Shown one piece after another: positions 1 through 64,000 of a stretch of 64,000 nt of DNA; position 1 is the stretch's first letter; every line of letters begins with the position of its first letter. Below the pieces are notes generated by a model that was not told where the DNA came from, ran no database searches, and saw only the letters and a list, made by a program, of their open reading frames with translations. Origin of the DNA: Strigamia acuminata. Lineage: Eukaryota > Arthropoda > Chilopoda > Geophilomorpha > Linotaeniidae. The stretch is taken from contig OX442314.1 of the NCBI GenBank assembly GCA_949358305.1, positions 34,653,608 through 34,717,607 of the forward strand, read 5' to 3'. Both the position numbers and the translations under genes were made by a program.

Positions 1-3000
1 TCCAGATGGAAGCAATTTTGGATCAACGGGACCTACTCGTGCACGCGGAAGGTACGTCGAAACGACCAGAGACCATTGAAGGCAACGCGAAACGTATGAA
101 GGAGATCGAGACGTGGGAGAAAAGTGATCGAACAGCCAAAAATGACATTTTGCTAAATATAAAGCAATCTGAACTTCGAATGGCCAAAAATTGCAGCACC
201 GCAAATGAATTGTGGAGAAAGTTGCATAGTGTGTACCAATCGAAAGGACCGGCAAGAAAAATCACGTTGTTAAAACGACTCGCGACACACAAGATGGCGG
301 ACGGAGAAAACGTGGAGAGTCACCTAAAAGAATTCTTCGAACTAGTAGACAAATTGCTAGACATGGATTTTAAAATGCCCGAAGATTTCACAACGATTCT
401 ACTGCTACTGAGTTTGCCAAATTCCTACGACAACTTTCGATGCGCAATAGAATCCCAAGATAAATTGCCATCGCTGGAAGTTTTGAAGGGAAAGATCAAA
501 GACGAGTCGATCGCCCGCGGAAAAGGGAAAGAAGACGTATCGGACGCCATGATGGCCAGAAAAACGTTCCAAAAACGTAAGCAACCAAAGAAATACGGCG
601 ACGAAAATTCGAATTCGACCGAGAAACCAGCTTTTAAATACAAGTGCCACGGTTGCGGAAAAATTGGCCACAAAATCGCCGATTGTCGAAGTAAAAGCAA
701 GAAGGAAAGCGCATCAAGAGCCGAGAAATCCAAGTACGAATTATTTTTCTGCGAGCAAATCGAGACAGCACTGATAAGCGAGACGTCACGACCGAAAAAT
801 TGGTGTTTGGACAGCGGCGCCAGCTCCCACATGTGCTCGAACGATTCAACATTTTCGACGATCGAACTCCTGAAAAACCAGAAGCTGAATTTGGCCAGCA
901 AGGCGAGCACGAATATCGACGGAAAAGGAACCGCGAAAATCGTCGTCAAGACTGGGGACGGAAATATGAAGTTGGATTTGGCAGAGACTCTTTTGGTACG
1001 AGATTTGAGAACGAATTTGATGTCAGTCGGGAAGATCACAGAACGGGGACACAAGGTGATTTTCGATGATAAATCAGCAGAGGTGATAAATCCGAAGGGA
1101 GAAATCGTATTCACCGCCGAAAAAAGGAACGGATTGTACTACATCGTCGACGTGACCGAGGATGCTGCGACTGCAGCGGAAATCGAAGTCGGAACCGGAT
1201 CAAAACCTGCAAAACCCGCAAGTACGAAAATACAAGAATGGCACAAAAGACTTGGGCACCTGAACGAGTCAAGTCTGAAAATACTAAACGAAAAGGCAAA
1301 CGGAATTGACTTTGAAAAGGACGCAAAGCTGCCGACTTGTGAGACATGCATCGAGGGGAAGCACGCAAGTAAAAAGTTTCCCATTTCCGTGTCAAAAAGT
1401 GAAAAACTATTGGAGTTGGTGCACTCGGACGTATGCGGACCAATGCCAACGAAGTCCATGAATGGATCGAGGTTTTTCGTGACGTTTACCGACGATAAAT
1501 CGAGATGGTGCAAGGTGTACTTTTTGAAACACAAAAGTGAAGTTTTCGAGGCATTCAAGTCGTTTAAAACTTTTTGCGAGAAGGAAACTGGATGCGCGCT
1601 CAAGGTTTTACGATCGGACAACGGGAAAGAATATGTAAATAAGAGATTCGACGCATATTTACAAGAAAACGGCATAAAGCGCCAAACCAGCGTCGAACGA
1701 ACCCCGGAACAAAATGGCGTCTCGGAAAGAATGAATAGAACTTTGATCGAGATGGCACGATGCATGTTACTGCAAGCAAAATTGCCTAACTCATATTGGG
1801 CGGAAGCAATCAACACTGCGTGCCACATCCGAAATAAATGCCCGACTAGAAGTTTGGAAAATGAAATCCCGCATCAAGTCTGGACCGGAAGAAAACCGAA
1901 TGTCGACTATTTTCGAGTTTTTGGAAGCAGAGTTTTCGCGCTGGACAAGAAGCCGAACAAGGGGAAGTTCGAACCGAAGTCAAAAGAATGTATTTTCATC
2001 GGATATTGGGACGGATCGAAGGCGTATCGCTTGTGGTCAAAAAGCGAAAACAAAATTATAAAAAGTCGCGATGTGAAATTTGTCGAAAAATCGGAAAATG
2101 AAACGAATGAAGAATGTGAAAAAAACGATAATAACAATAATTTTAATGACATTCTCACCGATTGCAGAACAGATCAAATCGAGAATGGAACCGAAATTTC
2201 CGAGGACGAAGTCGAGAGCGCAGGCGAGAACGAGCCCGACAATGAGGACGAGAGAGAGACGCAACACGAAGAAGCCGAACCTCGTCAGAATGAAAACGCG
2301 CAAATAATTCCACGACGATCCTCGAGAACGCCAAAACCTTACCCAAATCGAAATGGGGACCCACCCAGAAAGAAATACACCAGAAAGAATCCGACAACAA
2401 CTAATGAAGTTTTGGACGAAATTGCACAGATAGCAATTCTCGACGATCCAACGACAGCGGCCGAAGCTTTGAATGGAAACGACCCACAAGAATGGATGAA
2501 AGCGATGAAGGAAGAGTACGACGCTTTAATCGAAAACGAAACGTGGGAGGAGTGCGACCGACCAAAAAATAGAAACGTAATCGGATGTAGATGGGTCCTC
2601 CGCACGAAATTTGAAGCAGACGGGTCAATCGAACGCAGAAAGGCCAGACTGGTCGCCAAGGGATACGCACAGCAGCCAGGCATTGATTATTTTGAAACCT
2701 ACGCGCCCGTCGCACGACCGGGATCAATTCGAATGATGATGGCAATCGCAGCCGAGTTGGGATTGACCGTACACCAAATGGACGCGATAACGGCATATTT
2801 GAACGGCGAAATCGAAGAGGAAATTTTTATGGAATTCCCCGAATATTTGGAATTTATTGCTGGAATAAAAATCAAGAAAGGAAAAGTCTGCCGGATGAAA
2901 AAGGCGTTATACGGATTGAAGCAGTCGGGTCGCCAGTGGTACAAAAAACTGGACGAGAAGTTGCAAAAGCACGGACTGAAGCCAACAAACGCAGACCCAT

Positions 3001-4031
3001 GCGTGTATTACCAAACGAATGGAGAAGTCATCACGCTCGTCGCAATCTACGTGGATGATTTTATCATCGCAACGAACTGCAAAAGAAACCTGGAGAAAAT
3101 AAAATCGAACCTGAAGAGCGAGTTCAAAATGAAGGATTTAGGACAAATTCACTACTGTTTGGGAATCGAGTTTAAACAGGACGAAAAGACGAAATCAATC
3201 ACGATGGCGCAGAAAAAATACGTTAAGGACATACTGAATCGTTTCGGAATGCAAGACTGCTCGAAAAACACAACTCCACTCGACGCAAATCAGAAGTTGC
3301 AGAAAAATAAGAAAAAAGAAGATGGGACCGATGAAGAGCTACTGGATCCGGAAAAGTTCCCGTACCAAAGTTTAATCGGATCACTCATGTACCTCGCCGT
3401 TTGCACTCGACCCGATATTTCCTACACCGTCAGCGCATTAAGTCAATATAATACGTGTTTCACCGGAACTCATTGGACAGCAGCAAAACGCGTCCTAAGA
3501 TATTTGAAGCATTCATCGAATCTCGGGCTAAAATTCGAAAAGACCGGAAAAGACTTAGTCGGCTACACGGATGCAGATTGGGGAGCAAACTTGGACGACC
3601 GTCGCTCGTACACCGGCTACTGCTTTAAACTCGCGAACGCGACAATATGCTGGGAAGCAAGAAAGCAGAAGACCGTCGCAACCTCGTCGACCGAAGCAGA
3701 ATATATGGCGTTGGCCGACGCGTCAAAAGAAGCAATCTACTTGCGAAACTTCCTAGACGAAATTAAATACATCAACAAGAAGAAAGAAACGACCCTCATT
3801 TATAGCGATAATCAGGGGGCACACAAATTGGTGCGAAACCCAATTTTTCATTCCAGGACCAAGCACATCAACATTCGCCACCATTTCGTTCGAGAAACAT
3901 GTGAGCGGGGAGATATCGACATAGAATTCCTGGAGAGTGAGAAGATGGTCGCCGATGTGTTGACCAAGGGGCTTTTTAAGCCAAAACACGAAGAATTGAT
4001 CGCCCAATTTGGATTGAAGGAAATTGTTTAA
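1..4031 (+). CDS. gag-pol: copia-type Gag-Pol polyprotein, copy 1, 5'-partial
   Basis: One open frame runs from the window edge to a TAA at 4029-4031. Comparison with copy 2 shows that the Met at position 6 is residue 26 of the full protein, so the true start lies outside. Domain order is that of Ty1/copia: Gag (UBN2-like), CCHC zinc knuckle, aspartic protease with DSG, HHCC zinc-binding region, DDE integrase, reverse transcriptase with YVDD, and RNase H. I see no stop or frameshift, so this copy may also be coding-competent. Compared with copy 2, substitutions cluster between about 860-1060 and 1300-1630, and most are synonymous. The many antisense ORFs over this gene are shadows of its codon bias. 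Confidence 0.95.
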   Translation, partial: QMEAILDQRDLLVHAEGTSKRPETIEGNAKRMKEIETWEKSDRTAKNDILLNIKQSELRMAKNCSTANELWRKLHSVYQSKGPARKITLLKRLATHKMADGENVESHLKEFFELVDKLLDMDFKMPEDFTTILLLLSLPNSYDNFRCAIESQDKLPSLEVLKGKIKDESIARGKGKEDVSDAMMARKTFQKRKQPKKYGDENSNSTEKPAFKYKCHGCGKIGHKIADCRSKSKKESASRAEKSKYELFFCEQIETALISETSRPKNWCLDSGASSHMCSNDSTFSTIELLKNQKLNLASKASTNIDGKGTAKIVVKTGDGNMKLDLAETLLVRDLRTNLMSVGKITERGHKVIFDDKSAEVINPKGEIVFTAEKRNGLYYIVDVTEDAATAAEIEVGTGSKPAKPASTKIQEWHKRLGHLNESSLKILNEKANGIDFEKDAKLPTCETCIEGKHASKKFPISVSKSEKLLELVHSDVCGPMPTKSMNGSRFFVTFTDDKSRWCKVYFLKHKSEVFEAFKSFKTFCEKETGCALKVLRSDNGKEYVNKRFDAYLQENGIKRQTSVERTPEQNGVSERMNRTLIEMARCMLLQAKLPNSYWAEAINTACHIRNKCPTRSLENEIPHQVWTGRKPNVDYFRVFGSRVFALDKKPNKGKFEPKSKECIFIGYWDGSKAYRLWSKSENKIIKSRDVKFVEKSENETNEECEKNDNNNNFNDILTDCRTDQIENGTEISEDEVESAGENEPDNEDERETQHEEAEPRQNENAQIIPRRSSRTPKPYPNRNGDPPRKKYTRKNPTTTNEVLDEIAQIAILDDPTTAAEALNGNDPQEWMKAMKEEYDALIENETWEECDRPKNRNVIGCRWVLRTKFEADGSIERRKARLVAKGYAQQPGIDYFETYAPVARPGSIRMMMAIAAELGLTVHQMDAITAYLNGEIEEEIFMEFPEYLEFIAGIKIKKGKVCRMKKALYGLKQSGRQWYKKLDEKLQKHGLKPTNADPCVYYQTNGEVITLVAIYVDDFIIATNCKRNLEKIKSNLKSEFKMKDLGQIHYCLGIEFKQDEKTKSITMAQKKYVKDILNRFGMQDCSKNTTPLDANQKLQKNKKKEDGTDEELLDPEKFPYQSLIGSLMYLAVCTRPDISYTVSALSQYNTCFTGTHWTAAKRVLRYLKHSSNLGLKFEKTGKDLVGYTDADWGANLDDRRSYTGYCFKLANATICWEARKQKTVATSSTEAEYMALADASKEAIYLRNFLDEIKYINKKKETTLIYSDNQGAHKLVRNPIFHSRTKHINIRHHFVRETCERGDIDIEFLESEKMVADVLTKGLFKPKHEELIAQFGLKEIV

Positions 4032-4154
4032 GAAATATTGTTTTTAATATTTGAATTGTTTGTGAATGAATACTTTAATTTTTTTAAATGTCTGAATTGT
4101 TTAAGAAAAATGTTTTGAATTTTAAAATGTAGGAATATTGCCATTCAGGGGAAG

Positions 4155-4369
4155 TGTTGTTTATTGAATGTTGTATTCCTGTCCGCCAGGTGTCTTTGTC
4201 ACCTGTGCACCTGTCACTGACACTGACCAATCAGTGACCCGAATTGTATTTGGTGCTCCACGCACTTTTTAACATCTGTTTAAGATTAAAACCATCACTG
4301 TTAATATTTTCACCTAACAACCACGCGTCTCCATTTTTATGCCTCCAACATATTAGAACAAAAACTACA
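4155..4369 (+). repeat. 3' LTR of copia copy 1
   Basis: 215 bp, TG...CA, preceded by the polypurine stretch AGGGGAAG. By eye it differs from the LTRs of copy 2 at about 17 positions plus two one-base indels, mostly in the left (U3) half around 4195-4260. The last 40 bp are unchanged. Confidence 0.93.
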
Positions 4370-4596
4370 TGCCTTATAAAGAAGTTTACTTCCCTTGGTC
4401 ACATGATCTGACTTGGCGTATGCCAAGTCAAATTAATTTAGGAAATAAATAAATTTACTTCCTAAATAGTGATGATATTTCGAGATCACCACACTATGCG
4501 CGCAAAATTTTCAAAAATTTCAACTGTCTAGAGTCAGGACTGTGACAAAATATATATATGTAAATATTTTTTCATGTAGGAAAAACAATTAATGTT
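4370..4596. other. AT-rich intergenic stretch with a small hairpin
   Basis: No gene seen. Positions 4409-4430 form a perfect 9-bp stem with a 4-base loop (TGACTTGGC, GTAT, GCCAAGTCA). The right part, from about 4550 (tatatgtaaatattttttca), is the conserved 3' flank found after every Y gene copy. Confidence 0.5.
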
Positions 4597-4959
4597 TCAA
4601 ATTTTTACATTTTTAAAAATTAACAAAAACCATGTGTTTTTGTTAGCCTTTGATTGTTTAGTTTTCCTCGCAAACCACTTGCCGAACACTCGTTTAGTGC
4701 TTAATCCATCTGTTGACGTAAGGTATTGAATTAGCGGTGTACTTTCAACGTGGTAAAAAAAGAACGGGATGCACACCAGGATGAAACATACGAGCAGGAG
4801 GAGGAACTCTTTTTTTTTATGGATTTTGTTCGCCATGTCTCCAAGCTTCCTTTGTGACCCATCAGCTGCCCAGCATTTGCGACGTTCATCCATCTTGGCG
4901 ACAAGGCTGGGTAAGCTGCAATGAGATTCGTTTGTGAGCATATGCTGTTTCAGCGCCAC
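4597..4959 (-). CDS. Y-family ORF, copy Y1: short protein with one hydrophobic segment
   Basis: Unrecognised family, the best-preserved Y copy. The open frame is 120 codons, but its first codon is GTG; the first ATG is at 4941-4939. An in-frame TAA directly precedes the GTG, and a splice-acceptor-like TTCTAAG lies there in all copies, so translation may enter from an upstream exon. Conserved N-terminal features are TNESHC, a Pro-Ser-Leu stretch, a D/N-E-R-x-C motif and a basic AADGSQRK block. Then comes a hydrophobic run of about 20 residues (FLLLLVCFILVCIPFFF), consistent with a single membrane span, and a basic tail containing KWFARKT. It lies 332 bp downstream, in transcription order, of X copy a. 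Function unknown. Confidence 0.5.
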   Translation of the reverse strand: MALKQHMLTNESHCSLPSLVAKMDERRKCWAADGSQRKLGDMANKIHKKKEFLLLLVCFILVCIPFFFYHVESTPLIQYLTSTDGLSTKRVFGKWFARKTKQSKANKNTWFLLIFKNVKI

Positions 4960-5486
4960 TTAGAATAGAATTACGTGTGAATTTGTATGAACAAAGTAAA
5001 TTTATGCATTTACAAGTGAACTTTTAGCAACTGAAAATTGACGCGCCGAAAAGTACGACTTAACGCTGAGCTATAGTTCCATTTTACACTGAAGTAGTTC
5101 ACACGGAAAAAATGCCATTTGCAAGTTAGTTTGAATGTTTCTGACGTAAATTAAATTTTCAACACAAAAATTAAATTTTTGACACAATAATGATAAATTT
5201 CTTACACAAAAATTCCTATTTGCTATTTTAGACAATTAGCCTTTAGATTAATAAACCGTAATACTATAATAAAAATTCAAACTAAATCTGTTTACGATTT
5301 CTGTGACGTATTGCACAGACACTGCGAACTGCCTTCATCCCAATCGGCGAAAACAGTCTCGTTATTCTCGTGGTACCGCTCGTTGCATTTTCCGGGACAA
5401 ACTAAACATTGCATGAATTGCTGCCGTTGATCCCAGCTGTAGCCGGCCGACTCGCGAATTCTATGAGCGTCGTCTACAAAAATAAA

Positions 5487-5491
5487 TAACA
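5487..5491. repeat. Left target-site duplication of copia copy 2 (TAACA)
   Basis: TAACA abuts the 5' LTR at 5487-5491 and is repeated at 10266-10270 directly after the 3' LTR. Removing the element restores the intron of X copy a as seen in the uninterrupted X copies. Confidence 0.95.
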
Positions 5492-5706
5492 TGTTGTTTT
5501 ATTGAATGTTATATTCCTGTCCGCCAGGTGTCTTTACCACCTGTGCACCTGTATTTGGCACTGACCAATCAGTGCCCTGTTTTGTATTTAGTGCTCCGCG
5601 CACTTTTAAACATCTGTTTTAGATTAAAACCATCACTGTTAATATTTCACCAAAAAACCACGCGTCTCCATTTTTATGCCTCCAACATATTAGAACAAAA
5701 ACTACA
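5492..5706 (+). repeat. 5' LTR of copia copy 2
   Basis: 215 bp, begins TGTTG and ends CTACA. No clear TATA box or AATAAA signal was recognised within it. Base-for-base identical to 10051-10265 as far as I can read. Confidence 0.97.
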
Positions 5707-5736
5707 GGTTATGGGCCCAGCACGCTTCCACTGCGC
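5707..5736 (+). promoter_or_regulatory. Primer-binding site complementary to the 5' half of initiator tRNA-Met
   Basis: Thirty bases starting at the first base after the LTR are the exact complement of the D-arm-to-anticodon-stem part (about nt 10-39) of metazoan initiator tRNA-Met as I know it; the core is GGTTATGGGCCCAGCACGC. Drosophila copia is established to prime from a 5' tRNA-iMet fragment cut in the anticodon loop. Complementarity ends at TTAA (5737). Confidence 0.9.
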
Positions 5737-5827
5737 TTAAAAATCATCAAGTTTTGTACCGGAACATTCGAGGAAGTTAAAAACGAATTTAACACGAACA
5801 TTCCACAAGAAACAGAACTAAGAAACG

Positions 5828-8800
5828 ATGGCGAACGGCGGCGGAAATTCAGCTCGAATCGAGGCGTTGGGAAAGGAAAACTTCGACACATGGAAGATCC
5901 AGATGGAAGCAATTTTGGATCAACGGGACCTACTCGTGCACGCGGAAGGTACGTCGAAACGACCAGAGACCATTGAAGGCAACGCGAAACGTATGAAGGA
6001 GATCGAGACGTGGGAGAAAAGTGATCGAACAGCCAAAAATGACATTTTGCTAAACATAAAGCAATCTGAACTTCGAATGGCCAAAAATTGCAGCACCGCA
6101 AATGAATTGTGGAGGAAGTTGCATAGTGTGTACCAATCGAAAGGACCGGCAAGAAAAATCACGTTGTTAAAACGACTCGCGACACACAAGATGGCGGACG
6201 GAGAAAACGTGGAGAGTCACCTAAAAGAATTCTTCGAACTAGTAGACAAATTGCTAGACATGGATTTTAAAATGCCCGAAGATTTCACAACGATTCTACT
6301 GCTACTGAGTTTGCCAAATTCCTACGACAACTTTCGATGCGCAATAGAATCCCAAGATAAATTGCCATCGCTGGAAGTTTTGGAGGGAAAAATCAAAGAC
6401 GAGTCGATCGCCCGCGGAAAAGGAAAAGAAGACGTGTCGGACGCCATGATGGCCAGAAAAACGTTCCAAAAACGTAAGCAACCAAAGAAATACGGCGACG
6501 AAAATTCGAATTCGACCGAGAAGCCAGTTTTCAAATACAAGTGTCACGGTTGCGGAAAAATTGGCCACAAAATCGCCGATTGCCGAAGTAAAAGCAAGAA
6601 GGAAAGCGCATCAAGAGCCGAGAAATCCAAGTACGAATTATTTTTCTGCGAGCAAATCGAGACAGCGCTGATAAGCGAGACGTCACGACCGAAAAATTGG
6701 TGTTTGGACAGCGGCGCCAGCTCCCACATGTGCTCGAACGATTCAACATTTTCGACGATCGAATTCCTGAAAAACCAAAAACTGAATTTGGCCAGCAAAG
6801 CGAGTACAAAAATCGACGGAAAAGGAACCGCGAAAATTGTCGTCAACACCGGGAACGGAAATGTGAAGCTGGATTTGGCGGAAACTCTTTTGGTGCGAGA
6901 TCTACGAACGAATTTGATGTCGGTCGGGAAGATCACAGAACGGGGACACAAGGTGATTTTCGATGATAAGTCAGCAGAAGTGATAAATCCGAAGGGAGAA
7001 ATCGTATTCACCGCCGAAAAAAGGAACGGACTGTATTACATCGTCGACGAGACCGAGGATGCTGCGACTGCAGCGGAAATCGAAGTCGGAACCGGATCAA
7101 AACCTGCAAAACCCGCAAGTACGAAAATACAAGAATGGCACAAAAGACTTGGGCACCTGAACGAGTCAAGTCTGAAAATACTAAACGAAAAGGCGGACGG
7201 AATGAATTTGGAAAAGGACGCCAAGCTGCCAACTTGTGAAACTTGCATCGAGGGGAAGCACGCAAGTACGAAATTTCCTGACTCCACGTCAAAAAGCGAA
7301 AAACTGCTGGAACTTGTACACTCGGACGTTTGCGGACCAATGCCAACAAAGTCCATGAACGGATCAAGATACTTCGTGACCTTCACCGACGACAAATCGA
7401 GGTGGTGCAAGGTGTATTTTCTGAAGCACAAAAGCGAAGTTTTCGAGGCATTCAAGTCATTTAAAACGTTTTGCGAGAGGGAAACTGGTTGCGCACTAAA
7501 AGTTTTACGATCGGACAACGGGAAGGAATATGTAAATAAGAAATTCGACGCATATTTACAAGAAAACGGCATAAAGCGCCAAACCAGCGTCGAACGAACC
7601 CCGGAACAAAATGGCGTCTCGGAAAGAATGAATAGAACTTTGATCGAGATGGCACGATGCATGTTACTGCAAGCAAAATTGCCTAACTCATATTGGGCGG
7701 AAGCAATCAACACTGCATGCCACATCCGAAATAAATGCCCGACTAGAAGTTTGGAAAATGAAATCCCGCATCAAGTCTGGACCGGAAGAAAACCGAATGT
7801 CGACTATTTTCGAGTTTTTGGAAGCAGAGTCTTCGCGTTGGACAAGAAACCGAACAAGGGGAAGTTCGAACCGAAGTCAAAAGAATGTATTCTCATCGGA
7901 TATTGGGACGGATCGAAGGCGTATCGCTTGTGGTCAAAAAGCGAAAACAAAATTATAAAAAGTCGCGATGTGAAATTTGTCGAAAAATCGGAAAATGAAA
8001 CGAATGAAGAATGTGAAGAAAACGATAATAACAATAATTTTAATGACATTCTCACCGATTGCAGAACAGATCAAATCGAGAATGGAACCGAAATTTCCGA
8101 GGACGAAGTCGAGAGCGCAGGCGAGAACGAGCCCGATAATGAGGACGAGAGAGAGACGCAACACGAAGAAGCCGAACCTCGTCAGAATGAAAACGCGCAA
8201 ATAATTCCACGACGATCCTCGAGAACGCCAAAACCTTACCCAAATCGAAATGGGGACCCACCCAGAAAGAAATACACCAGAAAGAATCCGACAACAACTA
8301 ATGAAGTTTTGGACGAAATTGCACAGATAGCAATTCTCGACGATCCAACGACAGCGGCCGAAGCTTTGAATGGAAACGACCCACAAGAATGGATGAAAGC
8401 GATGAAGGAAGAGTACGACGCTTTAATCGAAAACGAAACGTGGGAGGAGTGCGACCGACCAAAAAATAGAAACGTAATCGGATGTAGATGGGTCCTCCGC
8501 ACGAAATTTGAAGCAGACGGGTCAATCGAACGCAGAAAGGCCAGACTGGTCGCCAAAGGATATGCACAGCAGCCAGGCATCGATTACTTTGAAACCTACG
8601 CGCCCGTCGCACGACCGGGATCAATTCGAATGATGATGGCAATCGCAGCCGAGTTGGGATTGACCGTACACCAAATGGACGCGATAACGGCATATTTGAA
8701 CGGCGAAATCGAAGAGGAAATTTTTATGGAATTCCCCGAATATTTGGAATTTATTGCTGGAATAAAAATCAAGAAAGGAAAAGTCTGCCGGATGAAAAAG

Positions 8801-9928
8801 GCGTTATACGGATTGAAGCAGTCGGGTCGCCAGTGGTACAAAAAACTGGACGAGAAGTTGCAAAAGCACGGACTGAAGCCAACAAACGCAGACCCATGCG
8901 TGTATTACCAAATGAATGGAGAAGTCATCACGCTCGTCGCAATCTACGTGGATGATTTTATCATCGCAACGAACTGCAAAAGAAACTTGGAGAAATTAAA
9001 ATCGAACCTGAAGAGCGAGTTCAAAATGAAGGATTTAGGACAAATTCACTACTGCTTGGGAATCGAGTTTAAACAGGACGAAAAGACGAAATCAATCACG
9101 ATGGCGCAGAAAAAATACGTTAAGGACATACTGAATCGTTTCGGAATGCAAGACTGCTCGAAAAACACAACTCCACTCGACGCAAATCAGAAATTGCAGA
9201 AAAACAAGAAAAAGGAGGATGGGACCGACGAAGAGCTACTGGATCCAGAGAAGTTCCCGTACCAAAGTTTAATCGGATCACTCATGTACCTCGCCGTTTG
9301 CACTCGACCCGATATTTCCTACACCGTCAGCGCATTAAGTCAATATAATACGTGCTTCACCGGAACTCATTGGACAGCAGCAAAACGCGTCCTAAGATAT
9401 TTGAAGCACTCATCGAATCTCGGGCTAAAATTCGAAAAGACCGGAAAAGACTTAGTCGGCTACACGGATGCAGATTGGGGAGCAAACTTGGACGACCGTC
9501 GCTCGTACACCGGCTACTGCTTTAAACTCGCGAACGCGACAATATGCTGGGAAGCAAGAAAGCAGAAGACCGTCGCAACCTCGTCGACCGAAGCAGAATA
9601 TATGGCGTTGGCCGACGCGTCAAAAGAAGCAATCTACTTGCGAAACTTCCTAGACGAAATTAAATACATCAACAAGAAGAAAGAAACGACCCTCATTTAT
9701 AGCGATAATCAGGGGGCACACAAATTGGTGCGAAACCCAATTTTTCATTCCAGAACCAAGCACATCGACATTCGCCACCATTTTGTTCGAGAAACATGTG
9801 AGCGGGGAGATATCGACATAGAATTCCTGGAGAGTGAGAAGATGGTCGCCGATGTGTTGACCAAGGGGCTTTTTAAGCCAAAACACGAAGAATTGATCGC
9901 CCAATTTGGATTGAAGGAAATTGTTTAA
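5828..9928 (+). CDS. gag-pol: copia-type Gag-Pol polyprotein, full length (1366 aa)
   Basis: Starts at the ATG in AACGATGGCG, 91 bp after the primer site, and ends at TAA. Residue map: Gag with a DUF4219/UBN2-like region about 1-200; CCHC zinc knuckle 239-252 (C239, C242, H247, C252); protease Asp294 in LDSGAS; HHCC zinc-binding region H438, H443, C470, C473; integrase catalytic triad D500, D563, E599 with 35 residues between the last two; acidic linker about 725-800; reverse transcriptase from about 881 with YVDD at 1040-1043; RNase H with D1214, E1255/E1257 and D1293. Integrase before RT defines Ty1/copia (Pseudoviridae). No frameshift separates Gag from Pol, so Gag excess, if needed, must come from splicing or processing. 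All catalytic residues are present, so the element is potentially active. Confidence 0.97.
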   Translation: MANGGGNSARIEALGKENFDTWKIQMEAILDQRDLLVHAEGTSKRPETIEGNAKRMKEIETWEKSDRTAKNDILLNIKQSELRMAKNCSTANELWRKLHSVYQSKGPARKITLLKRLATHKMADGENVESHLKEFFELVDKLLDMDFKMPEDFTTILLLLSLPNSYDNFRCAIESQDKLPSLEVLEGKIKDESIARGKGKEDVSDAMMARKTFQKRKQPKKYGDENSNSTEKPVFKYKCHGCGKIGHKIADCRSKSKKESASRAEKSKYELFFCEQIETALISETSRPKNWCLDSGASSHMCSNDSTFSTIEFLKNQKLNLASKASTKIDGKGTAKIVVNTGNGNVKLDLAETLLVRDLRTNLMSVGKITERGHKVIFDDKSAEVINPKGEIVFTAEKRNGLYYIVDETEDAATAAEIEVGTGSKPAKPASTKIQEWHKRLGHLNESSLKILNEKADGMNLEKDAKLPTCETCIEGKHASTKFPDSTSKSEKLLELVHSDVCGPMPTKSMNGSRYFVTFTDDKSRWCKVYFLKHKSEVFEAFKSFKTFCERETGCALKVLRSDNGKEYVNKKFDAYLQENGIKRQTSVERTPEQNGVSERMNRTLIEMARCMLLQAKLPNSYWAEAINTACHIRNKCPTRSLENEIPHQVWTGRKPNVDYFRVFGSRVFALDKKPNKGKFEPKSKECILIGYWDGSKAYRLWSKSENKIIKSRDVKFVEKSENETNEECEENDNNNNFNDILTDCRTDQIENGTEISEDEVESAGENEPDNEDERETQHEEAEPRQNENAQIIPRRSSRTPKPYPNRNGDPPRKKYTRKNPTTTNEVLDEIAQIAILDDPTTAAEALNGNDPQEWMKAMKEEYDALIENETWEECDRPKNRNVIGCRWVLRTKFEADGSIERRKARLVAKGYAQQPGIDYFETYAPVARPGSIRMMMAIAAELGLTVHQMDAITAYLNGEIEEEIFMEFPEYLEFIAGIKIKKGKVCRMKKALYGLKQSGRQWYKKLDEKLQKHGLKPTNADPCVYYQMNGEVITLVAIYVDDFIIATNCKRNLEKLKSNLKSEFKMKDLGQIHYCLGIEFKQDEKTKSITMAQKKYVKDILNRFGMQDCSKNTTPLDANQKLQKNKKKEDGTDEELLDPEKFPYQSLIGSLMYLAVCTRPDISYTVSALSQYNTCFTGTHWTAAKRVLRYLKHSSNLGLKFEKTGKDLVGYTDADWGANLDDRRSYTGYCFKLANATICWEARKQKTVATSSTEAEYMALADASKEAIYLRNFLDEIKYINKKKETTLIYSDNQGAHKLVRNPIFHSRTKHIDIRHHFVRETCERGDIDIEFLESEKMVADVLTKGLFKPKHEELIAQFGLKEIV

Positions 9929-10040
9929 GAAATATTGTTTTTAATATTTTGAATTGTTTGTGAATGAATACTTTAATGTTTAAATGTCTAAATTGCTTAA
10001 GAAAAATGTTTTGAATTTTGAAATGTAGGAATATTGCCAT

Positions 10041-10050
10041 TCAGGGGAAG
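10041..10050 (+). promoter_or_regulatory. Polypurine tract of copia copy 2
   Basis: AGGGGAAG immediately before the 3' LTR, the expected plus-strand priming site. The same sequence precedes the 3' LTR of copy 1. Confidence 0.85.
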
Positions 10051-10265
10051 TGTTGTTTTATTGAATGTTATATTCCTGTCCGCCAGGTGTCTTTACCACC
10101 TGTGCACCTGTATTTGGCACTGACCAATCAGTGCCCTGTTTTGTATTTAGTGCTCCGCGCACTTTTAAACATCTGTTTTAGATTAAAACCATCACTGTTA
10201 ATATTTCACCAAAAAACCACGCGTCTCCATTTTTATGCCTCCAACATATTAGAACAAAAACTACA
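10051..10265 (+). repeat. 3' LTR of copia copy 2
   Basis: 215 bp, TG...CA, identical to the 5' LTR by reading; followed by TSD TAACA (10266-10270). Confidence 0.97.
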
Positions 10266-10411
10266 TAACAAAATAACAAAAGCAAAAAATTTATGTATTT
10301 TAAATTTATTACCAATTTCCGATGACGACAATACGACCGTTTTCAAGTTTTGATCTTACAGGTCACGGCAGAAATAAGCAGTAAACAAAACAAACCCGGC
10401 GAGGAAAACAT

Positions 10412-10860
10412 GGCGTTTTCTCGGAAAATTCACCTGTTTAAATGTCACATATAGAATAGAAATCGCACGTGATGAAAATAATGGAGAAGATGAATGAGAA
10501 TAAACAATAAAACTGTACATTTTGCTGCAGTACTATTATACTGTATTATATATCTCATTTTTGATATTTCTTTATGCACTGGGAAGTGTCACTTTACAGT
10601 AAAGCTGGAAAATTGCTATTTTAAGCAAGAAAATTGTCATTTTAAGTAAGTAAACGCCATTTCAAGTAATAAAAGTCCCATTTCCGCTGATGAAAGTGCC
10701 ATTTCAAGCTATGAAAATGCCTTTTTTAACTATAAACATGCGGGTTAAGGAAGAATGTGCCACAAAAAAATGCCATTTTGAAAAAGAAAAGTGCCATTTT
10801 GAACAAGAAAAGTGACATTTTGAACAAGAAAAGTTGTGACGGTTATAAAACCGTATTTAC
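10412..10860. other. 5' flank of X copy a and degenerate GCCATTT repeats
   Basis: 10412-10600 is the conserved upstream segment of X genes (ATCGCACGTGATGA, an AATAAACAATAAAACTGTA block, then CTCATTTTTGATATT). 10600-10850 holds imperfect copies, about 20 bp apart, of a GCCATTTT-containing repeat. Confidence 0.6.
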
Positions 10861-11190
10861 TAATGTGCACACTAGATGGCGCTATTAAAATAACGCGTGT
10901 GATTTAAACGATGATACCGGTATAATTACTAATTTTGCTTAATTTCTGGATCCACGAAATAAAACATGACTTTTTAGGGTCAGAACAAATTTATTCAAAT
11001 TTCTTGGGGTTTACATTACTATATTCAAGGGAACAAAGGACATTTTAGCATGATTTATGACACTTTTGGTTATTTCCTGTTGCGCGTCACTCGTCATATT
11101 GCTCGAAAACTCTACTGAATGTTGGCTTCTCTGCACGCCCTTACTTTGTAGTTAAACGCCATTTTTAAAAATTAAAATCACTGTCTGACG
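10861..11190. other. Unassigned sequence without a gene
   Basis: Not shared with the other X-Y modules. Contains TAGATGGCGCTA near 10872 and a stretch ending about 11150, with no open frame I trust. Possibly an old insertion; no termini recognised. Confidence 0.3.
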
Positions 11191-11205
11191 CAAACGAATG
11201 AAATT

Positions 11206-11475
11206 ATATGCTATAAAAATGCCATTATATGCTATAAAAATGCCATTTTCTGCTATAAAAATGCCATTTTCTGCTATAAAAATGCCATTATCTGCTATAA
11301 AAATGCCATTTTCTGCTATAAAAATGCCATTTTCTGCTATAAAAATGCCATTTTCTGCTAGAAAAATGCCATTTTATGCTAGAAAAATGCCATTTTAGGC
11401 TAGAAAGAAAAATGCCATTTTATGCTAGAAAAATGCCATTTTATGCTAGAAAAATGCCATTTTATGCTAGAAAAG
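11206..11475. repeat. 21-bp minisatellite, GCTATAAAAATGCCATTTT type
   Basis: About 12-13 tandem units with the GCCATT core in each. Units drift from ...TATAAAAATG... to ...TAGAAAAATG... along the array. The 21-bp period leaves open frames on the plus strand, which I do not regard as coding. Confidence 0.9.
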
Positions 11476-11817
11476 TGTGATTATGGTACAAAAAGTGCCA
11501 TTTTTAAATATCAACTGGAATTTTAAACTCACCATACATGTCTTAATGGAATGGAAAATGCATTTATAATGCACAAAAGTGCACTCTGCACTCCTTCACA
11601 ATAGAAATAGTGGAAAACAAATGAAACAAACAATAAATCTTTGTGCATATAACATATTTTCATGTACGAGTAGGAGAAACAATACAATTGTTTGTACTTT
11701 TTACATTTTCTTCTTACATGAGAAATTTTGACATTTTAAACGAAAATAAACGAGACCAATTTTGATTTTGTTTTGTACTTTTTGTTTGCCATTTTAATAT
11801 CGCTTGTTATTCGCAAA

Positions 11818-12120
11818 CTATTTTACGAGCCATTTGACGAAGGGGACGCGTCGGTAACGTCGACATAAGTAATGCATAATTCTAAATTGCAATAGCATTA
11901 CCACTACCTCGAAGATCAAACGAAACAGGAAATTGTCGTGAATTGCAGCGAAAAATCTGGTTATAGGGGTCGACTTGGGTAAATGTCGCGTGGGGCCCAC
12001 GGCTGGTACTGTCCGTTTGCAGTGATCAGTTACACTTAGCAGGTCAACGCCCGTATCGGCTTGGCTGGATTGCCTATAACGGAATTAGGTTGTTAGCTGG
12101 TGCTGTTTTAGGGCCACTTG
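11818..12120 (-). pseudogene. Y-family copy Y2 (divergent, degraded 5' part)
   Basis: The 3' part is an open frame of about 60 codons with a hydrophobic middle and a basic end reading RRVPFVKWLVK before the stop, matching the C-termini in Y8. The 5' part (12000-12120) retains only the signature of the family start (plus strand TGCTGTTTTAGGGCCACTT) and has no usable ATG. Its partner is X-b, separated here by minisatellites and a BEL/Pao fossil. Confidence 0.5.
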
Positions 12121-12520
12121 GATAGAATTACGTGTGAATTTGTAATCAGAATAAAGACTATTCCGTGAAAACCTGCGTATTTTGTATTTTGTAAATTTAT
12201 TGCTTGTAATTGGATATTATTGTAAAATATTTTTTTGATTGGTGCATTGTACTCTTGACCGGAAGTATGTCTAAAATTCGTAACTTTTGACATGTATCAT
12301 ATGGTTTTTGACTCCAAAATTTGACTTTTACGAAAATCGCTAACGTGGAATTTGCTAAGGTGGAATTCAATTATCCAATTTACGATTTATGTACAAGTAA
12401 ATTCACATATTTATTGATGAAAATCTTTTAAATCGAAAAAAACATTTTATATCTAAAAGTAAATTTTTGAATTTACAAGTGAACTTTTAACAACTGAAAA
12501 CTGACTTGCCGAAAAGTACG
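12121..12520. other. Module spacer between Y2 and the next minisatellite
   Basis: AT-rich. Contains the conserved segment AATTACGTGTGAATTTG directly upstream of Y and AAGTGAACTTTTAACAACTG further on. No gene seen. Confidence 0.4.
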
Positions 12521-12740
12521 ATTTCACACTGAACTAGTGCCATTTTACACTGAACTAGTGCCATTTTACACTGAACTAATACCATTTTACACTGAACTAG
12601 TGCCATTTTACACTGAACTAGTGCCATTTTACACTGAACTAGTGCCATTTTACACTGAACTAGTGCCATTTTACACTGAACTAGTGCCATTTCACACTGA
12701 ACTAGTGCCATTTCACACTGAACTAGTGATATTTCATACA
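12521..12740. repeat. 21-bp minisatellite, TGCCATTTTACACTGAACTAG
   Basis: Ten units of almost uniform 21 bp. Because 21 is a multiple of three, both strands show repetitive open frames; the unit, not selection on a protein, explains them. The single-copy precursor CATTTTACACTGAA appears at 5089-5102. Confidence 0.93.
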
Positions 12741-12936
12741 GAATTAATGTCATTTCAAACGATATAAATTTACACACTTAGTGTGCCATTTTACATAAAC
12801 GTAGTGTCATTTTATACTCTAGGTGCATTCAATAAGTCTAAAACGTATGCAAAACTCGTTTCGTGAATGCACCTAGTGTCATTTTTGCACAAATAAAGTG
12901 TCATTTCAATGTAGAAAAGTGCCATTTCAAGCTATA

Positions 12937-13100
12937 AAAATACCATTTCAATTTATAAAAATGCCATTTCAATTTATAAAAATACCATTTCAATTTATAC
13001 AAATGCCATTTCAATTTATAAAAATGCCATTTCAATTTATAAAAATGCCATTTCAATTTATAAAAATGCTATTTTAATTTATAAAAATGCCATTTCAATT
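12937..13100. repeat. 21-bp minisatellite, TTTATAAAAATGCCATTTCAA
   Basis: About eight units carrying the same ATGCCATTT core as neighbouring arrays but a different filler (CAATTTATAAAA). Confidence 0.9.
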
Positions 13101-13149
13101 TGCTTTGGATTACCGATGGTACAGAATTTAAACTGATTGAAACAGAAGT

Positions 13150-13722
13150 TTAAGAGAAGCGCGCACACACGTTGGTATACATGAGACGGATCGCATCGTT
13201 TAGTCGACTACGAGTTCAGCATCCACTTCCAGATTGCACTCGGTGCGGAATGTAATAATTATATTCAACGTACTAACGCTCGGGACTTTCTCGACGATAC
13301 CGGTCAAAATCTGTTCCTCTGTCACCTTGTATTCGAGATACATCTTTGAATGTTTTCGAAATCAATTCACCGAGCACCGAAATAGTTTTTTTGCTGTTTC
13401 GCGGTTGTCTTCGAGTTCTCTCTTGTTGAATTTCCATGGTTAGCCAACCTCGTAGTGATCATTCACCCATTTTATATTTTTTCTGAATTGTTCCAAAGTG
13501 TCAATGTCGTCTGCGCCTTGTTCGATCGTCGCATTGAAGCAATGTCCTCAATATTTTTCACACGCTTGATCTCGTGGAATTTTAGTATGTGTGTGTAAAT
13601 TATAATTTCGGCCTTACTAAATCGATCGCAGTATCGTAATTTCAGTCCGTGAGTCCGCTGACCGCATTGGCTGCCAATCCCTCGACCAACAAACGCAAGT
13701 AAACTGTTTCGGTATCAAACAT
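13150..13722 (-). pseudogene. BEL/Pao retrotransposon fossil (gag and pol fragments)
   Basis: Reading the minus strand from 13722, a frame gives YLRLLVEGLAANAVSGLTD, a stop, then NYDTAIDL, which resembles the DUF1759 Gag region of BEL/Pao elements. Continuing to about 13380 it gives LEQFRKNIKWVNDHYEVG, a stop, then PWKFNKRELEDNRETAKK, resembling the segment before the BEL/Pao reverse transcriptase. After a frameshift come EEQILTGIVEKVPS (about 13290) and, after another, YYIPH, the usual next motifs. Several stops and shifts make it non-functional. Gag and Pol parts are adjacent, so a large internal deletion has occurred. Assignment rests on motif memory, not a search. Confidence 0.6.
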
Positions 13723-13889
13723 GGCGTAGTAGTTAGTGCAAATAGTGTATTGAATGTTTCTATCTTAAATTAAATTTTTGACACAGTAATCGTACATTTT
13801 AGTTACAAAAATTTTGTGTCTAATTGTGCTTAATTTGCATTTGGATGAATAAACCGTAATAATAAAATAATATAAAAATAACTTTTTTT

Positions 13890-14231
13890 TTACAATTTCT
13901 GTTTAGCACTGCACAGACACTCCGAAGCGCCTTCATCCCAATCGGCGAAAACATCCTTGTTTTCCTCGTTTTCCTGCTCGATGCATTTTTTGGGACAGAA
14001 AATGCATTGCATGAAGTGCTGCCGTTCATCCCAGAGGTAGCCGGCCGACTCGCGATTTCTGTGAGCGTCGTCTACAAAAATAAATAACAAAATAACAAAA
14101 GCAAAAGATTTATATCTTTTAAATTTATTACCAATTTCCGATGACGACAATACGAACGTTTTCAAGTTTTGATGGAAACAGGTCACGGCAGAAATGAGCA
14201 GTAAACAAAACAAAATGGGTGAGGAAAACAT
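13890..14231 (-). CDS. X-family gene copy b: secreted cysteine-rich protein, two exons, intact
   Basis: Exon 1 is 14231-14132 (ATG, 33 codons plus one base); intron 14131-14072 (60 nt, GTAAT...TGTAG); exon 2 is 14071-13890 with TAA. The spliced product is 93 residues: a signal-peptide-like start (MFSSPILFCLLLISAVTC), a short linker ending SSSEI, then a domain with cysteines C-x2-C-x3-C-x21-C-x-C and the invariant FADWDE. The intron call rests on comparison: across X copies its length varies 60, 60, 61, 65, 60, 65, incompatible with coding, while exon lengths are constant. In this copy the intron has no stop and is a multiple of three, so a retained form would add about 20 mostly hydrophobic residues. 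Secreted location is inferred; function unknown. Confidence 0.75.
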   Translation of the reverse strand: MFSSPILFCLLLISAVTCFHQNLKTFVLSSSEIGNKFKRYKSFAFVILLFIFVDDAHRNRESAGYLWDERQHFMQCIFCPKKCIEQENEENKDVFADWDEGASECLCSAKQKL

Positions 14232-14410
14232 GATGTTTTCTCGGAAAATTCGTCTGTAAAAATGTCGTATATACTAGTAAAATAAAAATCGCACGTGATG
14301 ATAACTGATAACAATGAAGAAAGATAAAAGAATATAAACAATAAAACTGTATATTTTGCTGCAGTACTATTTCTCATTTTTGATATTCTTTCTGCACTGG
14401 AAATTTCCAC
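14232..14410 (-). promoter_or_regulatory. Conserved 5' flank of X genes, with an upstream ATG
   Basis: All X copies share about 170 bp upstream, including CACGTG within ATCGCACGTGATGA, an ACAGTTTTATTGTTTATTTT block and, at 14377-14375, an ATG that opens a frame beginning MRN..TA.KYTV, itself very hydrophobic. In X-d this upstream frame is continuous with the X frame; in X-b it stops separately; in X-c it ends after five codons. It is either a uORF, an alternative N-terminus or an unrecognised first exon. Confidence 0.4.
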
Positions 14411-14539
14411 GTTAGTAGATAATGGATTCTTAAGCTGGAAAATTGCTATTTTAAGCTATTTTAAGCACTTTATGGAAGTAAAACGGCATTTTAAGTAATA
14501 GAAGTGTCATTTCAGCCTATGAAAGTGCCATTTTTAGCT

Positions 14540-14905
14540 ATAAAGCGTGTCAAGTCTTCAAATGGCCGCGCCTTCGTCCTGTTCTTTCCGACACCGACGA
14601 ACTGTGTCCAAACTGCTTGGATTTCGGAGTTATGCCGAGCAACAAAGATGGTTCCGTCGTTACGTGACCACTCCGGCTCGACGACCCAGGTGGATCGCGT
14701 TCGACGACCACGTACAGCGGGTCCCATTCTCCGGTTGCGACAAACGAACCACCAGCGAAGAAAACGACGAAAGTCTTTGAGATTTCGAAATGGGTGGTTG
14801 TAACCGCTTCGAAAGCAGCCAAAGTCGCAACAGAGACAATGCCGCAATCGAAAAAACCATCGAGGCATTCGAAAACCGATAAGGTTGCGACAACAACCCG
14901 ATGAC
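14540..14905 (+). pseudogene. Coding-like fragment, Lys-rich (PPAKKTTK type), unrecognised
   Basis: Sequence composition switches to balanced GC. In one plus-strand frame it reads SDTDELCPNCLDFGVMPSN, a TGA at about 14664, then a Ser/Thr-rich stretch and PPAKKTTKVFEISKWVVV followed by KKPSRHSKTDKVATTT. The second part is clearly related at protein level to 21760-21880 (PPAKKTTKIFVNSKWAVE), so it derives from a real, duplicated coding sequence. CPNC may be half of a zinc-binding site. Interrupted by at least one stop; identity unknown. Confidence 0.45.
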
Positions 14906-14949
14906 AGAGGAATTACAGCAATTCCGTCGTGGTCGTGGATTTAAACAAC

Positions 14950-15330
14950 AGGAGGAATAATCATTTCTAGCAATTAAAGGCCATTTCACGCAATAAAGTT
15001 GCTATTTTATACTAGAAAAGTGACATTACGGGCTAGTAAAGTGCTATTACAAGCAAAAGCTGTGTGATTTTAGTAGGACAGCGCTAATTTACCACAGAAA
15101 GTGCAGAAAAAAATGTCATTTTTAAACCTAAGTGTGTATTCTTACAGTAAAAAATGTATTTATAAAGTTAAAAAGTGCATTTTTACCTTAGAACAAGTGA
15201 ATTTCACAGTGCAAAAGTGCCATGGTAGAATAAAAAAATACATTTTATACTCACTAAAGTGCATTTTTTCACAATAGAAATGTGGAAAAAGAAATGAAAC
15301 AAACAATAAACCTGTGTGTACCGTGGTACG
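14950..15330. other. Module spacer with degenerate GCCATTT-type repeats and the conserved Y 3' flank
   Basis: Contains the recurrent segments GTGCATTTTTTCACAATAGAAATG and GAAACAAACAATAAACCTGTGTG that lie on the 3' side of Y genes throughout the domain. No gene. Confidence 0.5.
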
Positions 15331-15332
15331 GT

Positions 15333-16035
15333 CAGTGTTGTGCGCGGTACACACAACATGGACCGCGGTCTCGGTACGCGTTACTATCCCGGCCGCAAAA
15401 AAGTACCGCGGTCCCGGTACGCGTTACCTCGAACGATACCGCGGTCCCGGTACAGTACCGGGACCGCGATGCTGCGGTACATCTCGCGGTCCAAGAAAAA
15501 ACGCGAGAAAACACGAGAATATTGTGTTTTCTCTCGTTCTCCCATACCAATTTAAAAATAGTTTTTAATTACATTAAATGTTTCTTATTTGCAGGGAACC
15601 AGGAATCCACAGCTTCTAAAAATGAAAAATATATATATTTTTATCGTTTATTTTATATTTTGTAATTACTTTAAAATTTTAAAATTACAAAATATAAAAT
15701 AAACGATAAAAATATATATATATTTTTCATTTTTAGAAGCTGTGGATTCCTGGTTCCCTGCAAATAAGAGACATTTAATGTAATTCAAAACTATTTTTAA
15801 ATTGGTATGGGAGAACGAGAGAAAACACAATATTCTCGTGTTTTCTCGCGTTTTCTCTTGGACCGCGAGATGTACCGCACAAGCGGTCCGCGGTACACGG
15901 ATTTATAAAAGTACCGCGGTCCCACTACGCGGTACTGTCCCGACCTTTAAAAAGTACCGCGGTCCCGGTACGCATCACCGCAAAAGTAACGCTGTCCCGG
16001 TCCCGGTATAGTAACGCGTACCGTGCACAACACTG
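15333..16035. mobile_element. Fold-back / MITE-like element with hAT-type CAGTG ends
   Basis: A 703 bp near-palindrome centred near 15675. Outer ends are CAGTGTTGTGC (left) and GCACAACACTG (right). The inner arms (from GCAGGGAACCAGGAATCCAC outward) are almost perfect inverted copies for about 190 bp; the outer arms are rich in TACCGCGGTCCCGGTAC-like subterminal motifs. CAGTG termini suggest hAT. It interrupts the conserved CCTGTGTGTACCGTGGTAC segment seen unbroken at 18005-18022. I could not find an 8 bp target duplication, so one flank may have rearranged. No transposase. Confidence 0.75.
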
Positions 16036-16348
16036 CTCCCACAAGGTAGGAGAAAACTAAACCAATTATAAGATTAACAGTGAAAGGGACTCAGGTCAAG
16101 TGAGGAACAGGTCAATACACTCAAAAATAAGAAATAAGAAATTGTTAATAATATAAATTAATATAACATGTTGAAGTACAAAAATGAGAAACACGATAGA
16201 AATGCTAAAACTACTCAAATCAAACACTTGATCTAGAAGTAATGAATTGTAAATACCAAATATCAATATAATTTGACAACAATAAAGCAATGCAATGCAA
16301 TGAAATACAAATTAGGAAATCAATCAATGTTTTATATTACATGAGAAA
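16036..16348. other. AT-rich unassigned sequence
   Basis: No gene and no match to other modules until about 16320, where the conserved 3' flank of Y resumes. Confidence 0.4.
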
Positions 16349-16549
16349 TCACCCGATTTTCACATTATCGTCTAGTTTTCCTTGTTGTTGTTGTTGAATG
16401 GCGATGCAGAACATGTAGCATACGATTAACAGCACAAAAGGATAAAGTGATGAGATGGTTATCAGAGTGTCAAAGTCAAATCTGACGCGGAACTGTTTTT
16501 TTTCATCAATTTTAATCGCCATGTCTCCAGAGATCCTTTGTGGCCGACA
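16349..16549 (-). pseudogene. Y-family copy Y3, N-terminus deleted
   Basis: Homologous to Y4 from MAIKTHEKKQ onward (here MAIKIDEKKQ) with a hydrophobic run YPFVLLIVCYMFCIAI, then a short polyglutamine stretch from a GTT repeat. The upstream end breaks at TGGCCGA (16541-16547) and fuses directly to the palindromic minisatellite, so the conserved N-terminal block is gone. Paired with the X-h remnant. Confidence 0.55.
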
Positions 16550-16709
16550 CAAAAATTAAATTTTTGTCACAAAAATTAATTTTTTGTCACAAAAATTAAA
16601 TTTTTGTCACAAAAATTAAATTTTTGTCACAAAAATTAAATTTTTGACAAAATATTAAATTTTTGACAAAATATTAAATTTTTGACAAAATATTAAATTT
16701 TTGACACAA
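16546..16709. repeat. Palindromic 20-bp minisatellite, ACAAAAATTAAATTTTTGT type
   Basis: About eight units. Each core CAAAAATTAAATTTTTG is an almost perfect dyad. The later units are shortened (GACAAAATATTAAATTTTT). This repeat sits 3' of X in nearly every module. Confidence 0.9.
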
Positions 16710-16811
16710 AAATTGCTATTTGCTATTTTAGATATTAATTTGTCTTCGGAGTTTAATTAGCATTTGGATTAATATACCGTAATAATAAAAAAAAAATTAA
16801 ACTTCATCTGT

Positions 16812-16866
16812 TTACAATTTCTGTGTCATATTGCACACACATTGCAAACTGCCTTCATCCCAATCG
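16812..16866 (-). pseudogene. X-family copy h, reduced to the last ~17 codons
   Basis: Only the 3' end of exon 2 (from the ADWDEG coding region to the stop at 16812-16814) remains. At CCCAATCG it jumps straight to ATCGCACGTGATGA of the X upstream flank. The shared ATCG at the breakpoint suggests a microhomology-mediated deletion of exon 1, the intron and most of exon 2. Confidence 0.8.
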
Positions 16867-17440
16867 CACGTGATGAAAACAATGGAGAAAGATGAATGGA
16901 AATAAACAATAAAACTGTATATTTTGCTGTAGTATTATTTCTCATTTTTGATATTTCTTTCTGTGCTGGATTGTTGGGACAGTTTTATAATTTAGAAAGA
17001 AATCTACTCGTTCATCCTTTTTCATTCATAACATCATAACAATCACTCATCAATTTATTGTTGTTCTTACAATTCAATTCATTCATGGTTACATACAATG
17101 TAACCATTCATTACAACAACTCATTGTAAAACGAAATAACTCTACAGTAGATAGTGGATTCTTAAGCTGGAAAGTTGCTGTTTTAAGCAAGATAATTGCC
17201 TGTCAGGCTAGCAAGATCACTTATAGATCGGTAAATGAATGATGAAACGTTTTGTGAAAAGTTGAACAAATAACAAGTGAAACTTTACTCTATGAAGTAC
17301 ATAGAGTGGAACTGATGTGAGTGTTCGAAATAAGTCAAACGATACAATAGCGCGCAAACACATGCGTTTTCAAATCACGTTATACAAACGTTATAACTTA
17401 ATACTAACATTGCCACTTTATGTAAGTAAAACGAGATTTC
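16867..17440. other. X-h upstream flank and non-module sequence with a hairpin
   Basis: 16867-16970 is the conserved X 5' flank. 17085-17107 is a perfect 10-bp stem with loop ACA (ATGGTTACAT / ATGTAACCAT) inside a CATTCATT-rich stretch found in no other module. No gene. Confidence 0.45.
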
Positions 17441-17444
17441 AAGT

Positions 17445-17760
17445 AATAAAAGTGCCATTTCGAATTATAGAAATGCCATTTTTAGCTATAAACATGCGGG
17501 TTAAGGAAGAATGTGCCAATTTGAACAAGAAAAGTGCCATTTTACGCAAGAAAATTGCTATTTTAAGAAGAAAAGTGCCATTTAAAGCAATAAAAGTTCC
17601 ATTTTAAGCAAGAAAAGTGCCATGTTAAGTGGTAAAGTGCCATTTCAAGCAATTAAAGGCCATTTCACCCAAGAAAGTTGTCATTTCAGGCAAGAAGGTT
17701 GCCATTTCATGATAGAAAAGTGACATTACAAGCTAGTAAAGTGTTATTACAGCAAAAGCT
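17445..17760. repeat. Degenerate ~20-bp GCCATTT repeats
   Basis: Irregular tandem units such as AAGTGCCATTTTAAGCAAG and variants. The same order of variants recurs almost verbatim at 35140-35400, showing that the whole module block was duplicated. Confidence 0.8.
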
Positions 17761-18147
17761 GTGTGATTTTAGTAGGAAAGTGCTATTTTATCATCGAAAA
17801 TGCATCAAAAGTGTCATTTTCAACTTAAGTGTGTCTTCTTACAGTAAAAATGCATTTATAAAGTTAAAAAGTGCATTTTCACCTTGGAACAAGTGAATTT
17901 CACAGTGCAAAAGTGCCGTGGTAGAATAAAAAAATACTTTTTTTCACTAAAGTGCATTTTTTCACAATAGAAATGTGGAAAAAGAAATGAAACAAACAAT
18001 AAACCTGTGTGTTCCGTGGTACATATTTTTTTTCCTGTAAGAAAAACACTTAATGTTTCAAATTTTTACATTTTCAACAATTAACAAGAACTATATGTGT
18101 TCTGGCATTTTATCGTCTAGTTTTCCTTGCAAACCACTTGCCGAACA

Positions 18148-18432
18148 CTACAGTATCTCCTTCCATTGTTGAATTGCGATGCAGAACATGCAGTATACGA
18201 TTAACAGCACAAAAGGATAAAATGATGAGGTGGTTATCAGAGTGTCAAATCTGACGAGGAGCTGTTTTTTTTCATGCGTTTTGATCGCCATGTCTCTAGA
18301 GATCCTTTGTGGCCGATCATCTGCCCACCATTTGCAGCGTTCATCAATCATGGGATTTATCATGGCGGCAAGGCTGGGTAACCTCAACCTGCAATGGGAT
18401 TCGTTTGTTATCAAATGCTGTTTTAGTGCCAC
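18148..18432 (-). CDS. Y-family ORF, copy Y4
   Basis: Open frame of 94 codons from a GTG; first ATG at 18363-18361. Carries the family block TNESHC...PSLAAM...DERCKWWADD, a basic stretch and a hydrophobic segment (YPFVLLIVYCMFCIAI), then stops (KEIL). The basic KWFARKT-like tail of Y1 lies just beyond in another frame, so the C-terminus has been lost by frameshift or was extended in Y1. Downstream partner of X-c by 481 bp. Confidence 0.45.
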   Translation of the reverse strand: MALKQHLITNESHCRLRLPSLAAMINPMIDERCKWWADDRPQRISRDMAIKTHEKKQLLVRFDTLITTSSFYPFVLLIVYCMFCIAIQQWKEIL

Positions 18433-18912
18433 TTAGAATGGAATTACGTGTGAATTTGTATACACAAAGTAAATTTATGCATTCACAAGTGAACTTTGAG
18501 CAACTGAAAATTGACGTGCCGAAAACTATACGAATTAACGCTGATCTAGTGCCATTTTACAATGAATTAGTTCACATTGAATTATAGTGTCATTTCACAT
18601 GAAAAATGTCAATTTAGACGAAGTGCCTTTAAGAGCCATTTTAAACGGAAAAAATGCCATTTGCAAGTCAGACAGTAGTTAGTTAGAATGTTTAACACAT
18701 TTAACACAAAAATTAAATTTTTTGACACAAAAATTAAATTTTTGACACAAAAATTAAATTTTTGACACTGATAAATTTTCGACAGAACAATTGCTATTTG
18801 CTATTTTAGATATTACCATTCGATATTAATAATCCGGCAGTGTCTTCGGAGTTTAATTAGCATTTGGATTAATATACCGTAATAATAAAAAAAAAAATTA
18901 AACTTAATTTGT

Positions 18913-19254
18913 TTACAATTTCTGTGTCATATTGCACACACATTGCAAATTGCTTTCGTCCCAATCGGCGAAAACAACCTCGTTATTCTCGTGGTACCGC
19001 TCGTTGCATGTTACGGGACAAACTAAACATTGCATCAATTGCTGCCGCTGATCCCAGCTGTAGCCGGCCGACTCGCGAATTCTATGAGCGTCGTCTACAA
19101 AAATAAACAACAAAATAACAAACGCAAAAAATTTTTACATTTTAAATTTATTACCAATTTCCGATGACGACAATACGACCGTGTTTATGAGTTGATCGGA
19201 AAAGGACACAGCAGAAATGAGCAATAAACAAAACAAAACGGGCGAGGAAAACAT
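18913..19254 (-). CDS. X-family gene copy c: secreted cysteine-rich protein, two exons, intact
   Basis: Exon 1 19254-19155 (100 nt), intron 19154-19095 (60 nt, GT...AG), exon 2 19094-18913 (182 nt, TAA); spliced product 93 residues. Signal-peptide-like MFSSPVLFCLLLISAVSF; the cysteine usually found at the end of this segment is Phe here, leaving five cysteines (C-x2-C-x3-C-x21-C-x-C). FADWDE is present. The frame is open further upstream but other copies start at this Met. Exon 2 is about as similar to copy a as to any other. Confidence 0.75.
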
Positions 19255-19479
19255 GAGTTTTCTCGAAAAATTCGCCTGTAAAAATGTCGCATATAGAATA
19301 GAAATCGCACGTGATGAAAACAATGGAGAAGATGAATGAAAATAAACAATAAACTGTACATTTTGCTGCAGTACTATTAAGTTATATTATATTTCTCATT
19401 TTTGATAATTCTTTATGCACTGGGAAGTGTTACTTTACAGTAAATAGTCGATTTTTAAGCAAGAAAATTGTCACTTTAA

Positions 19480-19800
19480 GTAAGTAAACGGCATTTCAAG
19501 TAATAAAAATGCCATTTCAAGTAATAAAAGTCCCATTTCAGCTTATAAAACTGCCATTTCGAGCTATGAAAATGCCATTTTTAACTATAAACACTTAATG
19601 TGCCACTTTGAACAAAAAAAGTGCCATTTTGAACAAGAAAAATGCCATTTTGAACAAGAAAAGTGCCATTTTGAACAAGAAAAGTGCCATTTTAAGCAAG
19701 AAAAAGTGCCCTTTTAAGCAAGAAAAGTACGTGTCATTTAAGCAAGAAAAGTGCCATTTTAAACAAGAAAATCCCATTTCAAGCAATTAAAGGGCATTTT
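19480..19800. repeat. GCCATTTT minisatellite block
   Basis: About ten units around GTGCCATTTTGAACAAGAAAA (21 bp), followed by AAGCAAG variants. Open frames in both strands here are by-products of the 21-bp period. Confidence 0.85.
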
Positions 19801-20316
19801 ACGCAAGAAAGTTGCTATTTCATGGAAGAAGGTTGCCATTTCATGCTAGAAAAGTGACAATTTACAAGATAGTAAAGTGCTATTGCAAGCAAAAGCTGTG
19901 ATTTTAGTAGGAAAGTGCTAATTTACCATCGAAAATGCATCAAAAGTGTCATTTTCAACTTAAGTGTGTCTTCTTACAGTAAAAAAATGTATTTATAAAG
20001 TTAAAAAGTGCATTTTCACCTTGGAACAAGTGAATTTCACAGTGCAAAAGTGCCGTGGTAGAATAAAAAAATACATTTTATCCTCACAAAGTGCATTTTT
20101 TCACAATAGAAATGGGGAAAAAGAAATGAGAAACAATAAACCGGTGTGTACAGTATATATGTATATATATATTTTTTTCATGTAGGAAAAACAATTAATG
20201 TTTTAAATTTTTACATTTTCAAAAATTAACAAAAACCATGTGTTTTTTTTTGGCCTTTTATTGATTGTCTAGTTTTCCTCGCAAATCACTTGCCGAACAC
20301 TAGTTTATTGACTAAC

Positions 20317-20577
20317 TTACATGCGTAGTAATGCGTTGACGTACAAGTAGAATATGCGGTATAACATCCACATACCAAAAGAAGGAAGGAAGATTGTCGC
20401 CAGAGTGTTACATATGAGGTGGAGAGGTTTTTCTTCATGAATTTGGTTCGCCATGTCACCAGATTTCCTTTGTGACCCATCAGCTGCCCACCATTTGCAG
20501 CGTTCATTCATCATGGCAGCAAGGCTGGGTAGCCTGCAATGGGATTCGTTTGTGAGCAAATGCTGTTTTAGTGACAC
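20317..20577 (-). CDS. Y-family ORF, copy Y5
   Basis: Open frame of 86 codons from a GTG, first ATG at 20514. It keeps TNESHC, NERCKWWAADGSQRK and GDMANQIHEE, then a hydrophobic region (ICNTLATIFLPSFGMWMLYRIF), and ends earlier than Y1 because of a reading-frame difference after the membrane segment. Partner of X-d (554 bp apart). Confidence 0.45.
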   Translation of the reverse strand: MSLKQHLLTNESHCRLPSLAAMMNERCKWWAADGSQRKSGDMANQIHEEKPLHLICNTLATIFLPSFGMWMLYRIFYLYVNALLRM

Positions 20578-20840
20578 TTAGAATAGAATTACGTGTGAAT
20601 TTATATGCACAAAGTAAATTTATGCATTCACAAGAGAACTTTTAGCAACTGAATATTGACGTGCCGAAAAGTACGATTTAACGCTGAGGTAGTGCCATTT
20701 TAGAATGTATTAGTTCACATTGAATTATAGTGTCATTTCACATGAAAAATATCAATTTACACGAAGTGCCTTTAAGAGCCATTTTACACGGAAAAAATGC
20801 CATTTGCAAGTCAGACAGTAGTTAGTTAGAATGTTTAACA

Positions 20841-21025
20841 CATTTGACACAAAAATTAAATTTTTGACACAAAATGTTAATTTTTGACACAAAAATGTTA
20901 ATTTTTGACACAAAAATGTTAATTTTTGACACAAAAATGTTAATTTTTGACACAAAAATGTTAATTTTTGACACAAAAATGTTAATTTTTGACACAAAAA
21001 TGTTAATTTTCGACACAAGAATTGC
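20841..21025. repeat. 21-bp minisatellite, GACACAAAAATGTTAATTTTT
   Basis: About eight units of the palindromic repeat class, with GTTAA in place of TTAAA in the centre. Same position relative to X as in other modules. Confidence 0.9.
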
Positions 21026-21130
21026 TATTTGCTATTTTAGATATTAATTTGATATTAACCCGGCACTGTCTTCACAGTTTAATTAGCATTTGGATTAATT
21101 AATAAACCGTAATAATAAAATAATTTCTGT

Positions 21131-21473
21131 TTACAATTTCTGTGTCGAATTGCACACACACTGCGAACCGCCTTCAACCCAATTGGCGAAAACATCCTCG
21201 TCTTTCTCCTGTAACCGCTCGATGCATTTTCGGCGACAAAAAAAGCATTGCATGAATTCCTGCCGTTTATTTTAGCCGTAGCCGGCCAACTCGCGAATTA
21301 TATGAGCGTCGTCTACAAAAAATAAATAACAAAATAACAAAAGCAAAAAATTTATATATTTTAAATTTATTACCAATGTCCGATGAAGACAATACGACCG
21401 TATTTAAGTCTTGATCGTGACAGGACACGGCAGAAAAGAGCAGTAAACAAAACAAAACGGGCGAAGAAAACAT
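21131..21473 (-). pseudogene. X-family copy d, nonsense codon in exon 2
   Basis: Exon 1 21473-21374 and a 61-nt intron (21373-21313) have good signals. Exon 2 (21312-21131) contains TAA where the other copies have the TGG (Trp) of the GY-x-W motif, two base changes from TGG. Exon 1 encodes a normal signal-peptide-like segment ending SAVSC. Uniquely, the upstream MRN frame (ATG at 21605-21603) is continuous with the X start codon. Confidence 0.75.
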
Positions 21474-21747
21474 GATGTTTTCTGTAAAAATTCGCCCGTT
21501 TAAATGTCGCATATAGAATAAAATCGCACGTGATGAAAACAATGGAGAAAGATGAATGAAAATAAACAATACAACTGTATATTTTGTTGCAGTATTATTT
21601 CTCATTTTTGATATTTCTTTCTGCACTGGAAAGGTGGATTGAAAGAAATACATTTTACACTCGCAAAAGTGCATTTGTTCACAATAGAAATGGCGAAAAA
21701 GAAATTAAACAAACAATAAATTTTTATCCACCGTACATATCGTCGTT

Positions 21748-21890
21748 TTATTTACAAAAAAGATCAGACACCCGCGCCACCACCACCAGCGAAGAAAACG
21801 ACCAAAATCTTTGTGAATTCGAAATGGGCAGTCGAAACCTTTTCGACAGCAGCCACGCCGCAATCGAAATAACCATAACCTGATAAGCCA
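21748..21890 (+). pseudogene. Second Lys-rich coding-like fragment (PPAKKTTK type)
   Basis: A plus-strand frame reads DQTPAPPPPAKKTTKIF then NSKWAVETFSTAATPQSK before a stop, parallel to the fragment at 14740-14860. Shorter; no CPNC part seen. It lies at the same place in its module (just upstream of X) as the first fragment. Confidence 0.45.
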
Positions 21891-22039
21891 AAAGCACCCC
21901 ACCTAGAGGACAGTCAACGAACTGCGTGCACAAGACGACGCTACCCCAGCGAAGCCCGCCACCAACACCTTCGCCTCCAGTAGTAAAATAGAATGGCGAG
22001 AAATGTCTTCTTGGCGTTGGTGCCTTACACTCACGGATG

Positions 22040-22510
22040 CTGTCCTATGAGCTATAAAAATGCCATTTATGCTAGATAAGTGCCATTTTATACTAATTAA
22101 CAAGTAAGTGGCATTTTATGCTAGGTAAGTGCCATTTTATACTAGTTAAGTGACAATTTATGCTAGGTAAGTGCCATTTTGTGCTAATTAAGTAAAGTTT
22201 TTTGCAAATTAAGTAAAGTTTTTTGCAAATTAAGTAAAGATTTTTGCAAATTAAGTAAAGTTTTTTGAAAATTAAGTAAAATTTTATACTAATTTTATGC
22301 TAAAATTTTATGCTAATTAAGTTAATTTTTTTGCTAATTAAGTAAAATTTTATGCTATAAAAATGCCATTTTATGCTATAAAAATGCCATTTTATGCTAT
22401 AAAAATGCCATTTTATGCTATAAAAATGCCATTTTATGCTATAAAAATGCCATTTTATGCTGTAAAAATGCCATTTTATGCTATAAAAATGCCATTGCAC
22501 TACAAAAAGT
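22040..22510. repeat. Compound minisatellite: AATTAAGTAAAGTTTTTTGCA then GCTATAAAAATGCCATTTTAT
   Basis: Left part: irregular TAAGTGCCATTTT units. 22170-22345: several 21-bp AAGTAAA units. 22350-22500: about seven near-perfect 21-bp ATGCCATTTT units. Confidence 0.9.
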
Positions 22511-22922
22511 GCCATATTTTAATAATAACTGGAATTTTAAACTTACCATACGTGTATATTTACAGTATAAAAAATGTATTTTAAATCGCAATGCTAAAAA
22601 GTGCATTTCCGCCGTTCAAAAGTGTCTTGGTGATATGGAAGATACATTTGTAACTGACAAAAGTGCAATCCTTCACAATAGAAATAGTGGGAAAGGAATA
22701 AAACAAACGACAAATCTTTGTGCATTTAACATATTTTCATGTAGGAGAAACAATACAATTGTTGATACTTTTTACATTTTCTTCTTACATGAGAAATACG
22801 GACATTTTCAAAAATTAAACAAAACCAATTTTCATTTACCAACTGCTTGTTTTCCCTGGCATTTTATTGTCTTGTTTTCCTCGCAAACCACTTGCCGCGT
22901 CAATTGTACAGCTACTGCTAGT

Positions 22923-23123
22923 TCATACCTTATTTATTGCAAGTGATGAGAAGCGGAAAGCGAGCCACCCCAAGAAAGCGAGCAACGCCGGAAAGATGCC
23001 GACGTCGACCACGTGGGCTATTAGTCCTATTACATCTGGTTTTTCTTTCTTCCGTAGTGACCAATCAGCTAAGAACCGATTGCAGCGTTCATCCATCGAG
23101 GCGGCAAGGCTGGATGGCCTGCA
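22923..23123 (-). CDS. Y-family ORF, copy Y6 (short, intact)
   Basis: Reading the minus strand from about 23123: TNEFHCRPSSLAASMDERC, then a charged segment, then a long hydrophobic run (about 25 residues, centred on GIFPALLAFLGWLAF), ending in INKV and TGA (22925-22923). From the ATG of MDERC at 23096 the product is 57 residues, below usual ORF-length cut-offs. The match to the Y block (TNESHC...NERC) is clear. The partner X-e now lies beyond the gypsy insertion. Confidence 0.5.
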   Translation of the reverse strand, partial: CRPSSLAASMDERCNRFLADWSLRKKEKPDVIGLIAHVVDVGIFPALLAFLGWLAFRFSSLAINKV

Positions 23124-23149
23124 ATGGAATTCGTTTGTTATTTATACTG

Positions 23150-23427
23150 TATAATGATCAGCTGATCTAAGGTATTTAATCTGTAACAATCGATTGATTC
23201 GACACTTCACGACTGAGCTATCACCACATACACATGTCTTCTATTTATTATTTTCGCTACCTTTTTCTTCACTTAAAATTTAATTTTTAGGCCTAAAATT
23301 TAATTTGTTTTGTGTAAAATTTGCTGTTTCAGATATTAATTTGGTATTCATCGGGTCCTGTCTTCGGAGTTTAATTAGCCATTTGGACTAATAATCCGTA
23401 ATAATAATAAAAATTCAAACTTAATTT
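23150..23427. other. 3' flank of X-e, left of the gypsy insertion
   Basis: Contains degenerate palindromic repeat remnants (AAAATTTAATTTTT) and the conserved GCATTTGGATTAATA-like and CCGTAATAATAA segments that follow the X stop codon in other modules. 23424-23427 (ATTT) is the left target duplication. Confidence 0.7.
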
Positions 23428-24247
23428 TGTGGTGACCCAGTTGGATAAGTGTCCCCCCAGGGCGGATGCTTGTCCTCTGAGTCACTGTGATTGAAGAGTC
23501 GTTCCCCCCCGAGTTGGCTCCACCTCCCCATGGCAGGTGTGTGCCCCGAGGGGGAGGAAGCGGCTGATGGTCAGCCCCCATTGGTTGATCGCCGGCCCTT
23601 CACCCCACTGCATAAAAGGCTGTGTTTCCCGCCTAAAGTCAGAACTTACACAAACGACACCAAGAACACAGCAACTACCTCACCGTCAGGCCAACTTCAA
23701 CTACAAGTTAGGATTGATCGAGGATCGCTGAGTAAAGTGCAAACTGTAACTCTCACGAAGTCACTTGCGAGCTATTCCTGCGAAAGCACGAGAATAGCCC
23801 TTGTGAAATCACCCAGAATAATCGCCCAGACGATTATTCGCCGAAGTAAGTGTCCGAGTGCTTTGTAGGGAACCCCAGAGTTCCTAGACGAGGCCTCTGC
23901 GACGCTAAACAAACCCTAGACAACAGGCACGGATAGAAGACTCGAAAGAGCATTCCACCGCGTCCGTGAAGACGAATCCGTGACGAATTAACGACAACTC
24001 GAGACGCCGCCTTTGTTCCGCCGACCACGCGGAATCGACGACGCCATCTTGAGAAATCCTTTGTTCGACGCTGACCACGTCGACTCTAGAATTATTACTG
24101 AGTGTATTTTAAAGGCATAAAGCCTGGTGAATAAATTACCTGTTTATTTACATACATTTGGTATTCATTTGGGTATTTACATAATTGATCACAGGTAAAG
24201 TATTACACGTTAGCGCTATTTAAACCTATACCAAGTAGGACGCGACA
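23428..24247 (+). repeat. 5' LTR of the gypsy element
   Basis: 820 bp, starts TGTGGTGACCC, ends GCGACA. It contains a promoter (TATA-like CATAAAAG at 23611, start near 23641), a donor-like GTAAGT at 23846, and AATAAA at 24130-24135. Confidence 0.96.
23609..23645 (+). promoter_or_regulatory. LTR core promoter (TATA plus initiator-like TCAG)
   Basis: GCATAAAAGG at 23610-23619 lies 29 bp before the A of GTCAGAAC (23641), the spacing expected for a TATA box and a TCA-type initiator. The same pair is in the 3' LTR 9,405 bp downstream. Confidence 0.6.
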
Positions 24248-24249
24248 CG

Positions 24250-24267
24250 TGGGGGCCCGTCCGGGAT
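24250..24267 (+). promoter_or_regulatory. Primer-binding site, tRNA-Pro type
   Basis: TGGGGGCCCGTCCGGGAT begins two bases after the LTR. From memory it differs at one base from the well-known tRNA-Pro primer site TGGGGG-C-T-CGTCCGGGAT used by some retroviruses; the host tRNA-Pro may carry the matching base. Confidence 0.75.
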
Positions 24268-24341
24268 TTAGAAATAAATCTCAAATCTGAACTTGTGATC
24301 TCTCAATAAGATAACCCAAATCGTAGAATTACCGAAAGAAA

Positions 24342-27300
24342 ATGTCAGACAAAGATGAGCAATCCACGTCTGACACCGAGCAGAGAATGCCCGAGAAGGG
24401 AAAAAGGACCTCCGACTACCACCTAAGGTCGGATGGTCCCGTCCCTGAAATGTCCGCAAAGGCGAAAGCCCGAGCGAATAAAAGGAGAGCGAAGGCGCAG
24501 AAAGAGGAGCAAGCTGCATCGCTCGCGGCCCTAGACGGGCCAGAGCGAGAGCGGGTTCCCTTGAATATGCAACCCTTCGAGGATACCGATCCGGAAGCCA
24601 TAGAAAATCGAGAAGAAATTCGCGACGTATCGCCAGGACGAGTATCGATATTGATGACCGAGGAGACGAATGAAGCTCCGAAAATAACGGTCACGGTCGG
24701 CACGAACCCATCGCCACCCACGGCTCAGACGTCCGTGGAGCAAACCCCACGAAAAAACGACGGCGGGACCCCGATAACCCCCCGAGTTACGGCGAGTCCT
24801 GCGGTTGTTTCCTTCGAGGTATCTCACCTAATTCGGTTGACACGGCAAGCTGCCCAACTGAAAGCGATGATAGACATTCCAGTAGGAACGTCAGTCTGGG
24901 AATCGATTACCCTACTCACTGACGCTATCTGTGCGGCACAAGCCCCGACGCCGGTCGCAAGACCAGCAGCGGAGACGCCCATGCCCCAGGTAACGCCCAG
25001 TGACACCGGAGGTTTCGCGCCAGACCCCAACCGAACACTTCACGAATCCAGAGAGAAGGCCCGCGAGGAAGCCAGACAAGAAGCGACTAGTCGCCAACGA
25101 AGGCTGAGCGCAGAGCGGCGAGAACTCTGGAAGGAAGAGGAAGAAAGGGAGCAACGCGAAAGAAGAACCACCGAGAGAACAGAAAAACTGGTCCAAAAAA
25201 TGAGGGAGGAACGAGAAGCTAAAATTCGAAAAGAATGGAACGCCACGGTGGAAGGGCGACATCGAGAAGCTCAAGAGTACGAGGACCAATTTCAAGCGCT
25301 CGTAGCTCAAAGAAAAGCAGAAAAGCTACAAATGCTGCGAGAAGAAGCCATTTTACAACACCAAAAATGGGAAGAACAACATCGCGAGAGGTTGAGAGAA
25401 GAGGAAGCCAGAAAAGAAAAGGAACAGTTCCTGAAAGAGAAAGAGGAATGGGACCGAGTCAGATGGACCGAAGAGTACAAAGCAAAGAAACAAGCCATAA
25501 TAGATGAGCAAAAAAGATGGGAAGCCGAAAACTGGGAGAAAGAAACAGAAAAGTTCCAAAAAGAGTACGAACAAGGTGTCTCGGGCAGGAAGAAAAGGGA
25601 AGAAAACCCGAAACGGAAGTCAGAACCCCCAAGCGGCTCTGATACCGACACAGGAGAAGATGCAGCAAAGCCGGCAAAAACGGCAAAAAGGGGGAAATCT
25701 CAAAAGAGAGACGGATCGGTCCCAAAAACAAAGGACCGTCACCCCTCAAAAAGATCCGAGACGGGAGCAGCCATCGACGCGTTACTCGAAAAGAAAAACG
25801 CAAATAAAAATCGGGAACGCCCCGAGAGCGAGGAAAACAGATGGCATTCTTTTTGCGAGAACAACGACGGAGGGGAGCCGCCGCCATCCGAAGGCTCGAA
25901 ACAGAAGAAGGCTGGCGGAGAGACCCCACCGAGAGGGCCGAGGTTTCACCCCCAAGGAGATCCCTCCGAGCCCTCCGATTCGTCGGACGACGACCATCCG
26001 AGTCGACCGTCTACAGGAAGGAGTCAAGAAGGCAGCGATGGGCACCGGTCGAACCGGCCGAATGCTTCAGACCGCTCTTCCCGGAGCTCCAACCCTCGTT
26101 CAGAGGAAGGGAACTTTCAGGACTCATCTGGCCGACATTACACGATGTCTGAGCTAGGCCGAGCCCTGCTGAACTCTTTCAGAAGAGAAGGAATCGATCT
26201 AGGCCATCCAGGCGACGAACATAATCGCGCTGGAGAGAGGGTTAAGCGCAAATATGGCGTACGAAACGAACCAAGCAGTGAAGCCACGGGTAACATCCGC
26301 TGGCAACACTATATTCAAACGCGATTTGACGGTTCGTGGAAGGCCGGAGACCGCTTCCTGGACGAAGTAATGCGTATCAAGAAAGCGACAAAAGCCACCG
26401 TCGCCGACATGCTAACCCACGGGCTAGTGGAGCTAACTACGGGGTCAGCTCGAGAATGGTACCAGGGACTGAAAAACCCAACCTGGGACGATTTTCTCGT
26501 CCGTTTCGATCTCCGATACGGCGAGACTCCAGACGAGATCAGTAACAAATTACGGGGTCTACGACAAGCCCCAGGAGAAACATTAGCCGACTACGACGCC
26601 CGAGCGAAACTCCTGTTTGCAAGAGCGCCGTACGAAATAAACCCCGCTGGTTTTACGATGATCTTTTACGGAGGATTATCGGCCCACTCGCAAAGAATTC
26701 TGCTAGACATGCGTGCACCCCGCACTGGCGATTACCAAGATGTCAGTAACTATCTTCTAACAAACACGTTAGAAATAGAACAGCGGTATTACGCCACTCT
26801 GCCCCCGGAAGAAGCTGACGCGCACGAGAAGCGGTTGCAGACGAGCGCCGAACGCCACAAGACCTCAGAAAAATTAATGAGGCCAAGTGAATATTTGAGC
26901 GGCATAATGAGTCTCACCGAAGCATCCTTCGGACGAATGCTGACGCCTAAAGCAGGCAGTATTCTTCCAGCCAACCCGATAGCTGCCCCAAAGAAAGCAC
27001 CGGCAGCGACGGCGATGCAGGTGACCTCGACGGACTCCACCCAGATGGAGAAAGTCGAAGAGACAACACCTCTCGCCACGGCTAAAGAAGAGGAGCCAGC
27101 ATCGAGCGACGAGGAAGCCCTAAATGAGCACCTCGAAAACTTATCGACGGGATGCGACGATCAAGGTCCCTATTTGCACCATGCACACCGGGCCTTGGCA
27201 ATCACACAATTCAGAGCACACCTGCAAGCAACAAAAGCGAGAGGAGCATTGGGAGGAAAAAGACGATTCCCGACGCCCTTCGTCCCGAAAAAACCGGGAT

Positions 27301-30300
27301 TCACTCCCACAGGGGATAAAAGTAACATCAAATGTTACAGCTGTGGAGAATACGGCCACTACTCAGATAAATGTGAGAAAACCGTCAAAGAAAAGGACAT
27401 CATGCAAACCATGATGAAAATGATGATGGAGTTAAGAACTGATCTGGCAAAAAAACTTCCAAGCGCAGGCGTCGCCGAAATAAATTCAGCTTCGTCTGCG
27501 CCAGCCGCGGAAATTAAAAAGAAGAAATATCACACTGGACCCGCAGGTCATGCCTTGGCAGAGGCACAGATCAAAGACCGCATACAGATCGTTCCGAAGA
27601 AGGAGGAAAAAGTGACGTTAACGAGTATGCAAGTGAGAACGAAACCGGAGGTCGACATGGATTGGACGGACCTTCCGTTCAATCTGGAGGTTGAGCCCCA
27701 GACATTACGCGTATTTCACTGCAATGTCACGAAAGCACATTGCGAAACTCTGTGTATGCTGCCAGTGGAGATAGAAAACCAAAAATTGTTCGGTCTACTG
27801 GATTCAGGAGCGGATCGTTCATTCATATCCGAAGATATAGTAAAAGACTTGGATATTGGAAAGAAGGTGGCACAAGTGAACGCGAACGTAGAATTGCTCA
27901 CCGCCAACGGCTACGTCAAGCCGAAGGGCGTAGTTCGCATCATGATCGACTGGACGGGGGGGAACCTGTCCCACCCCTTCATAGTCTTGCCATCCCACGA
28001 CAAAGTATTCCTCCTAGGGATGGACATCATGGCGAAACTGAAAATTCAGCCAAACCCGATAACCCGTTCATGGAACTGGATAAGTCCCGAGGGAGAACGG
28101 TCAGTCCCCGTAGTTCCCCAAAAATTACTGGACGAAGCCAAGGACAAAGAGGAATACGGAAGAGGATTGCGAAAATTCGTCCAAGATTACGATTTCGCAG
28201 CCTTCACTCTGGAATTACAGAGGAGTAACGTCGTGGACACCCTGGTCGAGGAGGCAGCACTGCGTGTTAACGAGGCATCGCTACTAAGGCGAGTGCTTCG
28301 AAAGCATGAAAGAATTCTGACCAAGACACCTGGTCGAACGACGGAAGCAACACACGAAATAGTCTTAACCACAGACAAGCCGATTCGAGTGCCTTACAAG
28401 GGGATGAACCCCCAGAAAAGAGACATCGTGACGCAAATGTGCCAAGACATGCTCGACAAGGGCATAGTAACGCAAGCCCTGGGCGAATACGCCATGCGGA
28501 TCGTCCTGGTGATGCGTCCAGGCTCGGAACCTCGACTATGCATTGATTATCGCCCCCTGAACGCGATAACGGTTATAGACCCGATTCAGATGCCGTCTAT
28601 AGACTCGATCCTCCGGGAACTGAGCCCGTTCAAGTGGGTAACCACCATGGACCTGTCAAAGGGGTATTGGCAAGTGGAGCTAAAACCCGAAGACAAACTG
28701 AAAACGGCTTTCTACTCCCCGATAGGAAGACTAATGTTCAACGTGATGCCGTTCGGGCTTGTAAACGCCCCGAGCACGTTCCAGAAACTGATCGAAAGCG
28801 TGTTGGGAGATATGCTGCACGACTTCGTGTGGGCGTATCTCGACGACATCATAATAACGTCGGACACATTCGAAGAACATATAGACCACATCGATAGAGT
28901 GGTCTCTCGCCTAGCCAAGGCAGGACTCCACATCCATCCAGGGAAGAGCAAGTTTTGCAGGAAAGAGCTTGCCTTCCTAGGATATCGAATAGGAGTCGAG
29001 GGAATCGCGATTGACCCCGAAAAGGTCAAAGCAATAAACGGATTCCCCGCCCCCGAAGATATAAAAGGTGTCCAGAGATTCATGGGCATGGTCAATTTCT
29101 TCGGCCGACTACTCTCTGGTCTGGCTGAAGTGGCCGCGCCTATAACGGATCTCTTACGAACGGATAAAGAGTTTGAGTGGACGGTCCAGTGCGAGGCCGC
29201 ATTTAGCACTATCAAGCAAATGCTGGCTGACGTCGAAAAGATGCCATTGCCGGACCTAAACCGACCGTTCGTGTTGCACACCGACGCGAGTAGAATCGGA
29301 CTGGGTGCAGCCCTTCTGCAGACCCACGTGTACAACGGAATCTCGCAAGAAGTACCCTGTATGTTTATAAGCAGAAAAATACAGGGCGCAGAGAAAAATT
29401 ATACGGCAACGGAACTAGAATGCCTAGCCGTAATTTGGGCAGTTCGGAAATTTCGCGACTATCTGGAGTACACGAACTTCGAGGTTCAGACAGATCACCA
29501 GGCACTAAGCTGGTTGATGAAGCTCAAGGAACCCTCCGGCCGACTCGCACGATGGCAACTGGAGTTAATGGCGTGCGATATAACAATTACGTACCGCCCC
29601 GGGAAGTACAATCATGTGGCCGACGCCCTCTCGAGAGCCCCAGCCTCTGACCCCCAGGGACCAGACGACGACGGCGAGGACGACACCCACCTCTTGTACT
29701 GCCCGACTCCACGGAGAATATGGCGTTTGCGAAAGGCGAACGAGCTACCAGTGATGGAGCCTGAAGATAGAACGTTTTGTGGTTTTTGGACTCGAACATA
29801 CCAGCCAGCTGGGACGAACGATTCAACATCCGAAATTCAATCTCCGCCCCCCGGAGAAACCCACAAAACACTACTACGCGCCTTCACAGCAAAAATTGAA
29901 GAAAAAACACAATACGCTCCACCCACGAGACGTGAATTCGTCGAACACCAGGCAGCAGACACAAAATGTCAAATTATAACGCAATATTTGCTGAACGGCG
30001 AATTTCCGGAAGGGATGACAAACCCACACCGCCGGAAACAGTTCGTCAAAGAAGCAACAAGCTACCTCATAGATGATGAACTCCTGGTAAAATACCACCC
30101 GACGTTTCAAGATGACCTCAGCGGAGCGGGAAACTCGGTTAAAGTGGTCGTGCCGGCATCGCTGCACACCCGACTGTTGTGGCTGATGCACGGACACCCG
30201 CTCGCCAGCCATTCTGGCGTGGCGAGGACCCTTTATCGAGTAAAACAACTTTTCTTCTGGCCGGGCGCGCGGCAAAAGATAACGAAATTTATCCGACACT

Positions 30301-31586
30301 GCCCCCGGTGCCAAGCGTGCAGACCGCGAGATAAAGTGGCCAGAAACGCCATGTCTCTCGGACCCTACGCACCGTTTGACTGCTTAAGCATAGACTTGAT
30401 GGGCCCCAAGCCCACAACGGGAAACAAGAACATGTATATTCTCGTAATTATGGACGTGGCCACCCGATGGCCGGAGCTGTACGCCCTCGCGAAGCCCTCG
30501 GCTGAAAACATAGTCGAGTGCCTTTACGACGTGGCAATGCGATTTGGGTTTCCCAGAAAACTCATTTCGGATAACGGCCCCCAATTCCGATCGAGAATAT
30601 ATAAGGACTTCTGTAGAAAATTTAAAATGGATGCATCAAACACCTCCACGTATAATCCTCAGACAAACCCAGTCGAGAGATTAAATAAAGACATAAAATA
30701 TGCGCTGACAGTATTCACCGATATTCACAATCGATGGGACGAATACCTGCGAGAAATCGCTTTCAGCATTCGCTCAACCGTGTCAAGAACACGCGAATTC
30801 TCACCGGCGTACCTCAACTTCGCCCGCGAATTAAGGATGCCATGGGACCCACGCGTTGCCGAAGCTGTTAACGTATTAGACCCATCGAGCCCACACGAGT
30901 ACGTGTGCCGGTTGGAACAGACTATATCCGACACATACCAGCATATGATGGCGCATATTTTCAACATGAGAGAAAGAATCGCAGATAAAGAAGGCGATCT
31001 CGCTTTCGCGAACTTTAAAGTGAATGATCTAGTGTGGAAGGAGGCACACACGTTGTCCAATGCAGCGAGGGGCATCGCCGCAGGTTTAGCCGACAAGAGG
31101 GACGGTCCCTATGTAATTGTGGCCGAACACGGCGGCAACGCATACCAACTACGCCGCTTAGAGGACAACAAAAATTTTCAGTCGATACATGGCCGAGATT
31201 TAAGGCCATATCTGCCAGAGTTTCCCCAAGAAATCTGGCTGGAAGGTCAGACACACAGCGGCCAAGGGGGCACCGTGGTCGACACGTTCCAAAAAACAAA
31301 TGAAGCTGAAAATATAGCGGAGGACGAGGATGAATTCTTCGACGCCGAATCTCCGGCCGACGAGGCTCCAGCACAGCCGGAGCAAGCAATTTCGGAGAGG
31401 GAGGAAGCAGAAGAGAGTACTTCTGAAATGGAAAATAAAAAAATTAGTAATGAGAAAAATGCCAACACATCGGAGATGAACGAGCAAGTAGAGTCACGAT
31501 CTACGAGCACGTCGAAAATCAACCTTCGACCACGACGAAGCAATAATCCGTTCATTCGGGACGGCAAAGTCGTGGGGAAGAACTAA
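24342..31586 (+). CDS. gag-pol: Ty3/gypsy Gag-Pol polyprotein (2414 aa)
   Basis: Single frame from ATG (AAAATGTCAG) to TAA. N-terminus acidic/Pro-rich; about residues 235-415 form a long E/R/K coiled coil, unusually large for a gypsy Gag; Ser/Arg-rich region 420-620; Gag core (retrotrans_gag-like) about 650-780; CCHC knuckle C998, C1001, H1006, C1011; protease Asp1154 in LDSGAD; reverse transcriptase with YLDD 1499-1502; RNase H D1648, E1691, D1718; integrase zinc motif H1950, H1957, C1987, C1990; catalytic D2018, D2077, E2112 (34 residues between the last two, one fewer than usual, in PQTNPVER); GPY/F-like GPYVI near the C-terminus. RT before integrase defines Ty3/gypsy. No chromodomain or env recognised. 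All catalytic residues are present and no frameshift is seen, so it is probably functional. Confidence 0.96.
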   Translation: MSDKDEQSTSDTEQRMPEKGKRTSDYHLRSDGPVPEMSAKAKARANKRRAKAQKEEQAASLAALDGPERERVPLNMQPFEDTDPEAIENREEIRDVSPGRVSILMTEETNEAPKITVTVGTNPSPPTAQTSVEQTPRKNDGGTPITPRVTASPAVVSFEVSHLIRLTRQAAQLKAMIDIPVGTSVWESITLLTDAICAAQAPTPVARPAAETPMPQVTPSDTGGFAPDPNRTLHESREKAREEARQEATSRQRRLSAERRELWKEEEEREQRERRTTERTEKLVQKMREEREAKIRKEWNATVEGRHREAQEYEDQFQALVAQRKAEKLQMLREEAILQHQKWEEQHRERLREEEARKEKEQFLKEKEEWDRVRWTEEYKAKKQAIIDEQKRWEAENWEKETEKFQKEYEQGVSGRKKREENPKRKSEPPSGSDTDTGEDAAKPAKTAKRGKSQKRDGSVPKTKDRHPSKRSETGAAIDALLEKKNANKNRERPESEENRWHSFCENNDGGEPPPSEGSKQKKAGGETPPRGPRFHPQGDPSEPSDSSDDDHPSRPSTGRSQEGSDGHRSNRPNASDRSSRSSNPRSEEGNFQDSSGRHYTMSELGRALLNSFRREGIDLGHPGDEHNRAGERVKRKYGVRNEPSSEATGNIRWQHYIQTRFDGSWKAGDRFLDEVMRIKKATKATVADMLTHGLVELTTGSAREWYQGLKNPTWDDFLVRFDLRYGETPDEISNKLRGLRQAPGETLADYDARAKLLFARAPYEINPAGFTMIFYGGLSAHSQRILLDMRAPRTGDYQDVSNYLLTNTLEIEQRYYATLPPEEADAHEKRLQTSAERHKTSEKLMRPSEYLSGIMSLTEASFGRMLTPKAGSILPANPIAAPKKAPAATAMQVTSTDSTQMEKVEETTPLATAKEEEPASSDEEALNEHLENLSTGCDDQGPYLHHAHRALAITQFRAHLQATKARGALGGKRRFPTPFVPKKPGFTPTGDKSNIKCYSCGEYGHYSDKCEKTVKEKDIMQTMMKMMMELRTDLAKKLPSAGVAEINSASSAPAAEIKKKKYHTGPAGHALAEAQIKDRIQIVPKKEEKVTLTSMQVRTKPEVDMDWTDLPFNLEVEPQTLRVFHCNVTKAHCETLCMLPVEIENQKLFGLLDSGADRSFISEDIVKDLDIGKKVAQVNANVELLTANGYVKPKGVVRIMIDWTGGNLSHPFIVLPSHDKVFLLGMDIMAKLKIQPNPITRSWNWISPEGERSVPVVPQKLLDEAKDKEEYGRGLRKFVQDYDFAAFTLELQRSNVVDTLVEEAALRVNEASLLRRVLRKHERILTKTPGRTTEATHEIVLTTDKPIRVPYKGMNPQKRDIVTQMCQDMLDKGIVTQALGEYAMRIVLVMRPGSEPRLCIDYRPLNAITVIDPIQMPSIDSILRELSPFKWVTTMDLSKGYWQVELKPEDKLKTAFYSPIGRLMFNVMPFGLVNAPSTFQKLIESVLGDMLHDFVWAYLDDIIITSDTFEEHIDHIDRVVSRLAKAGLHIHPGKSKFCRKELAFLGYRIGVEGIAIDPEKVKAINGFPAPEDIKGVQRFMGMVNFFGRLLSGLAEVAAPITDLLRTDKEFEWTVQCEAAFSTIKQMLADVEKMPLPDLNRPFVLHTDASRIGLGAALLQTHVYNGISQEVPCMFISRKIQGAEKNYTATELECLAVIWAVRKFRDYLEYTNFEVQTDHQALSWLMKLKEPSGRLARWQLELMACDITITYRPGKYNHVADALSRAPASDPQGPDDDGEDDTHLLYCPTPRRIWRLRKANELPVMEPEDRTFCGFWTRTYQPAGTNDSTSEIQSPPPGETHKTLLRAFTAKIEEKTQYAPPTRREFVEHQAADTKCQIITQYLLNGEFPEGMTNPHRRKQFVKEATSYLIDDELLVKYHPTFQDDLSGAGNSVKVVVPASLHTRLLWLMHGHPLASHSGVARTLYRVKQLFFWPGARQKITKFIRHCPRCQACRPRDKVARNAMSLGPYAPFDCLSIDLMGPKPTTGNKNMYILVIMDVATRWPELYALAKPSAENIVECLYDVAMRFGFPRKLISDNGPQFRSRIYKDFCRKFKMDASNTSTYNPQTNPVERLNKDIKYALTVFTDIHNRWDEYLREIAFSIRSTVSRTREFSPAYLNFARELRMPWDPRVAEAVNVLDPSSPHEYVCRLEQTISDTYQHMMAHIFNMRERIADKEGDLAFANFKVNDLVWKEAHTLSNAARGIAAGLADKRDGPYVIVAEHGGNAYQLRRLEDNKNFQSIHGRDLRPYLPEFPQEIWLEGQTHSGQGGTVVDTFQKTNEAENIAEDEDEFFDAESPADEAPAQPEQAISEREEAEESTSEMENKKISNEKNANTSEMNEQVESRSTSTSKINLRPRRSNNPFIRDGKVVGKN

Positions 31587-31966
31587 AAATAAAAGAAAAT
31601 GTGATAACATGGAGCGGAGGCCTTGTAAAATAAAAAGATTTACTTACGAGAGCTGCTGCACATGTTGAGACGCGAAAATTTGGCTAAGTCCAAACTTCGC
31701 AACGAATTGTCGCAGTCACCACTAACAGACGAGAAGTTATGACGTAGCGGGCGACCACGTGACAACGAAACCACGCGGTCGACCCCGTAGCGTCATTGCC
31801 AGCACGGCGGATCTCGCAAAATACGAGACGCGTTCGAGACCCACAATTCTCAGCGTCGATAGGCCCAGTTTCCGACTGTTTTTAACACGACGAGACGTGT
31901 TTTTGCTTCTCCCCCAAAGAGAAAGACAAAGACCTCTCAAACAAAACTTCATTTTCCTAAATTGAA
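31587..31966 (+). other. Noncoding 3' region with a strong splice acceptor
   Basis: No credible long frame. TTTTTGCTTCTCCCCCAAAG ends at 31919, an excellent polypyrimidine-AG acceptor 47 nt before the ATG at 31967. Together with GTAAGT in the 5' leader (23846) it could make a subgenomic RNA that skips gag-pol. Confidence 0.5.
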
Positions 31967-32840
31967 ATGGCCGATCGACGCAACCCACGATTAGAGCCGA
32001 GCGCATCGTCGAGAGACGAGAGCGACGGCCTAATCGTAAATGCAGAAGAAGATGAGAATTGGGACGAACAACCGCCGTTGCAGGTAAATTAGTGTGATTT
32101 CCCCAGAGAAATCACATAATTCTTTGAATCTGTTGCATCCAACCCAGATTGGAGCGTGACTTGTGACTGATATATTTCTTTCTGTTTTATTGTTGATTTA
32201 AGGCTGGCTAAAAACCCGAGAGTGGACCCAGATTCACCTCGGAGTCAAGGCCGCCAAAAAACTAGAACAAAGGAAGTGTTCGCGGAATGGCGTCGTGGCA
32301 AACCAAAACCAAAACTAAAGGTTTTTCTTTCTTTTAAATTTAAACATCGTAATAAATTAAAATACGATTAGAGTTAAAATAAAAAAGTTTAACGTAAGAA
32401 ATTAAAATTTAACGATCGGTTTTGCCTGCGACCCCTTCCAAAAAAGCGGATCACCTGAGTTCAAAAGTAGTGTTGGATCAGCGCTACGACGGCGGAGATC
32501 ATCGCAGAACTGCGAAACAAGAAAATAAGACCGACGGCCGCAACAAAAGAAAGGAGTTGCTGCCACCGTCGATCTTGAGCATATTTCTGATCCCCATCGT
32601 TAACTGGGATTTATTATATTAATCTTGTGATCTAAAATTATTCAGGTCGACCCGCTAGAATCGTGGGACGCCCTGCCTCCGACGGCGTCAACCGCCAACA
32701 ACATCTTTCGCGGAGCCCTGCCGATTTACCTGCGGCAGGCCTATCCTGCAGAGGAGTGCTGCCGGCTCTTCGCAGAGGAGAGCGATAAAAATGAGATCGC
32801 TCCGATCCGAGATCGAAGCTGGAGGAGGGACGTGTGGTGA
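31967..32840 (+). CDS. Candidate spliced accessory ORF of the gypsy element
   Basis: Exon A: ATG at 31967, 39 codons, acidic, ending CAG followed by donor GTAAAT (32084). Exon C: after the acceptor ATTATTCAG (32645), 64 open codons in phase 0 to a TGA at 32838-32840, just inside the 3' LTR. A joined to C gives about 103 residues. A middle exon B (32203-32320, between TTGATTTAAG and a weak donor AAAG/GTTTTT) does not fit the first frame. It does fit a second, basic frame starting at ATG 32040: 44 nt of exon A plus 118 nt of B is 54 codons, again entering C in phase 0. So two N-termini could share one C-terminus. No homology recognised; inferred only from signals and phase arithmetic. Confidence 0.4.
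32820..32832 (+). promoter_or_regulatory. Polypurine tract of the gypsy element
   Basis: TGGAGGAGGGACG directly precedes the 3' LTR (TGTGG at 32833). Interrupted by one C, but the only purine run at the expected place. Confidence 0.7.
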
Positions 32841-33652
32841 CCCAGTTGGATAAGTGTCCCCCCAGGGCGGATGCTTGTCCTCTGAGTCACTGTGATTGAA
32901 GAGTCGTTCCCCCCCGAGTTGGCTCCACCTCCCCATGGCAGGTGTGTGCCCCGAGGGGGAGGAAGCGGCTGATGGTCAGCCCCCATTGGTTGATCGCCGG
33001 CCCTTCACCCCACTGCATAAAAGGCTGTGTTTCCCGCCTAAAGTCAGAACTTACACAAACGACACCAAGAACACAGCAACTACCTCACCGTCAGGCCAAC
33101 TTCAACTACAAGTTAGGATTGATCGAGGATCGCTGAGTAAAGTGCAAACTGTAACTCTCACGAAGTCACTTGCGAGCTATTCCTGCGAAAGCACGAGAAT
33201 AGCCCTTGTGAAATCACCCAGAATAATCGCCCAGACGATTATTCGCCGAAGTAAGTGTCCGAGTGCTTTGTAGGGAACCCCAGAGTTCCTAGACGAGGCC
33301 TCTGCGACGCTAAACAAACCCTAGACAACAGGCACGGATAGAAGACTCGAAAGAGCATTCCACCGCGTCCGTGAAGACGAATCCGTGACGAATTAACGAC
33401 AACTCGAGACGCCGCCTTTGTTCCGCCGACCACGCGGAATCGACGACGCCATCTTGAGAAATCCTTTGTTCGACGCTGACCACGTCGACTCTAGAATTAT
33501 TACTGAGTGTATTTTAAAGGCATAAAGCCTGGTGAATAAATTACCTGTTTATTTACATACATTTGGTATTCATTTGGGTATTTACATAATTGATCACAGG
33601 TAAAGTATTACACGTTAGCGCTATTTAAACCTATACCAAGTAGGACGCGACA
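32833..33652 (+). repeat. 3' LTR of the gypsy element
   Basis: 820 bp, apparently identical to 23428-24247. AATAAA at 33535-33540. Followed by TSD ATTT (33653-33656). Confidence 0.96.
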
Positions 33653-33658
33653 ATTTGT

Positions 33659-34005
33659 TTACAATTTCTGTGTCGAATTGCAGACACAATGCAAACTGCC
33701 TTCATCCCAATCGGCAAAAGCCGTCTCGTTATTCTCGGAAAAACGCTCGTTGCATTTTACCGGACATAAATAACACTGCATGAACAGCTGCCGTTTATGC
33801 CAGTCGTAGCCGGCCGACTCGCGAACTCGATGAGCTTCATCTACAAAAATAAGTATAAAAATAAAAAAAGCAAAAAATTTATATACCGTATTTTAAATTT
33901 ATTACTAATTTCCGATGCCGACAATCCGACCGTTTTCAAGTCGTGATGGTAACAGGACACGGCAGAAATGAGCAGTACACAGAATAAAACGGGCGAGGAA
34001 ACCAT
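33659..34005 (-). CDS. X-family gene copy e: secreted cysteine-rich protein, two exons, intact
   Basis: Exon 1 34005-33906 (100 nt), intron 33905-33841 (65 nt, GTAAT...TGTAG), exon 2 33840-33659 (182 nt, TAA). The joined frame is open for 93 codons. No contiguous ORF of useful length exists here, because the intron is not a multiple of three, so ORF scanning misses it. Signal-peptide-like start with SAVSC, cysteines C-x2-C-x3-C-x21-C-x-C, FADWDE. Junction residues differ from the others (NEAHR rather than DDAHR). The gypsy target duplication ends at 33656, two bases past the stop codon, so the coding region is untouched but the whole natural 3' UTR has been replaced by the retrotransposon in antisense. 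Confidence 0.75.
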
Positions 34006-34199
34006 GATGTTTTTTCGGAAAATTGGTCGTTAAAATGTCGGGTATAGAATAGAAATCGCACGTGATGACAACAATAGAGAAAAATGAATGAAAATAAACA
34101 ATAAAACTGTATATTTTGTGTGTGTAAGAATGCTGCACTATTTTTTCTCATTTTTGATATTTCTTACTTAAATTCTGCACTGAAAAAGTGCTATATTCT

Positions 34200-35120
34200 A
34201 GTAGACAGTGGATTCTTAAGCTGGAAAATTGCCATTTAACCTGGAAAACTTCCATTTTGAGCAAGAAAATTGCAATTTTATTCAAAATACAATCACACAA
34301 ATAAGATCGATTTTTGCTAATAAAAAGTCAACCGTTAATCCGATCGAAATGTTATTAGAACCATCATTTTCAGCGGCAAAATCTACACAGGAAACTTTGT
34401 TTAAACATTTTAATCGGTCCTTTTTTCAAAATATTGGGTTTTGTTCTTGGTCGAATCCAAATTTTTTCAAAAATTTCCTATTTGATCGCCTGCTAAGATC
34501 GCCCGAATCGGTACGTTTTCTCGATCGAAATAAAAAATAAAAAAAATACATGCTTGTGCGCAATTGTCCACTCTTCAAAACGAGCTTGGTTTCATAATTT
34601 TTGGACCTCATTACGACATAGAAAACATAAAAAAACGAATCGCTACAAACATTTTCAAATTTCCTCCTGAATTTCCCATTCGATCGCCGACTTTGGTGGA
34701 TCGCAATGCTACTTTTTTCCGACCAAATAAAAATAATAAATATACAAGGTCATGCAGATTTGGATTTCCAATCGATTGGGTTTGGTTCCAGAATTTTTGG
34801 ACCTCATTTCCATATAGTAAACATAAACGAAGATTTCATGGCTCACGGGATCCGCCAAGTGGCGCTAGTACAATGTTACAACTTCCGGTGCGCGGACGGA
34901 AGTAGTATTATTTGGACGGCTAAGTGTGTACAAAATCGTGCTTATTAATTCAACCGGAGGTCGGAAATTTGTGGAAAGATCCTAGGATACTAATACAGGT
35001 ATGCTGAATTTATTGCAGTTATCCGTTTGTCTCCACCTGCTATAAATTTTGAGATATGGATGCGTACGGACAGACAGACAGACAGACAGAACCGTTTCAT
35101 GAGACTCTCTAAACATCAGG
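34200..35120. other. Unclassified AT-rich insert unique to this module
   Basis: From about 34270 to 35120 the sequence matches no other module. It contains two related segments (GGACCTCATT at 34610 and 34798 with similar surroundings) and a GACA tetranucleotide run at about 35071-35091. The block may be an old transposon, but I found no termini or coding domain. Confidence 0.4.
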
Positions 35121-35134
35121 TTTAAAAGTCTAAA

Positions 35135-35420
35135 AAGTGCCATTTTGAACAAGAAAAGTGCCATTTTAAGCAAGAAAAGTGCCATTTTAAGCAAGAAAAG
35201 TGCCATTTTAAGCAAGAAAATTGCTATTTTAAGAAGAAAAGTGCCATTTAAAGCAATAAAAGTTCCATTTTAAGCAAGAAAAGTGCCATTTTAAGTGGTG
35301 AAGTGCCATTTCAAGCAATTAAAGGCCATTTCACCCAAGAAAGTTGTCATATCATGCAAGAAGGTTGCCATTTCATGATAGAAAAGTGACATTACAAGCT
35401 AGTAAAGTGTTATTACAGCA
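35135..35420. repeat. GCCATTTT minisatellite block
   Basis: Units AAGTGCCATTTTAAGCAAGA (20-21 bp), followed by the same series of diverged units as at 17540-17760. Confidence 0.85.
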
Positions 35421-35686
35421 AAAGCTGTGTGATTTTAGTAGGAAAGTGCTAATTTATCATCAAAAATGCATTAAAAGTGTCATTTTCAACTTAAGTGTGT
35501 TTTCTTACAGCAAAAAATGTATTTATAAAGTTAAAAAGTGCATTTTCACCTTGAAACAAGTGAATTTCAGAGTGCAAAAGTGCCGTGGTAGAATAAAAAA
35601 ATACATTTCATACTCAGAAAACTGCATTTTTTCACAATAGAAATGGGGAAAACGAAATGAGACGAACAATAAACCTGTGTATACCG

Positions 35687-35717
<31 letters not shown>

Positions 35718-35849
35718 TATGTAGGAAAAACAATTAATGTTTCAAATTTTTACATTTTCAACAATTAACAAAAACCATGTGTTTTTTTGGCCTTTTATTG
35801 TCTAGTTTTCCTCGCAAACCACTTGCCGAACACTAGTTTAGTGGCCAAA

Positions 35850-36326
35850 TCACCAAATCATCGGTTGAAGTCCCATCTGTGGAAGTCCCATCTGTGGAAG
35901 TCCCATCTGTGGAAGTCCCATCTGTTGAAGTCCCATCTGTGGAAGTCCCATCTGTGGAAGTCCCATCTGTTGAAGTCCCATCTGTGGAAGTCCCATCTGT
36001 GGAAGTCCCATCTGTGGAAGTCCCATCTGTGGAAGTCCCATCTGTTGAAGTCTCATCTGTTGAAATCCCATCTGTTGAAATCCCATCTGTTGAAATCCCA
36101 CCTGTTGAAGTCCTATGCGGTATATTATCCACATAAAGAATAACAACACCAGAGTGGTACATATGATGTGGAGCTGGTTTTCTTCATGGATTTTGTTCGC
36201 CAAGTCTCCAGGTTTCCTTTGTGACCCATCAGCTGCCCACCATTTGCAGCGTTCATTCATCTTGGCGACAAGGCTGGGTAGGCTGCAATGAGATTCGTTT
36301 GTGAGCAAATGCTGTTTCAGCGCCAC
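35850..36326 (-). CDS. Y-family ORF, copy Y7, extended by an in-frame minisatellite
   Basis: Open frame of 158 codons from a GTG (first ATG 36260). The N-terminal half is canonical Y (TNESHC, NERCKWWAADGSQRK, GDLANKIHEE) with a hydrophobic segment (ICTTLVLLFFMWIIYRI). From there to the stop it is the 15-bp repeat read as five-residue units (QMGLP/QMGLQ). The repeat is open in other frames too, so expression of this tail is doubtful. The basic tail of Y1 has been displaced. Partner of X-f, 356 bp away. Confidence 0.45.
   Translation of the reverse strand: MALKQHLLTNESHCSLPSLVAKMNERCKWWAADGSQRKPGDLANKIHEENQLHIICTTLVLLFFMWIIYRIGLQQVGFQQMGFQQMGFQQMRLQQMGLPQMGLPQMGLPQMGLPQMGLQQMGLPQMGLPQMGLQQMGLPQMGLPQMGLPQMGLQPMIW
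35866..36115. repeat. 15-bp minisatellite, GAAGTCCCATCTGTG
   Basis: About 17 units of exactly 15 bp with few variants (GGAAG/TGAAG; the last units TGAAATCCC). A single ancestral unit, CCATCTGTTGA, is present at the corresponding place in Y1 (4707-4717). So it expanded locally from Y sequence. Confidence 0.95.
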
Positions 36327-36681
36327 TTAGAATAGAATTACGTGTGAATTTGTATACACAAAGTAAATTTATGCATTCACAAGTGAACTCTTAGTAACTG
36401 AAAATTGACGTGCCGAAAAGTGCGATTTAATGCTGAGCTAGTGCCATTTTACAATGACGTAGTTCACACGGAAAAAATGCCATTTGCAAGTCAGACAGTA
36501 GTTAGTTTGAATGTTTCTGACTTAAATTAAACTTGTAACACAAAAATTAAATTTTCGACACAAAAATTGCTATTTGCTATTTTATATATTAATTTGGTAT
36601 TAATCCGGCACTGTTTTCGGAGTTTAATTAGCATTTGGATTAATAAACCGTAATAATAAAATAAATCCAAACTTAATCTGT

Positions 36682-37023
36682 TTACAATTTGTGTGTCGTA
36701 TTGCACACACAATGCGAACCATCTTCATCCCAATCAGCAAAAACCTCCTCGTTATTCTCGTCGTACCGCTCGTTGCATTTTCCGCGACAAAAAAAACATT
36801 GCATGAATTGATGCCGTTCATTCCAGCCGTAGCCGGCAAACTCGCGAGTTCTGTGAGCGGCGTCTACAAAAATAAATAACAAAATAACAAAAGCAAACAA
36901 TTTTTATCTTTTAAATTTATTATCAATTTCCGATGACGAGAATATGACTGTTTTGAAGTCTTGATCGTGACAGGACACGGCAGAAAAGAACAATAAACAA
37001 AACGAAACGGGCGAGGAAAACAT
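36682..37023 (-). pseudogene. X-family copy f, splice donor mutated
   Basis: Exon 1 (37023-36924) and exon 2 (36863-36682) are both open with all hallmarks (SAVSC, C-x2-C-x3-C-x21-C-x-C, FADWDE). But the donor dinucleotide is AT instead of GT (plus strand TATC at 36921-36924). Reading through the 60-nt intron meets a stop after a few codons. Unless a cryptic donor is used, no full product is made. Confidence 0.65.
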
Positions 37024-37269
37024 GATGTTTTCTCAAAAAATTCGCCCATTTAATCGTCGCATATAGAATAAAAATCGCACGTGATGAAAACAATGGAGAA
37101 AGGTGAATGGAAATAAACAATAAAACTGTATATTGTGTGTATAAGAACTGCTGGACTACCATTTTTCATTTTTAATATTTCTTCCTTAAATTCACCACTA
37201 ACATGTTTTACATTGCCATACGGAATTTAAGCTGGAAAATTTCTATTTTCAGCAAGAAAATTCAAACTT

Positions 37270-37660
37270 CAAGTAAGTTAAGCGCCATTTAAAGTTAAAA
37301 CAAAGCCATTTCAAGCTATAAAAAAGCCATTTTTAGCTATAAAAAAGCCATTTTTAGTTATAAAAATGCCATTTCATGCAAGAAAAGTATCATTGTGTTA
37401 CAATAAGTGCCATTTTTAAATACCTGGAAATTTAAACTCACCACAGTGTATATTTACCATATAAAAAAATGCATTTTCAATCGCAATGCTAAAAAGTGCA
37501 TTTCCACCGTTCAAAAGTGTCGTGCTAGAATGGAAAATACATTTAAAACGCACAAAAGTGCACTCCTTCACAATAGAAATAGTGGGAAAGAAATGAAACA
37601 AACAACAAATCTTTGTGCATATAACATTTTCATGTAGAAAAACCAATACAATTGTTTGTG
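37270..37660. other. Module spacer with GCCATTT units and conserved Y 3' flank
   Basis: Six or so AAAAAGCCATTTTTAGCTAT units (37300-37380), then the recurring GTGCACTCCTTCACAATAGAAA segment also seen at 11580 and 22670. Confidence 0.6.
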
Positions 37661-37775
37661 CGTTTTCCATTTTCTTCTTACATGAAAAATTTTGACATTT
37701 TAAACGAAAATAAACAAAATCAATTTTGGTTTTGTTTAGTCCTTTTTGTTTGTCATTTTAATATCGCTTGACCTT

Positions 37776-38380
37776 CCTAAACAATTTTCCGAGCCATTTG
37801 ATGACGGGCTCGCGTCGTAGGTATCGAAAGAGGTAACAAACAAATTTAATTAACAATAGCAACAAGCTGAAGAGCACCAGAAAGACGGACATCGATTCAC
37901 ACGGGGAGACACTCTCGCGAGTTACAAAGAAAACTCCGAATTTAGTGATCGAGTTGTGGTACTGTCTGTTCGCAGTGATCGGATCGCAGTTCAACGCTCG
38001 TATCGGCTTGGCTGGATTGCAAACTATTTTGCGAGCCATTTGACGAAGGGGTGGCGTCCGAAGCGTCGGAAGTCTCGACGGAGGTTACAAAAAAGTTTAA
38101 TATGCAATGCCCATTTCAGTATGTCGGCCATCATGCCAATCAGGTTCAATTTGCCGTTTCTTGTAGTGAAAAATGCGGATTTATTGCTCGACTTGCCGAT
38201 AGTTATTAAAAAATCTCCGAAATTTCTGATCGCGACGCGTAAATGTCGCCCGAGGTCCACTAGTGATTCTGTCCATTCGTAGTGATCAGCTTGCACTTCA
38301 AAGTTCGTATCGGCTTGGCTGGATTTCCTATAACGGTATTAGTTTGTTAGCGAGTGCTGCTTTAGTACCACTTGGATGGA
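37776..38380 (-). pseudogene. Y-family copy Y8 with an internal tandem duplication
   Basis: Two diverged copies of a ~270 bp segment: 38296-38024 ends CNLRRDF...HPFVKWLAK before a TAG, and 38039-37758 contains a hydrophobic run (SVFLVLFSLLLLLIKFVCYLF) and ends near REPVIKWLGK. Both carry the flank GTATCGGCTTGGCTGGATT. Upstream (38380-38300) the family start is recognisable as VVLKQHSLTN, then a stop. The ATG of the second ORF overlaps the stop region of the first in another frame. Partner of X-g. Confidence 0.5.
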
Positions 38381-38418
38381 ATTACGTGTGAATTTAAAAA
38401 CAGAATAAAGACTATTTG

Positions 38419-38900
38419 GACACAAAAATCAAATTTTTGACACAAAAATTAAATTTTTGACACAAAAATTAAATTTTTGACACAAAAATTAAATTTTTGA
38501 CACAAAAATTAAATTTTTGACACAAAAATCAAATTTTTGACACAAAAATCAAATTTTTGACACAAAAATCAAATTTTTGACACAAAAATCAAATTTTTGA
38601 CACAAAAATCAAATTTTTGACACAAAAATCAAATTTTTGACACAAAAATCAAATTTTTGACACAAAAATCAAATTTTTGACACAAAAATCAAATTTTTGA
38701 CACAAAAATCAAATTTTTGACACAAAAATCAAATTTTTGACACAAAAATCAAATTTTTGACACAAAAATCAAATTTTTGACACAAAAATCAAATTTTTGA
38801 CACAAAAATCAAATTTTTGACACAAAAATCAAATTTTTGACACAAAAATCAAATTTTTGACACAAAAATCAAATTTTTGAAACAAAAATCAAATTTTTGG
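38419..38900. repeat. Homogeneous palindromic 20-bp minisatellite, ~24 units
   Basis: Unit GACACAAAAATCAAATTTTT. The first few units (after the first) have the ancestral TTAAA centre (perfect dyad); all later units have TCAAA, so one variant unit spread by slippage or unequal exchange. Longest of the arrays that occupy this site 3' of X. Confidence 0.97.
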
Positions 38901-38965
38901 ATTAATAAAAAATTAATTTGGATTAATAAACCGTAATAATAAAAAAAAATTCAAACTAAATCTGT

Positions 38966-39309
38966 TTACAATTTCTTTGTCGTATGGCACAGACACTGTG
39001 AACCGCCTTCATCCCAATCGGCGAAAACATCCTCGTTGGTGTCCTGCTCGATGCATTTTCGGCGACAGAGAAAACATTGCATGAATTGCTGCCCTTCGTC
39101 CCAGACGTGTCCGGCCAACTCGCGAGTTCTATGAGCGTCGTCTACAAAAATAAAATAAATAACAAAATAACAAAAGCAAAAAAATTATATCTCTTAAATT
39201 TATTACTAATTTCCGATGACGACAATTCAACCGTGTTTATGAGTTGATCGTAAGAGGAGGACACGGCAGAAATGAGCAGTAAACCAAACAAAACGGGCGA
39301 GGAAAACAT
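38966..39309 (-). CDS. X-family gene copy g: secreted cysteine-rich protein, two exons, intact
   Basis: Exon 1 39309-39207 (103 nt), intron 39206-39142 (65 nt), exon 2 39141-38966 (176 nt, TAA). Joined, 92 residues. Exon 1 is one codon longer and exon 2 two codons shorter than in other copies, both keeping frame, as expected of a gene under constraint. Signal-peptide-like segment MFSSPVLFGLLLISAVSS lacks both of its usual cysteines. The domain has C-x2-C-x3-C-x19-C-x-C and FADWDE. It is the last module before the satellite. Confidence 0.75.
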
Positions 39310-39459
39310 GATGTTTTCTCGGATAATTCGTCTATAAAAATGTCGCATATAGAATAGAAATCGCACGTGATGAAAACAATGGAGAAAGGTGAATGAAAAT
39401 AAACAATGAAACTGTATATTTTGTGTAAGAACTGCGTGTAAACATGCGGTTTGTAGACG

Positions 39460-39678
39460 AAAGTGCCATTTTGAATGCAGCTACTGCATTTTGATCATGA
39501 AAAGTGCCATTTTGAACAAGAAATATGCCATTTTGAACAAGAAATATGCCATTGTGAACAAGAAATATGACATTTTGAACAAGAAATATGACATTTTAAA
39601 CAAAAAATTGCCAATTCATGCTAGATAAATGCCATTTTGTGTTAGAAAAATGTCATTATGTTACAAAAAGTGCCATTT
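39460..39678. repeat. Last GCCATTT repeats before the satellite boundary
   Basis: TATGCCATTTTGAACAAGAAA units, ending AAAAAGTGCCATTTTT; GC-rich sequence begins abruptly with TTAACC at 39679. Confidence 0.8.
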
Positions 39679-40640
39679 TTAACCTTGGGGTATGTGTGCG
39701 GATTTTGTCGGGGGCGAAAGGGTCCCGCTTTTTAACATTACGGCGGCCTATACGTTGTTTCGTTGATCGCGACTGTGATGCGGAATTTGCGGATGTTGTT
39801 TTGGCCGAGTAGTTCGTGCGACCGAGCGCGTTTTGTTCGTTGCTTTTCGGTGTTCGGTGGGTTTTGTGACCGGTCAAGGGTTTCGCTAAAACGTGGTTTT
39901 TGTGACGGGAGGGAGGGGGGATCGGTTCATGTGCTCCGAACGCGCCGCGACGCGCCGTGACTTGGGCCAAAAACGACCCGGTCGGAAACCGGGTCCCGGG
40001 CTTCGTCGAGGCGTGGTTTTTGAGAACGGGGGGAGGGGGGGATCGGGTCGCGTGCTCCGAAAGCGCCGCGACGCGCCGTGACTTGGGCCAAAAACGACCC
40101 GGTCGGAAACCGGGTCCCGGGCTTCGTCGAGGCGTGGTCCCGATCGGGACAAACTCTTCCGGAAAATGTCCGGTGGAATGTTGAGAGTGTCGATGGACGA
40201 CGTTCGAGTTTATATCGTAAGTAAGTAAGTATCTGACAAAACTTGCACAGAATTTTGTCAACATTTGATAAATTTCCACAGAATTTAACGTTGTTTTGCT
40301 AAAACCTGCGGAAACGTGTCTAGTCGGGCAGAAACGTCTCGTAAAATGTTGCTGAAATTCCGTGGAAATTTGTCAAAAATTGACAAAAGTTGGTGACCGA
40401 CCCACATCGCGTTGCGGCGCGGTCGGAGCACGCGACCCGATCCCCCCCCCCCCCCCCCTCCCCCCGTCCCCAAAAAACCACGCCTCGAGGAACCCCGAGG
40501 TTCGGTTTCCGACCGGGTCGCCTCTTGATCCGACTCGGGGCGCGTCACGGCGCGGTCGGAGGACGGCCCTCGCCCCCAAAAACCACACTCCGGGTCACGT
40601 GGTCTCGCACTCGACTTTTTCAGTTTTCCCGTTTTCGGCC
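39679..40640 (+). repeat. Leader module A of the GC-rich satellite
   Basis: About 960 bp, nearly identical to B (57668) and C (62677). Starts TTAACCTTGGGGTATG in all three though the left flanks are unrelated. Internally it has two direct copies of a ~110 bp GC-rich unit (39890-40015 and 40016-40135), GTAAGTAAGTAAGTAT, and a run of about 18 C at 40442-40458. Open frames here are repeat artefacts. Confidence 0.9.
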
Positions 40641-43205
40641 CGTTACGGCCAAGGACCGTAACGGGTCGAAAACGGGCCGCAACGGGTCGAAAACGGCCGC
40701 AACGGGTCGAAAACGGCCCGCACGGGCCGTTAACGGGCCGTCGACGATCCCGTCACGATCCCGCAACGGCCCGCACGGGCCGTTAACGGGCCGCTGACGG
40801 TCCCGTCACGATCCCGTCACGGCCTTCGTTCCCGGACTTCGGCTCGCCGACGGCCCGTACGACCTCACGCGGGCCGTTAACGGGCCGTTAACGGCCCGTT
40901 AACGGCCCGTTAACGGCGTAAAACCAAAAACAGGATTCGAGATTAATGTCTATGAATGTTGTACGCGTTTTCATGTACGTGTTGTCGGTTGTTGATTTTT
41001 TCGATTCACGCCGTAACGGCCCGTTAACGGCCCGTTAACGGCCCGTCAACGGCCCGTCAACGGCCCGCAACGGCCCGCACGGGCCGTTAACGGGCCGTCG
41101 ACGATCCCGTCACGATCCCGCAACGGCCCGCACGGGCCGTTAACGGGCCGCTGACGGTCCCGTCACGATCCCGCAACGGCCCGCACGGGCCGTTAACGGG
41201 CCGTCGACGATCCCGTCACGATCCCGCAACGGCCCGCACGGGCCGTTAACGGGCCGCTGACGGTCCCGTCACGATCCCGCAACGGCCCGCACGGGCCGTT
41301 AACGGGCCGTCGACGGTCCCGTCACGATCCCGCAACGGCCCGCACGGGCCGTTAACGGCCCGTTAACGGCCCGTTAACGGCCCGTTAACGGGGCAAAACC
41401 GAAAACAGGATTCGAGATTAATGTCTATGAATGTTGTACGCGTTTTCACGTACGTGTTGTCGGTTGTTGATTTTTTCGATTTACGCCGTAACGGCCCGTT
41501 AACGGCCCGTTAACGGCCCGTCAACGGCCCGTCAACGGCCCGCAACGGCCCGCACGGGCCGTTAACGGGCCGTCGACGATCCCGTCACGATCCCGCAACG
41601 GCCCGCACGGGCCGTTAACGGGCCGCTGACGGTCCCGTCACGATCCCGTCACGGCCTTCGTTCCCGGACTTCGGCTCGCCGACGGCCCGTACGACCTCAC
41701 GCGGGCCGTTAACGGGCCGTTAACGGCCCGTTAACGGCCCGTTAACGGCGTAAAACCAAAAACAGGATTCGAGATTAATGTCTATGAATGTTGTACGCGT
41801 TTTCATGTACGTGTTGTCGGTTGTTGATTTTTTCGATTCACGCCGTAACGGCCCGTTAACGGCCCGTTAACGGCCCGTCAACGGCCCGTCAACGGCCCGC
41901 AACGGCCCGCACGGGCCGTTAACGGGCCGTCGACGATCCCGTCACGATCCCGCAACGGCCCGCACGGGCCGTTAACGGGCCGCTGACGGTCCCGTCACGA
42001 TCCCGCAACGGCCCGCACGGGCCGTTAACGGGCCGTCGACGATCCCGTCACGATCCCGCAACGGCCCGCACGGGCCGTTAACGGGCCGCTGACGGTCCCG
42101 TCACGATCCCGCAACGGCCCGCACGGGCCGTTAACGGGCCGTCGACGGTCCCGTCACGATCCCGCAACGGCCCGCACGGGCCGTTAACGGCCCGTTAACG
42201 GGGCAAAACCGAAAACAGGATTCGAGATTAATGTCTATGAATGTTGTACGCGTTTTCACGTACGTGTTGTCGGTTGTTGATTTTTTCGATTCACGCCGTA
42301 ACGGCCCGTTAACGGCCCGTTAACGGCCCGTCAACGGCCCGTCAACGGCCCGCAACGGCCCGCACGGGCCGTTAACGGGCCGTCGACGATCCCGTCACGA
42401 TCCCGCAACGGCCCGCACGGGCCGTTAACGGGCCGCCGACGGTCCCGTCACGGTCCCGTCACGGCGCGTGCGGGCCGTTAACGGGCCGCCGACAGTCCCG
42501 TCACGATCCCGTCACGGCCTTCGTTCCCGGACTTCGGCTCGCCGACGGCCCGTACGACCTCACGCGGGCCGTTAACGGGCCGTTAACGGGCCGTTAACGG
42601 CGTAAAACCAAAAACAGGATTCGAGATTAATGTCTATGAATGTTGTACGCGTTTTCACGTACGTGTTGTCGGTTGTTGATTTTTTCGATTTACACCATCA
42701 CGGCCCGTTAACGGCCCGTTAACGGCCCGTTAACGGCCCGTCAACGGCCCGCATGGGGTCGCACGGGCCGTTAACGGGCCGCCGACGGTCCCGTCACGAT
42801 CCCGTAACGGCCCGCACGGGCCGTTAACGGGCCGCCGACGGTCCCGTCACGATTCCGTAACGGCTCGCACGGGCCGTTAACGGGCCGCCGACGGTCCCGT
42901 CACGATCCCGTAACGGCTCGCACGGGCCGTTAACGGGCCGCCGACGGTCCCGTCACGGTCCCGTAACGGCCTTCGTTCCCGGACTTCGGCTCGCCGACGG
43001 CCCGTGCGACCTCATGCGGGCCGCTAACGGGCCGTCAACGGGCCGTTAACGGCCCGTTTTCGACCCGCTACGGCCCGTCACGGCCTGTTGGCCGTGCGAC
43101 CCGTGACTCGGAGTGTGGTTTTTGGGGACGAGGGCCGTCCTCCGGCCGCGCCGCGACGCGCCGCGGGTCGGACAAGAAACGACCCGGTCGGAAACCGAAC
43201 CTCAG
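40386..43205. repeat. Palindromic cassette 1
   Basis: Left terminal module (+) 40386-40640, array 40640-43085, right module (inverted) 43087-43205. The array has 54-bp subunits (CGCACGGGCCGTTAACGGGC...) alternating GTCGACGAT and GCTGACGGT versions, runs of the 12-mer GGCCCGTTAACG, and five ~95 bp spacers (marker AGGATTCGAGATTAATGTC at 40932, 41407, 41764, 42217, 42616). Spacer intervals are 475, 357, 453 and 399. Confidence 0.85.
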
Positions 43206-46200
43206 TGTCCAATCGGGCAGAAATTGTGCGGAAGTTTAACCAAAAATGGCCAAAAGTCGGTGCAAGTTTTGCACGCAACAAACGTCCGATGTGACAGTGC
43301 CCATGCGGGTTGGACGTGCATGTGGGCGCGTGTGGGCGCTCGATTTACCGGCCCGTTGGACGAGTTAAACCAAAATTTCCCAATATCTTGCATAAATTTA
43401 AAGAAGATTTGACAGATTTCCAGATTTTAAGCGATGTTTTACATAAGTCCGTCCCATTGCTGAAATTCCGTGAAAATTTGTCAAAAATTGACAAAAGTCT
43501 GTGCAAATTTTGTCAGAAATAGGAAACAAAAAATTTAAAATTCGTCCAACGCGCCAGTAAATCGAGCGCGCCCATGCGTGGACAGTGCGCCGGCGGGAGC
43601 CCCGGCCGTCCTCTCTCTCTCTCTCTCTCGGCCGCCAAGGCTCGCCCCTCCGCCCGTCGGCGGGAGCCCCGACCGTCCCCCCTCTCTCTTTCGGCCGCCA
43701 AAGGATCGCCCCTCCGCTCGTCACAGATTTTTGTCAATATTTGATGAATTTCAACAGATTTTCAGCAATATTTTACAGGACATTTCTGCTCTTTTGGATA
43801 CATTTTCAAAGGTTTTATTGCTAAAATTCTGGGGAAATTTATCAAAAATTGACAAAAAATCGATGCAAGTTTTGTCAGAAACTGATAAAATCTTCTTAAA
43901 CTCGTCCAACGCGCCGGCGAGTGCACATGCGGGGACAGTGGGCACGTCCAGCCCGCGTGCACACTGTCAGATCGGGCGGTTTCGGGCACAGTTTGATCCG
44001 GGCAAATATCTAGCAAAACTTGCACCGATTTTTTGTCAATTTTAGACAAATTTCAGCGATATTTTACGAGACATTTCTGCTCGATTGGACACATTTCCAG
44101 GGGTTTTTTGTAAAACATTGATAAAATTCCGTGGAAATTTATCAAATATTGGCAAAATTCGGTGCTAATTTTGTCAAAAATTAGGAAAAAAAAATTTTCA
44201 AAACTTGTCCAACGTGCCGGTAAATCGAGCGCCCACATGCCTAGATAGTGCACGCCCAACCCGCCAAGGCTCGCCCCTCCGCCCGTTGGCGGGAGCCCCG
44301 GCCGTCCCCTCTCTCTCTCTTTCTCTCTCTCTCTCGGGCGCCCGGAGCTCGCCCCTCCGCCCGTCACCGACTTTTGACACAATTTTTGATGAAATTCAAC
44401 GGAATTTTAGCAACGTTTTACAAAAAACCTGTGGAAATGTGTCCAACCGGGCAGAAATGTGTCGTAAAATGTTGCCGAAATTCTGTGAAAATTTGTCACA
44501 AATTGCCAAAAGTCGGTGCAAATTTTGTCAGAAATAGGAAACAAAAAATTTAAAATTCGTCCAACGCGCCAGTAAATCGAGCGCGCCCATGCGTGGACAG
44601 TGCGCCGGCGGGAGCCCCGGCCGTCCTCTCTCTCTCTCTCTCTCGGCCGCCAAGGCTCGCCCCTCCGCCCGTCGGCGGGAGCCCCGACCGTCCCCCCTCT
44701 CTCTTTCGGCCGCCAAAGGATCGCCCCTCCGCTCGTCACAGATTTTTGTCAATATTTGATGAATTTCAACAGATTTTCAGCAATATTTTACAGGACATTT
44801 CTGCTCTTTTGGATACATTTTCAAAGGTTTTATTGCTAAAATTCTGGGGAAATTTATCAAATATTGACAAAAAATCGATGCAAGTTTTGTCAGAAATTGA
44901 TAAAATCTTCTTAAACTCGTCCAACGCGCCGGCGAGTGCACATGCGGGGACAGTGGGCACGTCCAGCCCGCGTGCACACTGTCAGATCGGGCGGTTTCGG
45001 GCACAGTTTGATCCGGGCAAATATCTAGCAAAACTTGCACCGATTTTTTGTTAATTTTAGACAAATTTCAGCGATATTTTACGAGACATTTCTGCTCGAT
45101 TGGACACATTTCCAGGGGTTTTTTGTAAAACATTGATAAAATTCCGTGGAAATTTATCAAATATTGGCAAAATTCGGTGCTAATTTTGTCAAAAATTAGG
45201 AAAAAAAAATTTTCAAAACTTGTCCAACGTGCCGGTAAATCGAGCGCCCACATGCCTAGATAGTGCACGCCCAACCCGCCAAGGCTCGCCCCTCCGCCCG
45301 TTGGCGGGAGCCCCGGCCGTCCCCTCTCTCTCTCTTTCTCTCTCTCTCTCGGGCGCCCGGAGCTCGCCCCTCCGCCCGTCACCGACTTTTGACACAATTT
45401 TTGATGAAATTCAACGGAATTTTAGCAACGTTTTACAAAAAACCTGTGGAAATGTGTCCAACCGGGCAGAAATGTGTCGTAAAATGTTGCCGAAATTCTG
45501 TGAAAATTTGTCACAAATTGCCAAAAGTCGGTGCAAGTATTGCTAGATTTGGGCGCATCAAACTGTGCCGAGATCTGACAGTGTCCACGCGGTTTTGAAG
45601 CGCCCACTGTCGACGCACGTGGGCGCTCAATTTACCGGCGCGTTGGACGAGTTTTGAAAAAAGTTTTTTCCTAATTTCTGACAAAACTTGCACCGAATTT
45701 TGTCAATATGTGATAAATTTCCATGGATTTTAAGCAATGTTTTACAGAAGTCCGTCCCATCGGGCAGAAACGTCTCGTAAAATGTCGCTGAAATTCCGTG
45801 AAAATCTGTCAAAAATTGACAAAAGTTGGTGACCGACCCGCGGCGCGTCACGGCGCGGTCGGAGGACGGCCCTCGTCCCCAAAAACCACACTCCGGGTCA
45901 CGTGGTCTCGCACTCGACTTTTTCAGTTTTCCCGTTTTCGGCCCGTTACGGCCAAGGACCGTAACGGGTCGAAAACGGGCCGCAACGGGTCGAAAACGGC
46001 CGCAACGGGTCGAAAACGGCCGCAACGGGTCGAAAACGGCCCGCACGGGCCGTTAACGGGCCGCCGACGGTCCCGTCACAATCCCGTAACGGCTCGCACG
46101 GGCCGTTAACGGGCCGCCGACGGTCCCGTCACGATCCCGTAACGGCTCGCACGGGCCGTTAACGGGCCGCCGACGGTTCCGTAACTATCCCGTAACGGCC

Positions 46201-46791
46201 CGCACGGGCCGTTAACGGGCCGCCGACGGTCCCGTCACGACCCCGTAACGGCCCGTACGACCTCATGCGGGCCGTTAACGGGCCGTTAACGGGCCGTTAA
46301 CGGCCCGTTAACGGCGTAAAACCAAAAACAGGATTCGAGATTAATGTCTATGAATGTTGTACGCGTTTTCATGTACGTGTTGTCGGTTGTTGATTTTTTC
46401 GATTTACACCGTCACGGCCCGTTAACGGCCCGTTAACGGCCCGTTAACGGCCCGTCAACGGCCCGCATGGGGTCGCACGGGCCGTTAACGGGCCGCCGAC
46501 GGTCCCGTCACGATCCCGTAACGGCCCGCACGGGCCGTTAACGGGCCGCCGACGGTCCCGTCACGATTCCGTAACGGCTCGCACGGGCCGTTAACGGGCC
46601 GCCGACGGTCCCGTCACGATCCCGTAACGGCTCGCACGGGCCGTTAACGGGCCGCCGACGGTCCCGTCACGGTCCCGTAACGGCCTTCGTTCCCGGACTT
46701 CGGCTCGCCGACGGCCCGTGCGACCTCATGCGGGCCGCTAACGGGCCGTCAACGGGCCGTTAACGGCCCGTTTTCGACCCGCTACGGCCCG
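43078..46791. repeat. 3,714-bp higher-order repeat, unit 1
   Basis: Begins at the inverted cassette arm, contains two 1,015-bp subrepeats (43501-44515, 44516-45530), then a cassette. Units 1 and 2 are spaced exactly 3,714 bp with few substitutions. The right arm carries a ~35 bp deletion relative to 55130-55175. Confidence 0.93.
43501..45530. repeat. Two tandem 1,015-bp subrepeats
   Basis: Each contains about four diverged ~250 bp monomers sharing TTTTAC...GGGCAGAAATGT, TTTGTCAAAAATTGACAAAA, TCGTCCAACGCGCC and a CT microsatellite. Open frames rich in Pro/Arg/Ser arise from CTCTCT and GCCCC runs and are not genes. Confidence 0.92.
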
Positions 46792-46919
46792 TCACGGCCT
46801 GTTGGCCGTGCGACCCGTGACTCGGAGTGTGGTTTTTGGGGACGAGGGCCGTCCTCCGGCCGCGCCGCGACGCGCCGCGGGTCGGACAAGAAACGACCCG
46901 GTCGGAAACCGAACCTCAG
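45826..46919. repeat. Palindromic cassette 2
   Basis: Left module 45826-45950, array 45950-46800 with one spacer (46330), inverted right module 46801-46919. Confidence 0.85.
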
Positions 46920-49900
46920 TGTCCAATCGGGCAGAAATTGTGCGGAAGTTTAACCAAAAATGGCCAAAAGTCGGTGCAAGTTTTGCACGCAACAAACGTC
47001 CGATGTGACAGTGCCCATGCGGGTTGGACGTGCATGTGGGCGCGTGTGGGCGCTCGATTTACCGGCCCGTTGGACGAGTTAAACCAAAATTTCCCAATAT
47101 CTTGCATAAATTTAAAGAAGATTTGACAGATTTCCAGATTTTAAGCGATGTTTTACATAAGTCCGTCCCATTGCTGAAATTCCGTGAAAATTTGTCAAAA
47201 ATTGACAAAAGTCTGTGCAAATTTTGTCAGAAATAGGAAACAAAAAATTTAAAATTCGTCCAACGCGCCAGTAAATCGAGCGCGCCCATGCGTGGACAGT
47301 GCGCCGGCGGGAGCCCCGGCCGTCCTCTCTCTCTCTCTCTCTCGGCCGCCAAGGCTCGCCCCTCCGCCCGTCGGCGGGAGCCCCGACCGTCCCCCCTCTC
47401 TCTTTCGGCCGCCAAAGGATCGCCCCTCCGCTCGTCACAGATTTTTGTCAATATTTGATGAACTTCAACAGATTTTCAGCAATATTTTACAGGACATTTC
47501 TGCTCTTTTGGATACATTTTCAAAGGTTTTATTGCTAAAATTCTGGGGAAATTTATCAAAAATTGACAAAAAATCGATGCAAGTTTTGTCAGAAATTGAT
47601 AAAATCTTCTTAAACTCGTCCAACGCGCCGGCGAGTGCACATGCGGGGACAGTGGGCACGTCCAGCCCGCGTGCACACTGTCAGATCGGGCGGTTTCGGG
47701 CACAGTTTGATCCGGGCAAATATCTAGCAAAACTTGCACCGATTTTTTGTCAATTTTAGACAAATTTCAGCGATATTTTACGAGACATTTCTGCTCGATT
47801 GGACACATTTCCAGGGGTTTTTTGTAAAACATTGATAAAATTCCGTGGAAATTTATCAAATATTGGCAAAATTCGGTGCTAATTTTGTCAAAAATTAGGA
47901 AAAAAAAATTTTCAAAACTTGTCCAACGTGCCGGTAAATCGAGCGCCCACATGCCTAGATAGTGCACGCCCAACCCGCCAAGGCTCGCCCCTCCGCCCGT
48001 TGGCGGGAGCCCCGGCCGTCCCCTCTCTCTCTCTTTCTCTCTCTCTCTCGGGCGCCCGGAGCTCGCCCCTCCGCCCGTCACCGACTTTTGACACAATTTT
48101 TGATGAAATTCAACGGAATTTTAGCAACGTTTTACAAAAAACCTGTGGAAATGTGTCCAACCGGGCAGAAATGTGTCGTAAAATGTTGCCGAAATTCTGT
48201 GAAAATTTGTCACAAATTGCCAAAAGTCGGTGCAAATTTTGTCAGAAATAGGAAACAAAAAATTTAAAATTCGTCCAACGCGCCAGTAAATCGAGCGCGC
48301 CCATGCGTGGACAGTGCGCCGGCGGGAGCCCCGGCCGTCCTCTCTCTCTCTCTCTCTCGGCCGCCAAGGCTCGCCCCTCCGCCCGTCGGCGGGAGCCCCG
48401 ACCGTCCCCCCTCTCTCTTTCGGCCGCCAAAGGATCGCCCCTCCGCTCGTCACAGATTTTTGTCAATATTTGATGAACTTCAACAGATTTTCAGCAATAT
48501 TTTACAGGACATTTCTGCTCTTTTGGATACATTTTCAAAGGTTTTATTGCTAAAATTCTGGGGAAATTTATCAAAAATTGACAAAAAATCGATGCAAGTT
48601 TTGTCAGAAATTGATAAAATCTTCTTAAACTCGTCCAACGCGCCGGCGAGTGCACATGCGGGGACAGTGGGCACGTCCAGCCCGCGTGCACACTGTCAGA
48701 TCGGGCGGTTTCGGGCACAGTTTGATCCGGGCAAATATCTAGCAAAACTTGCACCGATTTTTTGTCAATTTTAGACAAATTTCAGCGATATTTTACGAGA
48801 CATTTCTGCTCGATTGGACACATTTCCAGGGGTTTTTTGTAAAACATTGATAAAATTCCGTGGAAATTTATCAAATATTGGCAAAATTCGGTGCTAATTT
48901 TGTCAAAAATTAGGAAAAAAAAATTTTCAAAACTTGTCCAACGTGCCGGTAAATCGAGCGCCCACATGCCTAGATAGTGCACGCCCAACCCGCCAAGGCT
49001 CGCCCCTCCGCCCGTTGGCGGGAGCCCCGGCCGTCCCCTCTCTCTCTCTTTCTCTCTCTCTCTCGGGCGCCCGGAGCTCGCCCCTCCGCCCGTCACCGAC
49101 TTTTGACACAATTTTTGATGAAATTCAACGGAATTTTAGCAACGTTTTACAAAAAACCTGTGGAAATGTGTCCAACCGGGCAGAAATGTGTCGTAAAATG
49201 TTGCCGAAATTCTGTGAAAATTTGTCACAAATTGCCAAAAGTCGGTGCAAGTATTGCTAGATTTGGGCGCATCAAACTGTGCCGAGATCTGACAGTGTCC
49301 ACGCGGTTTTGAAGCGCCCACTGTCGACGCACGTGGGCGCTCAATTTACCGGCGCGTTGGACGAGTTTTGAAAAAAGTTTTTTCCTAATTTCTGACAAAA
49401 CTTGCACCGAATTTTGTCAATATGTGATAAATTTCCATGGATTTTAAGCAATGTTTTACAGAAGTCCGTCCCATCGGGCAGAAACGTCTCGTAAAATGTC
49501 GCTGAAATTCCGTGAAAATCTGTCAAAAATTGACAAAAGTTGGTGACCGACCCGCGGCGCGTCACGGCGCGGTCGGAGGACGGCCCTCGTCCCCAAAAAC
49601 CACACTCCGGGTCACGTGGTCTCGCACTCGACTTTTTCAGTTTTCCCGTTTTCGGCCCGTTACGGCCAAGGACCGTAACGGGTCGAAAACGGGCCGCAAC
49701 GGGTCGAAAACGGCCGCAACGGGTCGAAAACGGCCGCAACGGGTCGAAAACGGCCCGCACGGGCCGTTAACGGGCCGCCGACGGTCCCGTCACAATCCCG
49801 TAACGGCTCGCACGGGCCGTTAACGGGCCGCCGACGGTCCCGTCACGATCCCGTAACGGCTCGCACGGGCCGTTAACGGGCCGCCGACGGTTCCGTAACT

Positions 49901-50505
49901 ATCCCGTAACGGCCCGCACGGGCCGTTAACGGGCCGCCGACGGTCCCGTCACGACCCCGTAACGGCCCGTACGACCTCATGCGGGCCGTTAACGGGCCGT
50001 TAACGGGCCGTTAACGGCCCGTTAACGGCGTAAAACCAAAAACAGGATTCGAGATTAATGTCTATGAATGTTGTACGCGTTTTCATGTACGTGTTGTCGG
50101 TTGTTGATTTTTTCGATTTACACCGTCACGGCCCGTTAACGGCCCGTTAACGGCCCGTTAACGGCCCGTCAACGGCCCGCATGGGGTCGCACGGGCCGTT
50201 AACGGGCCGCCGACGGTCCCGTCACGATCCCGTAACGGCCCGCACGGGCCGTTAACGGGCCGCCGACGGTCCCGTCACGATTCCGTAACGGCTCGCACGG
50301 GCCGTTAACGGGCCGCCGACGGTCCCGTCACGATCCCGTAACGGCTCGCACGGGCCGTTAACGGGCCGCCGACGGTCCCGTCACGGTCCCGTAACGGCCT
50401 TCGTTCCCGGACTTCGGCTCGCCGACGGCCCGTGCGACCTCATGCGGGCCGCTAACGGGCCGTCAACGGGCCGTTAACGGCCCGTTTTCGACCCGCTACG
50501 GCCCG
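46792..50505. repeat. 3,714-bp higher-order repeat, unit 2
   Basis: Same architecture as unit 1; 1,015-bp subrepeats at 47215-48229 and 48230-49244. Both subrepeats here have GAACTTCAAC where both subrepeats of unit 1 have GAATTTCAAC. Confidence 0.93.
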
Positions 50506-50633
50506 TCACGGCCTGTTGGCCGTGCGACCCGTGACTCGGAGTGTGGTTTTTGGGGACGAGGGCCGTCCTCCGGCCGCGCCGCGACGCGCCGCGGGTCGGA
50601 CAAGAAACGACCCGGTCGGAAACCGAACCTCAG
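49540..50633. repeat. Palindromic cassette 3
   Basis: Copy of cassette 2 offset by 3,714 bp; single spacer at 50044. Confidence 0.85.
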
Positions 50634-53600
50634 TGTCCAATCGGGCAGAAATTGTGCGGAAGTTTAACCAAAAATGGCCAAAAGTCGGTGCAAGTTTTGC
50701 ACGCAACAAACGTCCGATGTGACAGTGCCCATGCGGGTTGGACGTGCATGTGGGCGCGTGTGGGCGCTCGATTTACCGGCCCGTTGGACGAGTTAAACCA
50801 AAATTTCCCAATATCTTGCATAAATTTAAAGAAGATTTGACAGATTTCCAGATTTTAAGCGATGTTTTACATAAGTCCGTCCCATTGCTGAAATTCCGTG
50901 AAAATTTGTCAAAAATTGACAAAAGTCTGTGCAAATTTTGTCAGAAATAGGAAACAAAAAATTTAAAATTCGTCCAACGCGCCAGTAAATCGAGCGCGCC
51001 CATGCGTGGACAGTGCGCCGGCGGGAGCCCCGGCCGTCCTCTCTCTCTCTCTCTCTCGGCCGCCAAGGCTCGCCCCTCCGCCCGTCGGCGGGAGCCCCGA
51101 CCGTCCCCCCTCTCTCTTTCGGCCGCCAAAGGATCGCCCCTCCGCTCGTCACAGATTTTTGTCAATATTTGATGAACTTCAACAGATTTTCAGCAATATT
51201 TTACAGGACATTTCTGCTCTTTTGGATACATTTTCAAAGGTTTTATTGCTAAAATTCTGGGGAAATTTATCAAAAATTGACAAAAAATCGATGCAAGTTT
51301 TGTCAGAAATTGATAAAATCTTCTTAAACTCGTCCAACGCGCCGGCGAGTGCACATGCGGGGACAGTGGGCACGTCCAGCCCGCGTGCACACTGTCAGAT
51401 CGGGCGGTTTCGGGCACAGTTTGATCCGGGCAAATATCTAGCAAAACTTGCACCGATTTTTTGTCAATTTTAGACAAATTTCAGCGATATTTTACGAGAC
51501 ATTTCTGCTCGATTGGACACATTTCCAGGGGTTTTTTGTAAAACATTGATAAAATTCCGTGGAAATTTATCAAATATTGGCAAAATTCGGTGCTAATTTT
51601 GTCAAAAATTAGGAAAAAAAAATTTTCAAAACTTGTCCAACGTGCCGGTAAATCGAGCGCCCACATGCCTAGATAGTGCACGCCCAACCCGCCAAGGCTC
51701 GCCCCTCCGCCCGTTGGCGGGAGCCCCGGCCGTCCCCTCTCTCTCTCTTTCTCTCTCTCTCTCGGGCGCCCGGAGCTCGCCCCTCCGCCCGTCACCGACT
51801 TTTGACACAATTTTTGATGAAATTCAACGGAATTTTAGCAACGTTTTACAAAAAACCTGTGGAAATGTGTCCAACCGGGCAGAAATGTGTCGTAAAATGT
51901 TGCCGAAATTCTGTGAAAATTTGTCACAAATTGCCAAAAGTCGGTGCAAATTTTGTCAGAAATAGGAAACAAAAAATTTAAAATTCGTCCAACGCGCCAG
52001 TAAATCGAGCGCGCCCATGCGTGGACAGTGCGCCGGCGGGAGCCCCGGCCGTCCTCTCTCTCTCTCTCTCTCGGCCGCCAAGGCTCGCCCCTCCGCCCGT
52101 CGGCGGGAGCCCCGACCGTCCCCCCTCTCTCTTTCGGCCGCCAAAGGATCGCCCCTCCGCTCGTCACAGATTTTTGTCAATATTTGATGAACTTCAACAG
52201 ATTTTCAGCAATATTTTACAGGACATTTCTGCTCTTTTGGATACATTTTCAAAGGTTTTATTGCTAAAATTCTGGGGAAATTTATCAAAAATTGACAAAA
52301 AATCGATGCAAGTTTTGTCAGAAATTGATAAAATCTTCTTAAACTCGTCCAACGCGCCGGCGAGTGCACATGCGGGGACAGTGGGCACGTCCAGCCCGCG
52401 TGCACACTGTCAGATCGGGCGGTTTCGGGCACAGTTTGATCCGGGCAAATATCTAGCAAAACTTGCACCGATTTTTTGTCAATTTTAGACAAATTTCAGC
52501 GATATTTTACGAGACATTTCTGCTCGATTGGACACATTTCCAGGGGTTTTTTGTAAAACATTGATAAAATTCCGTGGAAATTTATCAAATATTGGCAAAA
52601 TTCGGTGCTAATTTTGTCAAAAATTAGGAAAAAAAAATTTTCAAAACTTGTCCAACGTGCCGGTAAATCGAGCGCCCACATGCCTAGATAGTGCACGCCC
52701 AACCCGCCAAGGCTCGCCCCTCCGCCCGTTGGCGGGAGCCCCGGCCGTCCCCTCTCTCTCTCTTTCTCTCTCTCTCTCGGGCGCCCGGAGCTCGCCCCTC
52801 CGCCCGTCACCGACTTTTGACACAATTTTTGATGAAATTCAACGGAATTTTAGCAACGTTTTACAAAAAACCTGTGGAAATGTGTCCAACCGGGCAGAAA
52901 TGTGTCGTAAAATGTTGCCGAAATTCTGTGAAAATTTGTCACAAATTGCCAAAAGTCGGTGCAAATTTTGTCAGAAATAGGAAACAAAAAATTTAAAATT
53001 CGTCCAACGCGCCAGTAAATCGAGCGCGCCCATGCGTGGACAGTGCGCCGGCGGGAGCCCCGGCCGTCCTCTCTCTCTCTCTCTCTCGGCCGCCAAGGCT
53101 CGCCCCTCCGCCCGTCGGCGGGAGCCCCGACCGTCCCCCCTCTCTCTTTCGGCCGCCAAAGGATCGCCCCTCCGCTCGTCACAGATTTTTGTCAATATTT
53201 GATGAATTTCAACAGATTTTCAGCAATATTTTACAGGACATTTCTGCTCTTTTGGATACATTTTCAAAGGTTTTATTGCTAAAATTCTGGGGAAATTTAT
53301 CAAATATTGACAAAAAATCGATGCAAGTTTTGTCAGAAATTGATAAAATCTTCTTAAACTCGTCCAACGCGCCGGCGAGTGCACATGCGGGGACAGTGGG
53401 CACGTCCAGCCCGCGTGCACACTGTCAGATCGGGCGGTTTCGGGCACAGTTTGATCCGGGCAAATATCTAGCAAAACTTGCACCGATTTTTTGTCAATTT
53501 TAGACAAATTTCAGCGATATTTTACGAGACATTTCTGCTCGATTGGACACATTTCCAGGGGTTTTTTGTAAAACATTGATAAAATTCCGTGGAAATTTAT

Positions 53601-55098
53601 CAAATATTGGCAAAATTCGGTGCTAATTTTGTCAAAAATTAGGAAAAAAAAATTTTCAAAACTTGTCCAACGTGCCGGTAAATCGAGCGCCCACATGCCT
53701 AGATAGTGCACGCCCAACCCGCCAAGGCTCGCCCCTCCGCCCGTTGGCGGGAGCCCCGGCCGTCCCCTCTCTCTCTCTTTCTCTCTCTCTCTCGGGCGCC
53801 CGGAGCTCGCCCCTCCGCCCGTCACCGACTTTTGACACAATTTTTGATGAAATTCAACGGAATTTTAGCAACGTTTTACAAAAAACCTGTGGAAATGTGT
53901 CCAACCGGGCAGAAATGTGTCGTAAAATGTTGCCGAAATTCTGTGAAAATTTGTCACAAATTGCCAAAAGTCGGTGCAAGTATTGCTAGATTTGGGCGCA
54001 TCAAACTGTGCCGAGATCTGACAGTGTCCACGCGGTTTTGAAGCGCCCACTGTCGACGCACGTGGGCGCTCAATTTACCGGCGCGTTGGACGAGTTTTGA
54101 AAAAAGTTTTTTCCTAATTTCTGACAAAACTTGCACCGAATTTTGTCAATATGTGATAAATTTCCATGGATTTTAAGCAATGTTTTACAGAAGTCCGTCC
54201 CATCGGGCAGAAACGTCTCGTAAAATGTCGCTGAAATTCCGTGAAAATCTGTCAAAAATTGACAAAAGTTGGTGACCGACCCGCGGCGCGTCACGGCGCG
54301 GTCGGAGGACGGCCCTCGTCCCCAAAAACCACACTCCGGGTCACGTGGTCTCGCACTCGACTTTTTCAGTTTTCCCGTTTTCGGCCCGTTACGGCCAAGG
54401 ACCGTAACGGGTCGAAAACGGGCCGCAACGGGTCGAAAACGGCCGCAACGGGTCGAAAACGGCCCGCACGGGCCGTTAACGGGCCGCCGACGGTCCCGTC
54501 ACAATCCCGTAACGGCTCGCACGGGCCGTTAACGGGCCGCCGACGGTCCCGTCACGATCCCGTAACGGCTCGCACGGGCCGTTAACGGGCCGCCGACGGT
54601 TCCGTAACTATCCCGTAACGGCCCGCACGGGCCGTTAACGGGCCGCCGACGGTCCCGTCACGACCCCGTAACGGCCCGTACGACCTCATGCGGGCCGTTA
54701 ACGGCCCGTTAACGGCGTAAAACCAAAAACAGGATTCGAGATTAATGTCTATGAATGTTGTACGCGTTTTCATGTACGTGTTGTCGGTTGTTGATTTTTT
54801 CGATTTACACCGTCACGGCCCGTTAACGGCCCGTTAACGGCCCGTTAACGGCCCGTCAACGGCCCGCATGGGGTCGTACGGGCCGTTAACGGGCCGCCGA
54901 CGGTCCCGTCACGATCCCGTAACGGCCCGCACGGGCCGTTAACGGGCCGCCGACGGTCCCGTCACGGTCCCGTAACGGCCTTCGTTCCCGGACTTCGGCT
55001 CGCCGACGGCCCGTGCGACCTCATGCGGGCCGCTAACGGGCCGTCAACGGGCCGTTAACGGGCCGTCAACGGGCCGTTAACGGCCCGTTTTCGACCCG
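50506..55098. repeat. Higher-order repeat, unit 3 (extra 1,015-bp subrepeat)
   Basis: 4,593 bp: three 1,015-bp subrepeats (50929-51943, 51944-52958, 52959-53973) instead of two, and a cassette array about 136 bp shorter. The third subrepeat has the variants (AATTTCAAC, AATATTGAC) seen in the last subrepeat of unit 1. Confidence 0.93.
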
Positions 55099-55275
55099 CT
55101 ACGGCCCGTCACGGCCTGTTGGCCGTGCGACCCGAAAACGGGAAAACTGAAAGAGTCGAGTGCGAGACCACGTGACTCGGAGTGTGGTTTTTGGGGACGA
55201 GGGCCGTCCTCCGGCCGCGCCGCGACGCGCCGCGGGTCGGACAAGAAACGACCCGGTCGGAAACCGAACCTCAGT
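54269..55275. repeat. Palindromic cassette 4
   Basis: Left module 54269-54393, array to about 55128 with one spacer (54731), right module about 55130-55275. This right module is the longer, undeleted form (GAAAACGGGAAAACTGAAAG...). Confidence 0.85.
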
Positions 55276-55840
55276 GTCCAATCGGGCAGAAATTGTGCGG
55301 AAGTTTAACCAAAAATGGCCAAAAGTCGGTGCAAGTTTTGCACGCAACAAACGTCCGATGTGACAGTGCCCATGCGGATTGGACGTGCATGTGGGCGCGT
55401 GTGGGAGCTCGATTTACTGGCGCGTTGGACGAGTTTTAAAAAAATTCTCCAAAATCTGACAAAACTTGCAACGATTTTTAACGACATTTAATTGATTTCC
55501 ACAGATTTTAAGAACACTGTTTTACAGAAGCCCGTCCAATCGGGCAGAAATGTCTCGCAAAATATTGCTGAAATTCCGTGGAAATTTATCAAAAATCGTT
55601 GCCAGTTTTGTCAGATTTTGGAGAATTTTTTTAGAACTCGTCCAACGCGCCAGTAAATCACGCGCCCACGTGCGTGGACGATGCGCACGTCCAACCCGCC
55701 AAGGCTCGCCCCTACGACCGTCGGCGGGAGCCCCGGCCGTCCTCTCTCTCCCTCTCGGCCGCCAATGCTCGCCCCTCCGCCCGGGACTCGCCCCGCCGCC
55801 AGTCACCGACTTTTGGCAATTTCCTTGCAAACAGCAACGA
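55276..55840. repeat. Diverged satellite monomers at the array edge
   Basis: Sequence related to the 1,015-bp subrepeat monomers (GTCCAATCGGGCAGAAAT, CGTCCAACGCGCCAGTAAAT, CTCTCTCCCTCTCGGCCGCC) but clearly diverged, as expected at the edge of a homogenised array. Confidence 0.7.
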
Positions 55841-57667
55841 TAATGATGTATTTATTGATAATTGTTTTTGCATCGGACATGTGTTTAATTTTAGTGGTTC
55901 CTCGACTCAGTTTGTGCGGTTCTTGCGCGTCGTGCGCACGTTCAACACGCGCCCACGCGAGTATATCGCGTGGACTCTCGTCTCTCTCGTCAGTCTCGAT
56001 GTTTTGTATGATTTTATTTTGCTAATTGTTTTGAGCGCGTGCAATTTCAATTGTTGCACCACACACGCATTTTCTATTGTACACCAGTGTTCCTATGTCG
56101 AATAAATTAGACTTGTTTTTAATTTCTCTGTCGCCATTGTTTGAATTCACTGCGCTGCACGAGAGCTTCAATTTATGAGTTGGACCGCTTTTTATACAAA
56201 TTATGTGGGAATTTTGCTCGATTCATGCGCGGTTCTTTCTTAAGCGTCGGGCAAGTTTTGTCAGATATTGCAAAAAGTACATCGCGCGTGCACGGGCGTG
56301 CGTGGACGGTGCCCGCGTCCAACGCTCATCGGCGTCCAACTCCTTGTCTACAAAGAAGGTCGGGGTTTCGGGCATATCCTTTGCCACGACCGCGTCTTGG
56401 TTCTCGCCTTTGGTGGTCATCTCCAAGGCGGGAATCAGCCCGGATTTCAACGGGGTGCTGTCGGTCAGAAAGGGAACGGTCGGTGTTGTTGGGGAGATGT
56501 TGGAGCAGTACTAAACGTCATGTTTTGTTCACGTGAAAATGAAATGTGCGTTTAAAAAGCCTATCGTGCTGCCGGGACGTTTATTAATTTTCCCAGTTTG
56601 ACATAAGCGAGCGCGCACATGGCGACGGCAATGTCTTTTGTCACCTTTAAATTCCTTTTTGGTTTCAACTATGTAAGTTACCTTGTTTTATTAAAATAAC
56701 TGTTAGTTTTGTATATTTGCTAGTTGGTTCATGTTTGGTGCGTTAGATATAAACACCAAACCACCGTATTTATGTTTTCTGAGACGTACGACGCGAGTCG
56801 CGCTCGTACGCCGACTTCGACACATCGGTAAACCGCCAGCGTGCACCATTTTTCTCGTGCTCACTCAGACGTGCGCATTACACGCGATATTGCGCACGAA
56901 CGCGCACACCGCCTCCGCGACACACATCACACACCCGTTTAAACGAGTCTCGGCGCCTATTTGACCCCAGTGTTTACTTTTTAAAATTGTGGTGTGTTTT
57001 CAAAGTTCTTAATTTGTTCAAAAACAAACAAAATGGATATCTGTTGATTTTTAAATGATTTTGTCGATTTAGTTTTTTGCTGGTTTTTAATCGATTTGTC
57101 TGTATTTTTAATCAATTCGAATGATTGACACCATTCTGTGCTTTACTCGTATTCAAGATGGCGTCGCAAACTCAAGGTCGAATTCCGCTGAATTCATTTA
57201 TTGCGACTGTTTGCGCTCCATACGTGCGAAAAGGATTATGGGAATAATCCTCAATGCAGGCCATTTTGGTGTTAAATGAGCGAGGAAGGCAGGACATAAG
57301 GAAAATTGGTGAAATGTAAAAAAAAATGCTAAACAATCAACATTTAAATAAAGATCAATATTTCTGGCTCGAAATGCATATATCGGCAATTTCGGGATAT
57401 TTTCGGGACGAAATTGACTCGTTCGGAACACAGGGGAGGGACTCCCACATTCCCCATGCGTCGGCGCGTGTGTTTACGAAATACCAAATCCAGGTTTTCA
57501 TACAACCCCACGTTATTTTCGGGTCAAGAGTTTTTTTATGCGCTGCCGCGCGCAATCCCCGGGTTGATGAGTTTCGCGGAATCCGACGAGCGAGTGCGAT
57601 CGTGTCATACCGCTTCTTCTCGTGGCAAAGTAGACACCTTAATTAAACTGGCTGTTGGCTTTTTTTT
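55841..57667. other. Non-repetitive island between satellite blocks
   Basis: No recognised gene. A plus-strand frame from ATG 55846 starts hydrophobic (MYLLIIVFASDMCLILVV), ending near 56025, and AATAAA occurs at 56101; I give it little weight. The stretch 56560-57660 shows only short unconvincing frames. Compare the minus-strand fragment at 56223-56515. Confidence 0.4.
56223..56515 (-). pseudogene. Coding-like fragment, unrecognised
   Basis: Minus-strand frame after a TAG near 56515 reads NISPTTPTVPFLTDSTPL, then GLIPALEMTTKGENQDAVV and ETPTFFVDKELDADERW. Balanced amino-acid composition and low repetitiveness look like real protein, unlike other frames here. From about 56340 onward it runs into satellite-like sequence (CAGATATTGCAAAAAG), so the original 3' end is lost. 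No family recognised; it could be an exon of a host gene or of an integrated element. Confidence 0.35.
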
Positions 57668-58635
57668 TTAACCTTGGGGTATGTGTGCGGATTTTGTCGG
57701 GGGCGAAAGGGTCCCGCTTTTTAACATTACGGCGGCCTATACGTTGTTTCGTTGATCGCGACTGTGATGCGGAATTTGCGGATGTTGTTTTGGCCGAGTA
57801 GTTCGTGCGACCGAGCGCGTTTTGTTCGTTGCTTTTCGGTGTTCGGTGGGTTTTGTGACCGGTCAAGGGTTTCGCTAAAACGTGGTTTTTGTGACGGGAG
57901 GGAGGGGGGATCGGTTCATGTGCTCCGAACGCGCCGCGACGCGCCGTGACTTGGGCCAAAAACGACCCGGTCGGAAACCGGGTCCCGGGCTTCGTCGAGG
58001 CGTGGTTTTTGAGAACGGGGGGAGGGGGGGATCGGGTCGCGTGCTCCGAAAGCGCCGCGACGCGCCGTGACTTGGGCCAAAAACGACCCGGTCGGAAACC
58101 GGGTCCCGGGCTTCGTCGAGGCGTGGTCCCGATCGGGACAAACTCTTCCGGAAAATGTCCGGTGGAATGTTGAGAGTGTCGATGGACGACGTTCGAGTTT
58201 ATATCGTAAGTAAGTAAGTATCTGACAAAACTTGCACAGAATTTTGTCAACATTTGATAAATTTCCACAGAATTTAACGTTGTTTTGCTAAAACCTGCGG
58301 AAACGTGTCTAGTCGGGCAGAAACGTCTCGTAAAATGTTGCTGAAATTCCGTGGAAATTTGTCAAAAATTGACAAAAGTTGGTGACCGACCCACATCGCG
58401 TTGCGGCGCGGTCGGAGCACGCGACCCGATCCCCCCCCCCCCCCCCCCTCCCCCCGTCCCCAAAAAACCACGCCTCGAGGAACCCCGAGGTTCGGTTTCC
58501 GACCGGGTCGCCTCTTGATCCGACTCGGGGCGCGTCACGGCGCGGTCGGAGGACGGCCCTCGCCCCCAAAAACCACACTCCGGGTCACGTGGTCTCGCAC
58601 TCGACTTTTTCAGTTTTCCCGTTTTCGGCCCGTTA
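57668..58635 (+). repeat. Leader module B
   Basis: Copy of module A offset by 17,989 bp (one base more after the C-run). Left flank is a T-run followed by TTAACC. Confidence 0.92.
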
Positions 58636-61600
58636 CGGCCAAGGACCGTAACGGGTCGAAAACGGGCCGCAACGGGTCGAAAACGGCCGCAACGGGTCGA
58701 AAACGGCCCGCACGGGCCGTTAACGGGCCGTCGACGATCCCGTCACGATCCCGCAACGGCCCGCACGGGCCGTTAACGGGCCGTCGACGATCCCGTCACG
58801 ATCCCGCAACGGCCCGCACGGGCCGTTAACGGGCCGCTGACGGTCCCGTCACGATCCCGCAACGGCCCGCACGGGCCGTTAACGGGCCGTCGACGGTCCC
58901 GTCACGATCCCGCAACGGCCCGCACGGGCCGTTAACGGCCCGTTAACGGCCCGTTAACGGCCCGTTAACGGCCCGTTAACGGGGCAAAACCGAAAACAGG
59001 ATTCGAGATTAATGTCTATGAATGTTGTACGCGTTTTCACGTACGTGTTGTCGGTTGTTGATTTTTTCGATTTACGCCGTAACGGCCCGTTAACGGCCCG
59101 TTAACGGCCCGTCAACGGCCCGTCAACGGCCCGCAACGGCCCGCACGGGCCGTTAACGGGCCGTCGACGATCCCGTCACGATCCCGCAACGGCCCGCACG
59201 GGCCGTTAACGGGCCGCTGACGGTCCCGTCACGATCCCGTCACGGCCTTCGTTCCCGGACTTCGGCTCGCCGACGGCCCGTACGACCTCACGCGGGCCGT
59301 TAACGGGCCGTTAACGGCCCGTTAACGGCCCGTTAACGGCGTAAAACCAAAAACAGGATTCGAGATTAATGTCTATGAATGTTGTACGCGTTTTCATGTA
59401 CGTGTTGTCGGTTGTTGATTTTTTCGATTCACGCCGTAACGGCCCGTTAACGGCCCGTTAACGGCCCGTCAACGGCCCGTCAACGGCCCGCAACGGCCCG
59501 CACGGGCCGTTAACGGGCCGTCGACGATCCCGTCACGATCCCGCAACGGCCCGCACGGGCCGTTAACGGGCCGCTGACGGTCCCGTCACGATCCCGTCAC
59601 GGCCTTCGTTCCCGGACTTCGGCTCGCCGACGGCCCGTACGACCTCACGCGGGCCGTTAACGGGCCGTTAACGGCCCGTTAACGGCCCGTTAACGGCGTA
59701 AAACCAAAAACAGGATTCGAGATTAATGTCTATGAATGTTGTACGCGTTTTCATGTACGTGTTGTCGGTTGTTGATTTTTTCGATTCACGCCGTAACGGC
59801 CCGTTAACGGCCCGTTAACGGCCCGTCAACGGCCCGTCAACGGCCCGCAACGGCCCGCACGGGCCGTTAACGGGCCGTCGACGATCCCGTCACGATCCCG
59901 CAACGGCCCGCACGGGCCGTTAACGGGCCGCTGACGGTCCCGTCACGATCCCGCAACGGCCCGCACGGGCCGTTAACGGGCCGTCGACGATCCCGTCACG
60001 ATCCCGCAACGGCCCGCACGGGCCGTTAACGGGCCGCTGACGGTCCCGTCACGATCCCGCAACGGCCCGCACGGGCCGTTAACGGGCCGTCGACGGTCCC
60101 GTCACGATCCCGCAACGGCCCGCACGGGCCGTTAACGGCCCGTTAACGGCCCGTTAACGGCCCGTTAACGGGGCAAAACCGAAAACAGGATTCGAGATTA
60201 ATGTCTATGAATGTTGTACGCGTTTTCACGTACGTGTTGTCGGTTGTTGATTTTTTCGATTTACGCCGTAACGGCCCGTTAACGGCCCGTTAACGGCCCG
60301 TCAACGGCCCGTCAACGGCCCGCAACGGCCCGCACGGGCCGTTAACGGGCCGTCGACGATCCCGTCACGATCCCGCAACGGCCCGCACGGGCCGTTAACG
60401 GGCCGCTGACGGTCCCGTCACGATCCCGTCACGGCCTTCGTTCCCGGACTTCGGCTCGCCGACGGCCCGTACGACCTCACGCGGGCCGTTAACGGGCCGT
60501 TAACGGCCCGTTAACGGCCCGTTAACGGCGTAAAACCAAAAACAGGATTCGAGATTAATGTCTATGAATGTTGTACGCGTTTTCATGTACGTGTTGTCGG
60601 TTGTTGATTTTTTCGATTCACGCCGTAACGGCCCGTTAACGGCCCGTTAACGGCCCGTCAACGGCCCGTCAACGGCCCGCAACGGCCCGCACGGGCCGTT
60701 AACGGGCCGTCGACGATCCCGTCACGATCCCGCAACGGCCCGCACGGGCCGTTAACGGGCCGCTGACGGTCCCGTCACGATCCCGCAACGGCCCGCACGG
60801 GCCGTTAACGGGCCGTCGACGATCCCGTCACGATCCCGCAACGGCCCGCACGGGCCGTTAACGGGCCGCTGACGGTCCCGTCACGATCCCGCAACGGCCC
60901 GCACGGGCCGTTAACGGGCCGTCGACGGTCCCGTCACGATCCCGCAACGGCCCGCACGGGCCGTTAACGGCCCGTTAACGGCCCGTTAACGGCCCGTTAA
61001 CGGGGCAAAACCGAAAACAGGATTCGAGATTAATGTCTATGAATGTTGTACGCGTTTTCACGTACGTGTTGTCGGTTGTTGATTTTTTCGATTCACGCCG
61101 TAACGGCCCGTTAACGGCCCGTTAACGGCCCGTCAACGGCCCGTCAACGGCCCGCAACGGCCCGCACGGGCCGTTAACGGGCCGTCGACGATCCCGTCAC
61201 GATCCCGCAACGGCCCGCACGGGCCGTTAACGGGCCGCCGACGGTCCCGTCACGGTCCCGTCACGGCGCGTGCGGGCCGTTAACGGGCCGCCGACAGTCC
61301 CGTCACGATCCCGTCACGGCCTTCGTTCCCGGACTTCGGCTCGCCGACGGCCCGTACGACCTCACGCGGGCCGTTAACGGGCCGTTAACGGGCCGTTAAC
61401 GGCCCGTTAACGGCCCGTTAACGGCGTAAAACCAAAAACAGGATTCGAGATTAATGTCTATGAATGTTGTACGCGTTTTCACGTACGTGTTGTCGGTTGT
61501 TGATTTTTTCGATTTACGCCGTTAACGGCCCGTTAACGGCCCGTTAACGGCCCGTCAACGGCCCGCATGGAGTCGTACGGGCCGTTAACGGGCCGCCGAC

Positions 61601-62010
61601 GGTCCCGTCACGGTCCCGTCACGGCGCGTGCGGGCCGTTAACGGGCCGCCAACGGTCCCGTCACGATCCCGTCACGGCCCGTGCGGGCCGTTAACGGGCC
61701 GCCGACGGTCCCGTCACGATCCCGTAACGGCCCGTTACGGCCAAGGGCCGTAACGGGATAACTGAGAGAGTCGGGTGCGAGACCACGTGACCCGGAGTGT
61801 GGTTTTTGGGGGCGAGGGCCGTCCTCCGACCGCGCCGTGACGCGCCCCGGGTCGGATCAAGAGGCGACCCGGTCGGAAACCGAACCTCGGGGTTCCTCGG
61901 GGCGTGGTTTTTTGGGGACGGGGGGAGGGGGGGATTGGGTCGCGTGCTCCGACCGCGCCGCAACGCGCCGTGGGTCGGTCACCAACCTTTGTCAATATTT
62001 TATAAATTTC
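58375..62010. repeat. Palindromic cassette 5 (longest)
   Basis: Left module 58375-58630, array about 58630-61738 with seven spacers (58998, 59355, 59712, 60187, 60544, 61019, 61440), inverted right module 61738-62010. Spacer intervals are 357, 357, 475, 357, 475, 421. The inverted homology continues outward: 58130-58210 (ACTCTTCCGGAAAATGTCCGG...) pairs with about 62480-62560. Confidence 0.87.
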
Positions 62011-62676
62011 CACGGAATTTCAACAATGTTTTACATAAGTCCGTCAAATCGGGCAGAAATATCCCGTACAATGTCGCTGCAATTCTGTGGAAATTTATCA
62101 GATATTGACAAAATTCGGTGACGGGCGGAAGGGCGATTCCCGGGCGGAAGAGAGAGAGAGAGAGAGAAAGGGGGGACGGCCGGCGCCTACGCCGACGGGG
62201 CGCGGAGGGCGAGTGCACTGTTCACGCATGTGGGCGCGTGTGGACGCTCGATTTACTGGCGCGTTGGACAAGTCAAAAAAAATTTCCCAATGTCTGACAA
62301 AAATTCCATCGAATCACGGCAATATTTGACAACACTTGCACAGATTTTTAGCAACATTCACCGGCGAGGTCGTTGATGAACTCGCTTTACCCCGATGAAT
62401 CTCGCGCGACAACAACCCTGCGAAAATACCAAATCTCGTACGAATAATAAACACGGCGCAAACCGCACAAAAATCCACGACATAAAATCGAATGTCGTCT
62501 ATCGGCACTCTCAGCATTCCCCCGGACATTTTCCGGAAGAGTTTGGTCCGGCCGGAATCCGAGGAATAGTCACTCCCAAAGTGCGGATTTTGCGGGTGCA
62601 CTCGCTTCCGAAGGATAGGCAAAGCAGGCGTGCGGACGCGACGCCCGGACGCGGCCGGACGGGGACCAGTCGGCGC
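62011..62676. repeat. Outer right arm of cassette 5, inverted relative to leader module B
   Basis: Diverged inverted copy of 58130-58380 carrying insertions: a GA-rich tract (62150-62170) and about 120 bp near 62370-62480 without counterpart on the left. Ends where leader module C begins. Confidence 0.6.
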
Positions 62677-63645
62677 TTAACCTTGGGGTATGTGTGCGGA
62701 TTTTGTCGGGGGCGAAAGGGTCCCGCTTTTTAACATTACGGCGGCCTATACGTTGTTTCGTTGATCGCGACTGTGATGCGGAATTTGCGGATGTTGTTTT
62801 GGCCGAGTAGTTCGTGCGACCGAGCGCGTTTTGTTCGTTGCTTTTCGGTGTTCGGTGGGTTTTGTGACCGGTCAAGGGTTTCGCTAAAACGTGGTTTTTG
62901 TGACGGGAGGGAGGGGGGATCGGTTCATGTGCTCCGAACGCGCCGCGACGCGCCGTGACTTGGGCCAAAAACGACCCGGTCGGAAACCGGGTCCCGGGCT
63001 TCGTCGAGGCGTGGTTTTTGAGAACGGGGGGAGGGGGGGATCGGGTCGCGTGCTCCGAAAGCGCCGCGACGCGCCGTGACTTGGGCCAAAAACGACCCGG
63101 TCGGAAACCGGGTCCCGGGCTTCGTCGAGGCGTGGTCCCGATCGGGACAAACTCTTCCGGAAAATGTCCGGTGGAATGTTGAGAGTGTCGATGGACGACG
63201 TTCGAGTTTATATCGTAAGTAAGTAAGTATCTGACAAAACTTGCACAGAATTTTGTCAACATTTGATAAATTTCCACAGAATTTAACGTTGTTTTGCTAA
63301 AACCTGCGGAAACGTGTCTAGTCGGGCAGAAACGTCTCGTAAAATGTTGCTGAAATTCCGTGGAAATTTGTCAAAAATTGACAAAAGTTGGTGACCGACC
63401 CACATCGCGTTGCGGCGCGGTCGGAGCACGCGACCCGATCCCCCCCCCCCCCCCCCCTCCCCCCGTCCCCAAAAAACCACGCCTCGAGGAACCCCGAGGT
63501 TCGGTTTCCGACCGGGTCGCCTCTTGATCCGACTCGGGGCGCGTCACGGCGCGGTCGGAGGACGGCCCTCGCCCCCAAAAACCACACTCCGGGTCACGTG
63601 GTCTCGCACTCGACTTTTTCAGTTTTCCCGTTTTCGGCCCGTTAC
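62677..63645 (+). repeat. Leader module C
   Basis: Copy of module B offset by 5,009 bp. Left flank CGGCGC followed by TTAACC. Confidence 0.92.
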
Positions 63646-64000
63646 GGCCAAGGACCGTAACGGGTCGAAAACGGGCCGCAACGGGTCGAAAACGGCCGCA
63701 ACGGGTCGAAAACGGCCCGCACGGGCCGTTAACGGGCCGTCGACGATCCCGTCACGATCCCGCAACGGCCCGCACGGGCCGTTAACGGGCCGCTGACGGT
63801 CCCGTCACGATCCCGTCACGGCCTTCGTTCCCGGACTTCGGCTCGCCGACGGCCCGTACGACCTCACGCGGGCCGTTAACGGGCCGTTAACGGCCCGTTA
63901 ACGGCCCGTTAACGGCGTAAAACCAAAAACAGGATTCGAGATTAATGTCTATGAATGTTGTACGCGTTTTCATGTACGTGTTGTCGGTTGTTGATTTTTT
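63384..64000. repeat. Palindromic cassette 6, cut by the window edge
   Basis: Left module 63384-63640 and the start of its array with one spacer (63931). Array order matches the start of cassette 1. Confidence 0.85.

Follow-up and report, generated by a model that had tools for sequence, protein, structure and literature searches.

On chromosome 1 of Strigamia acuminata, an array spanning 332 kb (C1:34,502,000-34,834,600) consists of head-to-tail copies of a unit made of a cysteine-rich sequence, X, and a more variable sequence, Y, and in the simplest reading of the sequence X and Y are probably the parts of one three-exon gene encoding one membrane protein. We consider it fairly likely that a single gene spans X and Y and that a secreted ancestor with four Cys gained a membrane-anchor exon and was then amplified.

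Extent and Organization of the Array

Searches by tblastn with exon 1, exon 2 (X), and Y as queries located at least 27 X exon-2 sites in the fetched stretches, all on the minus strand, between C1:34,502,574 and 34,834,244; the region 34.72-34.87 Mb was read in part, so that 27 is a lower bound, and two more Y-type matches lie outside the fetched stretches (C1:34794278 and C1:34821112). A genome-wide protein search with X (237.5 Mb, 157 contigs) recovered 26 of the 27 array sites, 25 of them whole and one split into two rows, and missed a remnant. The window, meaning the whole stretch of 64,000 nucleotides that was analyzed (C1:34,653,608-34,717,607; its positions carry the prefix w), contains eight of the 27 X sites, all on the minus strand, in agreement with the tandem array described in the first-pass annotation; its eightfold size holds for the window, but the array is far larger. 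Its further observations were also borne out, namely that Y-type sequence follows every X in transcription order (8/8, one pair, w16874/w16547, being only a remnant), that minisatellites are common to the units (20-21 bp, in spacers and introns), and that transposable elements have inserted into the array (gypsy between X and Y in copy C, copia between exons 1 and 2 in copy H). The features of the window copies are as follows, in window positions.

39207..39309, minus strand, copy A exon 1 (hydrophobic leader)
38970..39141, minus strand, copy A exon 2 (Cys domain)
38024..38327, minus strand, copy A exon 3, beta type, intact; usual linker Cys absent, hydrophobicity 1.35, under the 1.6 threshold
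36924..37023, minus strand, copy B exon 1; altered sequence at the donor site, without the usual GTAATAAAT
36686..36863, minus strand, copy B exon 2
35850..36282, minus strand, copy B exon 3, alpha type; tail extended by an in-frame 15-bp minisatellite (w35859-36113, 17 units)
33906..34005, minus strand, copy C exon 1
33663..33840, minus strand, copy C exon 2
23428..33652, plus strand, gypsy-type element within copy C intron 2; repeats begin at 23428 and 32833
22923..23118, minus strand, copy C exon 3, alpha type
21374..21473, minus strand, copy D exon 1
21135..21312, minus strand, copy D exon 2, pseudogene; stop in frame
20317..20533, minus strand, copy D exon 3, alpha type
19155..19254, minus strand, copy E exon 1
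18917..19094, minus strand, copy E exon 2
18148..18388, minus strand, copy E exon 3, alpha type
16816..16873, minus strand, copy F exon 2 remnant; Y remnant near w16475-16547
14132..14231, minus strand, copy G exon 1
13894..14071, minus strand, copy G exon 2
11818..12073, minus strand, copy G exon 3, beta type; C-terminal end ..FVKWLVK
10313..10411, minus strand, copy H exon 1, frameshifted
5484..10266, plus strand, copia-type element within copy H intron 1; limits approximate, by eye
5296..5473, minus strand, copy H exon 2; donor TC/GTAAAC (the slash marks the exon end)
4597..4915, minus strand, copy H exon 3, alpha type

All three exons look intact in four of the eight window copies (A, C, E, and G, with exon 1 starting at w39309, w34005, w19254, and w14231, respectively), and the defective copies are D (in-frame stop in exon 2), H (frameshift in exon 1), B (altered exon-1 donor), and F (remnant). 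The motif CACGTG lies 55-66 bases upstream of the ATG in 26 of the 27 exon-1 copies, a position fitting one promoter per unit. At C1:34834406 and 34834567, tandem exon-1 copies stand upstream of a single exon 2, with CACGTG only at the upstream copy.

The gypsy-type element at w23428-33652 contains one open frame of 2419 aa; no difference was seen between its two repeats in the first 820 bases that were compared, which points to a recent insertion. Two copia-type elements lie a short distance from each other, at w1-4375 and w5484-10266; an open frame of 1368 aa is present in the second, and the first is without such a long frame in the window. Inspection by eye placed a long inverted-repeat element, in which GGTAC-type motifs are abundant, between copies F and G (about w15300-16040), and the array is adjoined at w39700-64000 by GC-rich, satellite-like sequence in which open frames recur on either strand. 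Elsewhere on the chromosome, eleven matches to an array minisatellite at C1:46.876-46.951 Mb, many of them about 4.45 kb apart, form another regular array. On the mitochondrial contig, ribosomal RNA-like sequence adjoins cox1 on the opposite strand in a rearranged order (by eye), and COX1 has 11 TGA codons that are read through.

X and Y as Probably One Spliced Gene

Exon 1 ends in the phase-1 donor GTAATAAAT, and exon 2 opens after TAG or CAG. The end of X is a phase-2 donor (NN/GTAA) in 25 of the 27 fetched array sites, where the two preceding codon bases vary (TT, AT, TC) and GT is constant; the apparent stop codon of X is therefore the automatic product of a GTAA donor in phase 2. A profile search for the start of Y returned 32 matches, 29 of which have an acceptor-like site (CATTGCAG in 15, TTATAG in 10, TTGTAG in three, and TTCTAG in one), and exon-3 counts refer to these 29, with the three matches lacking a recognizable acceptor omitted. 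CTAAC occurs within 40 nt upstream of the acceptor in 19/29 Y, no conserved start codon of Y itself was found among the Y-type sequences examined, and the longest of the three Y frames is the phase-2 continuation of X in 25/29 (the exceptions are 34832835, 34831846, 34773633, and 34764461). AATAAA is depleted within 250 nt past the X stop (3/27 vs. 12.8 ± 2.4 in shuffles) and, in the 250 nt that follow the stop of exon 3, is present for 14 of 28 exons (vs. 9.7 ± 2.4 in shuffles; the 29th, with no stop within 420 bases, was left out). The exon pattern and the intron phases are established at the level of the sequence, and from them we infer the splicing itself.

These donor, acceptor, frame, and AATAAA patterns indicate that the supposed two neighboring genes are probably one. 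The first-pass annotation had proposed a secreted ligand encoded by X and a membrane partner encoded by Y, a claim that agrees with the stop codon in X and the open frames of Y but runs against the phase-2 donor at the X stop (25/27), the acceptor-like start of Y without a conserved start codon, the frame match (25/29), the scarcity of AATAAA past X (3/27), and the existence of paralogs composed of X only (see below); two separate genes are thus very improbable. A single gene might nevertheless have a dual output, as in immunoglobulin, with a secreted X made when intron 2 is retained and the TAA in the donor is read, alongside the spliced membrane form. A stop does stand right after X with each phase-2 GTAA donor, and two candidate last exons are present in 5/25 units, so that alternative 3' ends are possible; however, any GTAA in phase 2 creates such a stop automatically, and with AATAAA depleted past X (3/27) there is no clear sign of early 3' ends being formed efficiently, which leaves dual output unlikely.

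Predicted Protein

Read as one three-exon gene, spliced X and Y encode in order a hydrophobic leader, a small Cys domain, a linker bearing one Cys, a segment of hydrophobic residues, and a tail that is short and for the most part basic, with predicted products of about 140-195 residues where the frames are open; the leader and Cys ascribed to X and the hydrophobic segment ascribed to Y at first pass are thereby supported. Such a gene would encode a small membrane protein of type I whose ectodomain is like a cysteine-stabilized helix. Exon 2 encodes a domain of about 60 residues with five Cys (CxxCxxxC...CxC), five being present in 24 of the 25 complete in-frame exon-2 copies and four in the other. 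A single exon-3 Cys lies at residues 11-20 in 24/29 (near residue 13-19 in the alpha class), which together with the five Cys of X gives six, an even number, and the added Cys in the helix may be paired with the exon-3 Cys.

In a hydropathy scan, 19 of the 29 exon-3 sequences contain a 19-residue stretch with a mean Kyte-Doolittle value of at least 1.6, five reach 1.2-1.6, and five are without a segment. The net charge C-terminal of the segment is positive in 16 of these 19 (the leader was judged by eye), and a [KR]W[LFI] motif is found at the C-terminal end in 9/29. The Y classes differ strongly from one another: alpha (LPS.. or LQSSLAA..), beta (LQSSQAD..), and gamma (LQSGQ..). The predicted fold of exon 2 is a helix (14-33) followed by two strands (39-46 and 51-58), with a mean pLDDT of 86. 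No Pfam match at the gathering score was obtained for three fused proteins, eight X-type proteins gave chance-level Pfam matches only (best E 0.022), and a PDB sequence search gave no match.

Selection and Insertion-Deletion Patterns

Values of pN/pS were calculated from 22 of the 27 exon-1 entries, those of copies open through exons 1-2, leaving out 34834567 (the extra exon 1 of a gene that has two), 34664018 (frameshifted exon 1), 34690630 (usual donor absent), 34750848 (frame length error), and 34675080 (stop). Pooled pN/pS was 0.47 in the leader (bootstrap 0.24-0.88), 0.96 in the remainder of exon 1 (0.56-1.84), 0.74 in exon 2 (0.52-1.02), and 1.02, near neutral, in exon 3 (0.89-1.15). In the numbering of this alignment, residues R7, G11, W14, C26, C30, W46, C53, and C55 of exon 2 are unchanged, and variation is high at positions 6, 13, 28, 41, and 50. 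The proportion of in-frame indels is 56% in exon 1 and 53% in exon 2, vs. 23% in the upstream flank and 25% past the donor; in a loose comparison, exon 3 reaches 31% vs. 28-29% in its flanks, and in 26 close pairs the indels that are multiples of three number 57/95 in exon 3 vs. 21/80 in intron 2 and 27/54 downstream. X is thus under moderate constraint and exon 3 turns over fast into its alpha, beta, and gamma forms, which upholds the earlier view of a conserved X and a quickly diverging Y; the unit duplication, quick evolution, and lineage restriction proposed with it are likewise supported, the last as far as searchable. Exon 3 being near neutral with a consistent phase and pattern, its coding support comes from phase and pattern more than from constraint.

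This near-neutrality of exon 3, the negative loose indel test, the truncation of several exon-3 copies, and an X constrained in frame would also suit a functional secreted X peptide family with exon 3 as either a 3' UTR or a by-product in decay, co-duplicated with X. However, exon 3 is in the right phase in 25/29 across three divergent classes, keeps its Cys in 24/29, has in-frame indels in close pairs, and ends recurrently in a KW-type tail (9/29), and we regard the by-product explanation as quite unlikely. The array as a whole might instead be a dead satellite-like duplication, a possibility raised at first pass, given that four of the eight window copies are broken; here the outcome was divided, with X found at three loci elsewhere but an exon-2 pN/pS of 0.74 whose upper bootstrap limit (1.02) reaches 1. 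Against a dead array, exons 1-2 are open in the copies that contribute 22 of the 27 exon-1 entries (a duplicate exon 1 accounts for one of the other five), in-frame indels are enriched in the X exons (53-56% vs. 23-25% in the flanks), and key residues are invariant, making this explanation highly improbable.

Dispersed Paralogs and the Origin of Exon 3

The genome-wide protein search identified three single-copy X paralogs at E <0.001 (C8:10,106,096, C10:314,980, and C11:5,499,558) and one further X row, on C4, at E 1. In each of the three paralogs an exon for a hydrophobic leader is separated by a phase-1 intron from a Cys exon with four Cys; they have the X domain only and look secreted; the predicted fold for C10 has the helix and strands of exon 2 (pLDDT 79). 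The stop of C8 and C10 is the end of exon 2, with the C8 stop falling within TAATAAATAAATAAA and AATAAA present at that stop, and with AATAAA 74 bases past the stop in C10. C11 has a 4-residue extension from a tiny exon (..PPEG/DAK), with AATAAA 63 bases on. No Y-type exon was found outside the array at E <0.05 with alpha, beta, and gamma exon-3 queries, all matches lying at C1:34.62-34.83 Mb, and exon 3 therefore looks like an array-specific gain; the paralogs and the confinement of exon 3 to the array are established by these searches. The array copy 34619970 clusters with the dispersed paralogs with a support of 0.93 (FastTree, 21-23 array and three dispersed proteins); alone among the array copies it has no extra Cys (four Cys), with AATAAA 5 nt past the stop and GTAAAC retained, and the Y-start profile assigned no exon 3 to it.

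A secreted peptide thus probably acquired an exon for a membrane anchor where its own stop codon lay, and amplification followed. The ancestral state would be a secreted four-Cys peptide, the form kept by the three paralogs, from which the array ancestor may have acquired the helix Cys and a splice donor that overlaps the former stop; a new last exon would then have supplied the membrane anchor and the sixth Cys, and head-to-tail amplification with minisatellites would have led to at least 27 copies. The order of Cys, donor, and exon in this gain is the one that we infer.

Resemblance to Known Cysteine-Rich Families

In its Cys spacing and predicted helix-hairpin, exon 2 appears to resemble CSH (defensin-like) peptides, the structural matches being weak. 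Features shared with CSH and CS-alpha-beta peptides are CxxxC and CxC (C26, C30, C52, and C54 being invariant in 27/27 aligned exon-2 sequences), which correspond to C3xxxC4 and C8xC9 of those peptides, where the disulfides are C3-C8 and C4-C9, and a predicted helix followed by a two-stranded hairpin, with the Cys falling in the helix and the last strand; the dispersed paralogs with four Cys are like the four-Cys CSH sequences described from myxobacteria. CS-alpha-beta peptides proper differ: exon 2 has no pair for the third bridge (C2-C6), with no Cys between the helix and CxC in the aligned sequences and one added inside the helix, and the GXC gamma-core is absent, the residues preceding CxC usually being S/L-Q/H-C. 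The array proteins are set apart from both groups by the added helix Cys and the predicted membrane anchor. No sequence relative was found in Pfam or by PDB sequence search, and in the structure comparison AtLURE1.2 (5y9w_C) was the sole low-rmsd row (35/37 residues, 2.1 Å).

Some members of the plant DUF26 family became membrane-linked. The DUF26 Cys-rich domain is reported to have arisen in secreted proteins and diversified afterwards (PMC6368629), as proposed here for the array family, but domain and kingdom are unrelated. Centipede venom SLPTX families, which are described as including defensin-like and four-Cys families, are similarly small and Cys-rich with a leader (PMC4379518; PMC6878950) and differ from the array forms, which have a predicted membrane anchor.

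Possible Role and Significance

Each unit would have its own promoter and undergo two splicing events, giving a protein at the cell surface whose compact head would be held by disulfides, and unit duplication, perhaps aided by the 20-21 bp minisatellites, would multiply the variants, with turnover fastest in exon 3. The fast change, many copies, and defensin-like head suggest, as a guess, a role in tethered defence or in variable recognition at the cell surface, and gamete or self recognition may equally be the role. A fuller combination, undescribed in the literature searched, is doubtful though conceivable: exon gain would have produced a membrane-tethered CSH repertoire with a disulfide between the helix Cys and the exon-3 Cys and with switchable alpha, beta, and gamma ends or an intron-retained secreted form.

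For annotation, the array is a caution that an arrayed "two-gene module" can be one gene, in which a phase-2 GTAA donor mimics a stop. The Strigamia maritima genome paper reports that antimicrobial peptide homologues were not found, possibly because they are short and divergent (PMC4244043), and the array family is a candidate for such peptides. If the one-gene reading is true, the array would be a compact natural case in which gaining a single exon converted a secreted peptide into a membrane protein, one genome retaining paralogs that have no anchor, a basal copy that lacks the exon, and numerous derived copies, and it may illustrate a route from secreted peptide to cell-surface protein.
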